Origin: a virus
Strand: one strand, 5' to 3'
Virus record (IMG/VR): IMGVR_UViG_3300009085_001018
Span: 1 to 61,905 of that record
Length of the DNA stretch: 61,905 nt
This document shows positions 1 to 61,905 of the stretch, piece by piece; the first letter of the stretch is position 1; the number at the start of each line of letters is the position of its first letter. Both the position numbers and the translations under genes were made by a program. The notes under the pieces are model-generated. The model saw only the letters and a program-made list of their open reading frames with translations. It had not been told where the DNA came from and did not search any database.

Positions 1-74
1 CACGCTTAGAGCACGCTTAGAGCACGCTTAGAGCACGCTTAGAGCACGCTTAGAGCACGCTTAGAGCACGCTTA
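1..74. repeat. 11-bp tandem repeat at left edge
   Basis: Six full copies and a partial seventh of CACGCTTAGAG run from the first base of the window and stop just before the stop codon of the first leftward gene. The array continues beyond the window, so its full length is unknown. No reading frame is implied. Confidence 0.95.
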
Positions 75-96
75 CATTTTTCCCTATTGCTTGGTT

Positions 97-462
97 TCAT
101 CTTATAGCTGTTATATTGCATGTTTCAAACACAATCTGGTTGCAGTTGTTACAAATATGTACTATCGTTTCAGGGTATGTATGCTCTATACGAAAGTTCT
201 TCCTTTCGCCGCAACTACATACATAGTGGATCCTAGCATAAGCTTTTTCTAAATGTTTTCCATCAAGCCCTATTAAATCCTCAAATACGGCTTGCGCATT
301 TTCGTTTACTGCAATTGTTTTTCCATTAACAGCTACATCTTCTCTCAACCCAAAATGACCCACGATCAGGTTGTTATTCCGAGCCACTCTCCATTCTTCA
401 AAAAAGTATTTATCTTGCCTAGGTCCCTCAAGCCCTGTTATATATGCTATAATGCGTAACAT
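97..462 (-). CDS. Hypothetical protein with C-terminal zinc-ribbon-like Cys pairs
   Basis: A 121-residue protein of unknown function. The C-terminal third carries CSCG near residue 84 and CNNC near residue 105, a spacing that suggests a zinc ribbon. The ATG at 462 follows an AAGGAG site on the minus strand. It is the last gene of a tight leftward set of four. Nothing else in the sequence identifies its role; a nucleic-acid-binding protein is a guess from the Cys pairs only. Confidence 0.75.
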   Translation of the reverse strand: MLRIIAYITGLEGPRQDKYFFEEWRVARNNNLIVGHFGLREDVAVNGKTIAVNENAQAVFEDLIGLDGKHLEKAYARIHYVCSCGERKNFRIEHTYPETIVHICNNCNQIVFETCNITAIR

Positions 463-498
463 AGATTCTCCTTGCTAGATGCTAAAATTATAATTTGC

Positions 499-744
499 CT
501 ATATTTTTTTAACTCTAGCCGCAATCATTTTTCCGAGTTTAATGTACTTTCTGTATGTCTTCGGGTTTTTGTACTCGTAATGCTGTAAATGACTGCATGT
601 ACGCGGTCGTTTCCATGTTTTTGTCCATCCAGGGCATGTACAGTATATTACCCCGTCCCTGCGAGAGAAGCGTACTTCGTAGGGGAATTTAGCCGCAATA
701 CTGCTCGCATAGCGTTTTAATACTACAGGCTTTAGATTCAACAT
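499..744 (-). CDS. Small SWIM-type zinc finger protein
   Basis: An 81-residue basic protein. It contains CTCPGW around residues 35-40 and CSHL around residues 50-53, giving the CxC...CxH signature of SWIM zinc fingers, which in known families bind DNA or proteins. There is little else in the protein, so it is close to a free-standing SWIM domain. The start at 744 has AGGAG about six bases upstream. It lies in the leftward set beside a resolvase-like nuclease, which suggests a DNA-handling role. Confidence 0.8.
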   Translation of the reverse strand: MLNLKPVVLKRYASSIAAKFPYEVRFSRRDGVIYCTCPGWTKTWKRPRTCSHLQHYEYKNPKTYRKYIKLGKMIAARVKKI

Positions 745-759
745 TCATGACTCCTTTCG

Positions 760-1077
760 TTACGGGTTATAAGAGTAATCGTCAGTCTTAGGAAGTTTAT
801 AGAAGTAACGATGTAACTTCTTTAAGGTTTGGTACAAAAATTCCGCTTCGTCTTGCGTCAAAGTAATGTATATTCCGTTTTTCGCATAAACAGGATCGTC
901 ACCGCCCGAATCTTTTGTTATTTGTAAAAAACCTGCGTATTCCTTGTCAATATAAACATAATCTTCCGACTTTTCGCCCTTAACAAAACCGATCCTGAGT
1001 TCTGGGTTGAATACGCTCTTATCATCAACTCTGTTGCGTAACGCAACGACTTTTCTTAATGAATTTAATTTCCCCAT
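760..1077 (-). CDS. Hypothetical protein
   Basis: About 105 residues, unrecognised. An upstream in-frame ATG at 1101 would add eight residues and overlap the preceding gene. I prefer the ATG at 1077 because GCGAGGTGCGGA lies directly before it. Nearly the same leader (GCGAGGTGCTGA) precedes the starts at 13483 and 15228. The protein is mixed charged with no membrane segment or Cys motif. It lies between the SWIM-finger gene and the resolvase-like gene. Confidence 0.65.
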   Translation of the reverse strand: MGKLNSLRKVVALRNRVDDKSVFNPELRIGFVKGEKSEDYVYIDKEYAGFLQITKDSGGDDPVYAKNGIYITLTQDEAEFLYQTLKKLHRYFYKLPKTDDYSYNP

Positions 1078-1091
1078 TCCGCACCTCGCTC

Positions 1092-1421
1092 TTAATACCA
1101 CTGTTTATAAAGTTTGTGCCCGACTTTGTACCGCACCTGTATTCTGCAAAACTTGGGTAACTGCGATTTTAGTTTGTCCAGATCTCTCCTCTCCTTAGGA
1201 TCAAGATACCCGTTCGCTTTACAGCTTATCAATAATACATAGTCTTTACGAATTGATACTATATCGATCGGACTTTGGCTGCCCGCTGATGTTATTGCAA
1301 GTATCGCTAATCTTTGCTCAAGATGTTTATTTTTTAATTCGAAGTTATACCCGTTTCTGTGATTCTGATACCCTAATTCTGATTGTCGCTCTCGCAACTT
1401 CTTGTCTAACGCGGTTTCCAT
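1092..1421 (-). CDS. Holliday-junction-resolvase-like (Hjc/PD-(D/E)xK) nuclease
   Basis: A 109-residue protein with the order expected of the small archaeal-type Hjc resolvase fold: an N-terminal helix, then GSQSPIDIVSI near residues 47-57 (catalytic Asp in PIDIV), then a strand ending in ISCKANG near residues 64-71. The usual ExK or QxK is here SxK, so one acidic or amide position is replaced. Hjc-type enzymes cut four-way junctions, which phages use to clear branched DNA before packaging. It is the first gene of the leftward set. A VRR-NUC-like or other PD-(D/E)xK role is possible. Confidence 0.65.
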   Translation of the reverse strand: METALDKKLRERQSELGYQNHRNGYNFELKNKHLEQRLAILAITSAGSQSPIDIVSIRKDYVLLISCKANGYLDPKERRDLDKLKSQLPKFCRIQVRYKVGHKLYKQWY

Positions 1422-1986
1422 TTCGCTCTCTCTTTCTTATTCGTTCTGTTTGATTTCTCCTCTCGCTTGGTTCGTTTTTTTATGTGCTTTATATAGATGT
1501 ATATATAAATAAGAGTGGGTATTCAATCAATCGCTTCTTAGCAATATTATCTCTCTTACCCTGCTTACTATCTTCTACCCGCAGTCAGTTAAACTATGTA
1601 ACTCTTGCGTCAATGCTATCTGAGTTCAGGCTTTCCTCGCGTAGCTCTCCCTACCCGTGCTCGCTTAACTCGTATAGAGTGCAAGACTGCAATAATTTTC
1701 TAGTGGAAATTGCTATTTTTCCACGCTACTCTTTTGCTAAAATTTCGCTATTCTGCGGAAACATTTTCAGATGTTCTGTTTTGCGTGGGTTGCGAAGTAC
1801 GCTTTAGAGCTTTTCTCTTAGAGAGGGTCTTCTCTATCGCTACTGCTACTTTTCGAGGGTCTTCACTCTCGTTGTCTCGGTTTTCTTCTTACTTCGCATC
1901 GCGGTCTCTGCTATGCTTCGCTTTCTTTGTCAAGGCTTATGTACTGCTTGTATAGTGTTAAACTATATAAGAGTACATATAGTATC

Positions 1987-2014
1987 ATTATATAATTGTA
2001 TAGTACTAATGCAA
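1987..2014 (-). promoter_or_regulatory. Candidate leftward promoter
   Basis: On the minus strand, TTGCAT (2014-2009) and TATAAT (1992-1987) are separated by 16 bases. The -10 is perfect and the -35 partial. It faces the leftward gene set but is over 500 bases from the first start codon, so the assignment is tentative. Confidence 0.35.
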
Positions 2015-2170
2015 GTCTTTTCTTCTCCTGTCCAATACATGCTTATATAGCTGTATTTTGATTGGGTTCTGTTAGACGGAATTTAAATCATCTTACGATG
2101 CTCATTATATTGTTATTCCTGACCACATCTCCGATCGCTTGGTTTTAAAAATTTAAGTATTCTATAATAA

Positions 2171-2350
2171 TAAAATGCCTACACCCTTTTACTGAAAATA
2201 ACATCCTTATTAAAAATTAGCTCCTGTTACCGTACTCTACCTTTTTAAAATAATTTTTATTAAAATATATCCCTATTAAAAAAATATGTCCATGTCCATC
2301 TTATAAAATATAAAAACGCCTACATGCTTTTACTGAAAGTAACGCTTTTA
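2171..2350. repeat. Imperfect direct repeat pair
   Basis: Two related segments of about 38-40 bases start at 2171 and 2311. They share GCCTACA, a CTTTTACTGAAA core and a following TAAC. The roughly 100 bases between them are AT-rich. Confidence 0.6.
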
Positions 2351-2384
2351 ACATAAATCCGTTCCTGCCGCCTGTCAAGACTCA

Positions 2385-2432
2385 CGCTTCGCTTTTCTCG
2401 CTTCTGTGTTATCGCTTCGCTTTTCTCGCTTC
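2385..2432. repeat. 20-bp exact direct repeat
   Basis: CGCTTCGCTTTTCTCGCTTC occurs at 2385-2404 and again at 2413-2432, just upstream of the long 9-bp array. Partial CACGCTTC units flank both copies and recall the CACGCTTAGAG array at the window start. Confidence 0.85.
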
Positions 2433-2460
2433 ACGCTTCACTTTTATTTTTTATACTTAC

Positions 2461-3000
2461 GATTGGTACGATTGGTATGATTGGTATGATTGGTATGATT
2501 GGTATGATTGGTATGATTGGTATGATTGGTACGATTGGTACGATTGGTATGATTGGTATGATTGGTACGATTGGTACGATTGGTATGATTGGTACGATTG
2601 GTATGATTGGTATGATTGGTATGATTGGTATGATTGGTACGATTGGTATGATTGGTATGATTGGTATGATTGGTATGATTGGTATGATTGGTATGATTGG
2701 TATGATTGGTATGATTGGTACGATTGGTATGATTGGTATGATTGGTACGATTGGTACGATTGGTATGATTGGTACGATTGGTACGATTGGTACGATTGGT
2801 ATGATTGGTACGATTGGTACGATTGGTACGATTGGTACGATTGGTATGATTGGTACGATTGGTACGATTGGTATGATTGGTACGATTGGTATGATTGGTA
2901 TGATTGGTACGATTGGTACGATTGGTATGATTGGTACGATTGGTATGATTGGTATGATTGGTATGATTGGTACGATTGGTACGATTGGTACGATAGGTAC
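2461..3000. repeat. Sixty-unit 9-bp tandem array GATTGGTAY
   Basis: Exactly 60 units of GATTGGTAY fill 2461-3000. The only variable position is the last base (33 T, 27 C by my count), apart from GATAGGTAC as the final unit. Because 9 is a multiple of 3, frames on both strands stay open (IGM/IGT on plus, YQS on minus). These have no ribosome binding site of note and I treat them as by-products. The array sits between divergent genes, upstream of a good rightward promoter. Confidence 0.97.
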
Positions 3001-3082
3001 TGCATATATGATACTTATTGTAACTACAATAAGTCTAAAATTATGATAAAAAATATAACATAAAAAATATTAAAAAAAAGAC

Positions 3083-3110
3083 TTGACTTAAAATATCATT
3101 ATGAGATAAT
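3083..3110 (+). promoter_or_regulatory. Candidate sigma70-like promoter
   Basis: TTGACT (3083-3088) and GATAAT (3105-3110) are separated by 16 bases, about 150 bases upstream of the start at 3259. The predicted leader contains the left arm of the 25-bp inverted repeat. Confidence 0.55.
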
Positions 3111-3214
3111 AACAGCATAGTTCTTTAATATATGTATGTATAACAAAACATACTCAAAGCGATAAGCAGTTGAAGCTTAACAGAAGCTTGTTGCGTAGTG
3201 CTAATTTTGCAAGC

Positions 3215-3239
3215 AAAAAATGCAAGCTATTTTTTATAT
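3215..3239 (+). repeat. Left arm of 25-bp perfect inverted repeat
   Basis: The 25 bases at 3215-3239 are the exact reverse complement of 3780-3804. The arm has A and T runs around a GCAAGC core. It lies 20 bases before the start codon at 3259. Confidence 0.9.
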
Positions 3240-3258
3240 CACAGAGAGAGAAAAAAAA

Positions 3259-3654
3259 ATGAGTACAAAAAAAGTTGTTGAGATAGTAAGAGAGAAGATT
3301 AATATTGAGCAAGACAAAAATAAAAATGTTGTCTTGCAATCTATCAAGTATTTTGCTAACGATTCAAAGCGTGTTGATAGTGCAAAACTAACACGCTCGC
3401 AAGTTGAAGACTTGCTTAAGACAAAAGAGCGTGCAGTTTTTTTGCATAAATTGCATAAGACTTATAAAATAGCTTCGCAGTTAAAAGTCGATAGTGAAGC
3501 TAAAAAACAGCACTTATGTAAAAATACAGCGTATTGCACAAGTGCAGATAATCTTGCCCGTTTTTTGCAAAATGATGCTGTTAAGTATATCAACAAGCAT
3601 GTTGATAACACAACAGCACAAAAAAAAGCTGTGAAGTCAACAGCTAAAAAATAA
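3259..3654 (+). CDS. Hypothetical basic protein in an inverted-repeat-bracketed segment
   Basis: About 131 residues, unrecognised and strongly Lys-rich, ending KKAVKSTAKK. The longer frame from 3220 begins inside the inverted-repeat arm. I chose the ATG at 3259 because a purine-rich stretch (AGAGAGAG) precedes it. The composition suggests a nucleic-acid-binding protein, perhaps helical, but no motif is seen. The gene is alone, has its own candidate promoter at 3083, and is bracketed by arms at 3215-3239 and 3780-3804. Confidence 0.7.
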   Translation: MSTKKVVEIVREKINIEQDKNKNVVLQSIKYFANDSKRVDSAKLTRSQVEDLLKTKERAVFLHKLHKTYKIASQLKVDSEAKKQHLCKNTAYCTSADNLARFLQNDAVKYINKHVDNTTAQKKAVKSTAKK

Positions 3655-3779
3655 ATGAGCGTTACAGCATTGCTCATATATTTTTTATTTTATATAGCTA
3701 TATATACGCTTATTCATAAGTGTATATTTTATTATAGAGAGAGAAGATACTCAACATATTATAAAAACACAAAGCATTA

Positions 3780-3804
3780 ATATAAAAAATAGCTTGCATT
3801 TTTT
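3780..3804 (-). repeat. Right arm of 25-bp perfect inverted repeat
   Basis: Exact reverse complement of 3215-3239; see that entry. The two arms enclose about 540 bases containing one gene. No flanking target duplication was found. Confidence 0.9.
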
Positions 3805-3820
3805 TATGAGTGTTGATAAC

Positions 3821-3860
3821 TATAGTTAAGTATAGTTAAGTATAGTTAAGTATAGTTAGG
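3821..3860 (+). repeat. 10-bp tandem repeat, four copies
   Basis: TATAGTTAAG is repeated four times in a row, the last copy ending in GG. Confidence 0.95.
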
Positions 3861-4099
3861 CTCAAAGCTTTGGATATTTTTTTTTAAAAAAATAGCTCAT
3901 AAGACTTTCAACAAAAAAATGTATTTTAAATATTCAATGATATAAACAAGATACAACAAAAGATAAAAAAGAAAAGACAACAGACCCCCCACTTTTTTTT
4001 TCTTATAAAATTCTTTTAATTTTTTTCAGAAAAAACGCAACTGTTTAATAAAAATTTTTCCAGTATTTTTTTTGATCTCTATACATAAATAAATATTTC

Positions 4100-4127
4100 T
4101 TGACAAAAACAGATAATATGTTATAAT
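4100..4127 (+). promoter_or_regulatory. Consensus sigma70-like promoter
   Basis: TTGACA (4100-4105) and TATAAT (4122-4127), both perfect, are separated by 16 bases. The 4176 gene starts about 40 bases downstream behind an AAAGGAGGAAG ribosome binding site. Confidence 0.8.
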
Positions 4128-4175
4128 ACACTTACGATCAGAAAAACAACCAACCTTATAAAAGGAGGAAGTAAA

Positions 4176-5075
4176 ATGGAAGAAGTTAAAGTAGAAACAT
4201 CAGTCACAGAAACACCTAAAGTAGAAACTCCCGCTATAATCGAAGCAACTCTCTCTCCTAGCCCAACAATAACACCATCCCCAGTCTTACATCAAGAAGA
4301 ACAGTTAGTGCTACCTTCTACCCCGACTATACAAGTATCTGCTGTTAGATTCAATTCAAATCAAACAACGCTAAGGTTATCAAGAGAACAGATACATTTT
4401 ATTGTCTCTTTACGTAAACAATTTAAAACACATACTGAAATTATTGCCGCATTCCAACAGCAATTTAATCGTACAGTTGCTTCTCCTACTATATCTTATT
4501 GGACATCATCAAAAACGAAGAACTATCGTAAAAATAAACAGAAGAGATTCAATCGATATATAAAGAGCGCTTCTTCAACTTCTGACAGATCTTCTTCATC
4601 TTCTACATCTCCTACATCTTCGCATCTATATAAGAAAGTCCCTCTTAATATGATAAGCACTATAATGCAGCTTTATCATAAACAGCATTTCACTACTTCT
4701 GCTATTGAAACACAATTAAAAGCTACCTTCGGATGGTCGCCTAAATATACTACTATACGATATCATATTAACAAGCCATATAATGCGAATAGTAATATAT
4801 ACACACCAACTAATACTTATCCTATTTTAAATACTAATGAATTAATAGAAGTATTAAAATATAAGGGCTCGCACCAAGTACGGGCACGTATTTTAAAACA
4901 TCTAGCTACAAAGCACAATATTCACTTAACAAAAGAACAGTTTAAAGAAATTTTAAAATTAAACTCTTTACCCAAAAACATAGCGGCACCTTTGCAACAA
5001 ACAGTTAAACCTACAGTTTGGCAGCGTATTGTTACTGGATTTAAGATGTTTACACAAGAAGTGAGGAAAGCATAA
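4176..5075 (+). CDS. Putative DNA-binding protein with two helix-turn-helix-like modules
   Basis: A 299-residue protein. Residues 1-60 are Pro/Thr/Ser/Glu-rich and likely disordered. Residues about 68-110 and about 155-200 are two similar modules (LSREQIHFIVSLR and PLNMISTIMQLYH starts). Each is followed by a predicted helix pair and an aromatic/basic end (TISYW; TIRYHI), an arrangement like resolvase or transposase helix-turn-helix repeats. A Ser-rich linker (about 131-150) joins them. The gene has the strongest promoter of the region and a near-ideal Shine-Dalgarno, so high expression is likely. A regulatory or replication role is inferred only. Confidence 0.6.
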   Translation: MEEVKVETSVTETPKVETPAIIEATLSPSPTITPSPVLHQEEQLVLPSTPTIQVSAVRFNSNQTTLRLSREQIHFIVSLRKQFKTHTEIIAAFQQQFNRTVASPTISYWTSSKTKNYRKNKQKRFNRYIKSASSTSDRSSSSSTSPTSSHLYKKVPLNMISTIMQLYHKQHFTTSAIETQLKATFGWSPKYTTIRYHINKPYNANSNIYTPTNTYPILNTNELIEVLKYKGSHQVRARILKHLATKHNIHLTKEQFKEILKLNSLPKNIAAPLQQTVKPTVWQRIVTGFKMFTQEVRKA

Positions 5076-5076
5076 T

Positions 5077-5334
5077 ATGCCCTATATTAAAAAAGAGTCA
5101 AGAACAAACTTCGCAACTGGTCTTGCTGCTTTAGTTGACAATATTAAAGATCCGGGTGATCTTAATTATGTTATTACTAAACTATGTATTGCTTACGCGA
5201 ATCATCGTGCTAATAGTTATAGTACTTATAACGAAGTTATTGGTATACTCGAATGCGCCAAACTTGAATTTTATCGCAGAGTACTAAGCTTATATGAAAA
5301 CAATAAGATCACTTTAAATGGAGATGTATATTAA
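5077..5334 (+). CDS. Conserved phage protein resembling the DUF6899 family
   Basis: 85 residues. It has the pattern I associate with DUF6899: an MPYIK start, LNYVITKL in the middle, YNEVIGILECAKLEFYRR, and a NGDVY end. Function is unknown. The start lies one base after the stop of the previous gene, using GAGGAAA inside that gene, so translation is probably coupled. Confidence 0.7.
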   Translation: MPYIKKESRTNFATGLAALVDNIKDPGDLNYVITKLCIAYANHRANSYSTYNEVIGILECAKLEFYRRVLSLYENNKITLNGDVY

Positions 5335-5347
5335 AGAAAGACATAAT

Positions 5348-5464
5348 ATGGGTGATTTGTTTAACTTTGAAGAGATAGAAGAAATACCTGATGAAAAAGA
5401 GATTGAATTAAAACAACAAAAAATGCTTCTTTTTCTATTAGGTTTAATGATTGGAGAAACATGA
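5348..5464 (+). CDS. Small acidic protein, translationally coupled to RHH gene
   Basis: 38 residues, unrecognised. The N-terminal half is very acidic, with a hydrophobic Leu-rich tail (residues about 26-36). The stop overlaps the next start in ATGA at 5461. The layout of a short acidic protein just before a ribbon-helix-helix regulator hints at a toxin/antitoxin-like pair, but nothing proves it. Confidence 0.5.
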   Translation: MGDLFNFEEIEEIPDEKEIELKQQKMLLFLLGLMIGET

Positions 5465-5643
5465 CTGACAAAGTAAAGAAGCAGAAGAAGACATTTACTA
5501 TGCGTCAAGAGATCTTTACTAAATTAAAGATTTTTTCTGCGCGACGTAACATCCCTTATGGGATTATAATAGAAGCTTTGGTTGACACTTATCTAGATGA
5601 ACCAACTAGTTTTCCAGAAGTAGAGTTTAGTAAGTATAAGTAG
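5461..5643 (+). CDS. Ribbon-helix-helix-like DNA-binding protein
   Basis: 60 residues. After a Lys-rich start, residues 11-48 show the ribbon-helix-helix pattern: a strand (TFTMR), helix A (EIFTKLKIFSARR), the NIPYG turn and helix B (IIIEALVDTYLDE). Proteins of this fold dimerise and repress by binding operator dyads. A dyad at 5705-5769 lies just downstream and is a candidate target. It overlaps the acidic gene before it by four bases. Confidence 0.7.
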   Translation: MTDKVKKQKKTFTMRQEIFTKLKIFSARRNIPYGIIIEALVDTYLDEPTSFPEVEFSKYK

Positions 5644-5704
5644 TGTCTTTTATTTATTTTATAATAAATAACTTTTCTTTATATATATGTTTTTTTTCAA
5701 AGGA

Positions 5705-5769
5705 ATTATTAATAATAATACTTATGCCTATATATAGTTATCTTCTTTATAAGTATTATTAATAATAAT
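5705..5769. promoter_or_regulatory. 21-bp near-perfect dyad
   Basis: 5705-5725 and 5749-5769 are inverted copies with one mismatch and a 23-base spacer, both rich in ATTATTAAT. The dyad sits between the RHH gene and the start at 5801. It could be an operator or an RNA hairpin; without a T-tract it is not a clear terminator. Confidence 0.6.
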
Positions 5770-5800
5770 ATGTGTTTTTTAAAGAAAGGAGCTTAACAAC

Positions 5801-5983
5801 ATGAATCGAGAAGCTCAAGTATCAATGATATTTTTGGCAATACTTATAGTAATTGAGGTATATGCGGTTATAGTTTTAACAAATAGGTTTTGTAGAAAAA
5901 TAGATAAGGCTGGTGGTTTAAAAGTTCTTGTTGATAGGATTTGGTATAATGATAATAATACAAGTAAGATAGGGGTGGAATAA
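5801..5983 (+). CDS. Small single-pass membrane protein
   Basis: 60 residues. Residues 8-28 form one hydrophobic segment (IFLAILIVIEVYAVIVL), followed by a basic patch and a conserved-looking GGLKVLVDRIWY stretch that recurs in small phage proteins. An AAAGGAG site precedes the ATG. The stop codon is immediately followed by the next start at 5984. Role unknown. Confidence 0.65.
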   Translation: MNREAQVSMIFLAILIVIEVYAVIVLTNRFCRKIDKAGGLKVLVDRIWYNDNNTSKIGVE

Positions 5984-6178
5984 ATGGGTTGGAAATGTGC
6001 TAATTGTGGAATGACTGGTGGCCCTAACGCATCAGGGTGTATAGGATTTCAGTTGGTATCAAGTTGTGGTTTTTGTGCTACTGATAAATTAACTATATCA
6101 ATACCCTCTATAAATAAGAATATAAAATTGTTAAAAAAGAAAAGCAAGATAAAACGATTAAGATCAGAATGGGTTTAA
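5984..6178 (+). CDS. Small Cys-rich (zinc-binding-like) protein
   Basis: 64 residues. It contains CANC at residues 5-8, single Cys residues near 19 and 28, and CGFC near 28-31, followed by a Lys/Arg-rich tail. A zinc-ribbon fold with nucleic-acid contact is plausible. It starts directly after the stop of the small membrane gene. Confidence 0.6.
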   Translation: MGWKCANCGMTGGPNASGCIGFQLVSSCGFCATDKLTISIPSINKNIKLLKKKSKIKRLRSEWV

Positions 6179-6192
6179 ATAAGTCTTAAATC

Positions 6193-6220
6193 TCGAAATT
6201 CGAAATTCGAAATTCAAAAT
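6193..6220 (+). repeat. 7-bp tandem repeat
   Basis: TCGAAAT is repeated three times, followed by the variant TCAAAAT, just after the stop at 6178. Confidence 0.9.
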
Positions 6221-6252
6221 TCTGATTTTAATATTTGAGGTAATGATCGTTA

Positions 6253-6432
6253 ATGAAACGATGTCCTAGATGTAAAAGATTTGGCGTAGAATTTGATACT
6301 TATACAGGTCTCGAAAGATGTCTGTGGAATGATTGTTTGTGGGTTAATAAAAGGGGTATTGATTTAGATAAAGTAAAGTTTAAAATTAAGTTTAAGAAAT
6401 TTTGTCAAAATATAAAAAAGAAATTGCGATGA
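6253..6432 (+). CDS. Small zinc-ribbon-like basic protein
   Basis: 59 residues: CPRC at residues 4-7 and two more Cys residues near 23 and 28, then a Lys-rich helix-like tail. The ATG at 6253 is the first without an early stop; the ATG at 6242 ends after eight codons. Its stop overlaps the next start in ATGA at 6429. It was probably missed by length cut-offs. Confidence 0.55.
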   Translation: MKRCPRCKRFGVEFDTYTGLERCLWNDCLWVNKRGIDLDKVKFKIKFKKFCQNIKKKLR

Positions 6433-6719
6433 GTTATAAAAAAAGTTTAGAAATGAAAATAATTAGAACAAAATATGAGGTTTATTTTTGTAAAGAAGTT
6501 CAAGCTTCTGCGGTAATTAGAGGGCTAAGAAATGGTGCTGATTTACAATATGAGACAAATATGCAATATTGGAACGAAGATTTAGGATTAGAAATTCCAG
6601 TAGTATATTTTATTTGTGATAGAAAATTATCTCATATTTCTAGTTCAATGATAAGAGAACTGAATAAATTAGGTTTACAGGATAAATTGAATATGTTGAA
6701 TTATGATTGTGGGTTATAG
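6429..6719 (+). CDS. C-terminal half of a CoaD-like (phosphopantetheine adenylyltransferase) fold
   Basis: About 96 residues from the ATG at 6429, which overlaps the previous stop. RGLRNGADLQYE near residues 32-43 and ISSSMIREL near 73-81 match the two C-terminal signature motifs of CoaD, the enzyme that adenylylates 4'-phosphopantetheine. The N-terminal nucleotide-binding half with the HxGH motif is absent, and the upstream gene is an unrelated zinc ribbon. The protein is therefore unlikely to be a complete adenylyltransferase. It could bind a pantetheine or nucleotide ligand or partner with a host subunit. Family match is good; function is open. Confidence 0.65.
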   Translation: MSYKKSLEMKIIRTKYEVYFCKEVQASAVIRGLRNGADLQYETNMQYWNEDLGLEIPVVYFICDRKLSHISSSMIRELNKLGLQDKLNMLNYDCGL

Positions 6720-6755
6720 AGGACTAAAAAAGGAAGAGATTGAATAGGGGTGAAT

Positions 6756-7226
6756 ATGAAAAACAAAAGAAATACTGGGAGAACTACTAGGATGTTGGAA
6801 GAGGCTAAAAAACTAGCTCTTTTAGGTAGGGCGGTGTATATTATTGCTGTTGATGAACAAGAAAGGAGAAGAATAGCTTTATTATTAGGTAATGAAAGTC
6901 CTTATAATAATAAATTCGGTATAAAAGTTGAAACTACAGCTTCTCTAGGGAACTTTGATTGGAATAATTTATCTTTACAAGGTGCTCATTATAATTGTAC
7001 GGTTTTAGTAGATCATTACGCAATAGAAAAGCATATTGGGGAAGCATTACTTACAGAATTAACGCGTTATGATGATAAGATTGAGATTGTTAAGAAAAAT
7101 GTAAATTTAAAACGAGGTCGTGTTTTTATTACGGTTATGGTTAATGGGAAGAAAAAACATTGGAATGTTGCAAAGGGACTTTATGAATTGTTAGTTAAAT
7201 TAATAGGGGTATCAGATGCAGAATAA
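6756..7226 (+). CDS. Putative P-loop protein
   Basis: About 156 residues from ATG 6756, which has AGGGG six bases upstream; a GTG at 6750 is less likely. The N-terminus has NTGRTTRMLEEA, a shortened Walker-A-like loop seen in small phage NTP-binding proteins, and VLVDHY near residue 83 could be the Walker B strand. The C-terminal third has a short basic beta-like segment. Not a recognisable helicase. Overlaps the next gene. Confidence 0.6.
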   Translation: MKNKRNTGRTTRMLEEAKKLALLGRAVYIIAVDEQERRRIALLLGNESPYNNKFGIKVETTASLGNFDWNNLSLQGAHYNCTVLVDHYAIEKHIGEALLTELTRYDDKIEIVKKNVNLKRGRVFITVMVNGKKKHWNVAKGLYELLVKLIGVSDAE

Positions 7227-7407
7227 AAGTGAATTAAAAAATATAGGAATGAAATCTTTAGTGACTAGATTAACAGATTATGCATATTTACATGGTAAGA
7301 AAAAAGTAAAGAAGAAAGATGTTGATATTATATATAAGGAAATTATGGCAAGATTACGAAGGTTCAATATCCGTAAATATGGGGCACAGACTAAGTGTTT
7401 AACTTAA
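7216..7407 (+). CDS. Small basic hypothetical protein
   Basis: 63 residues, Lys-rich in the middle (GKKKVKKKD). It overlaps the preceding gene by 11 bases and its last codons run into the 17-bp tandem repeat starting at 7396. No motif recognised. Confidence 0.55.
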   Translation: MQNKSELKNIGMKSLVTRLTDYAYLHGKKKVKKKDVDIIYKEIMARLRRFNIRKYGAQTKCLT

Positions 7408-7463
7408 AACAGTGTTTAACTTAAAACAGTGTTTAACTTAAAACAGTGTTTAACTTAAAACAG
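7396..7463 (+). repeat. 17-bp tandem repeat, four copies
   Basis: TGTTTAACTTAAAACAG is repeated four times without change. The first copy contains the stop codon of the 7216 gene, so an expansion of this repeat could alter that C-terminus. Confidence 0.97.
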
Positions 7464-7513
7464 TGATTAATGTTTTAAATATAATAGACAGGGACAAAAT
7501 AAGGAGACTTTAA

Positions 7514-7759
7514 ATGGGAGATAATATATTAAGAGCAAAGTTTGTTGTATCAAGATTAGAAATTTTCGTAGGTAATATTAACGTAGAATTACTTCCGGCT
7601 ATAACTGGGAGTGAAGAGAATAAAACATTTTCTAAGTACACTCCTTCTGGTAAAATAGCACTTACTATCACTAATGAACAAGCGTATGATTTTTTTAAAA
7701 TAGGTAAGGAGTATTATATAGATTTTACCAAAGCAGAGGATAGAATACACAATATTTAA
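7514..7759 (+). CDS. Conserved small phage protein, function unknown
   Basis: 81 residues behind AAGGAG. It resembles a family of short phage proteins with a GSEENKTF-KYTPSGKI core (about residues 37-53), then an alternating beta pattern and an EYYIDFTKAE end. The family has no known activity; the predicted fold is all-beta. It is followed directly by the structured element at 7771. Confidence 0.6.
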   Translation: MGDNILRAKFVVSRLEIFVGNINVELLPAITGSEENKTFSKYTPSGKIALTITNEQAYDFFKIGKEYYIDFTKAEDRIHNI

Positions 7760-7770
7760 ACTTTAAAGTT

Positions 7771-7926
7771 GGCCTTATGGCGTTCTGATGAAAACGCTCT
7801 AGAGGAAACCTCGAACTAGATAGATAATCACGGTTTCATATGGCTTGGCGAGGATTGAGAGCCGTGTTATGATAGATAAATGACCATATGCTATCTCTAA
7901 AATCAAGTAAGAATCTTGTTAAGGCC
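7771..7926 (+). ncRNA. tRNA-like structured RNA with predicted kissing loop
   Basis: 156 bases between two genes. GGCCTTA (7771-7777) pairs with TAAGGCC (7920-7926) as a 7-bp closing helix, followed by TTTT. TG then leads to a D-arm-like hairpin, GCGTT (7780-7784) with AACGC (7793-7797). CACGG/CCGTG (7829-7833, 7862-7866) and GATAG/CTATC (7871-7875, 7891-7895) form two hairpins. Their loops carry CATATGG (7837-7843) and CCATATG (7884-7890), which can pair as a 7-bp kissing complex. CAAG/CTTG with a 7-base loop sits against the closing helix like a T-arm. No anticodon arm is identifiable. A regulatory leader or terminator is possible. Confidence 0.5.
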
Positions 7927-7943
7927 TTTTAAATGGAGCTAAA

Positions 7944-8111
7944 ATGTTAAAAGAAAAACAAAAAAAATGGATAATGAGGATTATAAAAATTAAGGAAGAT
8001 GATGAAAAATTGTCTCAGGAATTGTTACAAGAATTTGGCGAGACTGTTAGTGAGGGGTACGATATTTTTATCAAGAGATTGGAGATAGTATTGAATAAAA
8101 AGAGCAAGTAA
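7944..8111 (+). CDS. Small charged hypothetical protein
   Basis: 55 residues, Lys/Glu-rich and probably helical, with no recognised motif. ATGGAGC before the ATG at 7944 provides a ribosome binding site. It starts 18 bases after the closing helix of the structured element, so that element could act as its leader. Confidence 0.5.
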   Translation: MLKEKQKKWIMRIIKIKEDDEKLSQELLQEFGETVSEGYDIFIKRLEIVLNKKSK

Positions 8112-8170
8112 AGTTGCTTTAGATTTAAGTTTATTAAATAAATATTATAAAATATAAAGGGGTGGGCAGC

Positions 8171-8869
8171 ATGTTAAAAATATCTAAGGGAAATATGTAT
8201 GACTGGGTTACACATATGCATTCTCATTTAGCTGGTGCATGTCTACATAAATGTAGTTATTGTTATGTGCAGAAGAATAGGTTTGGGGTCAGTCCACGTT
8301 ATTTAGGTGATCTTAGATTAATTGAATCAGAGTTTGGGGTTGATTATGGTTTTAATAAAATAATATTTATTGAGCATATGAATGATATGTTTGCTAAAGA
8401 AATAGATAGGTTGTGGATAGTAAAGATTCTTAATCATTGTCGGAAATATTCTGGTAATCAATATGTGTTTCAGAGTAAAAACCCTAAACGGATGGTAGAA
8501 TTTCTTGCTTTATTTCCTAAGAATTCGCTTATTGGGACTACCATAGAAACTAATCGTAATATGGATAATATAAGTAAAGCACCACTATCTATGGAGCGCA
8601 TAGAGGGGATAACGCAAATTGCTGCTGCGGGTTTTAAAACATTTATTACGATTGAACCAGCTTTAGATTTCGATGCTCAAGATTTTGCATTATTAATTGT
8701 TAATGCTAAACCAAGTTTTGTTAATATAGGTATAGACAGTAAGAATTGTGGATTAAAAGAACCAAGTAAGGAAAAGATTTTAGAATTTATAAAATTACTC
8801 CAAGCAAATAATATTACTATAAAAAAGAAAATTAATTTGAAAAGGTTAGGTATTAATATGGAGCAATAA
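8171..8869 (+). CDS. Radical SAM protein
   Basis: About 232 residues from the ATG at 8171, with AGGGGTGG six bases upstream; the GTG at 8162 is less likely. CLHKCSYCYV near residues 25-34 gives the CxxxCxxC cluster motif of radical SAM enzymes, which use a 4Fe-4S cluster and S-adenosylmethionine to start radical chemistry. Later segments (IEHMNDMFA, TIETNR, TIEPALDFD) fit the strands of the partial TIM barrel. It resembles phage-encoded radical SAM proteins of the Gp37/Gp68 or DUF5131 type. Substrate unknown. Confidence 0.85.
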   Translation: MLKISKGNMYDWVTHMHSHLAGACLHKCSYCYVQKNRFGVSPRYLGDLRLIESEFGVDYGFNKIIFIEHMNDMFAKEIDRLWIVKILNHCRKYSGNQYVFQSKNPKRMVEFLALFPKNSLIGTTIETNRNMDNISKAPLSMERIEGITQIAAAGFKTFITIEPALDFDAQDFALLIVNAKPSFVNIGIDSKNCGLKEPSKEKILEFIKLLQANNITIKKKINLKRLGINMEQ

Positions 8870-8932
8870 TATATAATTTAAACTCGAAGGACTCATCACC
8901 ACATACAAACAGAAGTTGGGGGAGGTAGGCAA

Positions 8933-9247
8933 ATGCTAAATAAAAAAGATTGGGAAGGGATAATTTATGTAAAAGGTAGGTTAAGCAAAAGAAAAGTGAT
9001 GAATGAATTATTAGACTATGGTTTTCTAATGGAACAAGCAAGTAAAGTATATGAATATTTTACAGGATTATCTAAAACAAATTATTATGCAAGCACAATC
9101 ATATCAAGAATAGAAGAAACAACTTATGATCAGAAAATTACTCAGGATGATGTAAAAATGTTAATTGAAGAAAGTAGTAGTAAGAAAGAATTAATAGAAA
9201 GTCTTTGTGAATATTTTGATTTAAACAAACAGAATCCGGACAAGTAA
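8933..9247 (+). CDS. Hypothetical protein
   Basis: 104 residues, helical and charged, unrecognised. GGGGGAGGTAGG precedes the ATG. The next gene follows 11 bases later. Confidence 0.6.
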   Translation: MLNKKDWEGIIYVKGRLSKRKVMNELLDYGFLMEQASKVYEYFTGLSKTNYYASTIISRIEETTYDQKITQDDVKMLIEESSSKKELIESLCEYFDLNKQNPDK

Positions 9248-9257
9248 AGGAGAGGGT

Positions 9258-9509
9258 ATGAAACTAAGTAAAACACAACAAGAATTGTTAAATGATTTAA
9301 AGATGGGTGATTTTCTCCATTATATGCCTTACATGGGGAGTTACAATCCTACTTCTTATTATTTTATGCATAAAACAATGAATCATTACAAATTGGCAAC
9401 GGTTGATAAACTGATAAAGTTAGGATACTTAGAAGAATTTGATAGAGAAATTTATAGTGGAAATCACAAGGTTAGGCTTAAATCAATACCTACACAGGAG
9501 AACAAATAA
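9258..9509 (+). CDS. Hypothetical protein, possibly winged-helix-like
   Basis: 83 residues. A pattern of helix, helix (ATVDKLIKLGYLEEF), then a short beta hairpin (HKVRLKSI) at the C-terminus would suit a winged helix, but no family is recognised. AAAGGAGAGGGT precedes the ATG. It ends in the recurring ACAAATAACC leader that precedes several genes here. Confidence 0.5.
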   Translation: MKLSKTQQELLNDLKMGDFLHYMPYMGSYNPTSYYFMHKTMNHYKLATVDKLIKLGYLEEFDREIYSGNHKVRLKSIPTQENK

Positions 9510-9533
9510 CCAAAGGCGGAAAGGGAGTGAAGA

Positions 9534-9707
9534 ATGGATAATTGGAGTAATGAAGGTATCATTTTGGCTGTTGTTATAATGATTGTATCTATTGGGTTGG
9601 TTATCTGTTTGCCGATTTACAGTTACAAAATGAATTCTCAGTTTATAAAAAATGGGTACCATCAACAACAAAAGCTCGGTGAATCTGGGGTTATTTGGGT
9701 AAAATAA
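9534..9707 (+). CDS. Small membrane protein, paralogue A
   Basis: 57 residues with one hydrophobic segment (residues about 9-28) and a basic tail. The second copy at 12370 is almost identical, especially over the last 26 residues (NSQFIKNGY... to GVIWVK). The start is set by GGCGGAAAGGGAG upstream, a leader shared with the copy. It is too short for common cut-offs. The differences between copies fall mainly in the membrane half. Confidence 0.65.
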   Translation: MDNWSNEGIILAVVIMIVSIGLVICLPIYSYKMNSQFIKNGYHQQQKLGESGVIWVK

Positions 9708-9718
9708 TTAACTATCAA

Positions 9719-9794
9719 GGCGGTGGTTGTGGCGTAGTCTGGTTAAGCGCATCTTCGATAGAGGATAATCGTAGGTTCAAATCCTGCCGGTGCA
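9719..9794 (+). ncRNA. tRNA-like element without an anticodon loop
   Basis: After the common flank ATCAAGGCG, GTGGTTG TG GCGT (9723-9735) looks like acceptor strand, linker and D-stem. GCGT pairs with GCGC (9747-9750) around a GG-containing D-loop. ATCTTC/GAGGAT closes only a GATA tetraloop where the anticodon arm should be. GTAGG TTCAAAT CCTGC (9771-9787) is a textbook T-arm. The following CGGTGCA does not pair with GTGGTTG. It may be a decayed or recombined tRNA, or a leader of the 9815 gene. Confidence 0.5.
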
Positions 9795-9814
9795 CTGATT
9801 AAAAAGGAGAGCTA

Positions 9815-10084
9815 ATGCAAGAATATAATGATGGAACATTTAGTAAGATTTTAGTGCAAGAGTCTTTAATAGATGCGTTAAGTGATCCTAAAGAAATGGC
9901 TAAAACTAAGGCAATTCATTTTGGAACATATGAAGAATTGCAAGCTATGAAAGACAAGGTTGAAAGGCTATCAGAAGCTAAGTCGGACAGTGTTAAAGAT
10001 TATCTCTTTCGTATTGAGAAAAAACTTAATAGGATTATCTTGAAACTTAATATCCAAGAACCAAATGAATTTTTAATAATTTAA
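9815..10084 (+). CDS. Hypothetical coiled-coil-like protein
   Basis: 89 residues, helical and charged, with heptad-like Leu/Ile spacing in the C-terminal half (residues about 45-80). Preceded by the shared CACTGATTAAAAAGGAGAGC flank of the tRNA-like element. Unrecognised. Confidence 0.55.
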   Translation: MQEYNDGTFSKILVQESLIDALSDPKEMAKTKAIHFGTYEELQAMKDKVERLSEAKSDSVKDYLFRIEKKLNRIILKLNIQEPNEFLII

Positions 10085-10096
10085 AAAGGAGTAACC

Positions 10097-10126
10097 ATGA
10101 AGGATAAGAAGCGGAAGAAATTATGA
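10097..10126 (+). CDS. Nine-codon leader peptide, coupled
   Basis: A short frame reading MKDKKRKKL starts behind AAAGGAG and ends in TGA overlapping the ATG at 10123. The same first eight codons begin the 13293 gene. It may be a truncated remnant of that gene that now serves to load ribosomes onto the next one. Confidence 0.4.
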   Translation: MKDKKRKKL

Positions 10127-10320
10127 GCATACACATTAAATTTGTTTGTCCTGAATGTAAGTCAAAAGTAGAAGGTTTGTTATCGCATTGGGAATATTCA
10201 GATGCCAAAAAACAAGATACTCCGATTTGTTTGCATATTTTATCTTGTGAAAGTTGTGGTGTATATGGGGTTTATATAGAATGTCCAAAATGTGAGAAAG
10301 AAATAGATGTTTATTCTTAA
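10123..10320 (+). CDS. Zinc-ribbon protein
   Basis: 65 residues with CPEC (residues 9-12), CESC (about 44-47) and CPKC (about 55-58): three CxxC knuckles, enough for a zinc ribbon plus one extra pair. A nucleic-acid or protein interaction role is inferred. Coupled to the short leader frame before it. Confidence 0.65.
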   Translation: MSIHIKFVCPECKSKVEGLLSHWEYSDAKKQDTPICLHILSCESCGVYGVYIECPKCEKEIDVYS

Positions 10321-10422
10321 GAAAGGAGGGTAAATGAAGAAGAACAAGAAGCGAATAAAAGTTTGCTTCGTAGGATAGCGGCATATAAAGGTTTTCTAAA
10401 AAGAATGAAGAGGTAAGAAAAG

Positions 10423-10488
10423 ATGGATAGAGAAAGGTTAGAGCGTAGATTAACTGAGGCTATTGAGAGAGGGGAGATAACCAAATGA
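10423..10488 (+). CDS. 21-codon coupled leader frame
   Basis: An Arg/Glu-rich 21-residue peptide, MDRERLERR onward, whose stop overlaps the ATG of the radical SAM gene at 10485 in ATGA. Its own start has weak upstream purines. Possibly only a translational coupling device. Confidence 0.35.
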   Translation: MDRERLERRLTEAIERGEITK

Positions 10489-11312
10489 GAATAGCAAGAG
10501 TATTCCCAAGTAGAACAAGTATGACGCCAATAGATTCTTTATCTTTTTCGTATAAAGATGATCCCAGAGATTTATGGTTCCCAAGATATGAAGAAGTCCA
10601 CATCTCTTGTCAATTTACTTGGGATATCCCAAAAGCTAAAGAATTGGTAGAAAAATGGTCAGACGGTATTCATAAAGTAAAACTTGGAGGAGTTGCTATT
10701 AACGGTGAAAGTGATAAACCCTTTGTACCTGGTATGTATCTTAAAAAAGGCATTACAATTACTTCAAGAGGTTGCCCGAATAATTGTAGTTTTTGTATAG
10801 TAAGAAAAGGAGTGATTGAGTTTGATGATTTCCCCGAAGGTAACATTATTCAAGACAACAATATTTTAGCGTGTTCAGATCGCTATTGGAGATTAGTTAT
10901 AAGTATGCTTAAAAAACAAAAATCTATCGAGTTTAAGGGTGGATTAGAAAAGTATCGAATTACTCCTAAGATAGCAGAAGATTTGCGAGGGTTAAGAATA
11001 AAAACTTTATGGTTAGCGTGTGATCAACCGAATGGAATTGAGCCGTTAAGAAAAGCGATTGATATTTTACATAAAGCAGGGTTTACTAAAAACCATATTT
11101 ATTGTTATGTTTTAATCGGAGATAATGCAAGAGAAAACATCCATAGACTAAACGAAGTATATCGTATGGGGTGCTTACCTTTTGCGCAATTATTCAAAAA
11201 TAAAGAAAACGATATTGAATACTCAAAAGGGTGGAAAAACTTTCAAAGACGATGGAGTAGAAGCGCTATCATCAAGAGGAAGAAGTTGGGGGAGTTGGAC
11301 AAACCGAGGTAA
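10485..11312 (+). CDS. Radical SAM protein with N-terminal extension
   Basis: 275 residues. Residues 1-85 form an N-terminal region with a VKLGGVAING strand, reminiscent of the cobalamin-binding-like region before some radical SAM cores but without a clear cobalamin motif. TSRGCPNNCSFCIV near residues 92-105 is the CxxxCxxC cluster motif. The following strands (EFKGGLEKY, TLWLACDQP, YCYVLIGDN) suit the barrel. The substrate is unknown. It is the second radical SAM gene within 3 kb; the two proteins differ in length and motif context. Confidence 0.85.
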   Translation: MRIARVFPSRTSMTPIDSLSFSYKDDPRDLWFPRYEEVHISCQFTWDIPKAKELVEKWSDGIHKVKLGGVAINGESDKPFVPGMYLKKGITITSRGCPNNCSFCIVRKGVIEFDDFPEGNIIQDNNILACSDRYWRLVISMLKKQKSIEFKGGLEKYRITPKIAEDLRGLRIKTLWLACDQPNGIEPLRKAIDILHKAGFTKNHIYCYVLIGDNARENIHRLNEVYRMGCLPFAQLFKNKENDIEYSKGWKNFQRRWSRSAIIKRKKLGELDKPR

Positions 11313-11326
11313 ACAGGGAGGGGAGT

Positions 11327-11836
11327 ATGAAGATTTACAAAACGCAGCAAGAGGTTGAGGCAGATATTAAAGATGGAGTTTTGGCAATCGAGGGGAATGT
11401 AAAGTTTGAGTGTTCGATTTCAATTAGTGCGAGCATAGTTGTTACCGCCGGGGACATCACCGCCTGTGACATCAACGCCTGGGACATCACCGCCGGGAAC
11501 ATCAACGCCGGGAACATCAACGCCTGTGACATCACCGCCAGGAACATCAACGCCAGGAACATCAACGCCGGGAACATCACCGCCTGTGACATCAACGCCA
11601 GGAACATCACCGCCTGTGACATCAACGCCGGGAACATCACCGCCAGGGACATCATATATTACGCTTTCTGTTGTGTTTACAACTCGATAAAATGTGTTTC
11701 GATTAAAGCCAAACGAGAGGCACACCAAGTACCTATTTGTTTAGACGGGAAGTTAGAGATTATAAAAGCACCTGAAAAGATTAGTAATCCAAAAGAGGTT
11801 ATAATTAACAATGCAAAATACAGGTTAGTGGAATAA
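11327..11836 (+). CDS. Repeat protein with pentapeptide-like beta-helix
   Basis: 169 residues. Residues about 42-108 are 5-residue repeats of the form A-[GCRW]-[DN]-I-[NT], coded by a 15-bp repeat that is GC-rich against an AT-rich background. Pentapeptide repeats of this kind normally form a right-handed beta-helix. The N-terminal (KTQQEVEADIKDGVLAIEG) and C-terminal caps are ordinary sequence. I associate this layout with a known group of uncharacterised phage and bacterial proteins. Function unknown; scaffold or ligand-display is a guess. Confidence 0.75.
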   Translation: MKIYKTQQEVEADIKDGVLAIEGNVKFECSISISASIVVTAGDITACDINAWDITAGNINAGNINACDITARNINARNINAGNITACDINARNITACDINAGNITARDIIYYAFCCVYNSIKCVSIKAKREAHQVPICLDGKLEIIKAPEKISNPKEVIINNAKYRLVE

Positions 11837-11864
11837 CCAAAGCCGATAAGGTGGAAAGGGAGAA

Positions 11865-12065
11865 ATGAATGTTTATAAATGTACCATAGCAGTTAAAAAG
11901 ACGGGTTATTTACCAGGAACAGAAGATGATACAACAATAATCAATGTATTAGCTAAGAATCTGAAGCACGCAATTAGTAAAGCGTCTACTTATCGGTTGG
12001 CTGGAGAAGTAAAGAAAACAACTTCAGTTGTTGATGCCACCCTTGTTATAGTTATTGATAAGTAA
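11865..12065 (+). CDS. Hypothetical protein
   Basis: 66 residues with alternating hydrophobic pattern, probably a small alpha/beta protein. Preceded by CGATAAGGTGGAAAGGGAG, one of the recurring leaders of this region. Unrecognised. Confidence 0.6.
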   Translation: MNVYKCTIAVKKTGYLPGTEDDTTIINVLAKNLKHAISKASTYRLAGEVKKTTSVVDATLVIVIDK

Positions 12066-12076
12066 CTAACAATCAA

Positions 12077-12211
12077 GGCGGTGGTTGAGGCGTATTGAAT
12101 ACGCCAAACGGTTACGGTGTTGACTTGATAAAGTCCTTAAAATCGTAGAGCCGTATTAACCGTAAAGGAAATAAAACAAGTCCTGCAGGTCAAATCCTGC
12201 CAATCACCGCC
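12077..12211 (+). ncRNA. Structured RNA closed by 11-bp helix, tRNA-like ends
   Basis: GGCGGTGGTTG (12077-12087) pairs with CAATCACCGCC (12201-12211) over 11 contiguous pairs with one G-U. Inside are a 7-bp hairpin GGCGTAT/ATACGCC with a TGA loop (12089-12105), a helix ACGGTTA/TAACCGT (12108-12114, 12157-12163) extended by CGG/CCG, and an inner hairpin GACTT/AAGTC (12122-12135). A T-arm-like hairpin GCAGG TCAAAT CCTGC (12185-12200) stacks directly on the closing helix. The fold looks designed, but no anticodon arm is present. It lies between two small genes. Confidence 0.55.
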
Positions 12212-12230
12212 GATTAAATGAGGAGGGGAG

Positions 12231-12317
12231 ATGAGTATAGCTGTAGTAAAAGATTGTTATGCTGTTATGTGGAGTTATGGAGAAATTTGTGTAAGGTGTA
12301 ATTGTTGTGGAAGATAA
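12231..12317 (+). CDS. Tiny Cys-containing peptide
   Basis: 28 residues, ending RCNCCGR. AGGAGGGGAG precedes the ATG, a strong ribosome binding site, which is the main reason to believe it. It lies between the structured RNA and paralogue B of the membrane protein. Confidence 0.4.
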   Translation: MSIAVVKDCYAVMWSYGEICVRCNCCGR

Positions 12318-12369
12318 GATAAAAGAACTTGAGAACAAATAACCAAGCCGATAAGGCGGAAAGGGAGAT

Positions 12370-12543
12370 ATGGATAATTGGGATAATGAATGTATCATTT
12401 GGGCTGTTGTTATAATGATTATATCTATTGGGTTGATTCTCTGTTTGTCGATTTACAGTTACAAAATGAATTCTCAGTTTATAAAAAATGGATACCATCA
12501 ACAACAAAAGCTCGGTGAATCTGGGGTTATCTGGGTAAAATAA
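12370..12543 (+). CDS. Small membrane protein, paralogue B
   Basis: 57 residues, near-duplicate of the 9534 gene. The C-terminal 26 residues are identical and there are about six substitutions in the first half. One hydrophobic segment at residues 9-28. The leader CCGATAAGGCGGAAAGGGAG is shared, showing the duplication included the ribosome binding site. Confidence 0.65.
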   Translation: MDNWDNECIIWAVVIMIISIGLILCLSIYSYKMNSQFIKNGYHQQQKLGESGVIWVK

Positions 12544-12573
12544 TTAACTATCAAGGCGGAAAGGAAGTGAAGA

Positions 12574-12912
12574 ATGGAAATACAAGAAAAAGAGGTCAGT
12601 ATCAATGGGGTAGTATATGTGCAAAAAAGTACAATACAGGAAAAAGATATTAACAGTGATATAAAGATTGTAGTGTTACAACGTGGTTGGATTGTTGTTG
12701 GCAGGTTTGCGAGGTTAGGATCTCAATGTAAATTGTATAATGCCTCAGTAATTAGAATATGGGGTACAACAAAAGGTTTGGGAGAACTTGCTAAAGACGG
12801 AGTTACTTCTACAACAAAATTGGATAAATGTCATGGGGTAGTTGAATTTGATTACATGACCGTTGTATTAACTCTTGACTGTGAGGTGTCTAAATGGCAA
12901 ACAAAACTTTAG
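12574..12912 (+). CDS. Conserved phage protein resembling the DUF6948 family
   Basis: 112 residues. IVVLQRGWIVVGRF (about 30-43), the NASVIRIWGTTKGLGELA core (about 54-71) and the CEVSKW end match the pattern I associate with DUF6948. No activity is known; the fold is probably beta-rich. Start set by GGCGGAAAGGAAG upstream. Its end overlaps the start of the Gly-repeat gene. Confidence 0.7.
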   Translation: MEIQEKEVSINGVVYVQKSTIQEKDINSDIKIVVLQRGWIVVGRFARLGSQCKLYNASVIRIWGTTKGLGELAKDGVTSTTKLDKCHGVVEFDYMTVVLTLDCEVSKWQTKL

Positions 12913-13097
12913 AAGATGCTCATAGTATTATAGGCAACGGCAACGGCTACGGCTACGGCAACGGCTACGGCGACGGCAACGGCAACGGCGACGGCGACGG
13001 CGACGGCTACGGCTACGGCTACGGCTACGGCTACGGCGACGGCAACGGCTACGGCTACGGCTACGGCGACGGCAACGGCAACGGCTACGGCTATTAA
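12894..13097 (+). CDS. Gly-Tyr/Asn/Asp dipeptide-repeat protein
   Basis: 67 residues. After a 13-residue head the protein is purely G-[YND] dipeptides to the stop, coded by GGC plus TAC/AAC/GAC. This gives a GC-rich, 6-bp-periodic stretch unlike its surroundings. The start at 12894 overlaps the previous gene by 19 bases. The overlap and the ordinary head sequence argue it is translated; the tail would be disordered or adhesive. Function unknown. Confidence 0.55.
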   Translation: MANKTLEDAHSIIGNGNGYGYGNGYGDGNGNGDGDGDGYGYGYGYGYGDGNGYGYGYGDGNGNGYGY

Positions 13098-13106
13098 ACC
13101 ATCAAG

Positions 13107-13273
13107 GCGGTGGTTGTGGCGTATGGACACCAGTAATAACTATCTTTGGAGTTTGCGGATAACCATACAGAAACAAATTCCGAGACTATGAACCTACGCA
13201 GGTACTGTGATAGACAGTGGAGTTTTGCAGGCGACCTATAATATGGCGATGCAAACGTAATCCTGCCGGCGCA
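13107..13273 (+). ncRNA. tRNA-like-flanked element with expanded interior
   Basis: It shares both flanks with the 9719 element: ATCAAGGCGGTGGTTGTGGCGTA at the 5' side (split in two for length: ATCAAGGCGG then TGGTTGTGGCGTA) and CCTGCCGGCGCACTGATT at the 3' side. The interior is about 95 bases longer and different. Visible hairpins are GTATGG/CCATAC, ACTGT/ACAGT with a GATAG loop, and TTTGCA/TGCAAA. The outer ends do not pair well. No anticodon arm. Probably a leader of the 13293 gene or a mosaic tRNA remnant. Confidence 0.4.
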
Positions 13274-13292
13274 CTGATTAAAAAGGAGAGCC

Positions 13293-13469
13293 ATGAAGGA
13301 TAAGAAGCGGAAGAAAAGTTTGGTGGGGTGGATTGGCAGTTGTGATTTAAAATATATAAAAGCACATTTTTATAATGCAGGACGCTTGCCAGACATTGGA
13401 AAGGTTAAGAAAAGTATGGAGTACCGAGAATCTGTTATTAAAGTCCGCATCACAATAGAAGAAATCTAA
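13293..13469 (+). CDS. Small basic hypothetical protein
   Basis: 58 residues beginning MKDKKRKK, the same start as the nine-codon frame at 10097. Ends in a beta-like VIKVRITIEEI. Behind AAGGAGAGCC. Unrecognised. Confidence 0.55.
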   Translation: MKDKKRKKSLVGWIGSCDLKYIKAHFYNAGRLPDIGKVKKSMEYRESVIKVRITIEEI

Positions 13470-13482
13470 AGCGAGGTGCTGA

Positions 13483-13893
13483 ATGAAAGATGATGTGAGG
13501 GAGTATATGAGCGTTGAACTTAAAAGAGTTCATTGTGAAGCTGATAAGTTTTTGGATGGTCATTCATTGCAAAGTTTGACAATAGAGAAAATTGAAAGCG
13601 TTGTTATAAATGGATTGGTTTATAAATTAAAAACTGAAATTTTAGCCGAAGAAGAACCTAAAGAACTTTATGTTGCAGTATTCAAAATGTGCCCTACATG
13701 GTGGCAACAATTCAAAGAGGAAAAATTTCCTAAATGGTTGAAGCAAAAATTTCCTGTAAGATGGATTTTTGCCAAAAAGTATCTTACTATTCATCGTGAG
13801 GCGTGGTATCCGCAATTACCTGTCGTGTTCCCTAAGTGTGGAAAAGTTATTTTAAAGGATTTTATAGAAGAAAAAGAAATTAGGAATTACTAA
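13483..13893 (+). CDS. Hypothetical Trp-rich protein
   Basis: 136 residues. The middle is rich in Trp, Lys and Phe (WWQQFKEEKFPKWLKQKFPVRWIF), suggesting an amphipathic or membrane-surface segment. No family recognised. Start set by GCGAGGTGCTGAATG, the leader seen at three genes in this window. Confidence 0.6.
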   Translation: MKDDVREYMSVELKRVHCEADKFLDGHSLQSLTIEKIESVVINGLVYKLKTEILAEEEPKELYVAVFKMCPTWWQQFKEEKFPKWLKQKFPVRWIFAKKYLTIHREAWYPQLPVVFPKCGKVILKDFIEEKEIRNY

Positions 13894-13920
13894 CCAACCT
13901 ACGGGCAGATTGGAGGGGGA

Positions 13921-14136
13921 ATGAGTAATCATAGTTGGAACGGACTAAAAAATTATCCTAAAATAAGAAAGAGTATTTCAGAAGTATCGAAATTATTAAA
14001 GCAGACAGCTAATTCTAAAACCTCGCATTTAATGGATGTGGTTACTTGTATTGGTGCTAATATAAGCATTTTGAAAATACACTGCGATTATTTAACAAAA
14101 GAATTTGACAAGCAAAAACAATTACCTACGCCATAA
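13921..14136 (+). CDS. Hypothetical helical protein
   Basis: 71 residues behind GGAGGGGGA, predicted helical, unrecognised. The next gene begins 22 bases after its stop. Confidence 0.6.
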   Translation: MSNHSWNGLKNYPKIRKSISEVSKLLKQTANSKTSHLMDVVTCIGANISILKIHCDYLTKEFDKQKQLPTP

Positions 14137-14158
14137 CAACGCAGAAAGGACTGATAAA

Positions 14159-14410
14159 ATGAGAGAAATAACAAAGCGCAGATTAAAGGTAGTCTTAACA
14201 TTTATTGGTTTAAAAATAGCAGAAATTATAGGATTCTGTCTTTTTGTAAAGCTCTTTTGGTGGATAGGCAGTTCAAAAGAAAGAGTTATATTTATGTTTC
14301 TTTCATTTTTAACTCTTTTGGTTTTATTATTTATTAGTTTAATACTTTATATGTGGGTATATTATAATTGGGAAAAAGCAAAACAACTAAATGGTACTAA
14401 CTATTTTTAA
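14159..14410 (+). CDS. Two-pass membrane protein
   Basis: 83 residues from the ATG at 14159, which has GAAAGGA upstream; an extended frame from 14105 overlaps the previous gene and lacks a site. Two hydrophobic segments at about residues 10-33 and 43-65 with a short loop and a positive N-terminus. Could be a small inner-membrane protein; role unknown. Confidence 0.6.
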   Translation: MREITKRRLKVVLTFIGLKIAEIIGFCLFVKLFWWIGSSKERVIFMFLSFLTLLVLLFISLILYMWVYYNWEKAKQLNGTNYF

Positions 14411-14432
14411 TTAACAAAAGGAGTAGCCTAAG

Positions 14433-14480
14433 ATGACCCAGTCCAGCTTAGATGATGTGATAAGAAAGGAGCTAAAATGA
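14433..14480 (+). CDS. 15-codon coupled leader frame
   Basis: MTQSSLDDVIRKELK, behind AAAGGAGTAGCC, ending in TGA that overlaps the ATG at 14477. The AAGGAGC inside it is the ribosome binding site for the next gene, so it may be a coupling leader rather than a functional peptide. Confidence 0.35.
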   Translation: MTQSSLDDVIRKELK

Positions 14481-14863
14481 AGCTATCTAATTTAGTGAAT
14501 ATGCCTGTTGGAAAATTTGAGTCTGAAACTCAGGCTTGCCCAACAAAACATTACAATCGAGGTTTTAATGATGCAGTATTAAAAGTCTCTAATCTCCCCG
14601 TCAACGAAACCAAACTCCGAAAGCAGGGGTGGTGTAAGGTGCCGAGCCAAGCTGATATAAAAAGGATGTTATTGAAGTGTAAGTTTCATCTGAGCGAAGT
14701 AATTCATGTACAAGCTATACTTACAGAACCGGATTGTGAAGAATTCCATGTACAAGCTATGTTAACAGAGCCAGATTGTGAAGCGATAGCAAGTTTCATC
14801 CACGCACTAATGGAGAGGGGGGAAGGAGATGAAAGAGTTAGAATATCAAAAAGAATATCTTAA
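14477..14863 (+). CDS. Hypothetical protein, paralogue family member 1
   Basis: 128 residues. The first 50 (MKLSNLVNMPVGKF... to NETKLR) are nearly identical to the damaged gene at 15552 and similar in plan to 15798. An internal 14-residue duplication (HVQA[IM]LTEPDCE, twice) lies near residues 77-103. Ends SFIHALMERGE, like the IHALLTKGE end of the 15798 protein. The start overlaps the leader frame in ATGA. Function unknown. Confidence 0.65.
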   Translation: MKLSNLVNMPVGKFESETQACPTKHYNRGFNDAVLKVSNLPVNETKLRKQGWCKVPSQADIKRMLLKCKFHLSEVIHVQAILTEPDCEEFHVQAMLTEPDCEAIASFIHALMERGEGDERVRISKRIS

Positions 14864-15068
14864 ACATCTTAAAGAATTATCCAACCAAGAGTTAGTGGAA
14901 GAAGTTATATGCTCTGCTCAGGGCGATGATTATGATGGGTGCTTCACTCAAAAAGGAGCATGGGAGTTTGGTGAAGTGAAAAAAGAATTAAGCCTAAGAT
15001 TGATAAGTTGTGGTTTCATAACGGATTCTTTATTTACAGAAAGGACACTCACCGATGAAGAAGTGTAA
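14829..15068 (+). CDS. Hypothetical small phage protein
   Basis: 79 residues. A helix (KHLKELSNQELVEEVI), then GDDYDGCFT, then another helix. The pattern resembles small acidic phage proteins without known function. Overlaps both neighbours: 14863 on the left, and the zinc protein start at 15055 on the right. Confidence 0.6.
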   Translation: MKELEYQKEYLKHLKELSNQELVEEVICSAQGDDYDGCFTQKGAWEFGEVKKELSLRLISCGFITDSLFTERTLTDEEV

Positions 15069-15192
15069 AAGGTGTGGTGACAAAGGATATTATTCAATTG
15101 AAGTTACGGAATGCCATTTTATTGAAGAAGAGTGCCGCCCTTGTCCAGAGTGTAACAAAAAGAATAAACAGAAGATATTCATTCCTAGTTAG
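15055..15192 (+). CDS. Zinc-ribbon mini-protein
   Basis: 45 residues: CKRC at 4-7 and CPEC at about 31-34, plus two more Cys, then a Lys-rich tail. Overlaps the end of the previous gene by 14 bases. Likely metal-binding, function unknown. Confidence 0.55.
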   Translation: MKKCKRCGDKGYYSIEVTECHFIEEECRPCPECNKKNKQKIFIPS

Positions 15193-15227
15193 ATTTAGTA
15201 AGAGAAATAATAAAAGCGAGGTGCTGA

Positions 15228-15449
15228 ATGACAAAGACGTTTAGGGATGAGGTGATTGAATCACTAAGTAAAGCAATATACGAAACTGAGTTTAAAGATT
15301 TGTGTGTTTCTTCTCAAAATGATGTTAAAGAAAACGCAGATAAAATCATCTCCCTTGCAGTCAAGCGGGTGGAGGGGATGAAAGGGAACGGCGAGTTTTA
15401 CGATGCGTTTGTAAAAGATGTAATCAAAGAGTTGAGGAGGACAGAATGA
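15228..15449 (+). CDS. Hypothetical helical protein
   Basis: 73 residues, helical and charged. Leader GCGAGGTGCTGA before the ATG is shared with 13483 and the leftward gene at 1077. Its stop overlaps the start of the small membrane gene at 15446. Confidence 0.6.
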   Translation: MTKTFRDEVIESLSKAIYETEFKDLCVSSQNDVKENADKIISLAVKRVEGMKGNGEFYDAFVKDVIKELRRTE

Positions 15450-15550
15450 ACATTTTACTGTTTATCTCATGTTTAAGAGATTTAAGTATCATAGTATTCT
15501 GTTTAGTCTATGTTCCAGAGTTGATTGAAGTGATGAGAAAGGAAGGATAA
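15446..15550 (+). CDS. 34-residue membrane peptide
   Basis: One hydrophobic segment (residues about 2-24) and a short charged tail. The start overlaps the previous stop, with GAGGAGG upstream, and the AAGGAAGG near its end serves the next gene. Role unknown. Confidence 0.5.
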   Translation: MNILLFISCLRDLSIIVFCLVYVPELIEVMRKEG

Positions 15551-15551
15551 A

Positions 15552-15801
15552 ATGAAACTATCTGATTTAGTGAATATGCCTGTTGGAAAATTTGAGTCTG
15601 AAACTCAGGCTTGCCCAACAAAACATTACAATCGAGGCTTTAATGATGCAATATTAAAAGTCTCTAATCTCCCCGTCAACGAAACCAAACTCCGAGCGTT
15701 AGGGTGGGGGGAAGGTGCCGAGCGAAGACATACTAAGAGATAAACTGTGTTCGGCTTGTAATGCTTGTGCTCATCCTGTTAAGAAAGGAATAATAAAATG
15801 A
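15552..15801 (+). pseudogene. Frameshifted paralogue of the 14477/15798 family
   Basis: The frame from ATG 15552 matches 14477 for about 50 residues and then shifts in a G6 run at 15706-15711, stopping at 15743. Removing one G restores GWGKVPSEDI and a frame that runs on to TGA at 15799-15801. That stop overlaps the ATG of 15798 exactly as other pairs do here. The restored tail has CSAC and CAHP, like the CDLC...HHP of 15798. It could be a decayed copy, a sequencing error in the G run, or phase variation. Confidence 0.65.
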
Positions 15802-16211
15802 AACTATCTGAGATTGTGGATGTGCCTGAAGCAAGAAAAGTTGAACGAGGTCAGTATTGTGAATATGATAAAGGGTATAATCATGCACTTGGAGATTGCA
15901 AGTTAGAAGAAGTCAACGAAACCAAGCTCAGAGCGTTAGGGTGGGGAAAGGTGCCGACAATCGAAGACTGTGATTTATGTAAAAAAAACTATCATCATCC
16001 GTCAGAACATTACGATAGAGTCCCTTTAGAAAAACTCAAAATCGGAGATGTGATTTTTGTAAGAGCAATAATAACAGCTGTCGATATCCAGGATTATTAC
16101 ACAACGGTGAGAATAAAAGAATATTGCGGCTATAGATGTAAATATACGGCAGATGTAAACAGTGTAGATGTGTTTCCAGCAATCCACGCACTATTAACAA
16201 AGGGGGAGTAG
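15798..16211 (+). CDS. Hypothetical protein, paralogue family member 3
   Basis: 137 residues. The N-terminal 50 follow the MKLS-[LI]V plan of 14477. The C-terminal part has a beta-rich region (GDVIFVRAIITAVD, TTVRIKEY) with scattered Cys (CDLC, CGYRC), and ends IHALLTKGE. AAGGAATAA precedes the ATG. Function unknown. Confidence 0.65.
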   Translation: MKLSEIVDVPEARKVERGQYCEYDKGYNHALGDCKLEEVNETKLRALGWGKVPTIEDCDLCKKNYHHPSEHYDRVPLEKLKIGDVIFVRAIITAVDIQDYYTTVRIKEYCGYRCKYTADVNSVDVFPAIHALLTKGE

Positions 16212-16212
16212 A

Positions 16213-16482
16213 ATGTTTGACACAACTTTAGTAGAAACTAATATTAATGAAAAAGTAAAATATATGTATCTTGTAAAAGATAGAGTGATTAATTCTAATT
16301 ATGTGATAACAATAAAAAAATGGGATCATACTAATATTGGGGGTAATGCAAAATCAAGTGATTGGGGGTTAGTTTTTATTATGCGTGATGAAGATGATAT
16401 ATTTGTTCATGAGATAAAATTAGAAGATATTAAAGTTTTAAATTTGTCAACAGGAACATGTTCAAATTTAGTCGCAACTTAA
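16213..16482 (+). CDS. Hypothetical beta-rich protein
   Basis: 89 residues, alternating pattern, Trp-containing (ITIKKWDHTNIGG, DWGLVFIMRD). It begins two bases after the previous stop, behind GGGGGAG. Unrecognised. Confidence 0.6.
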   Translation: MFDTTLVETNINEKVKYMYLVKDRVINSNYVITIKKWDHTNIGGNAKSSDWGLVFIMRDEDDIFVHEIKLEDIKVLNLSTGTCSNLVAT

Positions 16483-16544
16483 CTATCCATTAGTTAATAG
16501 AAAATTGTGCAGCTAAGGTACTTTAATGGGAAGGGATGGAGTAA

Positions 16545-16787
16545 ATGAAAATTTCAAAATGTTGTAAATCAACTATAGTAAATATAGGTTATTTTAGGGA
16601 TAAATGGCAATGCGCTAAATGTGAAAAGATTAACCCAGAGACTATAGAAACTTCTGATTGGGAAATGATTGCTGAAAATACATTTAGATTAAAGGTAGAA
16701 GGCGGATATTTGTATGATAAAATTGGATCTAGGACTGATTCTGGTGATAGAGATGTTACACATAATATAGTTTTTGTAAGAGAATAG
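16545..16787 (+). CDS. Zinc-ribbon-like protein
   Basis: 80 residues with CC at 5-6 and CAKC at about 25-28, a compact zinc knuckle pair, then a beta-like tail (NTFRLKVEGGYLY). Behind GGGAAGGGATGGAG. Function unknown. Confidence 0.6.
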   Translation: MKISKCCKSTIVNIGYFRDKWQCAKCEKINPETIETSDWEMIAENTFRLKVEGGYLYDKIGSRTDSGDRDVTHNIVFVRE

Positions 16788-16822
16788 AATTGGTAAGGAG
16801 AGATGATTTTCAATGCGGAACA

Positions 16823-16852
16823 AATTATGATATAATAAATTATGATATAATA
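16823..16852 (+). repeat. 15-bp tandem duplication
   Basis: AATTATGATATAATA occurs twice in a row. Each copy contains TATAAT, but no -35 was found, so a promoter is uncertain. Confidence 0.85.
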
Positions 16853-16938
16853 AATTATATTTAAAACTGAAATAAGTAATAAATAAGTAATAAATATTTA
16901 ACAATTAGAATTGAAATAAAATATAAGAGAGAGCATTA

Positions 16939-17094
16939 ATGTTAAATGTGAAACATGTTATTGGAACAGTATTATATATGGTTGGAGTAGGATTTATGAT
17001 TGGTTGGTTAATGTGTTATCAATTTTCTTTTATTAACCCATTAATTATTTTTATTCCTATTATGATAATAGGTTTTATGTTAAATATAGATTAG
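16939..17094 (+). CDS. Small two-pass membrane protein
   Basis: 51 residues with two hydrophobic segments (about 7-24 and 28-48). GAGAGAG precedes the ATG. Unrecognised and too short for most gene callers. Confidence 0.5.
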   Translation: MLNVKHVIGTVLYMVGVGFMIGWLMCYQFSFINPLIIFIPIMIIGFMLNID

Positions 17095-17105
17095 GGGGAG
17101 TATTG

Positions 17106-17366
17106 ATGAATTTATTAGATAAATTAAAAGTGTGTTTTCATGTTTTTATAGGAAGTCAAGTACTATATAATATTTCCATTTATGGTAAGGTGAGAATTAA
17201 GTTTAAAAAAGGTATAAGAGTGTGTGCACAGAATCTTATTTTTTATTCAGATATTGTTACTGATAAAGTAATAATTTTACCGGATGATATACCTAAAAAC
17301 CTTATACGGGATGAAAATTATTTTGATTCAACAGAAATATTACGAAATAAGAAAGGGAGAAGATGA
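17106..17366 (+). CDS. Hypothetical protein
   Basis: About 86 residues from the ATG at 17106 behind GGGGGAG; the TTG at 17103 is less likely. An N-terminal hydrophobic stretch (VCFHVFIGSQVLYNISI) is followed by a basic/beta part. The layout resembles the 21352 protein (similar length, same kind of N-terminus), a possible distant paralogue. Stop overlaps the next start. Confidence 0.55.
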   Translation: MNLLDKLKVCFHVFIGSQVLYNISIYGKVRIKFKKGIRVCAQNLIFYSDIVTDKVIILPDDIPKNLIRDENYFDSTEILRNKKGRR

Positions 17367-17671
17367 AACTGGAAGAGGCAATAGAAATTTTATATCAGTA
17401 TGGATGTATTAAAGCCATAGATTGTGGGACTCATGAACAAGCATTGATTAAAGCATTTAATGTATTTTTGAAATTAGGGTTCGCAGTAATAGATGGTAAA
17501 TTAATTAAACGGGATTGTATTTTGAGTAAAGATGAAATTCGAAAAGAATTTGATAAATTTATAGAAGTTGGTGAAAATAAATTAAAAATGATGTATGATT
17601 CTAAAATGTCTAATAAAATTACTGAGGCTATTTTAAATGCACAAAAAAATAAATTATCAAAAATTAAGTGA
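17363..17671 (+). CDS. Hypothetical helical protein
   Basis: 102 residues, helical, Lys-rich C-terminus. Starts in ATGA with the previous gene and overlaps the small membrane gene at 17637. Unrecognised. Confidence 0.6.
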   Translation: MKLEEAIEILYQYGCIKAIDCGTHEQALIKAFNVFLKLGFAVIDGKLIKRDCILSKDEIRKEFDKFIEVGENKLKMMYDSKMSNKITEAILNAQKNKLSKIK

Positions 17672-17792
17672 AAATATAACTATATTTTTTTCTTCCATTC
17701 TTGTTTGTGTTATAATATTATTTAGTGTATTGATAGCATTATTGGTTAAAATATGTGATAGAGTAGGAAAGGATAAAAATGAGAGAACATAG
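17637..17792 (+). CDS. Small single-pass membrane protein
   Basis: 51 residues with a strong hydrophobic segment (about 15-38) and charged ends. Overlaps both neighbours, with GAGG nine bases upstream. The frame covers an otherwise empty 107-base gap, which supports it. Confidence 0.45.
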   Translation: MHKKINYQKLSENITIFFSSILVCVIILFSVLIALLVKICDRVGKDKNERT

Positions 17793-18336
17793 GACGGATG
17801 TAAATTTTGATCAATACATAATTATAGAAACTCGGTATCAGGATGTATTGATTACTGAGTTTAAAAAACCTGACACAAGATGTGGTTCTATAATATTTAT
17901 TAATGCAAAAGGGGTATTAGCTGTTACTGGTGATTATGGTAATTGGATATTTTGTAGAGAATTTCACCCTTCTCCTGATGGATTTGTTAGTGATTCATAT
18001 TGGTGTGAAAAACTTTCAATAGCATCAACACAAAAGTTTAGTGATTATGACCCTAAAGCTACAAGATTAGAAATTGAAAACAGACTAAGGCACGATAATA
18101 TTGATGAGGACGAATTAGAGACTGATGAAAGAGAATATTTGGAAAATTTATTAGAATACGTTGATGAATGTGAAGAGAGATATATAGTTTATGCTTATGA
18201 TCATTTACCACAAGGGAGAGATTATGAATATATCCCGATAATAAAGAAATTAAATCCTTGGTTAGAAGTAATTTTTGGTGCTTTTGATGAGATTTGCAGA
18301 AGAAAACAATGTGAGTTACAACAAGAATTAGGTTAA
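17779..18336 (+). CDS. Acidic hypothetical protein
   Basis: 185 residues. The N-terminal half is beta-rich with NWIFCREFHPSPDGFV near residue 56. The C-terminal half is very acidic and helical (IDEDELETDEREYLENLLE). Similar proteins occur in phage accessory regions without known function. Behind AGGAAAGGA. Confidence 0.6.
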   Translation: MREHRTDVNFDQYIIIETRYQDVLITEFKKPDTRCGSIIFINAKGVLAVTGDYGNWIFCREFHPSPDGFVSDSYWCEKLSIASTQKFSDYDPKATRLEIENRLRHDNIDEDELETDEREYLENLLEYVDECEERYIVYAYDHLPQGRDYEYIPIIKKLNPWLEVIFGAFDEICRRKQCELQQELG

Positions 18337-18341
18337 AATAG

Positions 18342-18445
18342 TGCGCCATGGTTAGCAACCTGATTTGTTCTTATAGATAGAAATATAAGATGGCAGAGTC
18401 CGTGTGGTTCGATACCTCGGCAAATTGCATGCTCGTGCTGGCGCA
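18342..18445 (+). ncRNA. Nested tRNA-like structured RNA
   Basis: TGCGCCA (18342-18348) pairs with TGGCGCA (18439-18445). Next come a GGTT/AACC hairpin (18350-18360) and a second 7-bp helix GATTTGT/GCAAATT (18362-18368, 18420-18426). Within the inner helix: linker TC, hairpin TCTTATA/TATAAGA (18369-18390), and a T-arm-like TGTGG TTCGATA CCTCG (18403-18419) immediately before the 3' strand. The inner part thus has tRNA order, with at most a 2-bp arm where the anticodon should be. It lies between two genes and leads into AAAGGAG of the next. Confidence 0.5.
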
Positions 18446-18464
18446 TTATTGATAAAGGAGAAAA

Positions 18465-18779
18465 ATGAAAAAACTAAAACAAGCGATAGAAAAAGAATTG
18501 AAAGAATTAGTTAAGACGAGACAAAGTATTAAGGAATTTTCTATGCTCGGTAATAATAATTGGGAATCTTTAGATCGTGAAATAATTTTATTTAATAATA
18601 TATTAAAATCTAAGAATATAATAGAGGCATTAGATGACGCAATATATGATACAGAAGATCAAATTGAAGAAATTGAGAATAATTATGGTGAAGATGATTT
18701 AGATAATATGCTCACAGAAAAAGAACCTTATGAGAATTTGTTGGAGACATTAAAAGATTTAAAACAAGGGGTGATATAA
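18465..18779 (+). CDS. Coiled-coil protein
   Basis: 104 residues, almost wholly helical and charged, with heptad-like Leu/Ile. Strongly acidic C-terminal half. Stop overlaps the next ATG at 18779. Unrecognised. Confidence 0.6.
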   Translation: MKKLKQAIEKELKELVKTRQSIKEFSMLGNNNWESLDREIILFNNILKSKNIIEALDDAIYDTEDQIEEIENNYGEDDLDNMLTEKEPYENLLETLKDLKQGVI

Positions 18780-19054
18780 TGTTTTTTAAACAAAAGCCAA
18801 GGGAAGTTTCAGCATTAACATTTGATTGTACATATCAAGCACGTTGCCCAATATGTATGGAAGAAATTAATGAAACAGAGCATTTGTATGAAAGTAATTT
18901 CCCACCATTAGAAAATAGAAAATTATTAGAATGTGGTAGATGTCATTTAGCTGTTTGGGGAACACAAATTAATATCAAAAAGACATTTATAAAGTATGTT
19001 GAAGATAATAAAGACCCTTTTGGGTTAAGAGAAATAGAAAGGAGAGAAATATAA
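18779..19054 (+). CDS. Zinc-binding protein
   Basis: 91 residues with CPIC at about 22-25 and CGRC at about 51-54, spaced like a zinc ribbon or half a RING-like finger. The following gene begins at the next base. Function unknown. Confidence 0.6.
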   Translation: MFFKQKPREVSALTFDCTYQARCPICMEEINETEHLYESNFPPLENRKLLECGRCHLAVWGTQINIKKTFIKYVEDNKDPFGLREIERREI

Positions 19055-19717
19055 ATGAATAATCCAGATGAAACATGTACATCATTAGAAGATGGTGTCT
19101 GCTACTATTGTGGAAAAAACACGAATAGCATTGCTGGCAATCCTAGTGAATGGCCATTAATGTTTTGTCATGTTGATCAACCAGGTGTTGCTCAGTATCA
19201 CCATATTAGTTGTGTTACTAAAAGGTTGGATTTATTACTTCATTTACAAAAACAATTACCAAGAGAATTTGTGGTTAAGACAGATAATTTGTTAGATGCA
19301 GATATTGATACTGCGATAATAGATTATTTACAAAAAGTTATCGAAGAGTTAAAAGCTGCTGATCGATTAAAAAATATACATAAAATGCAAGCAGAATTAT
19401 TATATCATGATGTAGCTTTTTGGGGGTCTAACTTTAAAAATAATAATATTAATGAAGAATTTATCGGGATTCAATTTTGTGTTGTATGCAATGATGTTTT
19501 TGCTTGGGCAACTGCAGATTGTGAATTAGTTGAAGACAAAGAGCTACCTTTAGTGTATAATATCTTTAATCAATATGGTAGAATTGGTATTGAGGCATGG
19601 TGTTCTTTAAAAAGAGATAAATTAGAGCCTCAACAACCGTATTTAGAAGAACACCTTAATTTCCATCAAATACGCGATCAAGTTGAAGCTATGATGAAGG
19701 TAAAATGGACACTTTAA
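19055..19717 (+). CDS. Protein with N-terminal Cys/His finger
   Basis: 220 residues. The N-terminal 60 have CYYCG, CHVD, HH and C in a Cys/His arrangement suggestive of a zinc finger. The middle (about 75-115) is helical. The C-terminal half has a second pair (CVVC) and a beta-like segment, ending in a helix. It follows the 18779 zinc protein directly; the two may act together. No family recognised. Confidence 0.6.
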   Translation: MNNPDETCTSLEDGVCYYCGKNTNSIAGNPSEWPLMFCHVDQPGVAQYHHISCVTKRLDLLLHLQKQLPREFVVKTDNLLDADIDTAIIDYLQKVIEELKAADRLKNIHKMQAELLYHDVAFWGSNFKNNNINEEFIGIQFCVVCNDVFAWATADCELVEDKELPLVYNIFNQYGRIGIEAWCSLKRDKLEPQQPYLEEHLNFHQIRDQVEAMMKVKWTL

Positions 19718-19720
19718 TTA

Positions 19721-19894
19721 ATGTATGACGAACGTTATAATGTTTTTGATTGCCCTGAATGTGGTGGTGATTTTACGATTGTATTAAAAGTTTATTATCA
19801 AGATTATCGATATTATAAGAAAATACATTGTTATGTATGTAATAAAATTTTTGATTTACCTTTTACAGCTAAAGATAGAGAGATATTGGGATAA
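19721..19894 (+). CDS. Zinc-ribbon mini-protein
   Basis: 57 residues: CPECGGDF at 11-18 and CYVC at 37-40, with a beta hairpin between; a clear small zinc ribbon. It starts a few bases after the previous stop. Confidence 0.6.
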   Translation: MYDERYNVFDCPECGGDFTIVLKVYYQDYRYYKKIHCYVCNKIFDLPFTAKDREILG

Positions 19895-19952
19895 AATATT
19901 TATAAAATAATTAATATACTAAAATTATTTAGTATATAAACAAGGGGGTAGT

Positions 19953-20099
19953 ATGAAGAAAACATGTGGTACATGTGGTAGCAGAGTTCAATATGAAAAC
20001 GATCCAGAACATTATATTTGTAATGCAGCTCCTGTTATAAAACGTGTTAGTGCAACTCATAAAGTTTGTTCGAAATATAAGAATTTTATGAAAGATTAA
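19953..20099 (+). CDS. Cys-rich mini-protein
   Basis: 48 residues: CGTC at 5-8, single Cys at 23 and 39. Behind AAGGGGGTAGT, a strong site. Stop is three bases before the glycosylase start. Likely metal-binding. Confidence 0.55.
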   Translation: MKKTCGTCGSRVQYENDPEHYICNAAPVIKRVSATHKVCSKYKNFMKD

Positions 20100-20101
20100 T
20101 A

Positions 20102-20779
20102 ATGCTTTTAGTAATTACAGATAAAGAGAAGCAAGGGTTAAAAGAAACTTTTAAACATTTTGGTCGTAAAAAAAATGTGGAAGAGGTTTTTTATGACCTT
20201 TGCTTCTGTATCTGCGCTCCACAAACAAAATTTATTAATAATCGCAAAGTAATTGATATTTTAATTGATAAGGAATTTTATTATATAGATATAGCCAAAT
20301 CTGAATTGGAAGAAATTTGTAAACCTGTTAGGTTTTATAGAAATAAAGCTAAATATTTATTAGAAGGTAAAAGTAAGTTTCAAGACATACTTTATCAAAT
20401 TTATAAATGGGAAGATTATGAAGAATTGTTATCTTCTCAAAAATTACGTGAATGGTTAGTAAAAAATGTTAAAGGCTTAGGTATGAAGACAGCATCGCAT
20501 TTTATGCGTAATTTAGGTGATAAAGATCTTGCCATAATTGATACTCACATTATTAAATTCTTAAATACATTAACTCCAAATGATGGAAAACAGTTTTTTG
20601 AGACACAAGGCGGTGATTGGGTAATAACTTTCGGTACTCCAAGAACAAATAAACATTATTTAGAAATGGAAATGATATTTCAAGATATTGCAAAACAGAA
20701 TAAATTGTCTTCTGCGGAGTTAGACGCGTTAATTTGGCAAAGATATAGTAAAACTCCATGGGAAAATTTTAAATATTAA
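20102..20779 (+). CDS. N-glycosylase/DNA lyase, Ogg2 (MjaOgg) type
   Basis: 225 residues, the usual length of the archaeal-type Ogg2 family. NVKGLGMKTASHFMRNLG near residues 122-139 is the helix-hairpin-helix with the catalytic Lys, and LAIIDTHIIKFL near 143-154 carries the catalytic Asp. The enzyme removes 8-oxoguanine from DNA and nicks the abasic site. The N-terminal helical domain (FYDLCFCICAPQT) also fits. It starts just after a Cys-rich mini-protein. Ogg2 is mostly known from archaea and some thermophilic bacteria, so its presence in a phage is notable. Confidence 0.85.
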   Translation: MLLVITDKEKQGLKETFKHFGRKKNVEEVFYDLCFCICAPQTKFINNRKVIDILIDKEFYYIDIAKSELEEICKPVRFYRNKAKYLLEGKSKFQDILYQIYKWEDYEELLSSQKLREWLVKNVKGLGMKTASHFMRNLGDKDLAIIDTHIIKFLNTLTPNDGKQFFETQGGDWVITFGTPRTNKHYLEMEMIFQDIAKQNKLSSAELDALIWQRYSKTPWENFKY

Positions 20780-20807
20780 TAAAAATATAATAAAATTATG
20801 GAGAAAT

Positions 20808-21290
20808 ATGAAAAAAATGATTTTACCACAAAAAAGAGATAAAAATGAATTGAAAAATGCATCAATTTTAGCAAAAGTGATAAAAATAGCTGAAAAAAAT
20901 GGTTTTAAAGAACATTTATCTTTTTTACCTTTATTTTTATCTTATAAAAATGGTAAAAATAATAGAAAATTCAATAAAAAACAATTTTTAGCACTTATAG
21001 AACGTATATGGGAAAGGAATAAAGAAAAGATCATATTTTCGCATGCATTTGCACTTGCTTTTTGGGGTTCAAAACGTCGTTTTAAAAATGGTACAACATA
21101 TGAACAATATGAAAAACGTTGTTTACAAGCAGGGATGACAAAAAAAGAAGCTTTAGCTAATTTAGAGAGTTATGAACGTGCTTGTTTTACTATATTGGAA
21201 TATAAATATCGATTGCAAGAAATGGTGATTAGTAGTGATCCGATAATGTATTTAGAGCATTGTTTGACTAATAAAGATTATAAGCATTAA
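20808..21290 (+). CDS. Hypothetical protein
   Basis: 160 residues, helical and Lys-rich, with SHAFALAFWGSKRRFKNG near residue 82 and YEQYEKRCLQAGMTKKEAL. No family recognised. AT-rich even by local standards. Confidence 0.6.
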   Translation: MKKMILPQKRDKNELKNASILAKVIKIAEKNGFKEHLSFLPLFLSYKNGKNNRKFNKKQFLALIERIWERNKEKIIFSHAFALAFWGSKRRFKNGTTYEQYEKRCLQAGMTKKEALANLESYERACFTILEYKYRLQEMVISSDPIMYLEHCLTNKDYKH

Positions 21291-21351
21291 AATAATAAGT
21301 ATGAACTTTTTTATATAATATTGTGTAATTTTAGTATAAAAAGGAGATAGC

Positions 21352-21579
21352 ATGATTTTTTATACACTTAAATTGAGATTTTTAGCTTGCTGGAACATTC
21401 TTAGAGGTCGTGGTACTATTTGTGGAGTTCATTTTTATCCAGGTACAGTTATTATTTTGAATGAAAAAGATAAGGATGCTATAAAAGTTTCGAACTGTAC
21501 TTTTCATTTTGATGTAGATAAATCAATTCAGTTAATAACATGTGTTAATTTAGCAGGAGATGTGAAGAATGACGACTAA
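21352..21579 (+). CDS. Hypothetical protein
   Basis: 75 residues, hydrophobic/basic N-terminus (LKLRFLACWNILRG) then a beta pattern. AAGGAGAT precedes the ATG. Similar in plan to the 17106 protein. Overlaps the next gene. Confidence 0.55.
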   Translation: MIFYTLKLRFLACWNILRGRGTICGVHFYPGTVIILNEKDKDAIKVSNCTFHFDVDKSIQLITCVNLAGDVKNDD

Positions 21580-21727
21580 ATCTCGAAGTAATTATAGAAT
21601 AGGTTTTTGTTATAGAACAGATTGTTTAAATCGGGATGTAAAATGTAATATTTGTTTATTTTATAATCAATATAAAAATATTAATGATGATACAATAATA
21701 GAGGTATCTGATGAAAAAGATATTTGA
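21569..21727 (+). CDS. Cys-containing small protein
   Basis: 52 residues with four Cys (about 14, 19, 26, 29), the last two in CNIC. Overlaps both neighbouring genes by about a dozen bases. Probable metal-binding mini-protein. Confidence 0.5.
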   Translation: MTTKSRSNYRIGFCYRTDCLNRDVKCNICLFYNQYKNINDDTIIEVSDEKDI

Positions 21728-22007
21728 AAAGGATAAAAAATATTACAGAATTAAAGTTAAAAACATGCTAACAGATTGTAATATAGCAGAAGAACAGTAT
21801 ATTGATTTAGACATAATTGATATTGTGGAAAAAATAGACACATTAATTGATGTAGTTAATATTTTAGGAAAAACTATTAATAATATGCATCAACAATATA
21901 ATTTATTACCCTTAAGAAAATATATTGAAGACTTAGAAAAAAAGGTTATCGCACAAGGTGATCTTATAGCTTCATTTAAACAAGAACAAATATATAAAAA
22001 CCTTTGA
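21711..22007 (+). CDS. Coiled-coil protein
   Basis: 98 residues, helical, heptad-like from residue 38 to the end. Unrecognised. The promoter at 22004 begins at its stop codon. Confidence 0.6.
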   Translation: MKKIFEKDKKYYRIKVKNMLTDCNIAEEQYIDLDIIDIVEKIDTLIDVVNILGKTINNMHQQYNLLPLRKYIEDLEKKVIAQGDLIASFKQEQIYKNL

Positions 22008-22032
22008 CAAGATAGAGAAAGGGTGTTATACT
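22004..22032 (+). promoter_or_regulatory. Consensus sigma70-like promoter
   Basis: TTGACA (22004-22009) and TATACT (22027-22032) with a 17-base spacer. It lies about 40 bases before the start at 22074 and probably begins the transcript of the regulator/HD/terminase block. The same -10 (TATACT) and spacing recur at 27017. Confidence 0.8.
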
Positions 22033-22073
22033 TATCATGTAAATAACTATAATTAATAATAATTTCAACTTTG

Positions 22074-22421
22074 ATGGATGAGCAAAAGACACATTATATA
22101 ATTAAGGCTATAAATATTGATAAGGAAGAATTTATAGTTTTAAAGAAACATACTAAAAAAAGATACTCACAGTTATCTAGAAGTAAGGTTACATATAAAC
22201 AATTTGAAGCATGGACTTTATGTGCAATGGTATTAGGGGTGTTTGGGGGCTATGGAGATAAAGAAGCAACATATTTATTTTATAAATATTTATTACAGAA
22301 CAAACTTCCAAATATTTATATTTTAGATTTTAAAAAATTTGTTAAAATATGTATATGTATAATAGAAAATAAAATAAATGAACAACCCGCAAGAACAAAA
22401 AACATTACAAAATCGTCTTAG
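22074..22421 (+). CDS. Hypothetical protein
   Basis: About 115 residues; ATG at 22074 preferred over TTG at 22071. No good Shine-Dalgarno, so it could be near-leaderless from the 22004 promoter. Helical, with a hydrophobic region (WTLCAMVLGVFGGYG). Overlaps the XRE regulator by 44 bases. Unrecognised. Confidence 0.55.
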   Translation: MDEQKTHYIIKAINIDKEEFIVLKKHTKKRYSQLSRSKVTYKQFEAWTLCAMVLGVFGGYGDKEATYLFYKYLLQNKLPNIYILDFKKFVKICICIIENKINEQPARTKNITKSS

Positions 22422-22611
22422 AGAATATAGAGTTATACCTAAGATATCACAATGGGATTTAGCTCTCCGTAGTGGTGTAAAACAATCTCGTATTTCATTA
22501 ATTGAAAATCATTTAGTTAAACCTACAACAAGAGAAAAGGTAAAACTTTCTGAAGCACTTAATCATGCTGTAGAAGAAATTTTCCCTAACCAAATTGATA
22601 CTCATGGATAG
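22378..22611 (+). CDS. XRE-type helix-turn-helix regulator
   Basis: 77 residues. LRSGVKQSRISLIENHLVKPT near residues 29-49 is the typical XRE/Cro helix-turn-helix with SQWDLAL before it and the conserved Ile/Glu-Asn turn. Such proteins bind operators as dimers. It overlaps genes on both sides within the transcript from 22004. The target is unknown; that promoter is a candidate. Confidence 0.8.
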   Translation: MNNPQEQKTLQNRLREYRVIPKISQWDLALRSGVKQSRISLIENHLVKPTTREKVKLSEALNHAVEEIFPNQIDTHG

Positions 22612-23185
22612 CAAATTATCAGAAACAATAGCAATACAAAAACAAATTAAAGATTATTTGGAAGAAATTAGGATGCCAGCATTAAGAAAGAATGTATTAA
22701 AATTATATGCGGCAGTAGAAGAAAAGCTTAGAAATAATCCCGCTTCTATCAAATATCATCATAATTATAAAGGTGGGCTTTATGTGCATACTTTAGAAGT
22801 AATGGAATTTGCATTAGATATGTTTGATCTTTATAAAGAACGTTTTTTGCATGATTTTAATAGAGATGATGTAATTTGTATATCTTTTATACATGATTTA
22901 GAAAAAATTACTAAATATAAAAGAAATATATCACCGAATGTTGGGCATAATAAATATGAAACTGAATTTCTATATAATGATAATAAGGTAGATATGAACG
23001 ATAGTGCTGAGGTAGTTAATTTAATTAGTAAATATGGTATTTTTTTAACAGATATACAATTAAATTCTTTGGTATTTCATCATGGTGGGTTTTCTATTGA
23101 TAAGGGTAAAATGACAAGTTTAGCGTGCTTAATTCATACTGCTGATTTATTTAGTACTACTATAGGAGCTATTAGAAAGTGTTAA
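22604..23185 (+). CDS. HD-domain phosphohydrolase
   Basis: About 193 residues from ATG 22604. GGLYVHTLEVMEFAL (first His), SFIHDLEKI (HD), FHHGG and LIHTADL (last Asp) occur in HD order. HD proteins are metal-dependent phosphohydrolases acting on nucleotides or cyclic nucleotides, or are RNA-linked. The lack of extra domains leaves the substrate open. It overlaps the XRE gene's end by eight bases. A role against host nucleotide signals is possible but not shown. Confidence 0.75.
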   Translation: MDSKLSETIAIQKQIKDYLEEIRMPALRKNVLKLYAAVEEKLRNNPASIKYHHNYKGGLYVHTLEVMEFALDMFDLYKERFLHDFNRDDVICISFIHDLEKITKYKRNISPNVGHNKYETEFLYNDNKVDMNDSAEVVNLISKYGIFLTDIQLNSLVFHHGGFSIDKGKMTSLACLIHTADLFSTTIGAIRKC

Positions 23186-23285
23186 CAACTTTTTTAAGAA
23201 AACGTGATTATAATGGTAGATTTATTCAATAGAAAAAAATTAGAATATTTTATTAATTTTTAATAAGAACAATGCATTGATAAAT

Positions 23286-24209
23286 ATGTCCGAAGATCAA
23301 GAACCAGTACCAGATGCTATAGAACAAGAATATAACGAAAAAATATTAAAAAGTTTTTCTGACCAACAAGCACTTCCTATAATTAATCCCACCTCATTAT
23401 CTCCAGATAAAGATATATTGGCAAAACAAAGAGATGACGAGAATAAACTTCCCGAAGAATTCGATTTAAAATATGTTGGTGATTTATCATATTTACAGGA
23501 AATTTTTTCCTCTAAATATGATAAATTTAATTCATTAGATTATTTAAAAAAAGTAAGACAGAGTATGCTTGAGGAGGGATACCCCGATTGTTCAGCTTTA
23601 AATGAATTTTTGTTTTGGGCGACAATGAGTCGTAAATTACAGATTATTTATCAGCGTATGCATGCTAAATTAAATCGTAAAAAAGGGACAAGTGAGGATG
23701 ATGCTGAAAATATCAGTTGGTTAAAAGAAATGCGTAATGTGTCAGAACAGGTAGCTTCATTACAGCGTTCGTTAGAAGGGATGCTTGATAAACGTAAAAA
23801 GATTAAGGATGTTACTGATTTACATGCTGAAACAATGGAAGCTGCTGAGTCTTTTATTAAGTCACACATTGGGGAATTTACTTTTCGTTGTACTTGTGGT
23901 GCGATTGTAAATACACAAGGTTTACCTAGTTTTGCAATTAAGACTACATTAGATAATAATGGTGAAACAATTTATCATGTTTTTTCACCAGAATTATGGT
24001 ATTTATATCATAAACAATTAATTCCATTACATTATGTAGCGTTTGTTTTACGTACTTCTCCTGAAGGTATTTTAGTAACTGCAGCTGCTAGAGGTGAATA
24101 TGGTGTTAAGCCAGTGCAAGAAGATGTACCTCTGTTAGAGAAAGAAGAAAGTTTTTTAAAGGATTTACAAAAGGTATATGACGACTACTACAAAGAACAC
24201 AACCATTGA
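23286..24209 (+). CDS. Protein upstream of terminase, candidate small terminase subunit
   Basis: About 307 residues from ATG 23286. The N-terminal 75 are acidic, then a helical region (about 75-195) with coiled-coil potential. The C-terminal part has FRCTCGAIVNT and an alpha/beta stretch. It lacks a recognisable helix-turn-helix, but its place directly before, and overlapping, the large terminase is where small terminase or recruitment proteins usually lie. The assignment is by context only. Confidence 0.45.
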   Translation: MSEDQEPVPDAIEQEYNEKILKSFSDQQALPIINPTSLSPDKDILAKQRDDENKLPEEFDLKYVGDLSYLQEIFSSKYDKFNSLDYLKKVRQSMLEEGYPDCSALNEFLFWATMSRKLQIIYQRMHAKLNRKKGTSEDDAENISWLKEMRNVSEQVASLQRSLEGMLDKRKKIKDVTDLHAETMEAAESFIKSHIGEFTFRCTCGAIVNTQGLPSFAIKTTLDNNGETIYHVFSPELWYLYHKQLIPLHYVAFVLRTSPEGILVTAAARGEYGVKPVQEDVPLLEKEESFLKDLQKVYDDYYKEHNH

Positions 24210-26997
24210 GCAAAAACTAGGGTTATATTTTGTTTTTCATCATAAAATAGCATTTCGAGATTTTTTTATACCCCAAGCAACAGGAAAAGTTTTTTATACA
24301 TATTATTATCAATATGCACCTGCGTTATGTGACGAACTTGTGTGGGCAGGAGCACGTGGAACTGGAAAAAGTTTTGATCTTGAGTTTTCAATTATGCAAA
24401 ACCCATATTTATATCCAGGAGAAGAAACTTTTCTTACAGCATTTCGTAAAACACATGTTAAGGATCGTTTAGAGAAGGTTATTACTTATCTTGCGAATGT
24501 TCCTTATTTGCGAAGTTTCTTAAAAGGTGACACAAGCGTTTCTTTACGCGAGGCTGTTACACGTACTCCAATTTATTCAATTCGTTTTAAAAATAATCAT
24601 GAAATTTGTGGTATTTCTACGGGTGAAGATCCTCAAGCCGTTATGATTCAGGGACATCACCCATGTATTCATCCTTGGCAAAGAGTTCGTCTTTCTGATG
24701 GGAGAAATATTTCTATTATTAAAATTATTAGAGAAATTAGAAGGGGTAAAAAATTATTTGTTAAAAGTTTTGATTTTCATAAACAACAAATTGTTGATAG
24801 TGAAATTATTGATGGTTGGGTGTCACCAATTGAAGATAAAAAAATATTACGTATTATTTTAGAAGATAATACACATCTTTTAGTTACTAATAATCATAGT
24901 ATTTATGTTGAAAGTAATAATATTATTACTAAAAAACAAGCGCAAGATATTATTCCATTTTCAGATTTTTTATTATCTGATGAGCCAAGTTTGACATGTG
25001 CGCAAAGGTCGCTTGTTGTTGGTAGTTTGTTGGGTGATGCATCAATATCTATTCATCCATGGAATAATCATAGAATTGGTAGAAAAATTAATAAACAACG
25101 TAATATTCCAGATGCATCACATAGAATAAGATTTACGCATACAGCTTTACATGGAGAATATATAGAATTTAAATATAAAGTATTAAAAAATTTTGTTTCA
25201 GATAAAAAAGTAAAAATTATTAAACAAGTTCCCCGTATACATGGACACTATCAAGCATCTTTTAGCACTCGTTGTTTATCTGCATTTGATCCAATTGCAT
25301 TAACATGTATTAAAAATAAGAAAAAAACTATTACAGAAGAATTTTTAAAATTTGTGGATGAAAAATCTTTAGCTATTTGGTATATGGATGATGGGGGTAG
25401 AACTCTAGGTAAAAGCGGTGTAATATATTGTATTATATTGCATACACAAGGATTTACATTAAATGAAAATAAGTTATTAAAAATATTTTTAAAATCTAAA
25501 TTTGATATTGATGTAAAAATAGTAAAAAATAAACGTTTTGGGCATTTCTTATATCATTTATATCTTAATCGTAAAAATGCATTAAAATTTATTAATTTAA
25601 TTTTACCTTACTTACATCCAATTTTTTTATATAAAGTAGTTAATATAGAAACAGATACATCTAGCATTGGATCTAAGCTTAATGAATTTTTTAATGAAGA
25701 ATTTCTATTGCAGAAAAAAATGGTTAAAGAAATTATAATAGATAAACAAATTAATAAGGTATGTGATCTTAGTATTAAAAATACACATAATTATTTTGTT
25801 AGTCATACATTAGTCGCTAATTGTTTTAGATTTATCGAAGAAGGCCAATTCTATATACAAGACGCTTGGATGAAATATCAAAACACGCAACATCCTTCTG
25901 GTTCTGTTGACCGTTATTATGGCGTATCAAATGGGATCCTTGATTCTCCATTTTATGAGATTACGCATCGTTTAAAGAAATTTAAAAATAAAAAATTTAG
26001 GGTTCATCGCGCAATGGAACCTAATTGGAATCAAGAATTAAAACGTGAAAAATTAGCTACATTAAAAGGCCCTAATTCTAATGATTGGATTCAACAAATT
26101 GAAGCACAGGATGGAGAGCCTTCTTTTGGTGTATGGAATGAAGCTGATATTAAAAAGAATATTGATTTTAGTGAATCAAAAGATATTCCTGGGTTAATTG
26201 AAAACCAAATTCGTATTATTACAATTTTAGCAAAAGATTATGTGAATATGGATCCGTGTCAGGTATTATGTAATTTACCAGGTTTACCTGAAGGTGTAGA
26301 AGAAGTTATTGTTGGTATAGATGCAGGTTATTCGCAGCCCACTATTCTGTTACCTTTTTTTAAATATAAAGGAAAATGGAATTTAAAAGTAAAAATTTTA
26401 TTATTAGATCGTATGATTTCAGATGATCAAACAGAATTAGTTGATTATGTATTAACATTTTATAAAGCATATGCAGGCATAGATTGTACTTCTGCGGATG
26501 GTAGAGATATAGCGACAAAATTATGTAATCCCAAAAATGAACAATATAAATCTAAACAATATGATAAAAGGATTTTTTTCATAGATTTTCGTGAAGCCAT
26601 TATTACCGGATATAAGCGTAAAAAAGAAGGAGCTGGAGATATCTTAGAAGAAGTAAAAGATTATATGAAAAATCTTACTACTCGTATTTTGCGTGAAAAA
26701 TTTTATAGTACTGAATTTCTTTTAAATTATGACGAAGAAATGATACCAGAATTTATTTCTGAAACGCAGAAAACCGACCCTAGTGGTCGTGTTTCTATAC
26801 ATACCCCACCAACAGTGCATATACCAGAAGCGTATAGATGTTTTGCTGGTGCATGGTGGAAATTGCATATATTAATTGAAAAACCACCATTAGAAAATAT
26901 GGAAGATGATGAAGCTTACGAAATGCAATTTCCCTCTAAAGAAGAAAACACTTTAAACTTATTTAAAACACAAAAACAATCTTTAGAAAATATGTAA
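24178..26997 (+). CDS. Terminase large subunit (with intein)
   Basis: 939 residues, of which 163-548 are an intein, leaving a 553-residue terminase. WAGARGTGKSF at residues 57-67 is the Walker A of the packaging ATPase. After splicing, PCFRFIEEGQF gives the Walker B strand with its paired Glu. VIVGIDAGYSQP and the later GIDCTSADGRD carry the Asp residues of the RNase-H-like nuclease, which cuts concatemeric DNA. The protein pumps DNA into the prohead with the portal. Start at 24178 overlaps the previous gene. The intein sits between the substrate loop and Walker B, so unspliced protein cannot be active. Confidence 0.9.
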   Translation: MTTTTKNTTIEQKLGLYFVFHHKIAFRDFFIPQATGKVFYTYYYQYAPALCDELVWAGARGTGKSFDLEFSIMQNPYLYPGEETFLTAFRKTHVKDRLEKVITYLANVPYLRSFLKGDTSVSLREAVTRTPIYSIRFKNNHEICGISTGEDPQAVMIQGHHPCIHPWQRVRLSDGRNISIIKIIREIRRGKKLFVKSFDFHKQQIVDSEIIDGWVSPIEDKKILRIILEDNTHLLVTNNHSIYVESNNIITKKQAQDIIPFSDFLLSDEPSLTCAQRSLVVGSLLGDASISIHPWNNHRIGRKINKQRNIPDASHRIRFTHTALHGEYIEFKYKVLKNFVSDKKVKIIKQVPRIHGHYQASFSTRCLSAFDPIALTCIKNKKKTITEEFLKFVDEKSLAIWYMDDGGRTLGKSGVIYCIILHTQGFTLNENKLLKIFLKSKFDIDVKIVKNKRFGHFLYHLYLNRKNALKFINLILPYLHPIFLYKVVNIETDTSSIGSKLNEFFNEEFLLQKKMVKEIIIDKQINKVCDLSIKNTHNYFVSHTLVANCFRFIEEGQFYIQDAWMKYQNTQHPSGSVDRYYGVSNGILDSPFYEITHRLKKFKNKKFRVHRAMEPNWNQELKREKLATLKGPNSNDWIQQIEAQDGEPSFGVWNEADIKKNIDFSESKDIPGLIENQIRIITILAKDYVNMDPCQVLCNLPGLPEGVEEVIVGIDAGYSQPTILLPFFKYKGKWNLKVKILLLDRMISDDQTELVDYVLTFYKAYAGIDCTSADGRDIATKLCNPKNEQYKSKQYDKRIFFIDFREAIITGYKRKKEGAGDILEEVKDYMKNLTTRILREKFYSTEFLLNYDEEMIPEFISETQKTDPSGRVSIHTPPTVHIPEAYRCFAGAWWKLHILIEKPPLENMEDDEAYEMQFPSKEENTLNLFKTQKQSLENM
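24664..25821 (+). mobile_element. LAGLIDADG intein in terminase
   Basis: 386 residues. Begins at Cys1 (CIHPWQRVRL, block A) after HHP; block B is HLLVTNNHS near 71-79. LAGLIDADG-type motifs are LVVGSLLGDA (117-126) and SLAIWYMDDGG (235-245). Block F is VCDLSIKNTHNYFV (366-379). It ends LVAN, followed by Cys+1 of the extein. The penultimate residue is Ala, where most inteins have His. The two LAGLIDADG motifs suggest an active homing endonuclease, and the insertion lies at the conserved Walker B site, typical for inteins. Confidence 0.9.
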
Positions 26998-27016
26998 CAT
27001 TTTGGTAATAAAATAG

Positions 27017-27045
27017 TTGACAAATATAGGAATATGCGTTATACT
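27017..27045 (+). promoter_or_regulatory. Consensus sigma70-like promoter
   Basis: TTGACA (27017-27022) and TATACT (27040-27045) with a 17-base spacer, immediately after the terminase stop. It likely drives the 27093 gene and the head genes beyond. It is closely similar to the 22004 promoter. Confidence 0.8.
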
Positions 27046-27092
27046 TAACATGAGATAAAGTATAATAAATAATAATTACTTTATTTAATATA

Positions 27093-27248
27093 ATGATAAT
27101 GGAAAAAACTATTTGGCAAATTTTAGATGAATATTGTAATGATTTAAAATATGGTGAAATTAATATAAAAATTACAGTACACCAAGGGAGAGGGATTGCT
27201 TTTGAAGAGACTTCTCCACCAATAAGAAAATATAAAGAGATAAAATAA
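27093..27248 (+). CDS. Small hypothetical protein
   Basis: 51 residues, no motif recognised, with VHQGRGIAFEE in the middle. No clear Shine-Dalgarno; a second ATG at 27099 is possible. It is the only gene between the 27017 promoter and the terminator at 27281. Confidence 0.5.
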   Translation: MIMEKTIWQILDEYCNDLKYGEINIKITVHQGRGIAFEETSPPIRKYKEIK

Positions 27249-27280
27249 AATATAAAGGATAGCTCGACATTATTCAAATG

Positions 27281-27319
27281 AGAGCTGCATGATACTTTGG
27301 TATTGTGCAGCTCTTTTTT
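27281..27319 (+). terminator. Intrinsic terminator before the portal gene
   Basis: AGAGCTGCA (27281-27289) pairs with TGCAGCTCT (27306-27314) around a 16-base loop and is followed by a T6 run. It is a standard rho-independent terminator lying between the 27017 promoter and the portal start, so portal expression needs read-through or antitermination. Confidence 0.8.
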
Positions 27320-27324
27320 ATTGC

Positions 27325-29082
27325 ATGCCAAAAAAAACAAAATCACAAAAAGTAAGCCCTACTTTTATAAAACATCAAAATGATCAACATGTTGGTGTTA
27401 TATCATCAGTAAAATCCCGAGTTCTATATGGTCCCTTACCAGCTGAAGAAGAAACTTCAGACTATTTCAATAAATCTAACCGATCTGATTATGGAAGAGT
27501 AATCGATATTAGAATTCCTCATGGTTATCATGAACAAGTTAAGAAAGCATGGGAGATGTATGAAACTGATCGGTTATTCAGATATTTAATCAGTAGGTGT
27601 GTAGATTTTGCTGCTAATGGATTTGAGTGGGAAGTTCCAGTAGAGAGAAAAATAAATTTTTCAGAATGGTTAAAAAATAAAGTTTTTAAAATAGAGAGCA
27701 AAGAAGATAAGGAAAGACGTGTATGGAATAAATGGGCGGCTACTATTAATAAACGGGTAGCAAATGTTTTACCAGGTATTGATGAAATAAATAAGTGGAT
27801 CGTGAAACATTTGTTGTTAGGTGGCATGGCTCCACTAGAATGGGAATGGGGCACTATTACTGTTGATAATATTGATTATCAAATGCCTATTAAAATGGTA
27901 ATACATAATTCTTTATCTATCGCATTAGAACGTCCAAAACAAACTTTTTCTAATGAAGAGATGTATTTAAAATTATCTTTAGCAGGAAAAAGTATTGCTG
28001 AATCATACAAGGAGACACCTTTAGGTACTGGCACTACGATAACACATAATCCTGATGAATGGCACAAAATCGTTTTAATGGGAACTGCAATTAAACCAAA
28101 ATTAGAAGGTTTTGCGGTTAAATATGATTGGACACCAGCAGATAATACGTCTTTAGTATATGGACGTAATGTTCAAACTGGACAAGGTCTATATCCTTCG
28201 CCACCTTTTATTGGATTATATGAAATTCTCGTTATGAGAAGGGCGTTAACCGCTGCAGATCTCGCTATTTTAGATGGTGTAATAAATTTTATTTTAGATT
28301 GGGAAATAGGTGATAATACAATATTGCAAAATGGTCAAAATAAAGAAATTTTACCAAATCAACCTAGACCTGCAAAATATGACTCAAGTGGAAGTAAGAT
28401 AGAGAAAAGCACTATTGAAATGGCGAAAGAAATTATTACATCTGACACGCGTGGTAATGTAATGCAATTATTCCATCCTTATTATTTTAAACTTAATATA
28501 AAAACTCCTGACACATCTGTTTTATTAAATACTACTAAATATGTACAATCTACGGTAGAAGTATATCAAGCATTTGGGATATTACTTTCTCCTGCTGATA
28601 AAAGAATGGATTTTTCTGGTATTAATATTCAAAATTTTGAACAATTTGTTGATAATATCCGTTTAAATCATATAAGACGTTTTTGGGAAGCATTGACTAC
28701 AGCAATTGTAGAACGTAATAAAGGTAAATTAACTGCTATTCCAAACATGTCGTTTAAACCACTTAATACAAAAACAGAAGCATTTAAAATGGGTTTATTA
28801 AATTTAATTAAAATAGGTAAAATATCAACACGTAGTTTATTACAAGCCTATGGATTAGATGATAAAGTTGAGATTGAACGCATTGCACAAGAAATATCTT
28901 CTGGCGAGAAGGAATTAACTGATCGTCAAGTACCAGTTTCATATGTTCAAGCAAAAGTTAATCCTACAACTAAAAATGAACCTGATAATAATATTGAGCA
29001 AACTAAAAAAAAGAATAAAACACAAATATCACCATTAGAACAACAAGGTAGACCAAATAAGGGTACTGCGAAGGAGAAATAA
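27325..29082 (+). CDS. Portal protein (probable)
   Basis: About 585 residues from ATG 27325; an extended frame from 27289 starts inside the terminator. No Shine-Dalgarno is seen. The N-terminal part is beta/helix with EQVKKAWEMYETD and KWIVKHLLLGG, typical of portal core segments. The middle has FHPYYFKLNIKTPDTSVLLN and the C-terminus is Lys-rich. Length, position between terminase and protease, and a general resemblance to DUF935-like portals support the call. The portal forms the dodecameric DNA channel of the head. Confidence 0.75.
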   Translation: MPKKTKSQKVSPTFIKHQNDQHVGVISSVKSRVLYGPLPAEEETSDYFNKSNRSDYGRVIDIRIPHGYHEQVKKAWEMYETDRLFRYLISRCVDFAANGFEWEVPVERKINFSEWLKNKVFKIESKEDKERRVWNKWAATINKRVANVLPGIDEINKWIVKHLLLGGMAPLEWEWGTITVDNIDYQMPIKMVIHNSLSIALERPKQTFSNEEMYLKLSLAGKSIAESYKETPLGTGTTITHNPDEWHKIVLMGTAIKPKLEGFAVKYDWTPADNTSLVYGRNVQTGQGLYPSPPFIGLYEILVMRRALTAADLAILDGVINFILDWEIGDNTILQNGQNKEILPNQPRPAKYDSSGSKIEKSTIEMAKEIITSDTRGNVMQLFHPYYFKLNIKTPDTSVLLNTTKYVQSTVEVYQAFGILLSPADKRMDFSGINIQNFEQFVDNIRLNHIRRFWEALTTAIVERNKGKLTAIPNMSFKPLNTKTEAFKMGLLNLIKIGKISTRSLLQAYGLDDKVEIERIAQEISSGEKELTDRQVPVSYVQAKVNPTTKNEPDNNIEQTKKKNKTQISPLEQQGRPNKGTAKEK

Positions 29083-29083
29083 T

Positions 29084-29347
29084 ATGGCATGTCCTAAAAG
29101 AATTACTGCTACAGGTGCAGTATTAACTGGTAAGGGAATTTTAGACGCTATTGGATTAAAAGCCGGTAGCGATACTGCTACCATTGTTCTTTATGATAAT
29201 ACAGAAGCAAGCGGCACAATATTATGGGAATTAAGTGCAGTTGCAAACACATCTTCTGGTTTATCAATTTTAAATATTACATATAAGGTTGGTATTTTTG
29301 CAACTCTTACAGGGACAAGTGCATCTTGTATGATTGCTTTAAAATAA
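29084..29347 (+). CDS. Small beta-sandwich structural protein
   Basis: 87 residues, Gly/Thr/Ala-rich with ITATGAVLTGKG, TIVLYDNTEASGTILWEL and a beta C-terminus. This pattern recurs in small phage head-fibre or decoration-like proteins. It begins one base after the portal stop. Structural role inferred from context. Confidence 0.6.
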   Translation: MACPKRITATGAVLTGKGILDAIGLKAGSDTATIVLYDNTEASGTILWELSAVANTSSGLSILNITYKVGIFATLTGTSASCMIALK

Positions 29348-29366
29348 TTTTTAAATTTAGGTTATT

Positions 29367-29819
29367 ATGGACCCTACTACGACAACAGCAACTTCTGCGA
29401 TTTTACAAGAAGCGGCTACAAAAGATTTAGTAACACAATTTGGTTTTGCCGGGTTGATATTTTTTGGGTTTATGTTTCTTTTGCGATCAACATTAAAATT
29501 AAAAGAAAAAATTTTAAATGATGCTAAAGAAGAAAGGTTACAATGGGTAACCTTAGTACAACAATTCCAAAAAACTTTAGATACACAAGCGAGTGATTAT
29601 AGACAGTACATGCTTACAATTACAGCTTCTTTTAACCGTTTTCAAGAGGAGCATAAAATTATACTTAGTGCGACAGCAGAGTGTTGTTCTGGTTTACGTG
29701 AATTAAGAAAAGAATTTGATAGTGCTTGTACAAATAGACAACGTGAACATGAAAAAATGATTAATGTATTAGACGAACAACAAAAAACTTTAGTAAGTAT
29801 TAATTGCCGTAAAGTATAA
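29367..29819 (+). CDS. Membrane/coiled-coil protein
   Basis: 150 residues: one hydrophobic segment (about 24-42, GFAGLIFFGFMFLL), then a long coiled coil (about 45-145). Could be a holin-like or spanin-like lysis protein, or a membrane tether. Its place inside the head module is unusual for lysis genes. No clear family. Confidence 0.55.
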   Translation: MDPTTTTATSAILQEAATKDLVTQFGFAGLIFFGFMFLLRSTLKLKEKILNDAKEERLQWVTLVQQFQKTLDTQASDYRQYMLTITASFNRFQEEHKIILSATAECCSGLRELRKEFDSACTNRQREHEKMINVLDEQQKTLVSINCRKV

Positions 29820-29836
29820 TAATTGTGGGGTTATTG

Positions 29837-32428
29837 ATGACAGTAGAAAAAAGCTATACAGTAACTTGTAAAAATTGTGATCAAGAGATTATTTATTTTA
29901 ATATGAATAGTTTAAAATCACAGGCCATTAATTGTCCTAAATGTAGTTGTACATTAGATACTAATGGTAATATATTAGTTAAACCTATTTTACCAAGTAA
30001 TGTACAGGAAGAAATAAAAAATTTAACAAATGAACATGAGCAGCTACATTTATCTTGCGAAGTTGATGATTTTGATAATTATTATGACTTTTTAAATTTA
30101 TATGAGCGACACCTGAATGTTATAAAGGCATTAGAACAGCGCAATGTATTTCATAAATATAAAGAAGATTTTTTAGATGATTATTATAAATTTGACAAAC
30201 AAGAATTTGATATAAAAGATGAAGTAAATATTGATGAATTGTTACAATATTTAAAAAGTTTTAAAATAAAGGATCCTTTTATATACTTGACTAAAGATAA
30301 TGAGTTTATTATTAATACTACCAAAGAAGAAACAGAAAAAACAGCCTTTTTGAAGATCGCTATTTGGAAGACATTAAAATTACTCCCTAGACGTTATTGG
30401 GGAGCGTTTAAATTTTTAAAAGAAAATAACACCTTAGATGAATGTTTAGATTCAAAGACTGTTTTTTCTTTAAATTGTTCGCGTATAGTTGAGGATAACC
30501 GCTATGTTGAGTCTGCCTATAATAATAATACAGATTTTCTAAAATCAGCAGTATGCATAAAGGGAGAATTATTGAAACAGGCTCGTTATATAAAGGATAC
30601 TGATAAGTTATTAGTTAGCACTTTTTTTCTTAATTTAGTAGATAAGTCGTTACCTTATACTGAAAGTAACTTTATTGTTTCTAATTTTGTTGAACAAGAT
30701 TATCCTTTGTATATTACTAAAAATTCTTTTGGTTTAAATTGTCAAATACATAAAGATGGGGATATTATTTCTATTTATACAGAAGAAGGAATTAAGTTAA
30801 ACGAATATCTTCCGAATATTATAAAAGTTATAAAAACTTTGTCTGTAGACAGTTTGATTGTTTTAGGGACTTTAGAGTTAGTAGGTACACAGACTGATAC
30901 TAATGGAGTGTTAGAATATTTAAAAACAGATAATAAGGATAATAATATCGTTTGTAATATAAATGATGTATTATATTTTGATACTGATTTACATAAATTA
31001 AATTTTTCAGAACGTAGAAAATTTTTAGATATATTAAATATTAAACAATCAACATTTACATTAACAAAATCTGATTATCAATTAAATAAATTACCTTATA
31101 TTTTTTGTAAAAAAAGAGATGAATTAGAAAAAGCATTACAAAGATTAAACTTAATTGATAATAATGGTGTTGTAATTAGAGTAGATATGCCTTATACTTT
31201 GTCGTATAAACAACCTGGTTTATTTATTTATAATAAAGAAATTAAAAAATGTGTATCTATATGTAAAAATGAAAATAATATTAATGAAATATCAATATTA
31301 TGTAATTTTTTGAATTGTGAAATTAAAGATATTTATATTAATGTAATGCACATACCACATGTAGAATCTGGTAATATTTTTAATTCAGTAGAAGTATTAT
31401 TAAAAAACTTTACTTTAATAGAAACTAGAAATTTTTCTAGTTATGAAATACCACCATTATATCAAGAAATAAAATTAAAAAAGAATCTTTCTAAAACATT
31501 TTTAGTAGAAGGAACTAGTTTTTATTATGATGATACAAAAAATATGCCAATAATAATACAGCGTTATCCAGTATGGGGTGGATATCAGGCTAAAATTATT
31601 ACGCATATTAATGAAAAAGAATATAATAATAAATTGTTAAGAGCCATATTACTTTACGCGCAAGAAAATAATTTTTTAAGAAACGAAAAATTTTCTGTTA
31701 CTGGTGAATTTCTGGATGAACAAACTATTACTTGGGAAGATTTAAAACTTAGTAATTCAATTAAAGATAAATTAAGAAAAGTTGAATCATTGATTTCTAA
31801 AAATGACCCTAATCTTGATTCACGAGGATTAATTTTTATTGGACCACCTGGGTGTGGGAAAACACTTACTGGTAAATTATTATCTAAAATGGCTCCAACA
31901 TTTATTTGGGTCACGGCAAAAGATTGTTCAGCTATCGGGCCTAGTAGTGCTTTTTCTATAGCTTTTTCTTTAGCGCGTAATCTTCGACCTTCTATTCTTT
32001 TTATGGAAGACATTGATTCTTACATAGAATATGGGATGATAGATCTTTTAAAAACAGAATTAGATGGTTTAAAATTAAATAATGGCATATTTACAATATT
32101 AACATCTAATTTTCCAGAAAAATTACCTGAAGCATTAATTGATAGACCTGGGAGATTCCACGATATTATATATTTTAATTTACCTAATAAAGAAATAAGA
32201 AAAGAAATGTTATTACATTTTTTAAAAGAAGATATTAGCGATGCAATATTAGAGTCTGTTTTAAAACAAACAGAAGGTTTTTCTGGGGCACATATAAAAG
32301 AAATTTGTAGATTTGCTCAAATTATACAAAAAGAGGATACGCTAGATATGCCGCAAGCGTTATTAAAATCTTTAGAGAAATTACTAGAACAACGCAAATT
32401 AATTAGGGATATTAAGGGACGATCTTAG
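29837..32428 (+). CDS. Large protein with zinc ribbon and C-terminal AAA+ ATPase
   Basis: About 863 residues from ATG 29837; GTG 29825 is possible. Residues about 8-45 hold CKNC and CPKC (zinc ribbon). The middle 600 residues are unrecognised. The C-terminus is an AAA+ module: GPPGCGKT near 668-676 (Walker A), LFMEDIDS near 715-722 (Walker B), LTSNFPEKLP (sensor 1) and DRPGRF (Arg finger), like FtsH/Bcs1-type AAA. It lies between structural genes. A role in capsid protein processing, unfolding or assembly is plausible but unproven. Confidence 0.8.
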   Translation: MTVEKSYTVTCKNCDQEIIYFNMNSLKSQAINCPKCSCTLDTNGNILVKPILPSNVQEEIKNLTNEHEQLHLSCEVDDFDNYYDFLNLYERHLNVIKALEQRNVFHKYKEDFLDDYYKFDKQEFDIKDEVNIDELLQYLKSFKIKDPFIYLTKDNEFIINTTKEETEKTAFLKIAIWKTLKLLPRRYWGAFKFLKENNTLDECLDSKTVFSLNCSRIVEDNRYVESAYNNNTDFLKSAVCIKGELLKQARYIKDTDKLLVSTFFLNLVDKSLPYTESNFIVSNFVEQDYPLYITKNSFGLNCQIHKDGDIISIYTEEGIKLNEYLPNIIKVIKTLSVDSLIVLGTLELVGTQTDTNGVLEYLKTDNKDNNIVCNINDVLYFDTDLHKLNFSERRKFLDILNIKQSTFTLTKSDYQLNKLPYIFCKKRDELEKALQRLNLIDNNGVVIRVDMPYTLSYKQPGLFIYNKEIKKCVSICKNENNINEISILCNFLNCEIKDIYINVMHIPHVESGNIFNSVEVLLKNFTLIETRNFSSYEIPPLYQEIKLKKNLSKTFLVEGTSFYYDDTKNMPIIIQRYPVWGGYQAKIITHINEKEYNNKLLRAILLYAQENNFLRNEKFSVTGEFLDEQTITWEDLKLSNSIKDKLRKVESLISKNDPNLDSRGLIFIGPPGCGKTLTGKLLSKMAPTFIWVTAKDCSAIGPSSAFSIAFSLARNLRPSILFMEDIDSYIEYGMIDLLKTELDGLKLNNGIFTILTSNFPEKLPEALIDRPGRFHDIIYFNLPNKEIRKEMLLHFLKEDISDAILESVLKQTEGFSGAHIKEICRFAQIIQKEDTLDMPQALLKSLEKLLEQRKLIRDIKGRS

Positions 32429-32442
32429 TAGGAGGTTAATAA

Positions 32443-34062
32443 ATGGCAGAAGTAGAAAAGGCTATTTGGACAGCAGCATATATAAATGATTTACCGGATG
32501 CATCTTTTGCATATATTGAATCTGGTGGTACTAAAGATAAAGATAATAAGACAGTACCTAGATCGTTACGTCATTTACCATATAAAGATAAAGATAATAA
32601 AATTGATGCTGATCATGTACGTAATGCATTAGCTAGATTACCTATAACTGATATTTCTGACGAAGCTAAGGTAACAGCACGCAGAAAGTTAGTTTCAGCT
32701 GCAAAAAAAGTTGGGGTTAATGTTGCAGAAACTACAAAAAAATCTTTAGATGTACCATTTGAATGTCCTTTTGAAATTACAAAAACATATGAGGATTCTG
32801 AAAAGTGGTATATTGAGGGTTATGCTGGTAGTACTGAATTAGATTTAACTGGTGACTTAATTACAGAAGATGCATTTAAAAACGCAGAGGATGATTTATT
32901 AAATAATTCAACAGTTTTATATAATCATGACCCAGAACAACCTATTGGTAAAATAGAAGATGTTAAAGCTACTAAAGAAGGGTTATGGGTGAAAGTCTTA
33001 ATTAGTAAAACGGTGCCTGACACTTGGCAAAAAGTAAAAGAAGGGGTAATAAATAAATTCAGTATTAGAGGTAGGGTAATTAATGCAATTAAAAAATTTA
33101 TTAAAGATATTGGTAAGGTGGTAAATGTCATTAATGAATTATATTTAATTGAAGCGTCCCTAGTTGCACTTCCAGCTAATCCTGAAGCACGTGCATTACG
33201 ATGGTATATTACAAAATCATTACAACAGTTTGAACTAGGAGGAGGTGAAATTCCAAAAGAACACGTTGAACAAAGCGTGTCTGGAAAAGAAACTATGAAA
33301 ACTATAACAGACTTAATTGAACAGATATCTAAACGGTTAGTCGCGGATGAAGATAAAACTCTTCTTGAAACACTAAAGGTTGAGATTGAAAAAGCATGTA
33401 AACCTGTTAATGGTAAGGAAGGTAAGGAAAACATGCCTATGAAATTAAAGAAAAAATCAGGTGAAGAGTTAACACAAGAAAGTGTTGATCTTTTAGAAAA
33501 ATCGATTGCAGATCTACAAGCAGCTTTAGATGTTGAAAAGCAAAAAAAGGTGCTTAAAGGTTTGAATGAGATGACTGATGTTGAGATGAAGGAAATTGTT
33601 GATTTGTCTGAAGAAATTAGAAAAACACAAGCAGATAAATTCCCTTATCCTGATTCTATTACAAAAAGTAATGTTGGACCTAAAAAATCTACTGGTGAGT
33701 TATATACGCAAGAAGAAATTGAAATTATGGTGAAAAGCCTTGCTGATAACCAAGCTAAAATTAGTGACTTAGAAAAACAAATTGCTAATTTAAATGCTGA
33801 TAAAGAAGTAGAAAAACGTTGGGATAACATGAAAAATGAATACGATGCAAATGATGCTATTGCAATTAAATCTATCTTAAAGAAATCTATTTCTGGTATT
33901 GCATTAACACCAGAAGAGACAGAAGCTTTAGTTGTGAAAAAATTGAATAATGATGAATTAAGAATTGGTGGTGAACACGTTAGTGTTATTAAAAAGGGTC
34001 TTACCGAAGAACGTAGAAAAGAATTATTAAGAAAAGGTGGCATTAAAACAAGAATCGTATAA
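32443..34062 (+). CDS. Prohead protease fused to scaffold-like region
   Basis: 539 residues in three parts. Residues 1-100: an N-terminal domain with AIWTAAYINDLPDASFAY and ALARLP, found elsewhere before proteases. Residues about 105-265: a HK97-type prohead protease (WYIEGYAGSTE, VLYNHDPEQPIG with the catalytic His, FSIRG with Ser, LVALPANPEA). Residues about 280-539: a long helical coiled-coil region like a scaffold. The protein would build the prohead, then cut itself and capsid subunits. Behind GGAGGT. Confidence 0.85.
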   Translation: MAEVEKAIWTAAYINDLPDASFAYIESGGTKDKDNKTVPRSLRHLPYKDKDNKIDADHVRNALARLPITDISDEAKVTARRKLVSAAKKVGVNVAETTKKSLDVPFECPFEITKTYEDSEKWYIEGYAGSTELDLTGDLITEDAFKNAEDDLLNNSTVLYNHDPEQPIGKIEDVKATKEGLWVKVLISKTVPDTWQKVKEGVINKFSIRGRVINAIKKFIKDIGKVVNVINELYLIEASLVALPANPEARALRWYITKSLQQFELGGGEIPKEHVEQSVSGKETMKTITDLIEQISKRLVADEDKTLLETLKVEIEKACKPVNGKEGKENMPMKLKKKSGEELTQESVDLLEKSIADLQAALDVEKQKKVLKGLNEMTDVEMKEIVDLSEEIRKTQADKFPYPDSITKSNVGPKKSTGELYTQEEIEIMVKSLADNQAKISDLEKQIANLNADKEVEKRWDNMKNEYDANDAIAIKSILKKSISGIALTPEETEALVVKKLNNDELRIGGEHVSVIKKGLTEERRKELLRKGGIKTRIV

Positions 34063-34065
34063 GGA

Positions 34066-34073
34066 GGAGGTGA
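34066..34073 (+). promoter_or_regulatory. Near-perfect Shine-Dalgarno before decoration gene
   Basis: GGAGGTGA lies seven bases before the ATG at 34080, an exact match to the anti-SD of bacterial 16S rRNA. It implies very strong translation. Confidence 0.85.
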
Positions 34074-34079
34074 CATTAA

Positions 34080-34469
34080 ATGGATGTATCTTTATTACAA
34101 ACACATATAGGTGTTGATTTAGCCGCTGGAGTATCTGTTGGTCCTGGTACGTTATTGAATTTGTATTCCGGGGCAGGTGTCTCAAGTGGTAAATTGACTG
34201 GACGTTTAGCAGATCATGGTGATAGTCGTTGGGCACATGGTTTTGCGTTAACATCTGGTGCTGGAACAAAAGTAGCTGGAACGGCACAAAAAGTGCGTAT
34301 TGATAGAGTAGGTAAGGTAACTAATGTAAGTTATTTAACAATGAGTCCTGGTCAAACAGTATATCTTGGCGAAGACGGCAAATATGCAATTACTGGTACA
34401 CAGAAAGTTGGATTTGCTGTAGGTGCTTATGAAGTATTTGTTGATCTAGACATGCAATTAGGTGCATAA
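34080..34469 (+). CDS. Capsid decoration protein
   Basis: 129 residues, Gly/Val/Ala-rich beta protein (TLLNLYSGAGVSSGKL, HGFALTSGAG, MSPGQTVYLGEDG). Position directly before the major capsid gene, small size and very strong Shine-Dalgarno fit a head decoration or stabilising protein (gpD-like role), expected in high copy on the capsid surface. Confidence 0.75.
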   Translation: MDVSLLQTHIGVDLAAGVSVGPGTLLNLYSGAGVSSGKLTGRLADHGDSRWAHGFALTSGAGTKVAGTAQKVRIDRVGKVTNVSYLTMSPGQTVYLGEDGKYAITGTQKVGFAVGAYEVFVDLDMQLGA

Positions 34470-34481
34470 AATATATATAAA

Positions 34482-34489
34482 GGAGGTGA
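34482..34489 (+). promoter_or_regulatory. Near-perfect Shine-Dalgarno before capsid gene
   Basis: AAAGGAGGTGAC contains GGAGGTGA nine bases before the ATG at 34499, as for the decoration gene. It matches the high demand for capsid subunits. Confidence 0.85.
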
Positions 34490-34498
34490 CAAAGTAAA

Positions 34499-35518
34499 AT
34501 GGGTGATATTACACGTGGTTTTACAACAACTGATGGTATAGACTTAAATGAAGTCCTATATAATACTGTTCTTCCAATTGTAGATTTATACAATCTTGAA
34601 GAAGTATTAGATTTAAGGGCACTTCTTTGCTCAGATTGGGATGAAAGTTACATCAAATTTGACGCTTCGGGACAATGGAAATTTCAGAAGTTAGCTGAAT
34701 CTGAAAAACCTTCTTCGAAGAAGAAAGTTTGGGGTAAGATGCAAAAAGACTGTGCAAAGTATGGTCTTGATATCGGTTATACATATGATTGGTTGATGAG
34801 CGATTCTTCAAGTGCTGCTGAAATTGAAGGTTTAGCTCGTAAAGCAATCGAAAGAGATCGTGCGTTACAAACTGCTGTGATTTTAGACGAATTATTAACA
34901 ACTGGTGGGTTTTTCGATGGTTCTTTCTCTGCAAATGAGAAAATGTCAGCACCACCAACTTATGGTGCTAATGAATTCGCTGGAAGTCATACGCATTATG
35001 TTTCTGCTGGATCTGCAACAATTACGTTAGCAACACTAACAGCTATGAAATTGCATTTAAAAGAGCACGGGTTTAAGGGGCAACTTTGGGGTTTCATGAA
35101 TGCTGATATGACTAAAAATATCGAAGATATTGCTGGTTTCTATGGCGCTGCTGCAGGTACCACAACTCTTCCTGGTAAAATAGTCGATAATGTTAATGTT
35201 GAAGGTTTCGCTGGAAGATTATTAGGTATCGATTGGAAAGAAACAGAATGGATGCCAACCGATTATTTAATAATTTTAGGAACACAAGCAACTGGAGCTG
35301 ATAAACCTGTACGTTATATTCAGAAAAAAAATCCTTCTGCTAAGGGTTTAATTTTAACTCCTGGAAGTTATGATCCTAAATATCCTATGATTGATGCAGA
35401 CTATATCCATTGGTTAGAAGCGTTAGTAGTATTAAGAGGAGCGGGTGTTGTATATCAGTTAACTACTGGTGATTACACTAATCCTACAGTTACAACTAAT
35501 GTAATACAAGCTGACTAA
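34499..35518 (+). CDS. Major capsid protein
   Basis: 339 residues. N-terminal region with ITRGFTTTDGIDLNEV, a long helical spine (about 95-130, AAEIEGLARKAIERDRALQ), then A- and P-domain-like alpha/beta segments ending IHWLEALVVLRGAGVVYQL. This is the HK97-fold plan in an unremarkable length. It lies after protease and decoration genes and has the strongest translation signal and a downstream terminator, all as expected for the main shell protein. Confidence 0.8.
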   Translation: MGDITRGFTTTDGIDLNEVLYNTVLPIVDLYNLEEVLDLRALLCSDWDESYIKFDASGQWKFQKLAESEKPSSKKKVWGKMQKDCAKYGLDIGYTYDWLMSDSSSAAEIEGLARKAIERDRALQTAVILDELLTTGGFFDGSFSANEKMSAPPTYGANEFAGSHTHYVSAGSATITLATLTAMKLHLKEHGFKGQLWGFMNADMTKNIEDIAGFYGAAAGTTTLPGKIVDNVNVEGFAGRLLGIDWKETEWMPTDYLIILGTQATGADKPVRYIQKKNPSAKGLILTPGSYDPKYPMIDADYIHWLEALVVLRGAGVVYQLTTGDYTNPTVTTNVIQAD

Positions 35519-35571
35519 AAGGTAGTATTCTAAATATGAAAATGATAAGCTTATTTTATATAGAACAAATT

Positions 35572-35610
35572 GATAGGGCAATGCATAGTATGTATTGCCC
35601 TATCTTTATT
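35572..35610 (+). terminator. Intrinsic terminator after the capsid gene
   Basis: GATAGGGCAAT (35572-35582) pairs with ATTGCCCTATC (35594-35604) as an 11-bp stem with an 11-base loop, followed by TTTATT. It closes the capsid transcript. Confidence 0.85.
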
Positions 35611-35626
35611 AATATGGAGGATTAAA

Positions 35627-36004
35627 ATGTCAAAAAAATATAAAATTATACAGAGTTTTGATTATCGTGGTAAAGATGGAAAATCAAAAACAGGGGTAAG
35701 ACTTGGCCCTGGTGAGGGATGTCCAGAATTAGACCCAAATGAAAGAACTCGTTTATTAATGGAAGAACGTATTTCTGAGGTTTCTGCTGATGGTGAATTA
35801 GTTCGTTATAAGAAGTTAATGGATTTAACTGATGACCAGATTGATAATTTATTACGTCGTTCAAAAGCTATGGTTATGAACGAAATAAAAAATGGCAGTT
35901 ATTCCAAAGAAACGCTTTCACGAATTTTTTCTAAGGTTGATAAATTAAAATTAGGTGAACCTATTCTTGAATTAATAGAATTAAAAATGGGTGGAGAGTT
36001 ATAG
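35627..36004 (+). CDS. Small head-associated hypothetical protein
   Basis: About 125 residues from ATG 35627 behind ATATGGAGG; an earlier frame from 35570 starts in the terminator. RLGPGEGCPELDPNERTRLLMEERI suggests a small beta domain followed by helices (LTDDQIDNLLRRS). Proteins of this type often follow capsid genes, but this one is not recognised. It is the last gene before the glycan island. Confidence 0.6.
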   Translation: MSKKYKIIQSFDYRGKDGKSKTGVRLGPGEGCPELDPNERTRLLMEERISEVSADGELVRYKKLMDLTDDQIDNLLRRSKAMVMNEIKNGSYSKETLSRIFSKVDKLKLGEPILELIELKMGGEL

Positions 36005-36044
36005 ATAGTTATTTTTTGATTGATTAATAGAAAGGATATGGGAT

Positions 36045-38339
36045 ATGAAAATACTGCTACACACTGACTCGCCATTGTTATATTCAGGATTAGCTCGTTG
36101 TGGTAAGGAAATAGCAAAACGTTTAGTTGAATATACTACATTTGATGCCAAAACGAATAATAATATAAAAATATATGATGTAGTATATGCTGCATGGCAT
36201 TATCGTAATACTAAACACGATTTACCTTATTTTTTATACCCTTTAGAAAAATCTTCTAGTAAAGAAGCGGAACAATTCTCTCATATTTTAGCTGATGCAC
36301 AGCCTGATATAATTCTTTCTATAGGAGATCTTTGGAATTTTGAACATATACAACATGTTATAAATGTACATAAGGAATCTTTTCCAAATACTAAATGGGT
36401 TTTATGGCTTACTGTTGATGGGGAGCATTTACACCCTAGTTGGCATTCTATATTAAATTCAGCAGATGATATTAATGTATTTTCATACTTTGCAAAACAG
36501 GAAATATATAAGTATGCCGATATTCAAACAAATGTTATTTATCCAGGAGTTGATAAAACTATTTTTTTCCCTTCAGCTCCAATTATAAAAGAGAATACAC
36601 TTCCATTTAATTTAAAAGATACATTTTTAGTACTAAATATTAATCAAAATACTGATAGAAAAAATATACCTTTAACGATAGAGGCTTTTAAAGATTTTGC
36701 TATTGATAAAGATGATGTATTTTTATTACTTGTAACTGATCCAGCAGATCCTTTTGGTTTTGATTTATGGGATTTTGTAAAATATTTTGATTTAAGAAAA
36801 AAAGTTGCTATTACTAAAGAAGCGGGCCCTTTAAAAGGAATGTCAGATCAACAACTGAATTTAATATATAATTTGGCTTCTGCAAGTGTTAATACAAGCA
36901 TAGGTGAAGGTTTATCATTGCCTACCTTAGAAGCTATGGCTGTTGGAACACCTGTTTTAACTACTGATTATGCCGCTACAACAGAATTAATTAATCAAGG
37001 TGGCGGGTTTTTATTAAAAACATCAGGATATCTATATGGATTTAATGGTATTAAAAGAGCGATAGCATCGCAGAGTGATTTAGTAGAGAAATTAAATGTT
37101 TTATACAATGATTTCAAGAATCAGCATACTTTACGGAAAGAAATTAGTACAAAATCGCAAAAATTCACAGATCAATTAACTTGGGATGAGACAAGTTCTG
37201 CTTTAATGCAAAGGATAAATAAAGTAATGACAAAAAAGAACTTTAATTTTATTAAAGAACATGTTAAAATTAAAGAAATTAATCCTTTAATTGTCATACC
37301 TAGTTGGGGAACTCATTGTGGTATTGCAGAATATACAAAATATCTATTTGATGCAATACGTAAATTAGGGCAACATGTTGTAGTATACTCATCATATGAG
37401 TATCAAGAATTACCTAAAATAATAAAAGAAGGTAATTATAATGTAATTCATATACAACATGAATTTTCATTTTTTAAAGATAAAGAACAATTAAGAATTT
37501 TATTAGATCAACTACATACTTTAAATGTTAAAGTTGTTATTACTTTACATAGTTTAGTCCCAGGATTATCTTCATATAATGAGTTATTATTATCACGCGC
37601 TGATAATTTAATTGTACATTGTCAACAATTTAAAGATAAATTAGTAGAACGTTCTTCTGAAACAAAAGGGTTTTTACCTAATATTTGCGATATAGATGTT
37701 ATTGCTATGGGAGTAAGTGATTTAGCAATTTTAAAACAGGAGAATGTAGATCTAACTAAAAAGAATCTTAATATAAGCCATAATACACCAATTATTGGAT
37801 CATTTGGTTTTTTAAGAGATCAAAAAGGTTTTCATGATTATTTATTAGCGGTTAAATTATTAAAAGAGCAGTATAATGATGTTTTAGCGTTATTAATTTG
37901 CCCTAAACATGAATTTGGTAGCCAAGCATATGATGCATCATTCTTCAATTTTATTGAAAGACATGATCTACAAAATAATGTTTTATTAATTAGAGAATAT
38001 TTACCAGAGGATAAATTGCTTGCTGTTTTACAATGTGCTGATTTATTTGTTTTAAATTATCATGATGCTCCGACTGGTGGTGGTATTTCTGCAGCTGTGA
38101 AAACATTATTTAGAACACAACGCCCGATTATTGTTAATGATTCATTAGCATTTTTAGATTTAAATAATGAAGTTTTAAAGTTTAATTCTATAAATCCAGA
38201 AGTAATAGCAAAAACAATTCTTAAGGTATTTGGTGATGTTTCTCTACAACATACATTAGTTACTGCAGCAAATCGATATATAGAATTAAATAATTGGGGT
38301 AAAATAGCTCAAAAACATTTAGATTTGTATGCAAAATAA
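36045..38339 (+). CDS. Double GT-B glycosyltransferase (GT4-like, two domains)
   Basis: 764 residues with two GT-B units. The first (about 1-400) has SGLARCGKEIA, NINQNTDRKNIP and SIGEGLSLPTLEAMAVGTPVL, the GT4-type donor-site loop with EGLSLPTLEA. The second (about 410-764) has PSWGTHCGIAEYTKYLF, SFGFLRDQKGFHDYL and a degenerate APTGGGISAAVKT loop in the corresponding place. It should add sugars from nucleotide donors to a glycan. First gene of the island, behind GAAAGGAT. A bifunctional enzyme making two linkages is plausible. Confidence 0.85.
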   Translation: MKILLHTDSPLLYSGLARCGKEIAKRLVEYTTFDAKTNNNIKIYDVVYAAWHYRNTKHDLPYFLYPLEKSSSKEAEQFSHILADAQPDIILSIGDLWNFEHIQHVINVHKESFPNTKWVLWLTVDGEHLHPSWHSILNSADDINVFSYFAKQEIYKYADIQTNVIYPGVDKTIFFPSAPIIKENTLPFNLKDTFLVLNINQNTDRKNIPLTIEAFKDFAIDKDDVFLLLVTDPADPFGFDLWDFVKYFDLRKKVAITKEAGPLKGMSDQQLNLIYNLASASVNTSIGEGLSLPTLEAMAVGTPVLTTDYAATTELINQGGGFLLKTSGYLYGFNGIKRAIASQSDLVEKLNVLYNDFKNQHTLRKEISTKSQKFTDQLTWDETSSALMQRINKVMTKKNFNFIKEHVKIKEINPLIVIPSWGTHCGIAEYTKYLFDAIRKLGQHVVVYSSYEYQELPKIIKEGNYNVIHIQHEFSFFKDKEQLRILLDQLHTLNVKVVITLHSLVPGLSSYNELLLSRADNLIVHCQQFKDKLVERSSETKGFLPNICDIDVIAMGVSDLAILKQENVDLTKKNLNISHNTPIIGSFGFLRDQKGFHDYLLAVKLLKEQYNDVLALLICPKHEFGSQAYDASFFNFIERHDLQNNVLLIREYLPEDKLLAVLQCADLFVLNYHDAPTGGGISAAVKTLFRTQRPIIVNDSLAFLDLNNEVLKFNSINPEVIAKTILKVFGDVSLQHTLVTAANRYIELNNWGKIAQKHLDLYAK

Positions 38340-38348
38340 AGGATGAAA

Positions 38349-39275
38349 ATGGAGAATAATATTAAGATTGGAATTGGTGCACCTACATATAATTCTACAG
38401 TAAGATTAGAAAGACTATTAACCTCATTATATTTTCATCAAGACTTTAATTATTCATATCGAACAGTTATTTTAGATGATGGCACACCTAATCAAGAAAT
38501 GCGTTTGGGTGTAGAAGAATTAGCAAAACGCTTTAAAGTTGATTTTATTCAACATACAAATAATTGTGGTATTCCTAAATCATGGAATGATTTAACGAGA
38601 CATTTCGATACTGATATATCTATTTTATTTAATGATGATATATGTATTTGTAATGATAATTGGTTGAAATGTATAGTTTATGCATTACAAAATAATGAAA
38701 AAGTTGCCGCAGTTGGGTATCCATTAATACAAATAGATCCTTTATCTGGTCTACCAAATAAAAATTATAGTTTACCTAATTATGATACTTTACCTGGCCG
38801 CGTAGGAGCGGTTGTTGGATGTTGTTTTGCTTTTAAACGTAAAATTTTTGATGAAATTGGTGGGTTTGATGAAAATATTAAGAGTTTTTACGAGGAAACT
38901 GATTATGGATTTCAGATTGCTAAATTAGGATATTATTCAGTGATGCTTCCTTATCCACCAATTGAGCATTGGGGTTCACAAACATTTGCTAATAATTTTG
39001 AATTAAATATTATGTCCCCGGATGATAAAATTTGTTCAATGGAAGAATATCGTGAAATTATGAGCAAGAAATATGATATGTCTAGAATAGAACCAATACC
39101 AGGTAAAGTATATCGTATGGATTATTCACGAGTTTATTTTGCAAAAAAGTGGGGATGTAAAGATTATTACGATATTCCACAAGTTGAGGTGCATCATAGA
39201 TTAGTTGATATATTACCTAAGCTTCAGATGAAATATCTAGATAAAAATTTAAAAGAATGTATTTGTGAGATATAA
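38349..39275 (+). CDS. GT-A glycosyltransferase (GT2-like)
   Basis: About 308 residues; the ATG at 38349 has AAAGGA at good spacing, while ATG 38343 is too close. IGAPTYNSTVRLERLL starts the nucleotide-binding fold; ILDDGT and ILFNDDICIC (DxD-like) bind donor and metal. FAFKRKIFDEIGGFDENIKSFYEETDY is the acceptor-site segment typical of GT2. Transfers a sugar, probably to a growing glycan. Confidence 0.85.
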   Translation: MENNIKIGIGAPTYNSTVRLERLLTSLYFHQDFNYSYRTVILDDGTPNQEMRLGVEELAKRFKVDFIQHTNNCGIPKSWNDLTRHFDTDISILFNDDICICNDNWLKCIVYALQNNEKVAAVGYPLIQIDPLSGLPNKNYSLPNYDTLPGRVGAVVGCCFAFKRKIFDEIGGFDENIKSFYEETDYGFQIAKLGYYSVMLPYPPIEHWGSQTFANNFELNIMSPDDKICSMEEYREIMSKKYDMSRIEPIPGKVYRMDYSRVYFAKKWGCKDYYDIPQVEVHHRLVDILPKLQMKYLDKNLKECICEI

Positions 39276-39278
39276 AAT

Positions 39279-39893
39279 ATGAATCTTGATATACATGTCA
39301 GAGATGATCTATTAGAATTTTTTCCAAATTTTGAATATTTTAATTGCAAGCAACCGCACAGACTTGATTTTTCTTTGATAGACAATCTTGTTGGTATGCA
39401 GCAAGAAGCGTTTATTTTATATTGGATTTTAAAACAATTACGTGAACATTATGGTGTTGGGTTAGATATTGGGTGTGGACAGGACCCTCATTTAGCTTGT
39501 ATTGGTGTAAATGATTATTGTGGTGAACAACACCCTATATATGGTGGTAGATATTCACCACAAATAACAGGTTTAGCTGAACAAAGTTATAAATTATTTA
39601 ACAAAAACACATTTTCTTTTATTGTAATGAGCCATATTTTGGAACATGTTTGTAATCCAATTATAGTTTTTAGACAATGGTGTAAGTTATTGTGTAAGGA
39701 TGGTATTATGATATTATTAATGCCCGATGCTAGATATGAAAAAGGTAAATGGGACCCTACACATAAGAATTTTTATACACCAGAAGATTTTGAACAAAAT
39801 ATAATTAAATTAAATACCGATCTTATAAAAACAGAAGTTTTTAATGATTTGCATAACTTTTTTTCTTTAAATTATGTAGGGAGACGAATATGA
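39279..39893 (+). CDS. SAM-dependent methyltransferase
   Basis: 204 residues. GVGLDIGCGQDPHL near residues 62-75 is motif I. FIVMSHILEHVCNP near 111-124 is the SxxxEH motif of small-molecule class I enzymes (Methyltransf_11 type), followed by LCKDGIMILLMPD. Likely methylates a sugar. Overlaps the next gene in ATGA. Confidence 0.8.
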   Translation: MNLDIHVRDDLLEFFPNFEYFNCKQPHRLDFSLIDNLVGMQQEAFILYWILKQLREHYGVGLDIGCGQDPHLACIGVNDYCGEQHPIYGGRYSPQITGLAEQSYKLFNKNTFSFIVMSHILEHVCNPIIVFRQWCKLLCKDGIMILLMPDARYEKGKWDPTHKNFYTPEDFEQNIIKLNTDLIKTEVFNDLHNFFSLNYVGRRI

Positions 39894-40912
39894 AAATTTT
39901 ATTTCTTTTGAATCCAGAGCAAGATTATGGTGAATATTTCTTATATAATGGTCTGTGTGAATTATTAGGTGAAGATAATATTATATTATACCCATTTAAA
40001 TTAAGTTATATGGGATTTATGGATATGTCGTATATGTTGCATAACGAAAATAAAAGAGGTATGACAGCACCAGCTGCATATGTTAAATCACGTAAAATAC
40101 GTTTATATCCATTTGAAGAAATAGTAGAAGAAATGCAACATATAGATTTGATAGTTCTAACATCGCCACGTCATTATCCGTTACACGCAATGGAATTTAT
40201 TAAGAAATTATATGGCGGTAAATCACCTAAACCATTAGCATTTTGTGATTTTGAAGATGGTGATAATATCTGTACCGATATTATAGAAGAATATAAACCA
40301 CAATTTATATTTAAACGTGAATTGATACGTCAAATTGATAATATTTATCCATTACCATTTTCTGCATGTGTTCCACATTTAGATATTTATGAGGATTTAT
40401 GCAAGCTAGATAAAACACTTGATGTTTTTGCTTTATTTGGTAATACACATCCGTTGCGTGAAAGAGTGATCAAGTTTCTTTTAGAGCAGAATTTAAACAA
40501 TTCATATATTGGAATTGATACTGGTGCATTACCATGGCAAGATGAAAAGAGATTCCATATTCCTCCATTAAAGGGGTATATTGATTACTTAAAAACTATG
40601 GCATCAGCTAAAATAAATATAATTGTCCGTGGACATGGTAGAGATACAGTACGGTATTGGGAAGCAGCATCTTTTGAGACATTAATGTTAATTAAAGATC
40701 CAGGGATTATAATTCCTAATCCATATATTGATAAAGTGCATTGTGTTTATTTTAATGATATTTATGATTTACGTGAAAAAATAGATTATTATTTATCACA
40801 TGAACAAGAACGTAAACAAATAGCAGAAGCATGTAGACAGCATACTTTCAAATACCATACTAATTTTGCACAAGCAGCATATTTTATTGATATTATTAGG
40901 GATAAAATATGA
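39890..40912 (+). CDS. Glycosyltransferase-like protein (CgeB/GT-B type)
   Basis: 340 residues. LIVLTSPRHYPLHAMEF and the C-terminal VRGHGRDTVRYWEAASFETLMLIKDP (donor-site Glu) suit the single-module GT-B fold of CgeB-like or Glyco_trans_1_2 proteins. The next gene is of the same broad type, and the two overlap in ATGA. The sugar donor is unknown. Confidence 0.7.
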   Translation: MKILFLLNPEQDYGEYFLYNGLCELLGEDNIILYPFKLSYMGFMDMSYMLHNENKRGMTAPAAYVKSRKIRLYPFEEIVEEMQHIDLIVLTSPRHYPLHAMEFIKKLYGGKSPKPLAFCDFEDGDNICTDIIEEYKPQFIFKRELIRQIDNIYPLPFSACVPHLDIYEDLCKLDKTLDVFALFGNTHPLRERVIKFLLEQNLNNSYIGIDTGALPWQDEKRFHIPPLKGYIDYLKTMASAKINIIVRGHGRDTVRYWEAASFETLMLIKDPGIIIPNPYIDKVHCVYFNDIYDLREKIDYYLSHEQERKQIAEACRQHTFKYHTNFAQAAYFIDIIRDKI

Positions 40913-41889
40913 AAAAATTAAATATTTTATTTTTAGCTGAATGGTATCCAGCTAATATACAAAGGTGGTTGGCTGAAGGATTCAGATATATTGGATGTAA
41001 TGTTAAATTGGCTGGTACTGTTGTTACAAATCATTATGGGATAACATGGCAAGAAAAAGATTTACCAAAAGTTATTATGGATGTTCCTAAACATGACCCA
41101 ATTGATTTAACTAATGTTGTAGATACTGCAGTGAAAAATGGTTTTACTCCTGATGTATTAATATTAAATGATTGGTGGGATTTTAAAATAGAAAAAACAG
41201 AAAACAGAATACCTTTTTTATTAATTGAACATGAGGGGTGGGAAGCTAATTTAAAACGTATCGAAGAGTTTAAACCAACCGCAGCTTTTACAGGGCAACC
41301 ATTTGGAGTTCATGCAGAACCAAGAAAAGCAATATATCAAGGTTTTACATGGTTACCTGGTGCTTGTTTACCCGCTATACATCCATTATTTGATTATGAG
41401 AGGGAATTTGATTTCGCTTTATTAGCAATGATGTATGACCCAAGACCTCGTATATGTAATGCGTTGCAAGATAAGGGGTTACGTATTAAATTTGGTAATG
41501 TAGGAATTGATGAATATGCTATTATACATAATAAGTCTTTAACTACTTATGCATGCTCTAATGGTCAAGAATATATTAAATGGCGTGTTTTTGAAGCGAT
41601 GTCTATGGGGTGTATTGTGTTAAGCGATAAATTCTTTTTAATGGAACAATTATTTACTGAAGGTGTTCATTACTTATCTGTTAAAACAGATAAATTAGAT
41701 GATGGGCGAACCGCACTAAATGTAAATGACTTGTATGATAAAATTATGCTTTGTAGAAGAAACAAAGACCTTGTTGAGCGTATAAGACGTAATGCTTTTA
41801 TAGAAGTGCGTTCTAAACATACATATCTTGATAGAGCCCATATGATGTTAAAAAAAGCTGAGATTATTAAAACTGATTTTAAATTTTGA
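40909..41889 (+). CDS. Glycosyltransferase-like protein (CgeB/GT-B type)
   Basis: 326 residues. The N-terminal half has ILFLAEWYPANIQRWLAEGFRY; the C-terminal half has YIKWRVFEAMSMGCIVLSD, a donor-site segment close to that of the previous gene. Likely a paralogue-type pair of glycosyltransferases, acting at successive steps. Stop overlaps the start frame of the next gene. Confidence 0.75.
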   Translation: MKKLNILFLAEWYPANIQRWLAEGFRYIGCNVKLAGTVVTNHYGITWQEKDLPKVIMDVPKHDPIDLTNVVDTAVKNGFTPDVLILNDWWDFKIEKTENRIPFLLIEHEGWEANLKRIEEFKPTAAFTGQPFGVHAEPRKAIYQGFTWLPGACLPAIHPLFDYEREFDFALLAMMYDPRPRICNALQDKGLRIKFGNVGIDEYAIIHNKSLTTYACSNGQEYIKWRVFEAMSMGCIVLSDKFFLMEQLFTEGVHYLSVKTDKLDDGRTALNVNDLYDKIMLCRRNKDLVERIRRNAFIEVRSKHTYLDRAHMMLKKAEIIKTDFKF

Positions 41890-41903
41890 TATTAGGGGGT
41901 AAA

Positions 41904-42833
41904 ATGGATAAAAATGAAAACAAAGATGATACATTAACAACATTATCTAAATCTGAAATAGCTAAATGTAGAAATTTACCAGAATATCCATGGCACAATG
42001 AATTTGAACGTTGGGGATTTGAAAATGAACATGGTGAATTATATGGTGAATTACGTAAGTATTGGGTACCAAGACTAAAATATACATATGATCCTTATTG
42101 GGAAAATTTTGACCAGGCAGGTATTGGTATGCAAGCAACTATTATTACTGATGGCTTTTATAAAACCCCTTCTAATAAAATAATTTTAGATGTTGGCGCT
42201 GGGCGGGGTGATTTAATGGTATATTTATCAAGATTTGGTAATAAAATTATAGGACTTGACGCTGGTTTAGCGGCACAGAAATTATATTATGATGAAAAAA
42301 GGTATGAATATTGTACATTATTATATATGGATGTTTCGCGTGATAGATTCCCCTTTCCCGATAATGTTTTTGATATTGTTTTTTTTACAGAAACAGTAGA
42401 ACACTTAAGTGATCCTATGCATGCATGTATGGAAATTAAAAGAGTTTTAAAAGAAAATGGTGAATTAGTAGTAACTTTCCCTGAAGCAGAAGATCAAAAA
42501 GGTTATTGGAGAGGTAATCATTCTTTTGTATATCCTGGTTTATTTTATCGTAAAAATTTTAGACGTTTTATGATACAATTATTTTTTAAACAAATTAAAT
42601 ACGCTAAAAATGGTGATACGGGAAAATATATTTTTAAAAATATTAAAGAAGGTTTTATTAATCCTGTTGCAATGGCGAAGGGGGATTGGCAAGGAAATTT
42701 AGTATATAAAGATATCCGAATGCCTAATGAGGATATGGAAAAAGAATGGAAAGATTTTACTATACAAGATATGTACGATATGAACACTGCTCAAGAAAAA
42801 ATTGATTTTATGCGCATTAGTAATGAAGATTGA
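41904..42833 (+). CDS. SAM-dependent methyltransferase
   Basis: About 309 residues from the ATG at 41904, with TTAGGGGGT upstream; the ATG at 41886 lacks a site. IILDVGAGRGDLMVYL (motif I), FDIVFFTETVEHLSDP and ELVVTFPEAEDQKGYW are class I motifs. The extra N-terminal 85 residues (rich in Trp/Tyr) may bind the acceptor. Sugar or glycan methylation is likely. Confidence 0.8.
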   Translation: MDKNENKDDTLTTLSKSEIAKCRNLPEYPWHNEFERWGFENEHGELYGELRKYWVPRLKYTYDPYWENFDQAGIGMQATIITDGFYKTPSNKIILDVGAGRGDLMVYLSRFGNKIIGLDAGLAAQKLYYDEKRYEYCTLLYMDVSRDRFPFPDNVFDIVFFTETVEHLSDPMHACMEIKRVLKENGELVVTFPEAEDQKGYWRGNHSFVYPGLFYRKNFRRFMIQLFFKQIKYAKNGDTGKYIFKNIKEGFINPVAMAKGDWQGNLVYKDIRMPNEDMEKEWKDFTIQDMYDMNTAQEKIDFMRISNED

Positions 42834-42862
42834 TAATTTTAAGATAAAAGGAGAAAAAAGGA

Positions 42863-43927
42863 ATGAAACGGATATTAATTACGGGTGCTGGTGGGGCGCC
42901 AGCAGTTAATTTTATTAATTCTTTACGTTTAGTTGATGAACCAATGTATTTAGTTGGTACAGATATGAATAAATGGCATTTAGAATGGCCAGATTTAGAT
43001 AAAGCATATGTAGCTCCCTATGAAGCGACACACCCTAATTACATTAAATTTCTTAATGATATTATCAAAAAAGAAAAGATAGAATTTATTCATGCTCAAC
43101 CTGATATTGAAGTGCGTACTTTATCTGAAAATCGTAAAAAAATTAATGCCATGATGTTATTACCTAATAAAAAAACAATTGATATTTGTCAAAATAAATT
43201 TATTAGTGCTAACATTTGGGAAAAAAATGGAATACATTCTGTTAAGTCTTATACTATTAAAAATATTATTGATATACGAAGGGTCGGTAAAATTTTAGGG
43301 TATCCATATTGGATGCGTGCTTCTTCTGGCGCAGGAGGTCGTGGTAGTACTAAAGTAGAAAGTTTGGATATGGCTATCCATTGGTTTGGATATTGGAAAG
43401 CAAGAGATGTTGATTGGGTATTTATAGCACAAAAATTTTTAAATGGTAAAGATTTTGCTTTTCAATCTTTATGGAATAAAGGTAAATTAATTGTATCACA
43501 AGCACGTGAACGTCTAGAATATATTTATCCATATCTAGCTCCATCAAGAATTACTGGAACTCCAGCTGTTGCTCGGACCATAGCAAGAGATGATATTAAT
43601 AAGGTGGCTACCACAGCTATTACTTCTATAGATAAAAATGCAACTGGTATTTTTTGTGTTGATTTAAAAGAAGATAGTAATGGTGTTATTTATCCAACAG
43701 AAATTAATGCAGGAAGATTTTTTACAACAAGTTTATTTTTTAGTACAGCAGGTATTAATATGCCATATTATTATGTTAAACTTGCATATAATGAAAAATT
43801 ACCAAATTTGTTACAATACAATGCAATTAAAGATAATGTTTATTGGATAAGACATATTGATTGCCCAGCAGTTTTAATTTATGATGAAAAATTCAAAGCT
43901 GACGAATCTTATTGTAAAAAAGTATAA
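42863..43927 (+). CDS. ATP-grasp enzyme
   Basis: 354 residues. ITGAGGAPAVNFINSL starts the N-terminal Rossmann-like domain. LGYPYWMRASSGAGGRGSTKV near 147-167 is the ATP-grasp lid loop, and YPTEINAGRFFTTSLFF near 275-291 holds the metal ligands. Related to the carbamoyl-phosphate-synthase-like ATP-grasp group. It would join a carboxylate to an amine or alcohol with ATP, for example adding an amino acid or acyl group to a sugar; the substrate is not visible. Overlaps the HAD gene. Confidence 0.8.
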   Translation: MKRILITGAGGAPAVNFINSLRLVDEPMYLVGTDMNKWHLEWPDLDKAYVAPYEATHPNYIKFLNDIIKKEKIEFIHAQPDIEVRTLSENRKKINAMMLLPNKKTIDICQNKFISANIWEKNGIHSVKSYTIKNIIDIRRVGKILGYPYWMRASSGAGGRGSTKVESLDMAIHWFGYWKARDVDWVFIAQKFLNGKDFAFQSLWNKGKLIVSQARERLEYIYPYLAPSRITGTPAVARTIARDDINKVATTAITSIDKNATGIFCVDLKEDSNGVIYPTEINAGRFFTTSLFFSTAGINMPYYYVKLAYNEKLPNLLQYNAIKDNVYWIRHIDCPAVLIYDEKFKADESYCKKV

Positions 43928-44381
43928 ACTTCTAATCATGGATCTTGATGGTACTCTAGTTACTTTGAGATGTGATTGGGAAAAAGTTAAACAATTACGT
44001 AATTTAGGGCAAGAAGAAGAAGCACGAAAAATTGAATTGGAAGGAGTAAACGAAAGTATTCCCGTAGTTAGTGTCATTCACTTATTAAGACACTTTAAGG
44101 GTAAAAAAGCTTTATTTTCAATGAATTATAAAGATACAATAACAGCAGTATTGAAACAATTTAATTTATTATCAGAATTTGATATAATTGTTTCTAGGGA
44201 TTCTGTGTTTCATAAAAAACCTCATCCAGAAGGTTTACGAATAATTATAGATACATTTAAAATACCAAAAGAAGAAGTTATTTTTATTGGTGATAGAAAT
44301 ATTGATATTTTAGCAGGTAATAATTATGGTATTAGTACATTATTAGTACAGGAATTATCAAATGAACGATTATCCATATAG
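43881..44381 (+). CDS. HAD-family phosphatase
   Basis: 166 residues. MDLDGTLV near 20-27 (nucleophile Asp), SMNYKD (motif II), KKPHPEG (motif III Lys) and IGDRNIDILAGN (motif IV) are all present, so the active site is complete. Cap is short. Probably removes a phosphate from a sugar or sugar-phosphate intermediate. Overlaps the ATP-grasp gene by 47 bases and the methyltransferase by 20, so they are co-translated. Confidence 0.85.
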   Translation: MMKNSKLTNLIVKKYKLLIMDLDGTLVTLRCDWEKVKQLRNLGQEEEARKIELEGVNESIPVVSVIHLLRHFKGKKALFSMNYKDTITAVLKQFNLLSEFDIIVSRDSVFHKKPHPEGLRIIIDTFKIPKEEVIFIGDRNIDILAGNNYGISTLLVQELSNERLSI

Positions 44382-44910
44382 AATTTTTAAATATATCAGC
44401 AATCAAGTTACAGAAGAAGGGGGTATTCTATTGCTTCTTTATAATATGACAAGAGGATTAAAACCAAATATAATAGTAGAGATTGGTACAGGTACATCTC
44501 ATACAACATCAGCATTTTTAGAAGCTTTAGATGAAATAAATAAGCCAGCGTTATTATATACTATTGACCCAAATCCACATATAGAAAAAAGTATGGTTAA
44601 TCATCCTTTTCTATGTTCATATATTGGAACATCAGATGAGGCGTTTAATATATGGGGTAAAAATAGGTCAATAGATTTGCTTTATATTGATGGCAATCAC
44701 CATTATGAACAATTTAAAAGAGATTTTGAACAATGGTCAAAATATTTATCTAATAATGGTTATATTTTAATTCATGATACAAATAATCATTGGTGGCCAG
44801 ATATACCAATAGTAATTAAAGAAATTAGAAACACCAATCAATGGGATATGATAGAATTACCTTATGGATATGGAATAGTTATAATGCACAGGAGACAAAA
44901 TGAGTCTTAA
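44362..44910 (+). CDS. SAM-dependent methyltransferase (MTase_24/CmcI-like)
   Basis: 182 residues. IVEIGTGTSHTTSAFLEAL (motif I), LLYTIDPNPH, IDLLYIDGNHHYEQFKRDFEQW and YILIHDTNNHWW fit the CmcI-like/MTase_24 group, which often methylates sugars or small molecules. IDGNHHY is a hallmark of the group. Overlaps both neighbours. Confidence 0.85.
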   Translation: MNDYPYRIFKYISNQVTEEGGILLLLYNMTRGLKPNIIVEIGTGTSHTTSAFLEALDEINKPALLYTIDPNPHIEKSMVNHPFLCSYIGTSDEAFNIWGKNRSIDLLYIDGNHHYEQFKRDFEQWSKYLSNNGYILIHDTNNHWWPDIPIVIKEIRNTNQWDMIELPYGYGIVIMHRRQNES

Positions 44911-45856
44911 ACATGTAGTTGTTGGTGGTGCTGGTTTTATTGGGAGTCATCTTGTTGATGCTTTGCTTAAGCGTGGAGATAGAGTTATTGTAATTGATAA
45001 CCTTTATTCTGGATCAATGAAGAATTTACAAGATGCTATGAAAAATAAAAATTTTAAATTTATTCATTTAGATATACAAGATATTGATAAAGTTACTGCT
45101 AACTTAATCAATCAGGATATAGATACATTGTTTAATTTAGCTACAGCTGGTTTATTATATTCATTAGTAATGCCTGAATGGTGTTGTGTTGAAGAATTAA
45201 AAATTGCACAAACATGCTGCTCTTTATCTAGAAATAAAATAATTAAAAAATATGTACATTTTTCATCATCTGAAGTTTATGGTAATGTATCTATTGTTCC
45301 ATTAGATGATCGTAATAAAAAATCACCAACAACACCATATGCTGTTGGTAAAAATGCTGCTGATAATTTAATTAAAACAATGATTGATATATTTAATTTA
45401 GACGCTGTTATTATACGCCCATTTAATAATTTTGGTTATAGACAAATAAATTTTGAATATCAAGGTATTATTCCTAAAACAATTAGATTGTTTAATTCTA
45501 ATAAGCCAGTGATTATTAATGGTAGTGGTGAACAAAAAAGAGATTTTATTTACGTCGAAGATATGTTAACACGTTTGTTCATGATCTTAGATTATCATTT
45601 TGATGTAAAAAATAAATATAAAAATATTATTTATCAAATTTGTTCAGGACAAGCTATACGTATTATCGATTTAGTAAAATTAATCGCTGAAATAGGTGAT
45701 TTTAAATGTAATGTTATTTTTGAAAAAGAACGGCCTGGTGATATAGATTGTCTTGTTGGAATTGAAACAAATATTAATCAAAAATATCCAACTCTAATAC
45801 CTATTGATGAAAGTATTGGATTTTTAATTAAAAAAGAGAAAGAAAAATGCGTGTAG
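44900..45856 (+). CDS. NAD-dependent sugar-nucleotide epimerase/dehydratase
   Basis: 318 residues. GGAGFIGSHLVDAL (NAD loop), FSSSEVYG (catalytic Ser) and YAVGKNAAD (Tyr-x3-Lys) complete the extended SDR active site. It probably epimerises or decarboxylates a UDP- or GDP-sugar; UDP-glucuronate decarboxylase and GalE-type enzymes are closest in pattern. Overlaps the next SDR gene by ten bases. Confidence 0.85.
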   Translation: MSLKHVVVGGAGFIGSHLVDALLKRGDRVIVIDNLYSGSMKNLQDAMKNKNFKFIHLDIQDIDKVTANLINQDIDTLFNLATAGLLYSLVMPEWCCVEELKIAQTCCSLSRNKIIKKYVHFSSSEVYGNVSIVPLDDRNKKSPTTPYAVGKNAADNLIKTMIDIFNLDAVIIRPFNNFGYRQINFEYQGIIPKTIRLFNSNKPVIINGSGEQKRDFIYVEDMLTRLFMILDYHFDVKNKYKNIIYQICSGQAIRIIDLVKLIAEIGDFKCNVIFEKERPGDIDCLVGIETNINQKYPTLIPIDESIGFLIKKEKEKCV

Positions 45857-46791
45857 CCATTTTGGGTGCCTCTGGCTTTGTTGGTCGTAATTTAATGTTA
45901 AATCTCAATAAAAATTGGGAAGTATTTGCTTTTTATAATACAGCAAAAGATTTCCCAGAATGGTTTAAAACACATAAAATAAATACTTGCACCATCCTTG
46001 TACAACAAGATCTTGCAACATATACATGTTCAGAAAATTTAAATCTTGTCCCAAAACATTTTGATTTAGTTATTTCACTTATTGGTGATACGCGCAAGTT
46101 GGATAGTACTTTGTTACCATTACAAAATTTTAAGTCAGATCCCTTGGCATTAATTGGATTTTTTAAATATCATACATGTAGTAAATTGATTCATTTTTCA
46201 AGTGGATGTATTTATGAAGGTAATGCAGGAATAGTTAGTGCTGCAAATACAATAAATATACATCCATTTACACCATATGCGATTGCAAAACGCACAAGCG
46301 AGCTACTATTAGAATACTTTAGGTTAAATGGGGAAGTCGAGGAATACTTAAATGTTCGTTTTTTTGGTGCATATGGGCCTTATCAACGTGCAGATAAAAT
46401 ATCTACCAAATTAATTAAGAATTTTTATTTTGATAAAAAGCAGACAATAACATTGATAGGTAATGGACAAAATTTAATAGATGCAATGTATGTACAAGAT
46501 ACAATTGATTGGATATTAATGGTATCAAATCATGAATTTAAAAATCAGACAGTTGATTTTGGTTATTGTAATCCAATCACCATAGAGACATTAGTTCAAT
46601 TTGTAGCAGAGATCTGTGGTATAGAGAATCTAGATATAACTTGGGATATAGAAAATGCACCAAAAGAAAACTATTTTTTTAGATTAGCAGATACATGGTT
46701 TAGACCCGAAATACCATATAAATATGAATTTAAAGTAAATTTAGATACTGGTATAAAACTATTACAACAACATTTAGAAAAAGAAAGATAA
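45847..46791 (+). CDS. NAD-dependent epimerase/dehydratase-like protein
   Basis: 314 residues. ILGASGFVGRNLM (NAD loop), HFSSGCIYEG and PYAIAKRTSELL (Tyr-x3-Lys). The NAD loop is the GxxGxxG form of RmlD-like or epimerase proteins. Likely a reductase or epimerase of a nucleotide sugar in the same pathway as the previous gene. Confidence 0.8.
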   Translation: MRVAILGASGFVGRNLMLNLNKNWEVFAFYNTAKDFPEWFKTHKINTCTILVQQDLATYTCSENLNLVPKHFDLVISLIGDTRKLDSTLLPLQNFKSDPLALIGFFKYHTCSKLIHFSSGCIYEGNAGIVSAANTINIHPFTPYAIAKRTSELLLEYFRLNGEVEEYLNVRFFGAYGPYQRADKISTKLIKNFYFDKKQTITLIGNGQNLIDAMYVQDTIDWILMVSNHEFKNQTVDFGYCNPITIETLVQFVAEICGIENLDITWDIENAPKENYFFRLADTWFRPEIPYKYEFKVNLDTGIKLLQQHLEKER

Positions 46792-46798
46792 GATTTCT

Positions 46799-47626
46799 AT
46801 GGACGGTTTTTCAGTTATAATTCCTACTAGATATACATCGGGCGCATTAAAGTTCTGTTATGAAACACTCAAAAAACATTCAAAATTAGAGCATGAATAT
46901 ATTATTATTTGTGATATATATACATCTTGGCAAACATATAAATGGTTGCAAGATAATGAGATTATGTATTATCAAGCCAATTTATGCAATTGGTATGCTT
47001 TGATGAATTTGGGGGCAACAAAAGCCACTAAAGAATATCTCGCTTTTTTTCAAGATGATTTATTAGTATCAAAAGATTGGGATATTAATATGAGTAAATA
47101 TTTAAATCATCATGTTATTTTAGCACCTACATATTTACAAGGTTTTGAAATTGGAAATGGGTTTGGATTTGAAACAGGATCAAAAATTGGTGTTCTTACA
47201 CAAGATGATTTTCATATGGATGAATTTAATGAATATTGTAATATTAATACAAAAGAAGGTTTAATACAAGAAATATTTGGACATTTTCCAGAAATAATTG
47301 CTAAAGACACATTTAATAAATTAGGAGGATATACTACATTTACATGGAATGATGATATGCATATCCACCATGAAGATGGATTAAAATATAGACTAGGGTG
47401 CCAAGGGGGGAATAATTTTACTGTAAAAAGTGCTTTTTCTTACCATTTTCCAAATATTTTTAGAGACCTTACGCCTTTATATGGTTATTATATAAATCGT
47501 GGTTTAGCACATTATCCTTTAATTTGTAATAAATGTTCAATACATAAAGCGGGTAAAGAAGTTTCTTATGAAGAAATGTTTGTCGCTATGCATAAAGGGT
47601 CTTGGACATGTCAACATTGTAGATAA
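46799..47626 (+). CDS. GT-A glycosyltransferase
   Basis: 275 residues. FSVIIPTRYTSGALKFC (start of the fold), YLAFFQDDLLVSKDW (DxD-type QDD) and ETGSKIG, DTFNKLGGYTTFTWNDDMHIHHEDGLKYRL resemble GT2-type active sites. C-terminal Cys (CNKC, CQHC) could bind zinc. Sugar transfer to an unknown acceptor. Confidence 0.75.
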   Translation: MDGFSVIIPTRYTSGALKFCYETLKKHSKLEHEYIIICDIYTSWQTYKWLQDNEIMYYQANLCNWYALMNLGATKATKEYLAFFQDDLLVSKDWDINMSKYLNHHVILAPTYLQGFEIGNGFGFETGSKIGVLTQDDFHMDEFNEYCNINTKEGLIQEIFGHFPEIIAKDTFNKLGGYTTFTWNDDMHIHHEDGLKYRLGCQGGNNFTVKSAFSYHFPNIFRDLTPLYGYYINRGLAHYPLICNKCSIHKAGKEVSYEEMFVAMHKGSWTCQHCR

Positions 47627-47652
47627 TATTTATTTATATATAAGGAGTATAT

Positions 47653-47847
47653 ATGGTTAATGAAGAATTATTAAATATTTATGGATGTCCGATATGTAAA
47701 AGTAGATTAAGCTGGAATCAAGAAGCAAGAACATTAACTTGTGTTAGATGTAACAAAATATATAATATTACTAAAAGCGATGTTCCAATATTATTAACAG
47801 ATGAAGCTGAATATGCGAGAAGATACAAACAAAATTATAATGTATAA
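47653..47847 (+). CDS. Trm112-like zinc protein, probable N-terminal half of a split methyltransferase
   Basis: 64 residues: CPICKSRLSW near 12-21 and CVRCNKIY near 32-39, the zinc-ribbon pattern of Trm112/YcaR-like proteins. Trm112-like domains often lie in front of class I methyltransferase domains. The homing endonuclease gene begins nine bases after its stop, and a methyltransferase domain with no proper N-terminus follows. Behind AAGGAGTAT. Confidence 0.75.
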   Translation: MVNEELLNIYGCPICKSRLSWNQEARTLTCVRCNKIYNITKSDVPILLTDEAEYARRYKQNYNV

Positions 47848-47855
47848 AAAATTAT

Positions 47856-48659
47856 ATGCATAATAAAAAAACTATAATTTTTAATAATAGATCTCAAGCC
47901 CAAAGAAAACGTTTCTCTAAATTAAAAGAGAGAGAAAAGATAGGTATTGCGATTAAAAATAAATTTTTAGATCCACAATTTAGATTGAATAATAAAATAA
48001 GAAATCAAATACGCTGCAACGATCCTAAAATTAAACAATTAATGAGTGTAAGATCAAAAAAAGCTATGTCTGTTCCAGCAACTCGAAAAAAAATAAAAAG
48101 AATATTAATCAATTTATATAAAGATTCTAAATTAAGAAGAAGTATAGGGATTAAGGTTAAAAAGTCATTATCGAGTCCTATAATGAGACAAAAGATTAGT
48201 GATGGTACTAAAAAAGCATTTTTAAATCCCGAAATAAGAAAAAAAATAGGTGTTAATAATCGTGGTAAAAAATGTTATTTTTGGATTGATGGTAGGACGC
48301 CATTACATTTAATGATAAGACACTCATTTGAATATGGAGAGTGGATGAGAAATGTATTTAAAAAAGATAATTATGAATGTCAAGAATGTTTTAAACATGA
48401 TAATACATTAGAAGCTCATCATATTAAAGAATTTTGTATTATATTAAATGAATTTTTACAACAATATCCACAATTTTCACCAATTGATGATAAAAATATA
48501 TTAATTAGATTAGCAATTACATATCAACCTTTTTGGGATATTAATAATGGAAAAATATTATGTAAACAGTGTCATGATAAAATAAAACACAAATTAGTAA
48601 AACAAATAAGAAAGGATGAGATATGTGGTGGGACGGGCCTGCGCGATACCATTTTGTAA
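47856..48659 (+). CDS. HNH homing endonuclease with NUMOD3-like repeats
   Basis: 267 residues. Residues 1-140 hold several Lys-rich repeats of the form SP-x-MRQKISDGTKKAF / LNPEIRKKIG, like the NUMOD3 DNA-binding modules of homing endonucleases. The HNH nuclease has Cys175/Cys178, AHHI near 187-190, and Cys236/Cys239/His240. Such enzymes cut an unoccupied allele so the gene is copied in. It overlaps the methyltransferase fragment and ends 36 bases inside it. No ribozyme-sized intron surrounds it. Confidence 0.85.
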   Translation: MHNKKTIIFNNRSQAQRKRFSKLKEREKIGIAIKNKFLDPQFRLNNKIRNQIRCNDPKIKQLMSVRSKKAMSVPATRKKIKRILINLYKDSKLRRSIGIKVKKSLSSPIMRQKISDGTKKAFLNPEIRKKIGVNNRGKKCYFWIDGRTPLHLMIRHSFEYGEWMRNVFKKDNYECQECFKHDNTLEAHHIKEFCIILNEFLQQYPQFSPIDDKNILIRLAITYQPFWDINNGKILCKQCHDKIKHKLVKQIRKDEICGGTGLRDTIL

Positions 48660-49183
48660 ATAGAAATATGGTTTCTGATATACAAAGAGATTTACTTTTT
48701 GATTTTGTTAAAGGATTATGCGCAAGAGATAGAGAACATGCAGCGTTTGGTGTTGATGTTGGTGGTCCTGGAGGGCCGGAGATGTACTCTTTAGGTCTTG
48801 ATGTACATGCTTCTCCAGCACATAATGCAGTAGTAGGCGATGGTAATTGTTTGCCATTTCAAGATAATTCCTTAGACTACATCACATCTATAGCTTCTAT
48901 TGAGCATATACCAGGAAACCCAGTAGCTATTTTTCAAGAATGGATTAGAGCATTACGTAAGGGTGGTATGCTTGTTTGTTTTGCACCAGATATTAAAGCA
49001 TTTCAACATAATAATGAAGAAGAAATAAAGCTTGAATATCAAGCACCAAATGAACATACTGCGGAAGAATGGAAAAATATTGTATTACAATTACATGATG
49101 TAAAAATAGTACAATTTAACACTTTAGAAAATAACATGTATAATATTATAGTATTAGTAAAAATATGCAATACTGTCAAATAG
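48623..49183 (+). CDS. SAM-dependent methyltransferase domain, probable C-terminal half of a split gene
   Basis: 186 residues starting MWWDGPARYHF. VDVGGPGGPEMYSLG stands in for motif I, VVGDGNCLPFQDNSLDYI is the Asp-rich second motif, and SIASIEHIPGNP carries the ExH of class I enzymes. AAAGGAT within the end of the endonuclease gene provides its ribosome binding site. I infer that the HNH gene inserted into a Trm112-methyltransferase fusion, and the second half is now re-initiated. Confidence 0.75.
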   Translation: MWWDGPARYHFVNRNMVSDIQRDLLFDFVKGLCARDREHAAFGVDVGGPGGPEMYSLGLDVHASPAHNAVVGDGNCLPFQDNSLDYITSIASIEHIPGNPVAIFQEWIRALRKGGMLVCFAPDIKAFQHNNEEEIKLEYQAPNEHTAEEWKNIVLQLHDVKIVQFNTLENNMYNIIVLVKICNTVK

Positions 49184-49953
49184 AATTAACTAATCAATGT
49201 AATTTAATGTGTATAGGTTGTTTTAGAAATAAGCTAAAACGTGGATATGGATATATGTCATTTGAAACTTTTAGACAAGCGATTAGTCTATGTAAAAAGC
49301 TTAAATTAAAAGAACTTTGGCTCCATAATTGGGGTGAACCATTATTACATCCTGAATTAATAAAATTTATAAAATATGCTGCACCATATTTTAGTATTGG
49401 ATTTACTACAAATGGTACTTTATTAACTGAACCAATGGTACATAATTTAAAATATGCTGGGTTAACATATCTCGACTTAAGTTTAAATAAAAACACGCCA
49501 AAGGAATATATATCACATTTATTAAATATATATATTATTGCTAACCAAATAGGAATAAATTGTCATTTTAGAACGGTCATTTTTTCTACAGAAGATTTTA
49601 AATATTTTTCTGATCTTTTATATGATAAAAAAGTAAGATATCAGAGATGTATTATTAATAATCTTAACATAATAAGGAAACATGATTGTGCCATAATTGA
49701 TAGATTATTTTTTATTTACTTTGATGGAATCGTTGTGCCATGTTGTAGAATAGCAGATCAAGAAATATCTTATGGTAAAATTACTGATATAAATATTGTG
49801 AATAAAATTAAAAAAGGTATTAAAAAAATTCATAATAATATTAAAAATAAAGAAGCGGCATTGATATGTAAACATTGTTTTGAAATAGATGCTGATATCC
49901 CTATTCCCTATAAATTAATTAAGGAGAAAAATGAAAATACCAGTAAGGAATAA
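49165..49953 (+). CDS. Radical SAM protein with SPASM-like C-terminus
   Basis: 262 residues. CNLMCIGCF near residues 12-20 is the CxxxCxxC motif. HNWGEPLLHP near 53-62 is the conserved GEP-like strand, and C-terminal CC and CKHC residues suggest an auxiliary-cluster (SPASM-like) domain. The group covers peptide-modifying and sugar-related enzymes. In this island it could modify a glycan or peptide acceptor. Overlaps its neighbours. Confidence 0.85.
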   Translation: MQYCQIELTNQCNLMCIGCFRNKLKRGYGYMSFETFRQAISLCKKLKLKELWLHNWGEPLLHPELIKFIKYAAPYFSIGFTTNGTLLTEPMVHNLKYAGLTYLDLSLNKNTPKEYISHLLNIYIIANQIGINCHFRTVIFSTEDFKYFSDLLYDKKVRYQRCIINNLNIIRKHDCAIIDRLFFIYFDGIVVPCCRIADQEISYGKITDINIVNKIKKGIKKIHNNIKNKEAALICKHCFEIDADIPIPYKLIKEKNENTSKE

Positions 49954-50713
49954 TGAATACCTTACAGAAACAACTTTTGAACAAGATGTTTTGACTTTTA
50001 GTGGATTTCCTTTATCTTATTGGAAAGGGATGAGACATGGTTGGCATATAACACATAATAATAATACAGATGATTTAATTGATAGTAGTAAAAATTATAC
50101 ACACGATGAATTAATTAAAATATGTAATCATCCTATTTATAATGCATATGGATATGCTGAATTATCACATAAAAGTTACCACACTAACGACCATTTAAAC
50201 TCATCTGATAGACCATGGATGAAAAATATATATGAATTTTGTTATCCTGGTAAAAAAATATTAGATTATGGGTGTGGAGACTTAACAAATGCAATTTGTT
50301 TTTATGACATAGGGTATGCAACAACTGTAATTGATATGCCAATAGATTGGATAAAATTTATTGAATATCGTTGTAAAAAATATGGTGTAAATATAGATTT
50401 TAAATATACATATAATAATCATACATTTTTAAGTGAAAATGATAACTTTGATATTATCTTTACACACGAAGTTCTTGAACATGTGAAAGACCCTGAAAGT
50501 GTGATTAAATATCTTGTACAACATTTAAAAATTGGTGGTATTTTATTTATAACAGTTACATTTACTGAAGGTGCTTTCCATTTGAAAGAAAATCATGATA
50601 AATTTGGTTATGGATCTGAAGGTAATGTACATTATCATCCTGAATGGATGAAAATATTGAATAATTTATATTTAAAATCAATTGGAAATGATTTTTATAT
50701 AAAAGAAGCATAA
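49931..50713 (+). CDS. SAM-dependent methyltransferase
   Basis: 260 residues. ILDYGCGDLTNAICFY (motif I), FDIIFTHEVLEHVKDP (ExxEH) and KIGGILFITVTFTEGAFH follow class I order. N-terminal 100 residues are Trp/Tyr/His-rich and unusual. Overlaps the radical SAM gene by 23 bases, which suggests paired expression. Confidence 0.8.
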   Translation: MKIPVRNNEYLTETTFEQDVLTFSGFPLSYWKGMRHGWHITHNNNTDDLIDSSKNYTHDELIKICNHPIYNAYGYAELSHKSYHTNDHLNSSDRPWMKNIYEFCYPGKKILDYGCGDLTNAICFYDIGYATTVIDMPIDWIKFIEYRCKKYGVNIDFKYTYNNHTFLSENDNFDIIFTHEVLEHVKDPESVIKYLVQHLKIGGILFITVTFTEGAFHLKENHDKFGYGSEGNVHYHPEWMKILNNLYLKSIGNDFYIKEA

Positions 50714-50725
50714 TTTGGAGGTAAA

Positions 50726-51718
50726 ATGAAAATTCTCGTGACAGGTTCTGCTGGATTCATGGGGTCTTGGATAGCTGATGAGTTAAGTAAACAAGGACAT
50801 GCGGTTATAGGTGTAGACAATCTTAGTGGTGGATTTATGCGTAACACATTGGATCATTTATGTTTTTTTATTGATTTAAAAGATAAAAATGCAACTGAAA
50901 AGTTAATTTCACAATGGCAACCAGAGGTTGTGTTTTATCTTTGTGCGAGCGCGAGAGAAATTGGGTCATTATTCGAACCATTAAAATCCACAGAAGACAA
51001 TGTTATGGCATATATGAATGTTTTAAACGCATGCATTAAATATAAATTTAAAAAAATGGTTATGTTTTCGTCGATGGCAACATTCGGAGAACAAACGCCA
51101 CCATTTACTGAAGATATGCCGAATCGACCAACTGATATATATGGTTGGAATAAGACAATAATGGAAGAATCAACAAAAATTTTAGCAGAAGTACACGGAT
51201 TTAAATACACTATTATTAAGCCACATAATGTAATGGGTATTAGACAAAGTTTATCAGACCGTTATCGCAATGTTTTTGCTATTTGGATAAATAGAATTAT
51301 GCATGGTGAAAAAGAGATTTATATTTTTGGTGATGGTATGCAAAAGCGAGCATTTAGTCCAATAGAATTTTCGTTACCATGCTATGTGAAATGTCTTGAA
51401 GATTTTACTAATGGACAAACATATAATATTGGTGGAATAAACCCTATTACATTGAATGAAGCTGCAGAAATGCTAATAGATGTAATGGGAGTTCAAGATA
51501 AGGTTATTATTACACATTTACCAGATAGACCTCGTGAAGTTAAAAATGCGTATTCTAGTTTTGAGAAGTCGATGCATGAATTAGGGTATAAAGAAACAAA
51601 AGATTTAAGAACATGTTTACAAGAAATGGTGACTTGGGCTAAAACATTAGGCCCTCAACCATGGACAAAAGATAAATTAGAATTGGTGAATGAAAAAACA
51701 CCAGAAATATGGCGATAG
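50726..51718 (+). CDS. NAD-dependent epimerase/dehydratase
   Basis: 330 residues. VTGSAGFMGSWIADEL (NAD loop), MFSSMATFGEQ (catalytic Ser) and YGWNKTIMEE (Tyr-x3-Lys). The NAD loop and the GDGMQKRAFSPIEFS segment suit the extended SDR group of sugar-nucleotide 4-epimerases. TTTGGAGG precedes the ATG. Third such enzyme in the island. Confidence 0.85.
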   Translation: MKILVTGSAGFMGSWIADELSKQGHAVIGVDNLSGGFMRNTLDHLCFFIDLKDKNATEKLISQWQPEVVFYLCASAREIGSLFEPLKSTEDNVMAYMNVLNACIKYKFKKMVMFSSMATFGEQTPPFTEDMPNRPTDIYGWNKTIMEESTKILAEVHGFKYTIIKPHNVMGIRQSLSDRYRNVFAIWINRIMHGEKEIYIFGDGMQKRAFSPIEFSLPCYVKCLEDFTNGQTYNIGGINPITLNEAAEMLIDVMGVQDKVIITHLPDRPREVKNAYSSFEKSMHELGYKETKDLRTCLQEMVTWAKTLGPQPWTKDKLELVNEKTPEIWR

Positions 51719-51727
51719 GAGATTAAT

Positions 51728-52537
51728 ATGGATATTGGAATCGTGGGGTGTGGTGTTGTAGGGCTTGCTACTGCCGGAGGGCTAGAGCGTGGACATAAAC
51801 TTTTTTATTATGATAAATACAAAAAAGAGTATGGCACATTAAAAGAAATTGCTAATAATTGTTCTGTAATATTTATTACTGTTCCAACACCAATGAAGAA
51901 GTCTGGTGAAATAGATCTTAGTGCTATTTATGAATCAATTAGTATTTTAAATGAATATGCATCATATGATGATGAAGAAAAAACGATTATAGTTATACGA
52001 TCGACAGCTGTAAGTGGAACGACAAATAGTTTAGCAAAAGAATTTCCTAAATTTGATTTCGCTTTTAATCCAGAGTTCTTAACAGATAAAAATGCGAATC
52101 AAGATTTTCTAAATAGTAAACGAATTGTTATTGGCTCGGATACTGATCGAGTATTTAATGTATTAGAAAAAGTGTATAAAGAAGCCAAATTCACTTGTCC
52201 CATTATAAGAGTTAATATAAAGACAGCAGAGTATATAAAATATTGTTCGAATATATTTTTAGCTTCACAGATTAGTACATCAAATGAACTTTATGAAATA
52301 GCTCAATTATTAGGTATAAATTGGGAAGAGATTAGGTTAGCCTTGAGTTATGACGATCGTATTGGGAAATTTACTAAAGTTCCAGGTGATGACAATGAAC
52401 GTGGTTTTTCAGGAAAATGTTTACCTAAAGATTTGTCGGCTCTAATTTATTTATCTAGAGAATATGGTTATAGACCAGCGCTCTTAGAAGAAATTTGGAG
52501 AAGTAATTTTATTTTTAGAAAAAATCATGATTGGTAA
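51728..52537 (+). CDS. UDP-sugar 6-dehydrogenase-like, C-terminally short
   Basis: 269 residues against about 400-450 for UDP-glucose or GDP-mannose dehydrogenases. GIVGCGVVGLATAGGL (NAD loop), FITVPTPMKKSGEIDL, and FSGKCLPKDLSAL with the catalytic Cys are intact. The last C-terminal UDP-binding domain is missing. Known homologues oxidise the sugar C6 to a uronic acid. The short form may be partly active, partner-dependent, or degenerate. Overlaps the 52527 gene. Confidence 0.8.
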   Translation: MDIGIVGCGVVGLATAGGLERGHKLFYYDKYKKEYGTLKEIANNCSVIFITVPTPMKKSGEIDLSAIYESISILNEYASYDDEEKTIIVIRSTAVSGTTNSLAKEFPKFDFAFNPEFLTDKNANQDFLNSKRIVIGSDTDRVFNVLEKVYKEAKFTCPIIRVNIKTAEYIKYCSNIFLASQISTSNELYEIAQLLGINWEEIRLALSYDDRIGKFTKVPGDDNERGFSGKCLPKDLSALIYLSREYGYRPALLEEIWRSNFIFRKNHDW

Positions 52538-52673
52538 AAGTAAAAAGTGTATTAATTGTGATAAAAATACTGTGTTTGTACGTAGTTTATGTGTAGCGTG
52601 TTATACTTTTTTTAGGAGAAATAATAATATAGATAAATTTCCTAGAATATATCATATAAATCATCAGAAATAA
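52527..52673 (+). CDS. Small zinc-finger protein
   Basis: 48 residues: CINC at 8-11, CVAC at 22-25 and a basic tail after YTFFRR. The motif (two CxxC followed by a Tyr-x-Arg segment) resembles the N-terminal finger of some HNH-related proteins. No nuclease core follows. Confidence 0.5.
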   Translation: MIGKSKKCINCDKNTVFVRSLCVACYTFFRRNNNIDKFPRIYHINHQK

Positions 52674-52749
52674 TAAACTAGTTGTTTAATTATTTTAATT
52701 GATGTACACGAATCTCAAATTTAGAAAAAAGATAGACTGGTTATAATTT

Positions 52750-52764
52750 TATTTGGCTGTACTA
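52750..52764 (+). repeat. Left arm of 15-bp inverted repeat
   Basis: TATTTGGCTGTACTA, the exact reverse complement of 53226-53240. It precedes AGGAGAC and the start at 52784; TATAAT at 52742-52747 lies just upstream. Confidence 0.85.
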
Positions 52765-52783
52765 TAAAAAAGGAGACAAAGTA

Positions 52784-53218
52784 ATGAAAAAACTAATTTT
52801 TCTAATAACTGTATTAGTATTAACTATGTTTAATTTTGTTTTAGCTGAAGATTTAAATATTGCACTTAAGCAAGGTGCTTTATTTACTTGGAAAAATCAA
52901 ACAGTAAAAAATCTTACTACTTTTGAATTAGCTAAAACGCAAGAGGTTGAATCATGGGGAAAATGGAATATTTTATGGGCTGGATGGTCATTAGATTGTG
53001 GGTTTGCGTATGATGCTAGTTCAATCAGTAATGGTGCAATCTTAATAGGTAGAGAATTTGGGACCATAGGTAATTATTTACCAATTAATTTCCCCTTAAA
53101 AGATAAAATTACAATCACATTATATCCAGCTGGCGTATATATTGATAATATTTTCGATCATCCAAAATCACAAGGATGTTCAGGAGGTGCTATTATCAAG
53201 TTAAGTATAAAATTTTAA
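52784..53218 (+). CDS. Secreted protein in an inverted-repeat-bracketed segment
   Basis: 144 residues. Residues 1-21 are a signal peptide (KK, hydrophobic core, FVLA then E) with a likely cut after Ala. The mature part is beta-rich with WGKWNILWAGWSLDCGFAY, and ends CSGGAIIKLSIKF, which could be a membrane or surface beta-strand. It has its own strong Shine-Dalgarno. Unrelated to the sugar enzymes around it. Perhaps a periplasmic or surface host-altering protein. Confidence 0.75.
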   Translation: MKKLIFLITVLVLTMFNFVLAEDLNIALKQGALFTWKNQTVKNLTTFELAKTQEVESWGKWNILWAGWSLDCGFAYDASSISNGAILIGREFGTIGNYLPINFPLKDKITITLYPAGVYIDNIFDHPKSQGCSGGAIIKLSIKF

Positions 53219-53225
53219 CACTTTT

Positions 53226-53240
53226 TAGTACAGCCAAATA
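53226..53240 (-). repeat. Right arm of 15-bp inverted repeat
   Basis: TAGTACAGCCAAATA, eight bases after the stop at 53218 and reverse-complementary to 52750-52764. No target duplication seen at the flanks. Confidence 0.85.
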
Positions 53241-53260
53241 TTACTACCATAGAGGATAAG

Positions 53261-54229
53261 ATGAAAAAAAGAGCATTGATTACAGGGATTAATGGACAAA
53301 GTGGTTCTTACATGTCTGAATTATTATTAGAAAAAGGTTACGATGTGTACGGATTAGTCCGTAGGCAAAGTAATGAAAAATTTGATAATATACAACATAT
53401 TCTAAATGATGTTACTCTTATACATGGAGATCTAACAGACCAAAGTTCTTTATTAGAAGCATTGGCTATTTCTCGACCAGATGAAGTTTATAATTTTGCT
53501 GCTCAATCATATGTTGCTGCTTCTTGGGAACAACCTGAATTAACTGCTAATATTACTGGTCTTGGTGTATTAAGATTATTAGAAGCAATTAGAAAATATA
53601 ATACTACGATTAAAATATTACAAGCATCAAGTTCTGAACAATTTGGTAGAGTTTTAGAAACACCTCAATTGGAAAAAACACCTTTTAACCCAGTTTCTCC
53701 ATATGCCGTATCAAAATGTTTTGCATATTCGATGATGCGTACATATCGTTTTAGTTATAACATGTTTGCATGTAATGCGATATCATTTAACCATGAATCA
53801 CCAAGACGAGGGCAAGAATTTGTAACACGTAAAATATCTATTGGAGTAGCTAAAATTAAATTAGGTCTCACTAATAAGATATACTTAGGAAATTTAGAGG
53901 CTAAACGTGATTGGTCTCATGCTAAAGATATAGTGCAAGGTATCTATCTTATTATGCAACATCATGATCCAGATGATTTTGTATTATGTTCTGGTGAGAC
54001 ACATTCAATTAAAGAGTTTTTAACTGAAGCTTTTAAATTAATTGGTATTAATGATTGGGCACCATATGTTGTAATTGATCAAAAATTTATGCGTCCAGCT
54101 GAAGTAAATATTTTATTAGGCGATTGCACTAAAGCTAAAAAAGTGCTCAAATGGAAACAAAAACATAATTTTAAAGAATTAGTAAAAGAAATGGTAGAAA
54201 ATGATATTAAATTATTACAAGAAAGTTGA
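53261..54229 (+). CDS. gmd: GDP-mannose 4,6-dehydratase
   Basis: 322 residues. ITGINGQSGSYMSELLLEKGYDV (NAD loop; given in parts: ITGINGQSGSYMSEL, LEKGYDV), VYGLVRR, FAAQSYVAASWEQP, ASSSEQFG (Ser-Ser-Glu) and YAVSKCF (Tyr-x3-Lys). NHESPRRGQEFVTRKI is diagnostic of Gmd. It turns GDP-mannose to GDP-4-keto-6-deoxymannose, the first step to GDP-fucose, rhamnose or perosamine-type sugars. No dedicated GDP-fucose synthase is recognised, so the island's epimerases or host enzymes may complete it. Confidence 0.93.
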   Translation: MKKRALITGINGQSGSYMSELLLEKGYDVYGLVRRQSNEKFDNIQHILNDVTLIHGDLTDQSSLLEALAISRPDEVYNFAAQSYVAASWEQPELTANITGLGVLRLLEAIRKYNTTIKILQASSSEQFGRVLETPQLEKTPFNPVSPYAVSKCFAYSMMRTYRFSYNMFACNAISFNHESPRRGQEFVTRKISIGVAKIKLGLTNKIYLGNLEAKRDWSHAKDIVQGIYLIMQHHDPDDFVLCSGETHSIKEFLTEAFKLIGINDWAPYVVIDQKFMRPAEVNILLGDCTKAKKVLKWKQKHNFKELVKEMVENDIKLLQES

Positions 54230-54244
54230 TATTAAAGGAGTTAT

Positions 54245-54301
54245 ATGTTATACTTATATTACTCAAGGTTATGCTATAGATTATTTGATTGGTGGGTAAA
54301 A
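54245..54301 (+). CDS. 18-codon frame with strong ribosome binding site
   Basis: MLYLYYSRLC and on, a Tyr-rich peptide ending WWVK. AAAGGAG five bases before the ATG is excellent. It ends just before the next start at 54304. Possibly a leader peptide. Confidence 0.35.
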
Positions 54302-54303
54302 TA

Positions 54304-54549
54304 ATGCATTATATCTGTTCTTGTGGTGCATTATTTGGTGAACAAAAAGATGTTTTTAATAAATTTTGTCTAGCTAAAGGACATACTCTTTTAGCTATTG
54401 ATGAGAATATTTATTGTATTATTTATAATATACAAGAAATAAATATTCATTTAAAAGATACTGTTCGTAAACGTAATCGTAATATTGCTGTTTTAAAGAA
54501 AAGAATACAATCTTTATTAATCGAACTACAAGCATTTAAAAAAATGTAG
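54304..54549 (+). CDS. Hypothetical protein, coiled-coil C-terminus
   Basis: About 81 residues from ATG 54304; TTG 54289 is unlikely. CSCG near residue 5 and Cys near 23 and 39, then a basic helical tail. Resembles small zinc proteins of the phage. Unrecognised. Confidence 0.55.
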   Translation: MHYICSCGALFGEQKDVFNKFCLAKGHTLLAIDENIYCIIYNIQEINIHLKDTVRKRNRNIAVLKKRIQSLLIELQAFKKM

Positions 54550-54561
54550 TTCTCGCTTCTT

Positions 54562-54600
54562 ATAAGCACGCCCTTTTTGGGCAATTCTTTTATTTTTGTT
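54562..54600 (+). terminator. Weak terminator-like hairpin
   Basis: GCCC (54570-54573) and GGGC (54579-54582) make a 4-bp stem with T5 loop, followed by a T-rich tail. AGTTCT near 54548 and AGAACT near 54606 can also pair outside it. It separates the 54304 gene from the next large gene. Confidence 0.4.
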
Positions 54601-54636
54601 AATAGAAGAACTGTCTAAAAAGGGTTTTTTATTTTT

Positions 54637-56895
54637 ATGCGTAAAATTATTTTTTCACATCATCGAGCACTTGGTGACGCGATCATGTTTTCTGCAGGGG
54701 TAAGAGACTTTAAACTTCTTTTTCCAGACATTAGCATTAATGTTGATACAAATCAACCTGCTGTATTTGAAAACAATCTGTATATAGATAAAACAATTAC
54801 AAGAAATGACGATGGTGTAGAGCGTTATAATGTTGGCTATCCGATGATAGGGAATGTTAATAATAGTGCTATGCATTTTTCTACAATGTTTCTTTTTGAT
54901 ATGATAGCGGTAGCAGATTTGCATAATGCATTACCCATAAAATTGGGAGAATTTTGTGCAACATTTGCTAATGGTACAGTTTGTGACCCACCATTGGGTG
55001 ATATAGAAAAACATAAAGCAATTTCAAAAGAACCATTTATATCTTTACGTAATAAATATAAAAATTTTTGTGAAGAATTTATACGTCAACGCGGTGATTT
55101 ACATTTAACAGATGAAGAGAAAAAAAAGAATATTATACGTGAATTGTATGATATTGATAAATATTGGGTAATAGCACCAGGTGGAAAAAGAGATTGTACT
55201 ACAAAGATTTGGGATTGGCGTAAATTTCAAGATGTTATTAATCATTTTAAAGGTAGAATACAATTTGTTACTATTGGTAAAAGTGATTTATTAGTTGAAA
55301 AATTAAATGGGGTTATAGATTTAACAGATAAATTTAATAAAGATATAAGGGGGTTGTTTTCACTTGTCTATAACGCAGAAGGATGCGTTTGTGGTCCAAG
55401 CGCTTTAATGCATATAGCCGCAGCGATTCCTTCAAGATGGGATAAAGAACGGAAACCTTGTGTAACTATTCTTGGTGGGAGAGAACCTTCATCATGGACA
55501 TGGTACTGTAATCATCAAGTTTTACATACAAATGGTGCTTTTGAATGTTGTGATAATGGTGGTTGTTGGAAAGCTAGAACAATACCATTACCAAAAGATC
55601 CGGCACATAATGATAATTTATGCAATACTACTGTTGTAAGTACTGGTCGTACAATTCAAGCATGTATGTACGCTATAACTGCAAATGATGTTATACGTGC
55701 GATTTCTAAATACTATGATGGGAACATATATACATATTTAAAAGAGAATATAATACTAAAAAAGAAAGAAAAAATAAAACAAGGTATAATTGAATTGCAT
55801 GTAAAAAAACTTAAAAAGACTATTAATTTATTAGGTAATCTTAATACATCAGGTGGTGGTGAACAATCATTAATTACAATCACTAAATTATTAATGAATC
55901 GTGGATGGAAAGTTAATTTATATCCATGGGGTAGTGTACATGCAAACTATTTAAATCAACAATTGCCTATCATGAAGCATTCATATGAAAATGGGATGTT
56001 AAAAAATATGAAATCTCACATACCATTATTATTTTATGCTAATGATTGTATCTGGGATTTTTGTAAAACCGGTCAACCATTTGTAGAAAAATCTTCAGAT
56101 CTTATTATAGGTATCAACTATTGTAATGGTGAGCTGCCAAAAACAGATTGGTTAGCAAAAACAAATAAAATAAGAGCAATAATATTTCAAAATTCTGAAA
56201 AACGTAATGAATTTGATAAAGATGCACTTGGATTTGAAAATACTAAACGTATAGAATTATTTGGTGCTATTGAATTGGATAAATTTTTAGAAGTTTGTAC
56301 TAAACAACGTACTGAAAAAGAACAATTAGTGATATTAAAACACTCAGTTAATGATTATCGTAAATATACCACTAAAGAATCTGTTGGCTCTGGTGAAAAA
56401 ATTCATTTATGGCAAAAGAACTTAGATAAAGAATTAGATACTAAATTCTATGAACGTCTTCTTAAAGATACCCATAATACTAGATTTGAGTTTATGGAAG
56501 CACACAAAGAACTTGTTGATTATTTTAAAAATGAACCAAGAATGGTATTTCATAAATGGAATAGTATGTCAGTTGAAGAATTTTTAAGTAAAGGTCATAT
56601 TTACTTATATAGGACTAGTAATATGTGGCGCGATCAATATCCAAGAACTGTAGCCGAAGCATTAGCTGTTGGGTTACCAATTTTGTCAGAACCAAGAGAT
56701 GGGACTAAAGATAGAATAATACATGGTGAAACCGGCTTCTATTGCATTGATTATGATTCATTTCTTTATGCAATAAAATTATTACAACGTAAAGAAGAAT
56801 ATAGACATAAGATTGGACTATTTTGCAAAGATTGGGCACGACAAAACATAAATCCTATTAAATGGGTTGATATTATAGAGGAATTAATTGAATGA
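54637..56895 (+). CDS. Fused GT9-like and GT4-like glycosyltransferase
   Basis: 752 residues. The first part (about 1-385) has ISHHRALGDAIMF-type start (FSHHRALGDAIMFSAG), IAPGGKRDCTTKIW and GCVCGPSALMHIAAAIP, the layout of GT9 heptosyltransferase-type enzymes. The second (about 390-752) has TSGGGEQSLITITKLL and FLSKGHIYLYRTSNMWRDQYPR then AEALAVGLPILSEPRDG, a GT4-type donor loop. A bifunctional enzyme making two sugar linkages is likely. It resembles the double enzyme at 36045 in design, not sequence. Confidence 0.8.
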   Translation: MRKIIFSHHRALGDAIMFSAGVRDFKLLFPDISINVDTNQPAVFENNLYIDKTITRNDDGVERYNVGYPMIGNVNNSAMHFSTMFLFDMIAVADLHNALPIKLGEFCATFANGTVCDPPLGDIEKHKAISKEPFISLRNKYKNFCEEFIRQRGDLHLTDEEKKKNIIRELYDIDKYWVIAPGGKRDCTTKIWDWRKFQDVINHFKGRIQFVTIGKSDLLVEKLNGVIDLTDKFNKDIRGLFSLVYNAEGCVCGPSALMHIAAAIPSRWDKERKPCVTILGGREPSSWTWYCNHQVLHTNGAFECCDNGGCWKARTIPLPKDPAHNDNLCNTTVVSTGRTIQACMYAITANDVIRAISKYYDGNIYTYLKENIILKKKEKIKQGIIELHVKKLKKTINLLGNLNTSGGGEQSLITITKLLMNRGWKVNLYPWGSVHANYLNQQLPIMKHSYENGMLKNMKSHIPLLFYANDCIWDFCKTGQPFVEKSSDLIIGINYCNGELPKTDWLAKTNKIRAIIFQNSEKRNEFDKDALGFENTKRIELFGAIELDKFLEVCTKQRTEKEQLVILKHSVNDYRKYTTKESVGSGEKIHLWQKNLDKELDTKFYERLLKDTHNTRFEFMEAHKELVDYFKNEPRMVFHKWNSMSVEEFLSKGHIYLYRTSNMWRDQYPRTVAEALAVGLPILSEPRDGTKDRIIHGETGFYCIDYDSFLYAIKLLQRKEEYRHKIGLFCKDWARQNINPIKWVDIIEELIE

Positions 56896-57437
56896 AGGAA
56901 TGGGAAATAATAAATTCTTTAGTTCCAATAGTTTTGTCAAATATTAAAGGATGTATAGTGGAAATAGGGTTGGGCAATTCTACTACGATACTTAATACAT
57001 ATGCTAAACAATTTAATAGAAAACATTATGCATGTGATAAAAAAAAGAGAGTTTGTGATTGGATTAAAAATAATATAGGAAATAATATAAATTTATATAA
57101 TTGTTTATCTTTTGATTTTATAAAGCAATTTAAAGATTGCCCCGCAATAATCTTTATTGATGGTAATCACTCTTATTCAGTAGTTAAACAGGAGGTAGAT
57201 TTCTTTTTACCTAAGTTAGTTTGTGGTGGGATAATGTTTTTACATGATACTTATATATGTAAAAGGTGGTATAAACGTTATTTAAAAATAGGAAAAGAGT
57301 CGGATACCTATAAAATTAGACAAGATTTAGAAAAGAATTCAGATGTTTATACCATGACTTTTCCTTATACTGCAGCTTGGTGTGGGTTAACTGTAGTACT
57401 TAAAAAGGATTTAAATAGACCTTATTATCAACAATGA
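56892..57437 (+). CDS. SAM-dependent methyltransferase (MTase_24/CmcI-like)
   Basis: 181 residues. IVEIGLGNSTTILNTYA (motif I) and AIIFIDGNHSYSVVKQEVDFF with ILHDTY-like MFLHDTY match the group of 44362. Likely a paralogue with sugar or small-molecule methylation. Overlaps the GT9-GT4 gene and the following gene in ATGA. Confidence 0.8.
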   Translation: MKEWEIINSLVPIVLSNIKGCIVEIGLGNSTTILNTYAKQFNRKHYACDKKKRVCDWIKNNIGNNINLYNCLSFDFIKQFKDCPAIIFIDGNHSYSVVKQEVDFFLPKLVCGGIMFLHDTYICKRWYKRYLKIGKESDTYKIRQDLEKNSDVYTMTFPYTAAWCGLTVVLKKDLNRPYYQQ

Positions 57438-58111
57438 ATGAATATAGTCATAAAGGTTCTTTAGGTGATATAATTTATTCTTTACCCGCTATTCTATCTT
57501 TGGGTGGTGGGATTATTAATATAGTTAAAAAAGCTCATTATGATACTTTGTATTCTCTTTTAGAAATTCAACCTAATATTAAAATTAATTGTACATGTAA
57601 AGGAATTAATTTAGATAAATATAGAAAAATAGATTATCACTCTAATCATAAAAAACATTTAGCACAAAGTCACGCAGAAGTATTAAATACTTTTGTAGAT
57701 TTATCTAAACCATGGCTTTTTAATATAGAACCGATAAAAGAAGCTGAAATAATTGTATCAAGAACAAGACGTTACCACGATAAAGAAGAAATAGATTGGA
57801 CTTTATTAAAAGAATATGTTGATAAAATATTGTTTTTAGGTACTAAAAAAGAATATGAAAGGTTTAAATTGAAACGATTTCCTGCTTTATATAGATATAA
57901 ATTTTGTAAAGATGGATTAGAAATGGCTAGAATTATAAAAGGAAGTAAATTATTTATAGGAAATCAATCTTTTGGGTTTTCTTTAGCCGAAGCTATGAAA
58001 CATCCAAGAGTATTGGAAATATGCTATGCGTACGATAACTGTAGACCTTCTGGAGATAGTTGGTACATATCTTTAACTAAAGAGGTAGTTAGACAATGCT
58101 TATTGAAATAA
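57434..58111 (+). CDS. GT9-like glycosyltransferase
   Basis: 225 residues, about 100 shorter than usual GT9. SHKGSLGDIIYSLPAIL (N-terminal motif) and SKLFIGNQSFGFSLAEAMKHP (donor side) are the key segments; the middle is compact. A short glycosyltransferase in a phage is plausible. Overlaps both neighbours. Confidence 0.7.
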   Translation: MNEYSHKGSLGDIIYSLPAILSLGGGIINIVKKAHYDTLYSLLEIQPNIKINCTCKGINLDKYRKIDYHSNHKKHLAQSHAEVLNTFVDLSKPWLFNIEPIKEAEIIVSRTRRYHDKEEIDWTLLKEYVDKILFLGTKKEYERFKLKRFPALYRYKFCKDGLEMARIIKGSKLFIGNQSFGFSLAEAMKHPRVLEICYAYDNCRPSGDSWYISLTKEVVRQCLLK

Positions 58112-58752
58112 AAAAACCAGGCAATGAATATAGAAAAATAATTTTAAAAGATTGCTATAGGGTTAAAGATATACCTAACGGAAGTTTAGATACTATATTT
58201 GATTTTGGGGCGAATATTGGTATTTTTTCTGTATTTATGAAGATGAGGCATCCTTTTACCAAAATTATTGCTATCGAACCTTTTTTTAAAGCTACTGAAG
58301 TGATGAAAAATAGCTTTTTTTGTCATAATATTTATTTAGAAGAAAAAGCTCTGGGTAATGGGAAACCGATTCATTTTAAAGAACGTGGTCATATTTTAGA
58401 TGGATTATGTACAGAGACAGATGAAGGGATTTTAATACCAACTATTTCTTTATGGGAATTATTTAATATATATAACTGTAAATTGACGGATAATTATTTA
58501 TTAAAATTTAACTGCGAGGGCGGAGAAAAGTATCTTATTGGAGATAAAAAATCAGAAGAGATTCTTTATAATGCTAAATATATATGTTTTCAAATTCATT
58601 ATAGGTCTCCAAGTACTAATTTTAATGAGTGGTTATCATTAGAAGAATATGACAATTGGATAAAGAAATTATTTACACATCATAAAATTAAACAATATTA
58701 TTGTTATAATAAAGAAGGGACAATACAATATAAAATAGCATGGAAAAACTAA
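58096..58752 (+). CDS. FkbM-family methyltransferase
   Basis: 218 residues. IFDFGANIGIFSVFMKM (motif I), IIAIEPFFKA, and the C-terminal ISLWELF...LLKFNCEGGEKYLI with Glu-Gly-Glu form FkbM order. FkbM enzymes O-methylate sugars or natural products. Overlaps neighbours by about 15 bases. Confidence 0.85.
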   Translation: MLIEIKKPGNEYRKIILKDCYRVKDIPNGSLDTIFDFGANIGIFSVFMKMRHPFTKIIAIEPFFKATEVMKNSFFCHNIYLEEKALGNGKPIHFKERGHILDGLCTETDEGILIPTISLWELFNIYNCKLTDNYLLKFNCEGGEKYLIGDKKSEEILYNAKYICFQIHYRSPSTNFNEWLSLEEYDNWIKKLFTHHKIKQYYCYNKEGTIQYKIAWKN

Positions 58753-59504
58753 TATTTAAAATAGAAGGAGATTTAAAAAATTCAGAAATAGTTTTTAGAG
58801 AAGCTAGACGAAATTTAAAGTTAGCACAAAGAAATAACCAAAAAGACATTAAAAATTTAGAAATTGAATTTTGGAATGCTAGAAATAATCTTAAATTATT
58901 AAGACGCAAATTTTTATATCTTACTAAACCTGATGATTTATATTCAGATTATAATTATTGGAAGAGACATGGTAGTATGAGAAATTGGGAAATTAAGTTA
59001 GGAAAAGCTTTGGTTCCTATTTTTAATATTAAAAATGCAGTAGATTTTGGGTGTGGCTTAGGGTCTTATTTGGAAGGATTAATATTAGGAGGAGTTGAAA
59101 AAGTTAGAGGATTTGATTTACTGTTTAATACTACTAAAGAAGCTATACCAGAAGGGATTAGACAATATATTAGTTACGGTAATGCGGGAGAATCTATAGA
59201 TTGTGGTAAATGGGATTGTGCTATATCTATTGAAGTAGCTGAACATTTAATAGAGGAACAAGCAGATATTTTTGTGGATAATTTAGTGAATGCATCTGAA
59301 AGAATTGTAATTCTCACTGCTTCTAATGCAGGGGGTAAATATCATATAAATAGGCAACCTAAAATTTATTGGATAAATAAGTTAGAAGATAGATGTTGGA
59401 AATATTCTGAAAATGCAGTAAATAAATTATTTAGTGCTTGGCAAAGATCAGGATGTCCTAATTATATTTTAACTAATTTAATGGTTTTCTATAAAAATGA
59501 GTAG
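58740..59504 (+). CDS. SAM-dependent methyltransferase with N-terminal coiled coil
   Basis: 254 residues: a coiled-coil N-terminus (about 1-60) then NAVDFGCGLGSYLEGLILGG (motif I), KWDCAISIEVAEHLIEEQ and VILTASNAGG. The coiled coil may dimerise or tether the enzyme. Overlaps both neighbours. Likely modifies a sugar in the island glycan. Confidence 0.75.
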   Translation: MEKLIFKIEGDLKNSEIVFREARRNLKLAQRNNQKDIKNLEIEFWNARNNLKLLRRKFLYLTKPDDLYSDYNYWKRHGSMRNWEIKLGKALVPIFNIKNAVDFGCGLGSYLEGLILGGVEKVRGFDLLFNTTKEAIPEGIRQYISYGNAGESIDCGKWDCAISIEVAEHLIEEQADIFVDNLVNASERIVILTASNAGGKYHINRQPKIYWINKLEDRCWKYSENAVNKLFSAWQRSGCPNYILTNLMVFYKNE

Positions 59505-60324
59505 ACCTGTTTTAGATCTAATAACTCAGGATATATGGAATAAATATTTTATTCCTATATATACTGCCCCTAAAGTAGTTGAAATAAAAAAGTTCTATAA
59601 AATCAGTATTTGCACTAATTCTATGGATAGACTTTATACTTTACAAGATGTTTATATAAAAAATATTGAAGATAATATAGATTACCCTAATATAGAATGG
59701 GTGTTATTGAATTATGGAAGTAAAGATAATATTAATAGTTGGGCTAAAGAGAAATTAACCCCCTATATTGACAGGGGATTAGTAAATTATTATGAAACTA
59801 CAGCTAAATATTATAGCATGTCTCATTCTAGAAATATTACCTTTCGTTTGGCTACAGGAGATATAGTTTTAAATGTAGATACTGACCATTTTGTTAATAA
59901 AGGATTTGCTACTAAAGTAAATGAATTAGCTAATCAAATATCAGAAAAGGTAGTTTTTGTTAAAAGTGGCAGGAGAAATAGAGGTAGATTAGGAATGTTT
60001 AAAAAAGATTTCTTATCTTTAGGTGGATATGATGAAGATATGATAGGATATGGTTATGATGATAAAGATTTATTAATGCGAGCATTTCATTCAGGATTTA
60101 AAATTTTATATACTGGGAGTAATTATTGCACTATGGTCAAAAATCATAGTCCTCATGCTAGTGGTAGATATCAGTATTCAAATTGGAAATACACAGAATC
60201 AAGAAATGCATTACTTTCATTGTTTAATTTATCTCGTGGAAAATTGATTGCTAATAAAGGAATACGGTGGGGTTCGGCAAAAGTATTTAAGAATTTCAAA
60301 TACAGTGAGAAAATTAAAATATGA
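59497..60324 (+). CDS. GT-A glycosyltransferase (GT7-like C-terminal pattern)
   Basis: 275 residues. ATGDIVLNVDTDHFVNKGF carries the DxD. GMFKKDFLSLGGYDEDMIGYGYDDKDLLMRA is the segment typical of galactosyl-type GT7/GT2 enzymes. A metal-dependent glycosyltransferase, transferring a hexose or amino sugar. Overlaps the following gene in ATGA. Confidence 0.8.
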   Translation: MSRPVLDLITQDIWNKYFIPIYTAPKVVEIKKFYKISICTNSMDRLYTLQDVYIKNIEDNIDYPNIEWVLLNYGSKDNINSWAKEKLTPYIDRGLVNYYETTAKYYSMSHSRNITFRLATGDIVLNVDTDHFVNKGFATKVNELANQISEKVVFVKSGRRNRGRLGMFKKDFLSLGGYDEDMIGYGYDDKDLLMRAFHSGFKILYTGSNYCTMVKNHSPHASGRYQYSNWKYTESRNALLSLFNLSRGKLIANKGIRWGSAKVFKNFKYSEKIKI

Positions 60325-61070
60325 AAAATCTAACAGTTTTAAACTTTAGAGAAAAGTGCCATCATTCTTTAGATAGTTTACTTCTATTAGTTAAAGCTCA
60401 AATAGAAAACAGTTTAGAATTAGGATGGAAATCAGAAGATATAATTATTTTATCTAATATAGATTTTGAGTATATGGGAATTAAGCCTATTATAATTCCC
60501 CTTAATGATTTCTGTTTTACTGGTTCTAAGATGTTTGGAGTTAAGTATCTATTCGAAAATGGATGTAAAGATGTTGTATGGTCACACGATTTGGATGCGT
60601 GGCAAAATGTAGAATTTAACTGCCCTGAATTTAAAGATGTTGGTTACGCTCAATATAGTAGACCTAAAGTTAATGGGGGGAGTTTATTTTGGAAACCAGA
60701 ATCCATAGATATAATTGATAGGATAGTCGCGCACCTTCTTAAAAAGAAAGAAAGAAAAGAAGAGCCTACCCTTAATTATATTTTAAGAAAATATCCAAAT
60801 AGAGTTAGTACTTTAAATTATACTTATAATGTTGGTTGTTCTGGATTTATAAAAAGGTATAATAAAAGTATTAAACCAATACATGTATGTCATTTTCATC
60901 CAACAAACAAATTAGCATGGGAAACGCATGCGTTAAATAGAACTGGTTGTGGTATATCCATCAGTTATAGATTGGAAAAATTAATACGTCAATATTACCC
61001 AAAGTTAGCAACAGCGTTGTCTAACAAAAATCAAAACACAGTAACAAAGGAGATGAAAAATGAAGACTAA
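60321..61070 (+). CDS. Putative GT-A glycosyltransferase
   Basis: 249 residues. VVWSHDLDAWQNVEF (DLD, DxD-like) near 87-101 and NGGSLFWKP suggest a GT-A enzyme; fold and Asp motif are the only support. Last recognised glycan gene of the island. Overlaps the small 61060 gene. Confidence 0.6.
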   Translation: MKNLTVLNFREKCHHSLDSLLLLVKAQIENSLELGWKSEDIIILSNIDFEYMGIKPIIIPLNDFCFTGSKMFGVKYLFENGCKDVVWSHDLDAWQNVEFNCPEFKDVGYAQYSRPKVNGGSLFWKPESIDIIDRIVAHLLKKKERKEEPTLNYILRKYPNRVSTLNYTYNVGCSGFIKRYNKSIKPIHVCHFHPTNKLAWETHALNRTGCGISISYRLEKLIRQYYPKLATALSNKNQNTVTKEMKNED

Positions 61071-61308
61071 AATAAAAAATGTAAAAGAAGTATTACATGG
61101 AAGTTTAAGTAAAACTAGCGCTACGGCTACTGATAAAAATAAATTTAAATGTATGCTATGTGAAGATGATGTCCCACATATGGTGGTAATAATGAATAAA
61201 GATGGGAATATACATGTGCACGCACCATTTGAAAATAGATATATAATGAATCAATTTATTGAGGCAATAGTTGATGAACAAAAGAAGTTTGATTCTAAAA
61301 GTGAATAA
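61060..61308 (+). CDS. Hypothetical protein with Cys/His pair
   Basis: 82 residues: CMLCEDDVPHMVVIMNKDGNIHVHAPF in the middle (in parts: CMLCEDDVPH, GNIHVHAPF), maybe metal-binding. Helical tail. Overlaps the previous gene in ATGA. Unrecognised. Confidence 0.6.
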   Translation: MKTKIKNVKEVLHGSLSKTSATATDKNKFKCMLCEDDVPHMVVIMNKDGNIHVHAPFENRYIMNQFIEAIVDEQKKFDSKSE

Positions 61309-61321
61309 ATTCAGAGGATAA

Positions 61322-61905
61322 ATGGCTTTATTTAAAGACAAAACAAAAGTAGAATTTGATAACTATAAAACTACATTAGGCGAAGCCAACGATGAAGTAA
61401 TAGTTGGGAATGAAAATGTGGTGTTCGCTAAAATTTTATCTGATTCTTCTATTAAAGAATATATTGAGCCTACTATTAAATTTACCAAGTGGGATGGAGA
61501 AGAAAGTTTAATTTTAAGTTATCCTACTTCTGGCGGTATGACCGATAAGACCCTGATAGACGGTGAAGGGTTGAAGATGTACGGTGGGGAAGAAGATTTC
61601 TATTTTAATCAATATGATGACCAGACGATGAAATTTGGGCTGATATTGAATGAAAAACCCAAATCGAATCGCTGGAAATTTAATATATCAGGTGCGGAAG
61701 ATTTAGAGTTTGTTCGACCAGCATCAATACTCAAAGACGGTGTAGCACAGCATATCCCCGAACAAATTGGTGGGTATAAAATAAACAGGATTTCAACGGG
61801 AGAGAAGTTCGGGTTTTTCTATCAGCCGATATTTAAAGATGCTAAAGGTAACACTTGCCCCGCTAAATTATTGATTGAAGGAAATAAGTATATTATTACA
61901 ATACC
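61322..61905 (+). CDS. Partial gene, probable structural protein
   Basis: At least 194 residues; no stop before the window end. Starts MALFKDKTKVEFDNY behind AGAGGATAA. The sequence is beta-rich (WDGEESLILSYPTSGG, GGEEDFYFNQYDDQ, RWKFNISGAEDLEF). It resumes less AT-rich codon use than the island, hinting that ordinary structural genes restart here. Tail or fibre role possible but not shown. Confidence 0.6.
   Translation, partial: MALFKDKTKVEFDNYKTTLGEANDEVIVGNENVVFAKILSDSSIKEYIEPTIKFTKWDGEESLILSYPTSGGMTDKTLIDGEGLKMYGGEEDFYFNQYDDQTMKFGLILNEKPKSNRWKFNISGAEDLEFVRPASILKDGVAQHIPEQIGGYKINRISTGEKFGFFYQPIFKDAKGNTCPAKLLIEGNKYIITI

Follow-up and report, generated by a model that had tools for sequence, protein, structure and literature searches.

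The window, by which we mean the whole 61,905-nucleotide stretch of viral DNA that was analysed, contains an island of carbohydrate-related genes at 36045-61070. We observed 28 open reading frames (ORFs) of at least 80 aa in this island, all counted on the plus strand, with overlaps at 16 of the 27 junctions, in agreement with a first, sequence-only reading that had described about 25 mostly overlapping carbohydrate genes in one direction. The left border is the capsid gene, as had been proposed (34499-35518, plus strand; PHROG 3990, E 3.6e-38), and its product had tblastn matches in 127 actinophage records, with 25.5-26.2% identity among the matches listed. A small conserved ORF (35570-36004) lies between the capsid gene and the island. 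An 82-aa ORF (61060-61308) with a relative in contig L219 (49% over 67 aa) follows the island, and the next large gene, at 61322, runs past the window end. Both ORFs, the gene at 61322 and all island genes below are on the plus strand. No tRNAs were found in the window, and positions 34000-58000 had no near DNA match among phage records. The host is presumably a bacterium.

Seven island genes exceeded Pfam glycosyltransferase (GT) cut-offs. The first island gene (36045-38339) contains two GT4 domains (PF00534, PF13439), and its predicted structure (pLDDT 78.7) had as top PDB match 3oy2, the chlorella virus NY2A protein B736L (TM (target) 0.77). It is followed by a conserved GT2 (38343-39275; PF00535, E 6.4e-12; alignment of 5 orthologues), a conserved GT-B type enzyme (39890-40912; PF13524, E 1.4e-15; 70% in G003 and 48% in G004), a second GT-B type enzyme (40909-41889; PF13524; 69% in G005), another GT2 (46799-47626; PF00535, 25.2 bits), a GT9-GT4 fusion (54637-56895; PF01075 and PF00534) and a GT2/GT7C enzyme (59497-60324; PF10111, PF00535, PF02709; 52% in L219). 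The model of the fusion (pLDDT 80.8) showed a GT4 fold in the C-terminal half, with tied ranks for many GT4 enzymes; SdgB and TarM are among the many that share this fold, which names no function. Two further genes appeared GT-like by reading and neighbourhood only: 57434-58111, read as GT9-like with no family match, which has a 31% relative 3' of the GT9-GT4 gene of L112, and the last island gene (60321-61070), an uncharacterised protein and possible GT with a conserved DXD-type motif (HDLDAWQN), one match below cut-off and no Pfam match above it. Relatives of the latter at 55-57% were observed in L219 and L240 within Ser-rich modules. PDB profile searches gave nothing convincing for 59497 (best E 0.021) or 60321 (best E 0.39). 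The GTs belong to several families, which fall into two folds, GT-A and GT-B, rather than the at least three fold groups first read.

Methyltransferases had been put at nine or so, slightly above the seven to eight that we found. Seven scored above cut-off: 39279-39893 and 49931-50713 (both PF13489), 41886-42833 and 48623-49183 (both PF08241), the MT24-type 44362-44910 and 56892-57437 (both PF13578), and an FkbM enzyme at 58096-58752 (TIGR01444, 38.6 bits with a cut-off of 37.7). The eighth, at 58740-59504, was below cut-off (PF13489, 17 bits; 56% in L240). The nucleotide-sugar enzymes are those first recognised, namely two adjacent SDR genes (44900-45856, 45847-46791; PF01370), a clade-conserved GalE-like SDR (50726-51718; PF01370; 57% in G003, 49% with an insertion in G004) and Gmd, GDP-mannose 4,6-dehydratase (53261-54229; PF16363, E 2.7e-119; TIGR01472, 397.5 bits, just missing the equivalog cut-off of 415). 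The UGD-like UDP-sugar dehydrogenase was also present (51728-52537; PF00984, PF03721) in a short form of 269 aa whose C-terminal domain had no match; G006 has a 270-aa form (53%). The HAD phosphatase-like gene (43881-44381; PF13419) was above cut-off, as was the radical SAM domain at 49165-49953 (PF04055, E 1.2e-12), with the SPASM part of that earlier assignment below cut-off. The ATP-grasp enzyme (42863-43927) stands as a resemblance, scoring below the family cut-offs (PF02786, 19.0 bits with a cut-off of 19.8; NF009402, E 1e-24). Three ORFs were not carbohydrate-related: 47856, HNH-like by reading with no family match, and 52784 and 54289, both with no match. An intron around 47856 was considered and rejected, there being no Rfam match within the window. 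Gene content and position together bear out a multi-sugar, probably methylated glycan island sited within phage structural genes.

Related records and synteny

The same phage is represented by a longer record (G001) that contains the whole island at 99.998% identity, and a second record (G002) matches its first 9760 bases at about 100%; these records rule out an assembly chimera. The order of capsid gene, small ORF and dual GT4 gene is common to the window phage and G003, G004, G005, G006, L005 and L007, all six with syntenic orthologues of the small ORF, and the dual GT4 gene was syntenic in 6 of the 6 distinct relatives whose contig extends that far. L219 and L240 share much of the 3' cassette of the window, adjoining Ser-rich genes. 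Mae-JY09, S-CBS4 and TJE1 contain GTs in or beside the structural region, but about 20 kb of sequence examined there yielded no convincing Ser-rich ORF; in Mae-JY09 (20.7 kb) capsid gene, small ORF and GT4 gene follow one another as in the window. S-EIVl and Mel-JY01 contain a related GT among other genes, close to primase or replication genes.

A giant Ser-rich protein follows the island

The gene directly 3' of the island is cut by the window end (61322-61905, the N-terminal 194 aa). The whole gene, at 48322-54195 of G001, encodes a protein of 1957 aa with 32% Ser and poly-Ser tracts. G003 has a Ser-rich gene at the same place (1002 aa, SPSI repeats), and the two proteins share a C-terminal motif and match at 32% in the N-terminal domain, over aa 1-219. 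In a third lineage (L078), an 811-aa Ser-rich gene with SSSSH repeats precedes the same downstream gene, on a contig too short to show GTs. The island end of G004 has no Ser-rich gene, and two Ser-rich genes were observed elsewhere in its structural region. Both TCN and AGY codons are used within the Ser tracts, and in four Ser-rich proteins the longest single-codon run was 2-4. Mixed codons would be expected if Ser itself were selected and fit such selection, and duplication of mixed units could contribute. The Ser-rich protein had no Pfam or PHROG match; its N-terminal part had one weak PDB match (E 0.064), and six peptide patterns from that part recovered no viral locus beyond its own record.

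A GT27-like gene of G003 (43019-44743) lies immediately 5' of the Ser-rich gene of that record (44743/44744). It matched polypeptide GalNAc-transferases among 15 PDB sequences at E<=0.1, the top match (E 1.5e-5) spanning just 78 residues, and was classified by Pfam as GT2; the gene 5' of it is a GT17. This GT27-like gene belongs to G003 and is absent from the window.

Association of the GT9-GT4 fusion with Ser-rich genes

We used the GT9-GT4 fusion as a marker for sampling viral contigs, obtaining 37 viral loci including its own. Excluding its own cluster and two clusters found through poly-Ser, 18 of 27 clusters had a Ser-rich ORF within 10 kb, compared with 0 of 28 control loci, which cover 339 kb (623 kb for all 37 loci), are unmatched in biome and include some near-identical to one another. 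When 60 pattern-picked loci were joined to the controls the comparison was 18/27 to 7/88 (p 2e-9). A Ser-rich ORF was observed in 8 of 17 clusters of the window-like subtype (p 0.0001) and in all 10 clusters of a distant subtype, which resembles L112; the seed of the search profile included L112 and L114, both found via poly-Ser and dropped from the count. Each of the 9 clusters lacking a Ser-rich ORF was of the window-like subtype. All 31 Ser-rich ORFs near the fusion share its strand, each near-identical contig being counted on its own. No match to the fusion was found in 50,697 GenBank phage records, and one locus emerged when 84,980 species genomes were scanned by pattern.

The reverse search, from poly-Ser to GTs, covered 100 of 120 poly-Ser pattern loci. 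Among the first 50, PF00535 or PF00534 matches (some below cut-off) lay within 10 kb in 7 of 20 Ser-rich cases and 0 of 30 others (p 0.0008; 0.0019 with the window's own family removed), with a Ser-rich threshold chosen after the PF00535 result was seen. This signal was not replicated in a hold-out of the next 50 loci, where GT2/GT4 matches lay within 10 kb of 1 of 15 Ser-rich ORFs and 1 of 35 others (p 0.5), and we do not rely upon the pooled value (p 0.0008). Many poly-Ser proteins of viruses are therefore encoded away from such GTs and may act simply as linkers. Seventeen random-pattern records, searched for PF00535 only, gave no match.

Membrane, export and DNA-modification genes

Profile searches for membrane steps covered phosphoglycosyltransferase (PF02397) and flippase (PF01943), and neither had a match in five records, of which three are fragments. 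A hydropathy screen of G001 and G003-G006 (the same three being fragments) identified no ORF above 200 aa with at least three hydrophobic segments. For SecA2/SecY2/Asp, no Sec family match was found in Pfam scans of the window island, and the hydropathy screen showed no SecY2-sized polytopic ORF. A ThyA-type enzyme (PF00303, the one DNA-modification route covered) was found in none of the five records, three of them fragments.

Discussion

We consider it fairly probable, judging from gene content and arrangement, that the island is a self-contained module that O-glycosylates the virion and comes with a mucin-like acceptor. The SDR, Gmd and UGD-like enzymes would supply nucleotide sugars, and cytoplasmic GTs, a putative initiating enzyme among them, would assemble a glycan on Ser (perhaps Thr) of phage structural proteins late in infection, to be altered by the methyltransferases and other tailoring enzymes. 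The main acceptor would be the giant Ser-rich protein, which probably serves the virus as the support for a sugar coat of its own making. This protein would be anchored to the particle by its N-terminal domain and a short C-terminal motif, and its poly-Ser tracts would bear dense sugars on the outside. Such a coat would likely serve in protection, adhesion (to the host or to particles) or receptor mimicry.

The sequence-only reading had left camouflage of the virion and rebuilding of the host surface side by side. The virion is favoured because in the window phage and in G003 the island is directly followed by a giant Ser-rich gene, and in L078 one precedes the same downstream gene; because the GT beside the G003 gene resembles polypeptide GalNAc-transferases over 78 residues; and because in the five records, three of them fragments, PF02397 and PF01943 had no match and no ORF above 200 aa had at least three hydrophobic segments. 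It is nonetheless conceivable, if rather unlikely, that the island acts late in infection on the host cell surface, remodelling its O-antigen, capsule or teichoic acid and so blocking superinfection or aiding release. Typical O-antigen genes combine GT4, GT9 and GT2 with Gmd and SDR, a set that the island resembles, and its GTs could extend lipid-linked glycans made by the host. Pelagimyophage islands of a similar kind, also in structural regions, have been interpreted in this way (PMC7029224), and jumbo cyanophage clusters likewise (PMC7824862). Against such remodelling stand the linkage of the island to Ser-rich genes, and the results from the five records (three of them fragments), which showed no PF02397 phosphoglycosyltransferase, no PF01943 flippase and, in the hydropathy screen, no large polytopic ORF.

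Less probable still is that the glycan sits on other virion proteins (the capsid protein, the 129-aa product of ORF 34080, the tail tube), as in mycobacteriophages, with poly-Ser serving as flexible linkers only. The dual GT4 gene does follow the capsid gene in every relative reaching that point, Mae-JY09 keeps this order with no convincing Ser-rich gene in 20.7 kb, and most hold-out poly-Ser proteins have no GTs nearby; the Ser-rich neighbours of the GT9-GT4 clusters and the retention of very long mixed-codon Ser tracts argue against it. Synthesis of a small molecule, or modification of the phage's DNA, by these enzymes is very improbable given at least seven GTs, the location among structural genes and the negative search for a ThyA-type enzyme in five records, three of them fragments, even with ATP-grasp-like, radical SAM, HAD and numerous methyltransferase genes present and DNA glycosylation by phages reported (cited in PMC12619734).

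Extending the O-glycosylation module beyond this phage, we regard as evenly balanced the proposition that a widespread class of uncultured phages makes a mucin of its own from a modular cassette, and that poly-Ser fibres, heavily O-glycosylated and probably methylated, coat their virions in a manner convergent with the serine-rich repeat (SRR) glycoproteins of bacteria. The proposed cassette comprises the GT9-GT4 fusion, methyltransferases, other GTs and a Ser-rich protein whose N-terminal domain is interchangeable. Such a class may have gone unnoticed because the fusion matched none of the GenBank phage records searched and one locus in the pattern scan of species genomes. Glycan islands in phages and glycosylation of virions are already known; a literature search, mostly without subscription papers, returned no report of a Ser-rich/GT pairing in phages. 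A Ser-rich protein beside the enzymes makes self-decoration by a virus a testable question. If it does occur, phages build mucin-like coats, which would alter views of phage adhesion, stability and recognition, and the island would be a source of new enzymes, namely cytoplasmic O-glycosyltransferases acting on protein and methyltransferases acting on sugars, together with a built-in poly-Ser acceptor.

Environmental phage GT islands have hitherto been taken to modify the host surface or, possibly, to be 'stuffer' DNA (PMC3037559, PMC7029224). The pelagimyophage islands are likewise large and inside the structural region, but hold tail fibres and are interpreted as modifying the host O-chain (PMC7029224). 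The large LPS clusters of cyanophages S-SSM7 and P-SSM2, unlike the island, lie near hli03, phoH and tRNAs (PMC3037559), and neither source mentions a Ser-rich acceptor in the portions available. Chlorovirus PBCV-1 also encodes Gmd and GTs and has O-methylated sugars on a virion protein, and the dual GT4 at 36045 has its best match, by sequence and by structure, in chlorovirus B736L; PBCV-1, however, infects a eukaryotic alga and has an N-linked glycan on its capsid protein Vp54, the available text of PMC4691112 mentioning no Ser-rich acceptor. In mycobacteriophages (Che8 and relatives; Freeman 2023), phage GTs are tied to virion-protein glycans, which citing papers place at the C-terminal ends of the capsid and tail-tube subunits. 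GT genes linked to structural genes, a feature of such virion glycosylation, are present in the window phage and its relatives, here with about 25 genes and a Ser-rich neighbour. The SRR glycoproteins with accessory Sec (GspB, Fap1, L. reuteri SRRP) have a very long Ser-rich acceptor encoded beside GTs, two to ten of which occur per cluster (PMC6973325), as the predicted acceptor is here. This linkage was observed in G001, G003 and 18 of the 27 GT9-GT4 clusters. In the SRR systems a GtfA/GtfB pair starts the glycan with GlcNAc on Ser/Thr; the GT4 fold of the fusion, common to many enzymes, identifies no such pair. In contrast to the SRR systems, the hydropathy screen showed no SecY2-sized polytopic ORF in the phage island, its sugar genes are more numerous and methyltransferase-rich, and its putative acceptor is encoded among structural genes and would be displayed on the virion.

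Gene content and position of the island

The sugar-gene island (36045-61070) contained 28 plus-strand ORFs, with overlaps at 16 of the 27 junctions. Pfam and NCBIfam searches placed seven glycosyltransferase (GT) proteins and seven methyltransferases (MTs; one further match was weak) over cut-off, along with three SDR enzymes and Gmd, a short UGD, a HAD and a radical SAM protein; ATP-grasp and SPASM matches scored under cut-off. The sequence-only reading had described a glycan synthesis cluster with nine or so MTs, and these families bear out its gene content, the MTs being slightly overcounted. The UGD-like enzyme (51728-52537) has only 269 aa, and a 270-aa form at 53% identity in the related contig G006 suggests a conserved short form and not a broken gene. 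Selfish elements were common in islands (window 47856-48659; L069 13146 and 15487; G003 21365-22510; G004 24682-26763). They comprise HNH-like ORFs, recognised from weak Pfam matches in G005 and from reading in the window; one ORF read as TnpB-like; and an intein-like insertion that interrupts a sugar SDR.

The window is a single virus record of 61,905 bases. Positions 1-12999 and 13001-61905 align at 99.99% to the two ends of G001 (IMG/VR 3300027675_000004, 175,053 bases), so both are the same phage, with a circular or permuted map. Tandem arrays were observed at 2461-2999 (9-bp unit, 60 copies), 1-74 (11-bp unit, 6.7 copies) and 12933-13093 (6-bp unit, 27 copies), the last spanning the start/end point of the G001 record. 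A head module precedes the island, in which the head protease (PHROG 80) and capsid protein (PHROG 3990) had family matches, and the terminase and portal were assigned from gene order and reading, without a family match. Downstream, in G001, are tape-measure and tail proteins (PHROG matches) and a 168-aa "connector" named from position, with no PHROG match. The capsid protein is distantly related to those of actinophages (25.5-26.2% among the matches listed), and no annotated GT was found in the structural stretches examined of Fowlmouth and Sadboi.

Two other features of the head module were observed. The likely large terminase (24178-26997, 939 aa; by gene order, no terminase family match) is interrupted by a likely intein that gave a LAGLIDADG-type match (phrog_11023, E 1.5e-4); orthologues of this terminase have 551 aa in G003 and 531 aa in G004. 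An 867-aa ATPase-like protein (29825-32428; phrog_10401, E 2e-6) lies between the portal-like gene and the head protease, with relatives in G003, L005, L007, G005 (1814 aa) and G006 and none seen in G004.

Conservation across relatives

The first island gene, a dual GT4 (36045-38339), came next after the capsid gene and one small ORF in all six distinct relatives whose capsid proteins were 61-80% identical and whose contigs extend beyond the capsid gene (G003, G004, G005, G006, L005, L007), two small ORFs being called in L005. This tally treats the similar L054 and L055 as one and leaves out both the records of the window's own phage and L006 and L008, whose contigs stop too early. None of five records searched among more distant capsid relatives (21-27%) had the gene. 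Synteny was kept for the structural genes flanking the island on both sides, and island length differed between relatives. The G003 island had 27 ORFs of at least 90 aa across 27 kb (about two of them selfish elements), with UDP-galactopyranose mutase and GT17 as extra genes. Islands running to the contig end covered at least 30 kb in G005, with extra DegT, GHMP-kinase, transketolase/E1-like and B12-radical-SAM genes, and at least 12 kb in G006. In G004 this position comprised just two genes, the dual GT4 and a GalE-like SDR that contains an insertion; upstream of its terminase-like gene were relatives of island GT2, GT-B and MT genes and a weak GT2-like gene.

Within the phage collection, the dual GT4 had partial matches in 10 records, none at 80% coverage. 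Five annotated records were examined: Mae-JY09 had the identical order of capsid, small ORF and GT4; S-CBS4 and TJE1 had a GT4 with an MT within or adjoining structural genes; and in S-EIVl and Mel-JY01 the GT4 relative sits among other genes. The nearest structure to the dual GT4 model (pLDDT 78.7), and also its best sequence match, was chlorella virus NY2A B736L, an enzyme proposed to act on that virus's glycans (PMC4691112).

A serine-rich gene follows the island

The window ends inside a Ser-rich gene starting at 61322. Its G001 copy (48322-54195) encodes 1957 aa with 32% Ser, in tracts of several Ser interrupted by K, R, E or Q. G003 has at the matching position a 1002-aa protein, also 32% Ser, in which SPSI repeats occur. 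These two proteins have a common N-terminal domain (32% identity, aa 1-219 vs 1-237, E 2e-17) and C-terminal motif (68% over 31 aa), and their repeats are not alike. In a third lineage, L078 (connector 79%), an 811-aa protein with 45% Ser and SSSSH repeats, whose N-terminal part is different, precedes an ORF read as HNH-like and then the connector; the L078 contig is too short to show an island. No Ser-rich gene was present at the island position of G004, which carries two poly-Ser proteins elsewhere in the structural region, one homologous to a G001 tail protein. In other phages, the Ser-rich ORFs of L243 and L253 differ in their N-terminal parts but resemble each other in short WRDRTE/WSDRTEQSGS-like segments located at the end of the tract or close to it.

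Ser tracts used all six codons in the G001, G003 and one G004 protein and five in the other G004 protein, with no single-codon run above 4. Since TCN and AGY codons are not joined by single synonymous changes, this mixture suggests that Ser in the tracts is under selection, though duplicated mixed units could also spread both codon kinds.

Association of glycosyltransferases with Ser-rich ORFs

In G003 the gene at 43019-44743 directly abuts the Ser-rich gene (starting at 44744) and matched polypeptide GalNAc-transferases in PDB (15 sequences at E<=0.1; best 1.5e-5, over just 78 residues). A profile of the island's GT9-GT4 fusion (54637-56895), built with the L114 and L112 proteins, sampled 37 viral loci in 30 clusters at 90% nucleotide identity. 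We dropped L114 and L112, both found through poly-Ser (L226 is the L114 contig), and the window's own cluster, leaving 27. A Ser-rich ORF (a 40-aa stretch of at least 60% Ser, within 10 kb) was observed in 18 of these vs 0 of 28 control loci, the controls being 17 random-pattern loci and 11 from distant capsid relatives, with some near-identical to each other, covering 339 kb vs 623 kb for all 37 loci. Window-like fusions (48-70% identity) had such an ORF in 8 of 17 clusters (p 0.0001) and account for all nine clusters without one within 10 kb; distant, L112-like fusions (23-31%) had one in 10 of 10. Adding 60 loci chosen for a repeat that resembles Ser codons and lies outside long ORFs raised the control to 7/88 (p 2e-9 vs all 27 clusters, p 0.0003 vs the 17 window-like). 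All 31 such ORFs were on the GT strand, near-identical contigs counted separately. Thresholds of 0.4-0.8 still gave 16-18 clusters; at 0.4-0.5 three control loci entered (related Gordonia phages), via a minus-strand ORF overlapping the capsid gene.

Gene order at two loci included further island relatives: Ser-rich, GT9-GT4, MT-like genes, GT7C, DXD protein (60321-61070 in the window) and an 88-aa relative of the 82-aa ORF (window 61060-61308) in L219; and Ser-rich, GT9-GT4, MTs, DXD protein and Ser-rich in L240. In the GT9-GT4 model (pLDDT 80.8), the C-terminal half adopts a GT4 fold and ranks equal with many enzymes. The fusion had zero matches among 50,697 phage records and one locus in species genomes (two peptide patterns, non-exhaustive scan). 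This locus, L254 on bacterial MAG contig CAJVXN010000005.1, carries a distant-subtype GT9-GT4 cassette, a 912-aa Ser-rich ORF and two G001-matching ORFs; this makes it probable that a phage contig was binned with the bacterium, which gives a possible lead to the host.

The reverse test, from poly-Ser to GT, gave 7/20 vs 0/30 in the first 50 loci and was not replicated in the hold-out (1/15 vs 1/35); a GT2 or GT4 is thus absent from the surroundings of many viral poly-Ser proteins. Where isolates have GTs within or close to the structural region, the stretches examined showed no convincing Ser-rich ORF; the single Mae-JY09 match was discounted as antisense to annotated genes.

Probable glycan target and proposed mechanism

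Five records (G001 and G003-G006, of which G004-G006 are fragments) contained neither a phosphoglycosyltransferase (PF02397) nor a flippase (PF01943), and among their ORFs longer than 200 aa a hydropathy screen found none with at least three hydrophobic segments; seven segments were called in a single ORF of 189 aa, which is a 9-bp tandem repeat. These absences argue for the virion rather than the envelope as the target. No ThyA-type enzyme was found in the five records, which is weak evidence against one DNA hypermodification route.

For a virion target, we propose that Gmd, SDR and UGD enzymes, judged by their families, would supply sugar donors. From island position, candidate acceptor and co-occurrence, the GTs may assemble a glycan on virion-protein Ser residues, with subsequent modification by the MTs. 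The N-terminal domain would anchor the Ser-rich protein to the particle, its sugar-bearing tracts projecting outward as a coat with candidate roles in protection, particle or host adhesion, or receptor mimicry.

Comparison with known systems

GT islands of pelagimyophages and cyanophages (PMC7029224, PMC3037559, PMC7824862), mycobacteriophages with glycosylated virions (known via citing papers), chloroviruses and serine-rich repeat glycoproteins (PMC6973325) are each similar in part. In the sources consulted on these systems, GT islands of phages were not linked with a Ser-rich acceptor. Against those sources, we consider the pairing of a phage GT island with a Ser-rich candidate acceptor to be a new variation on known systems.
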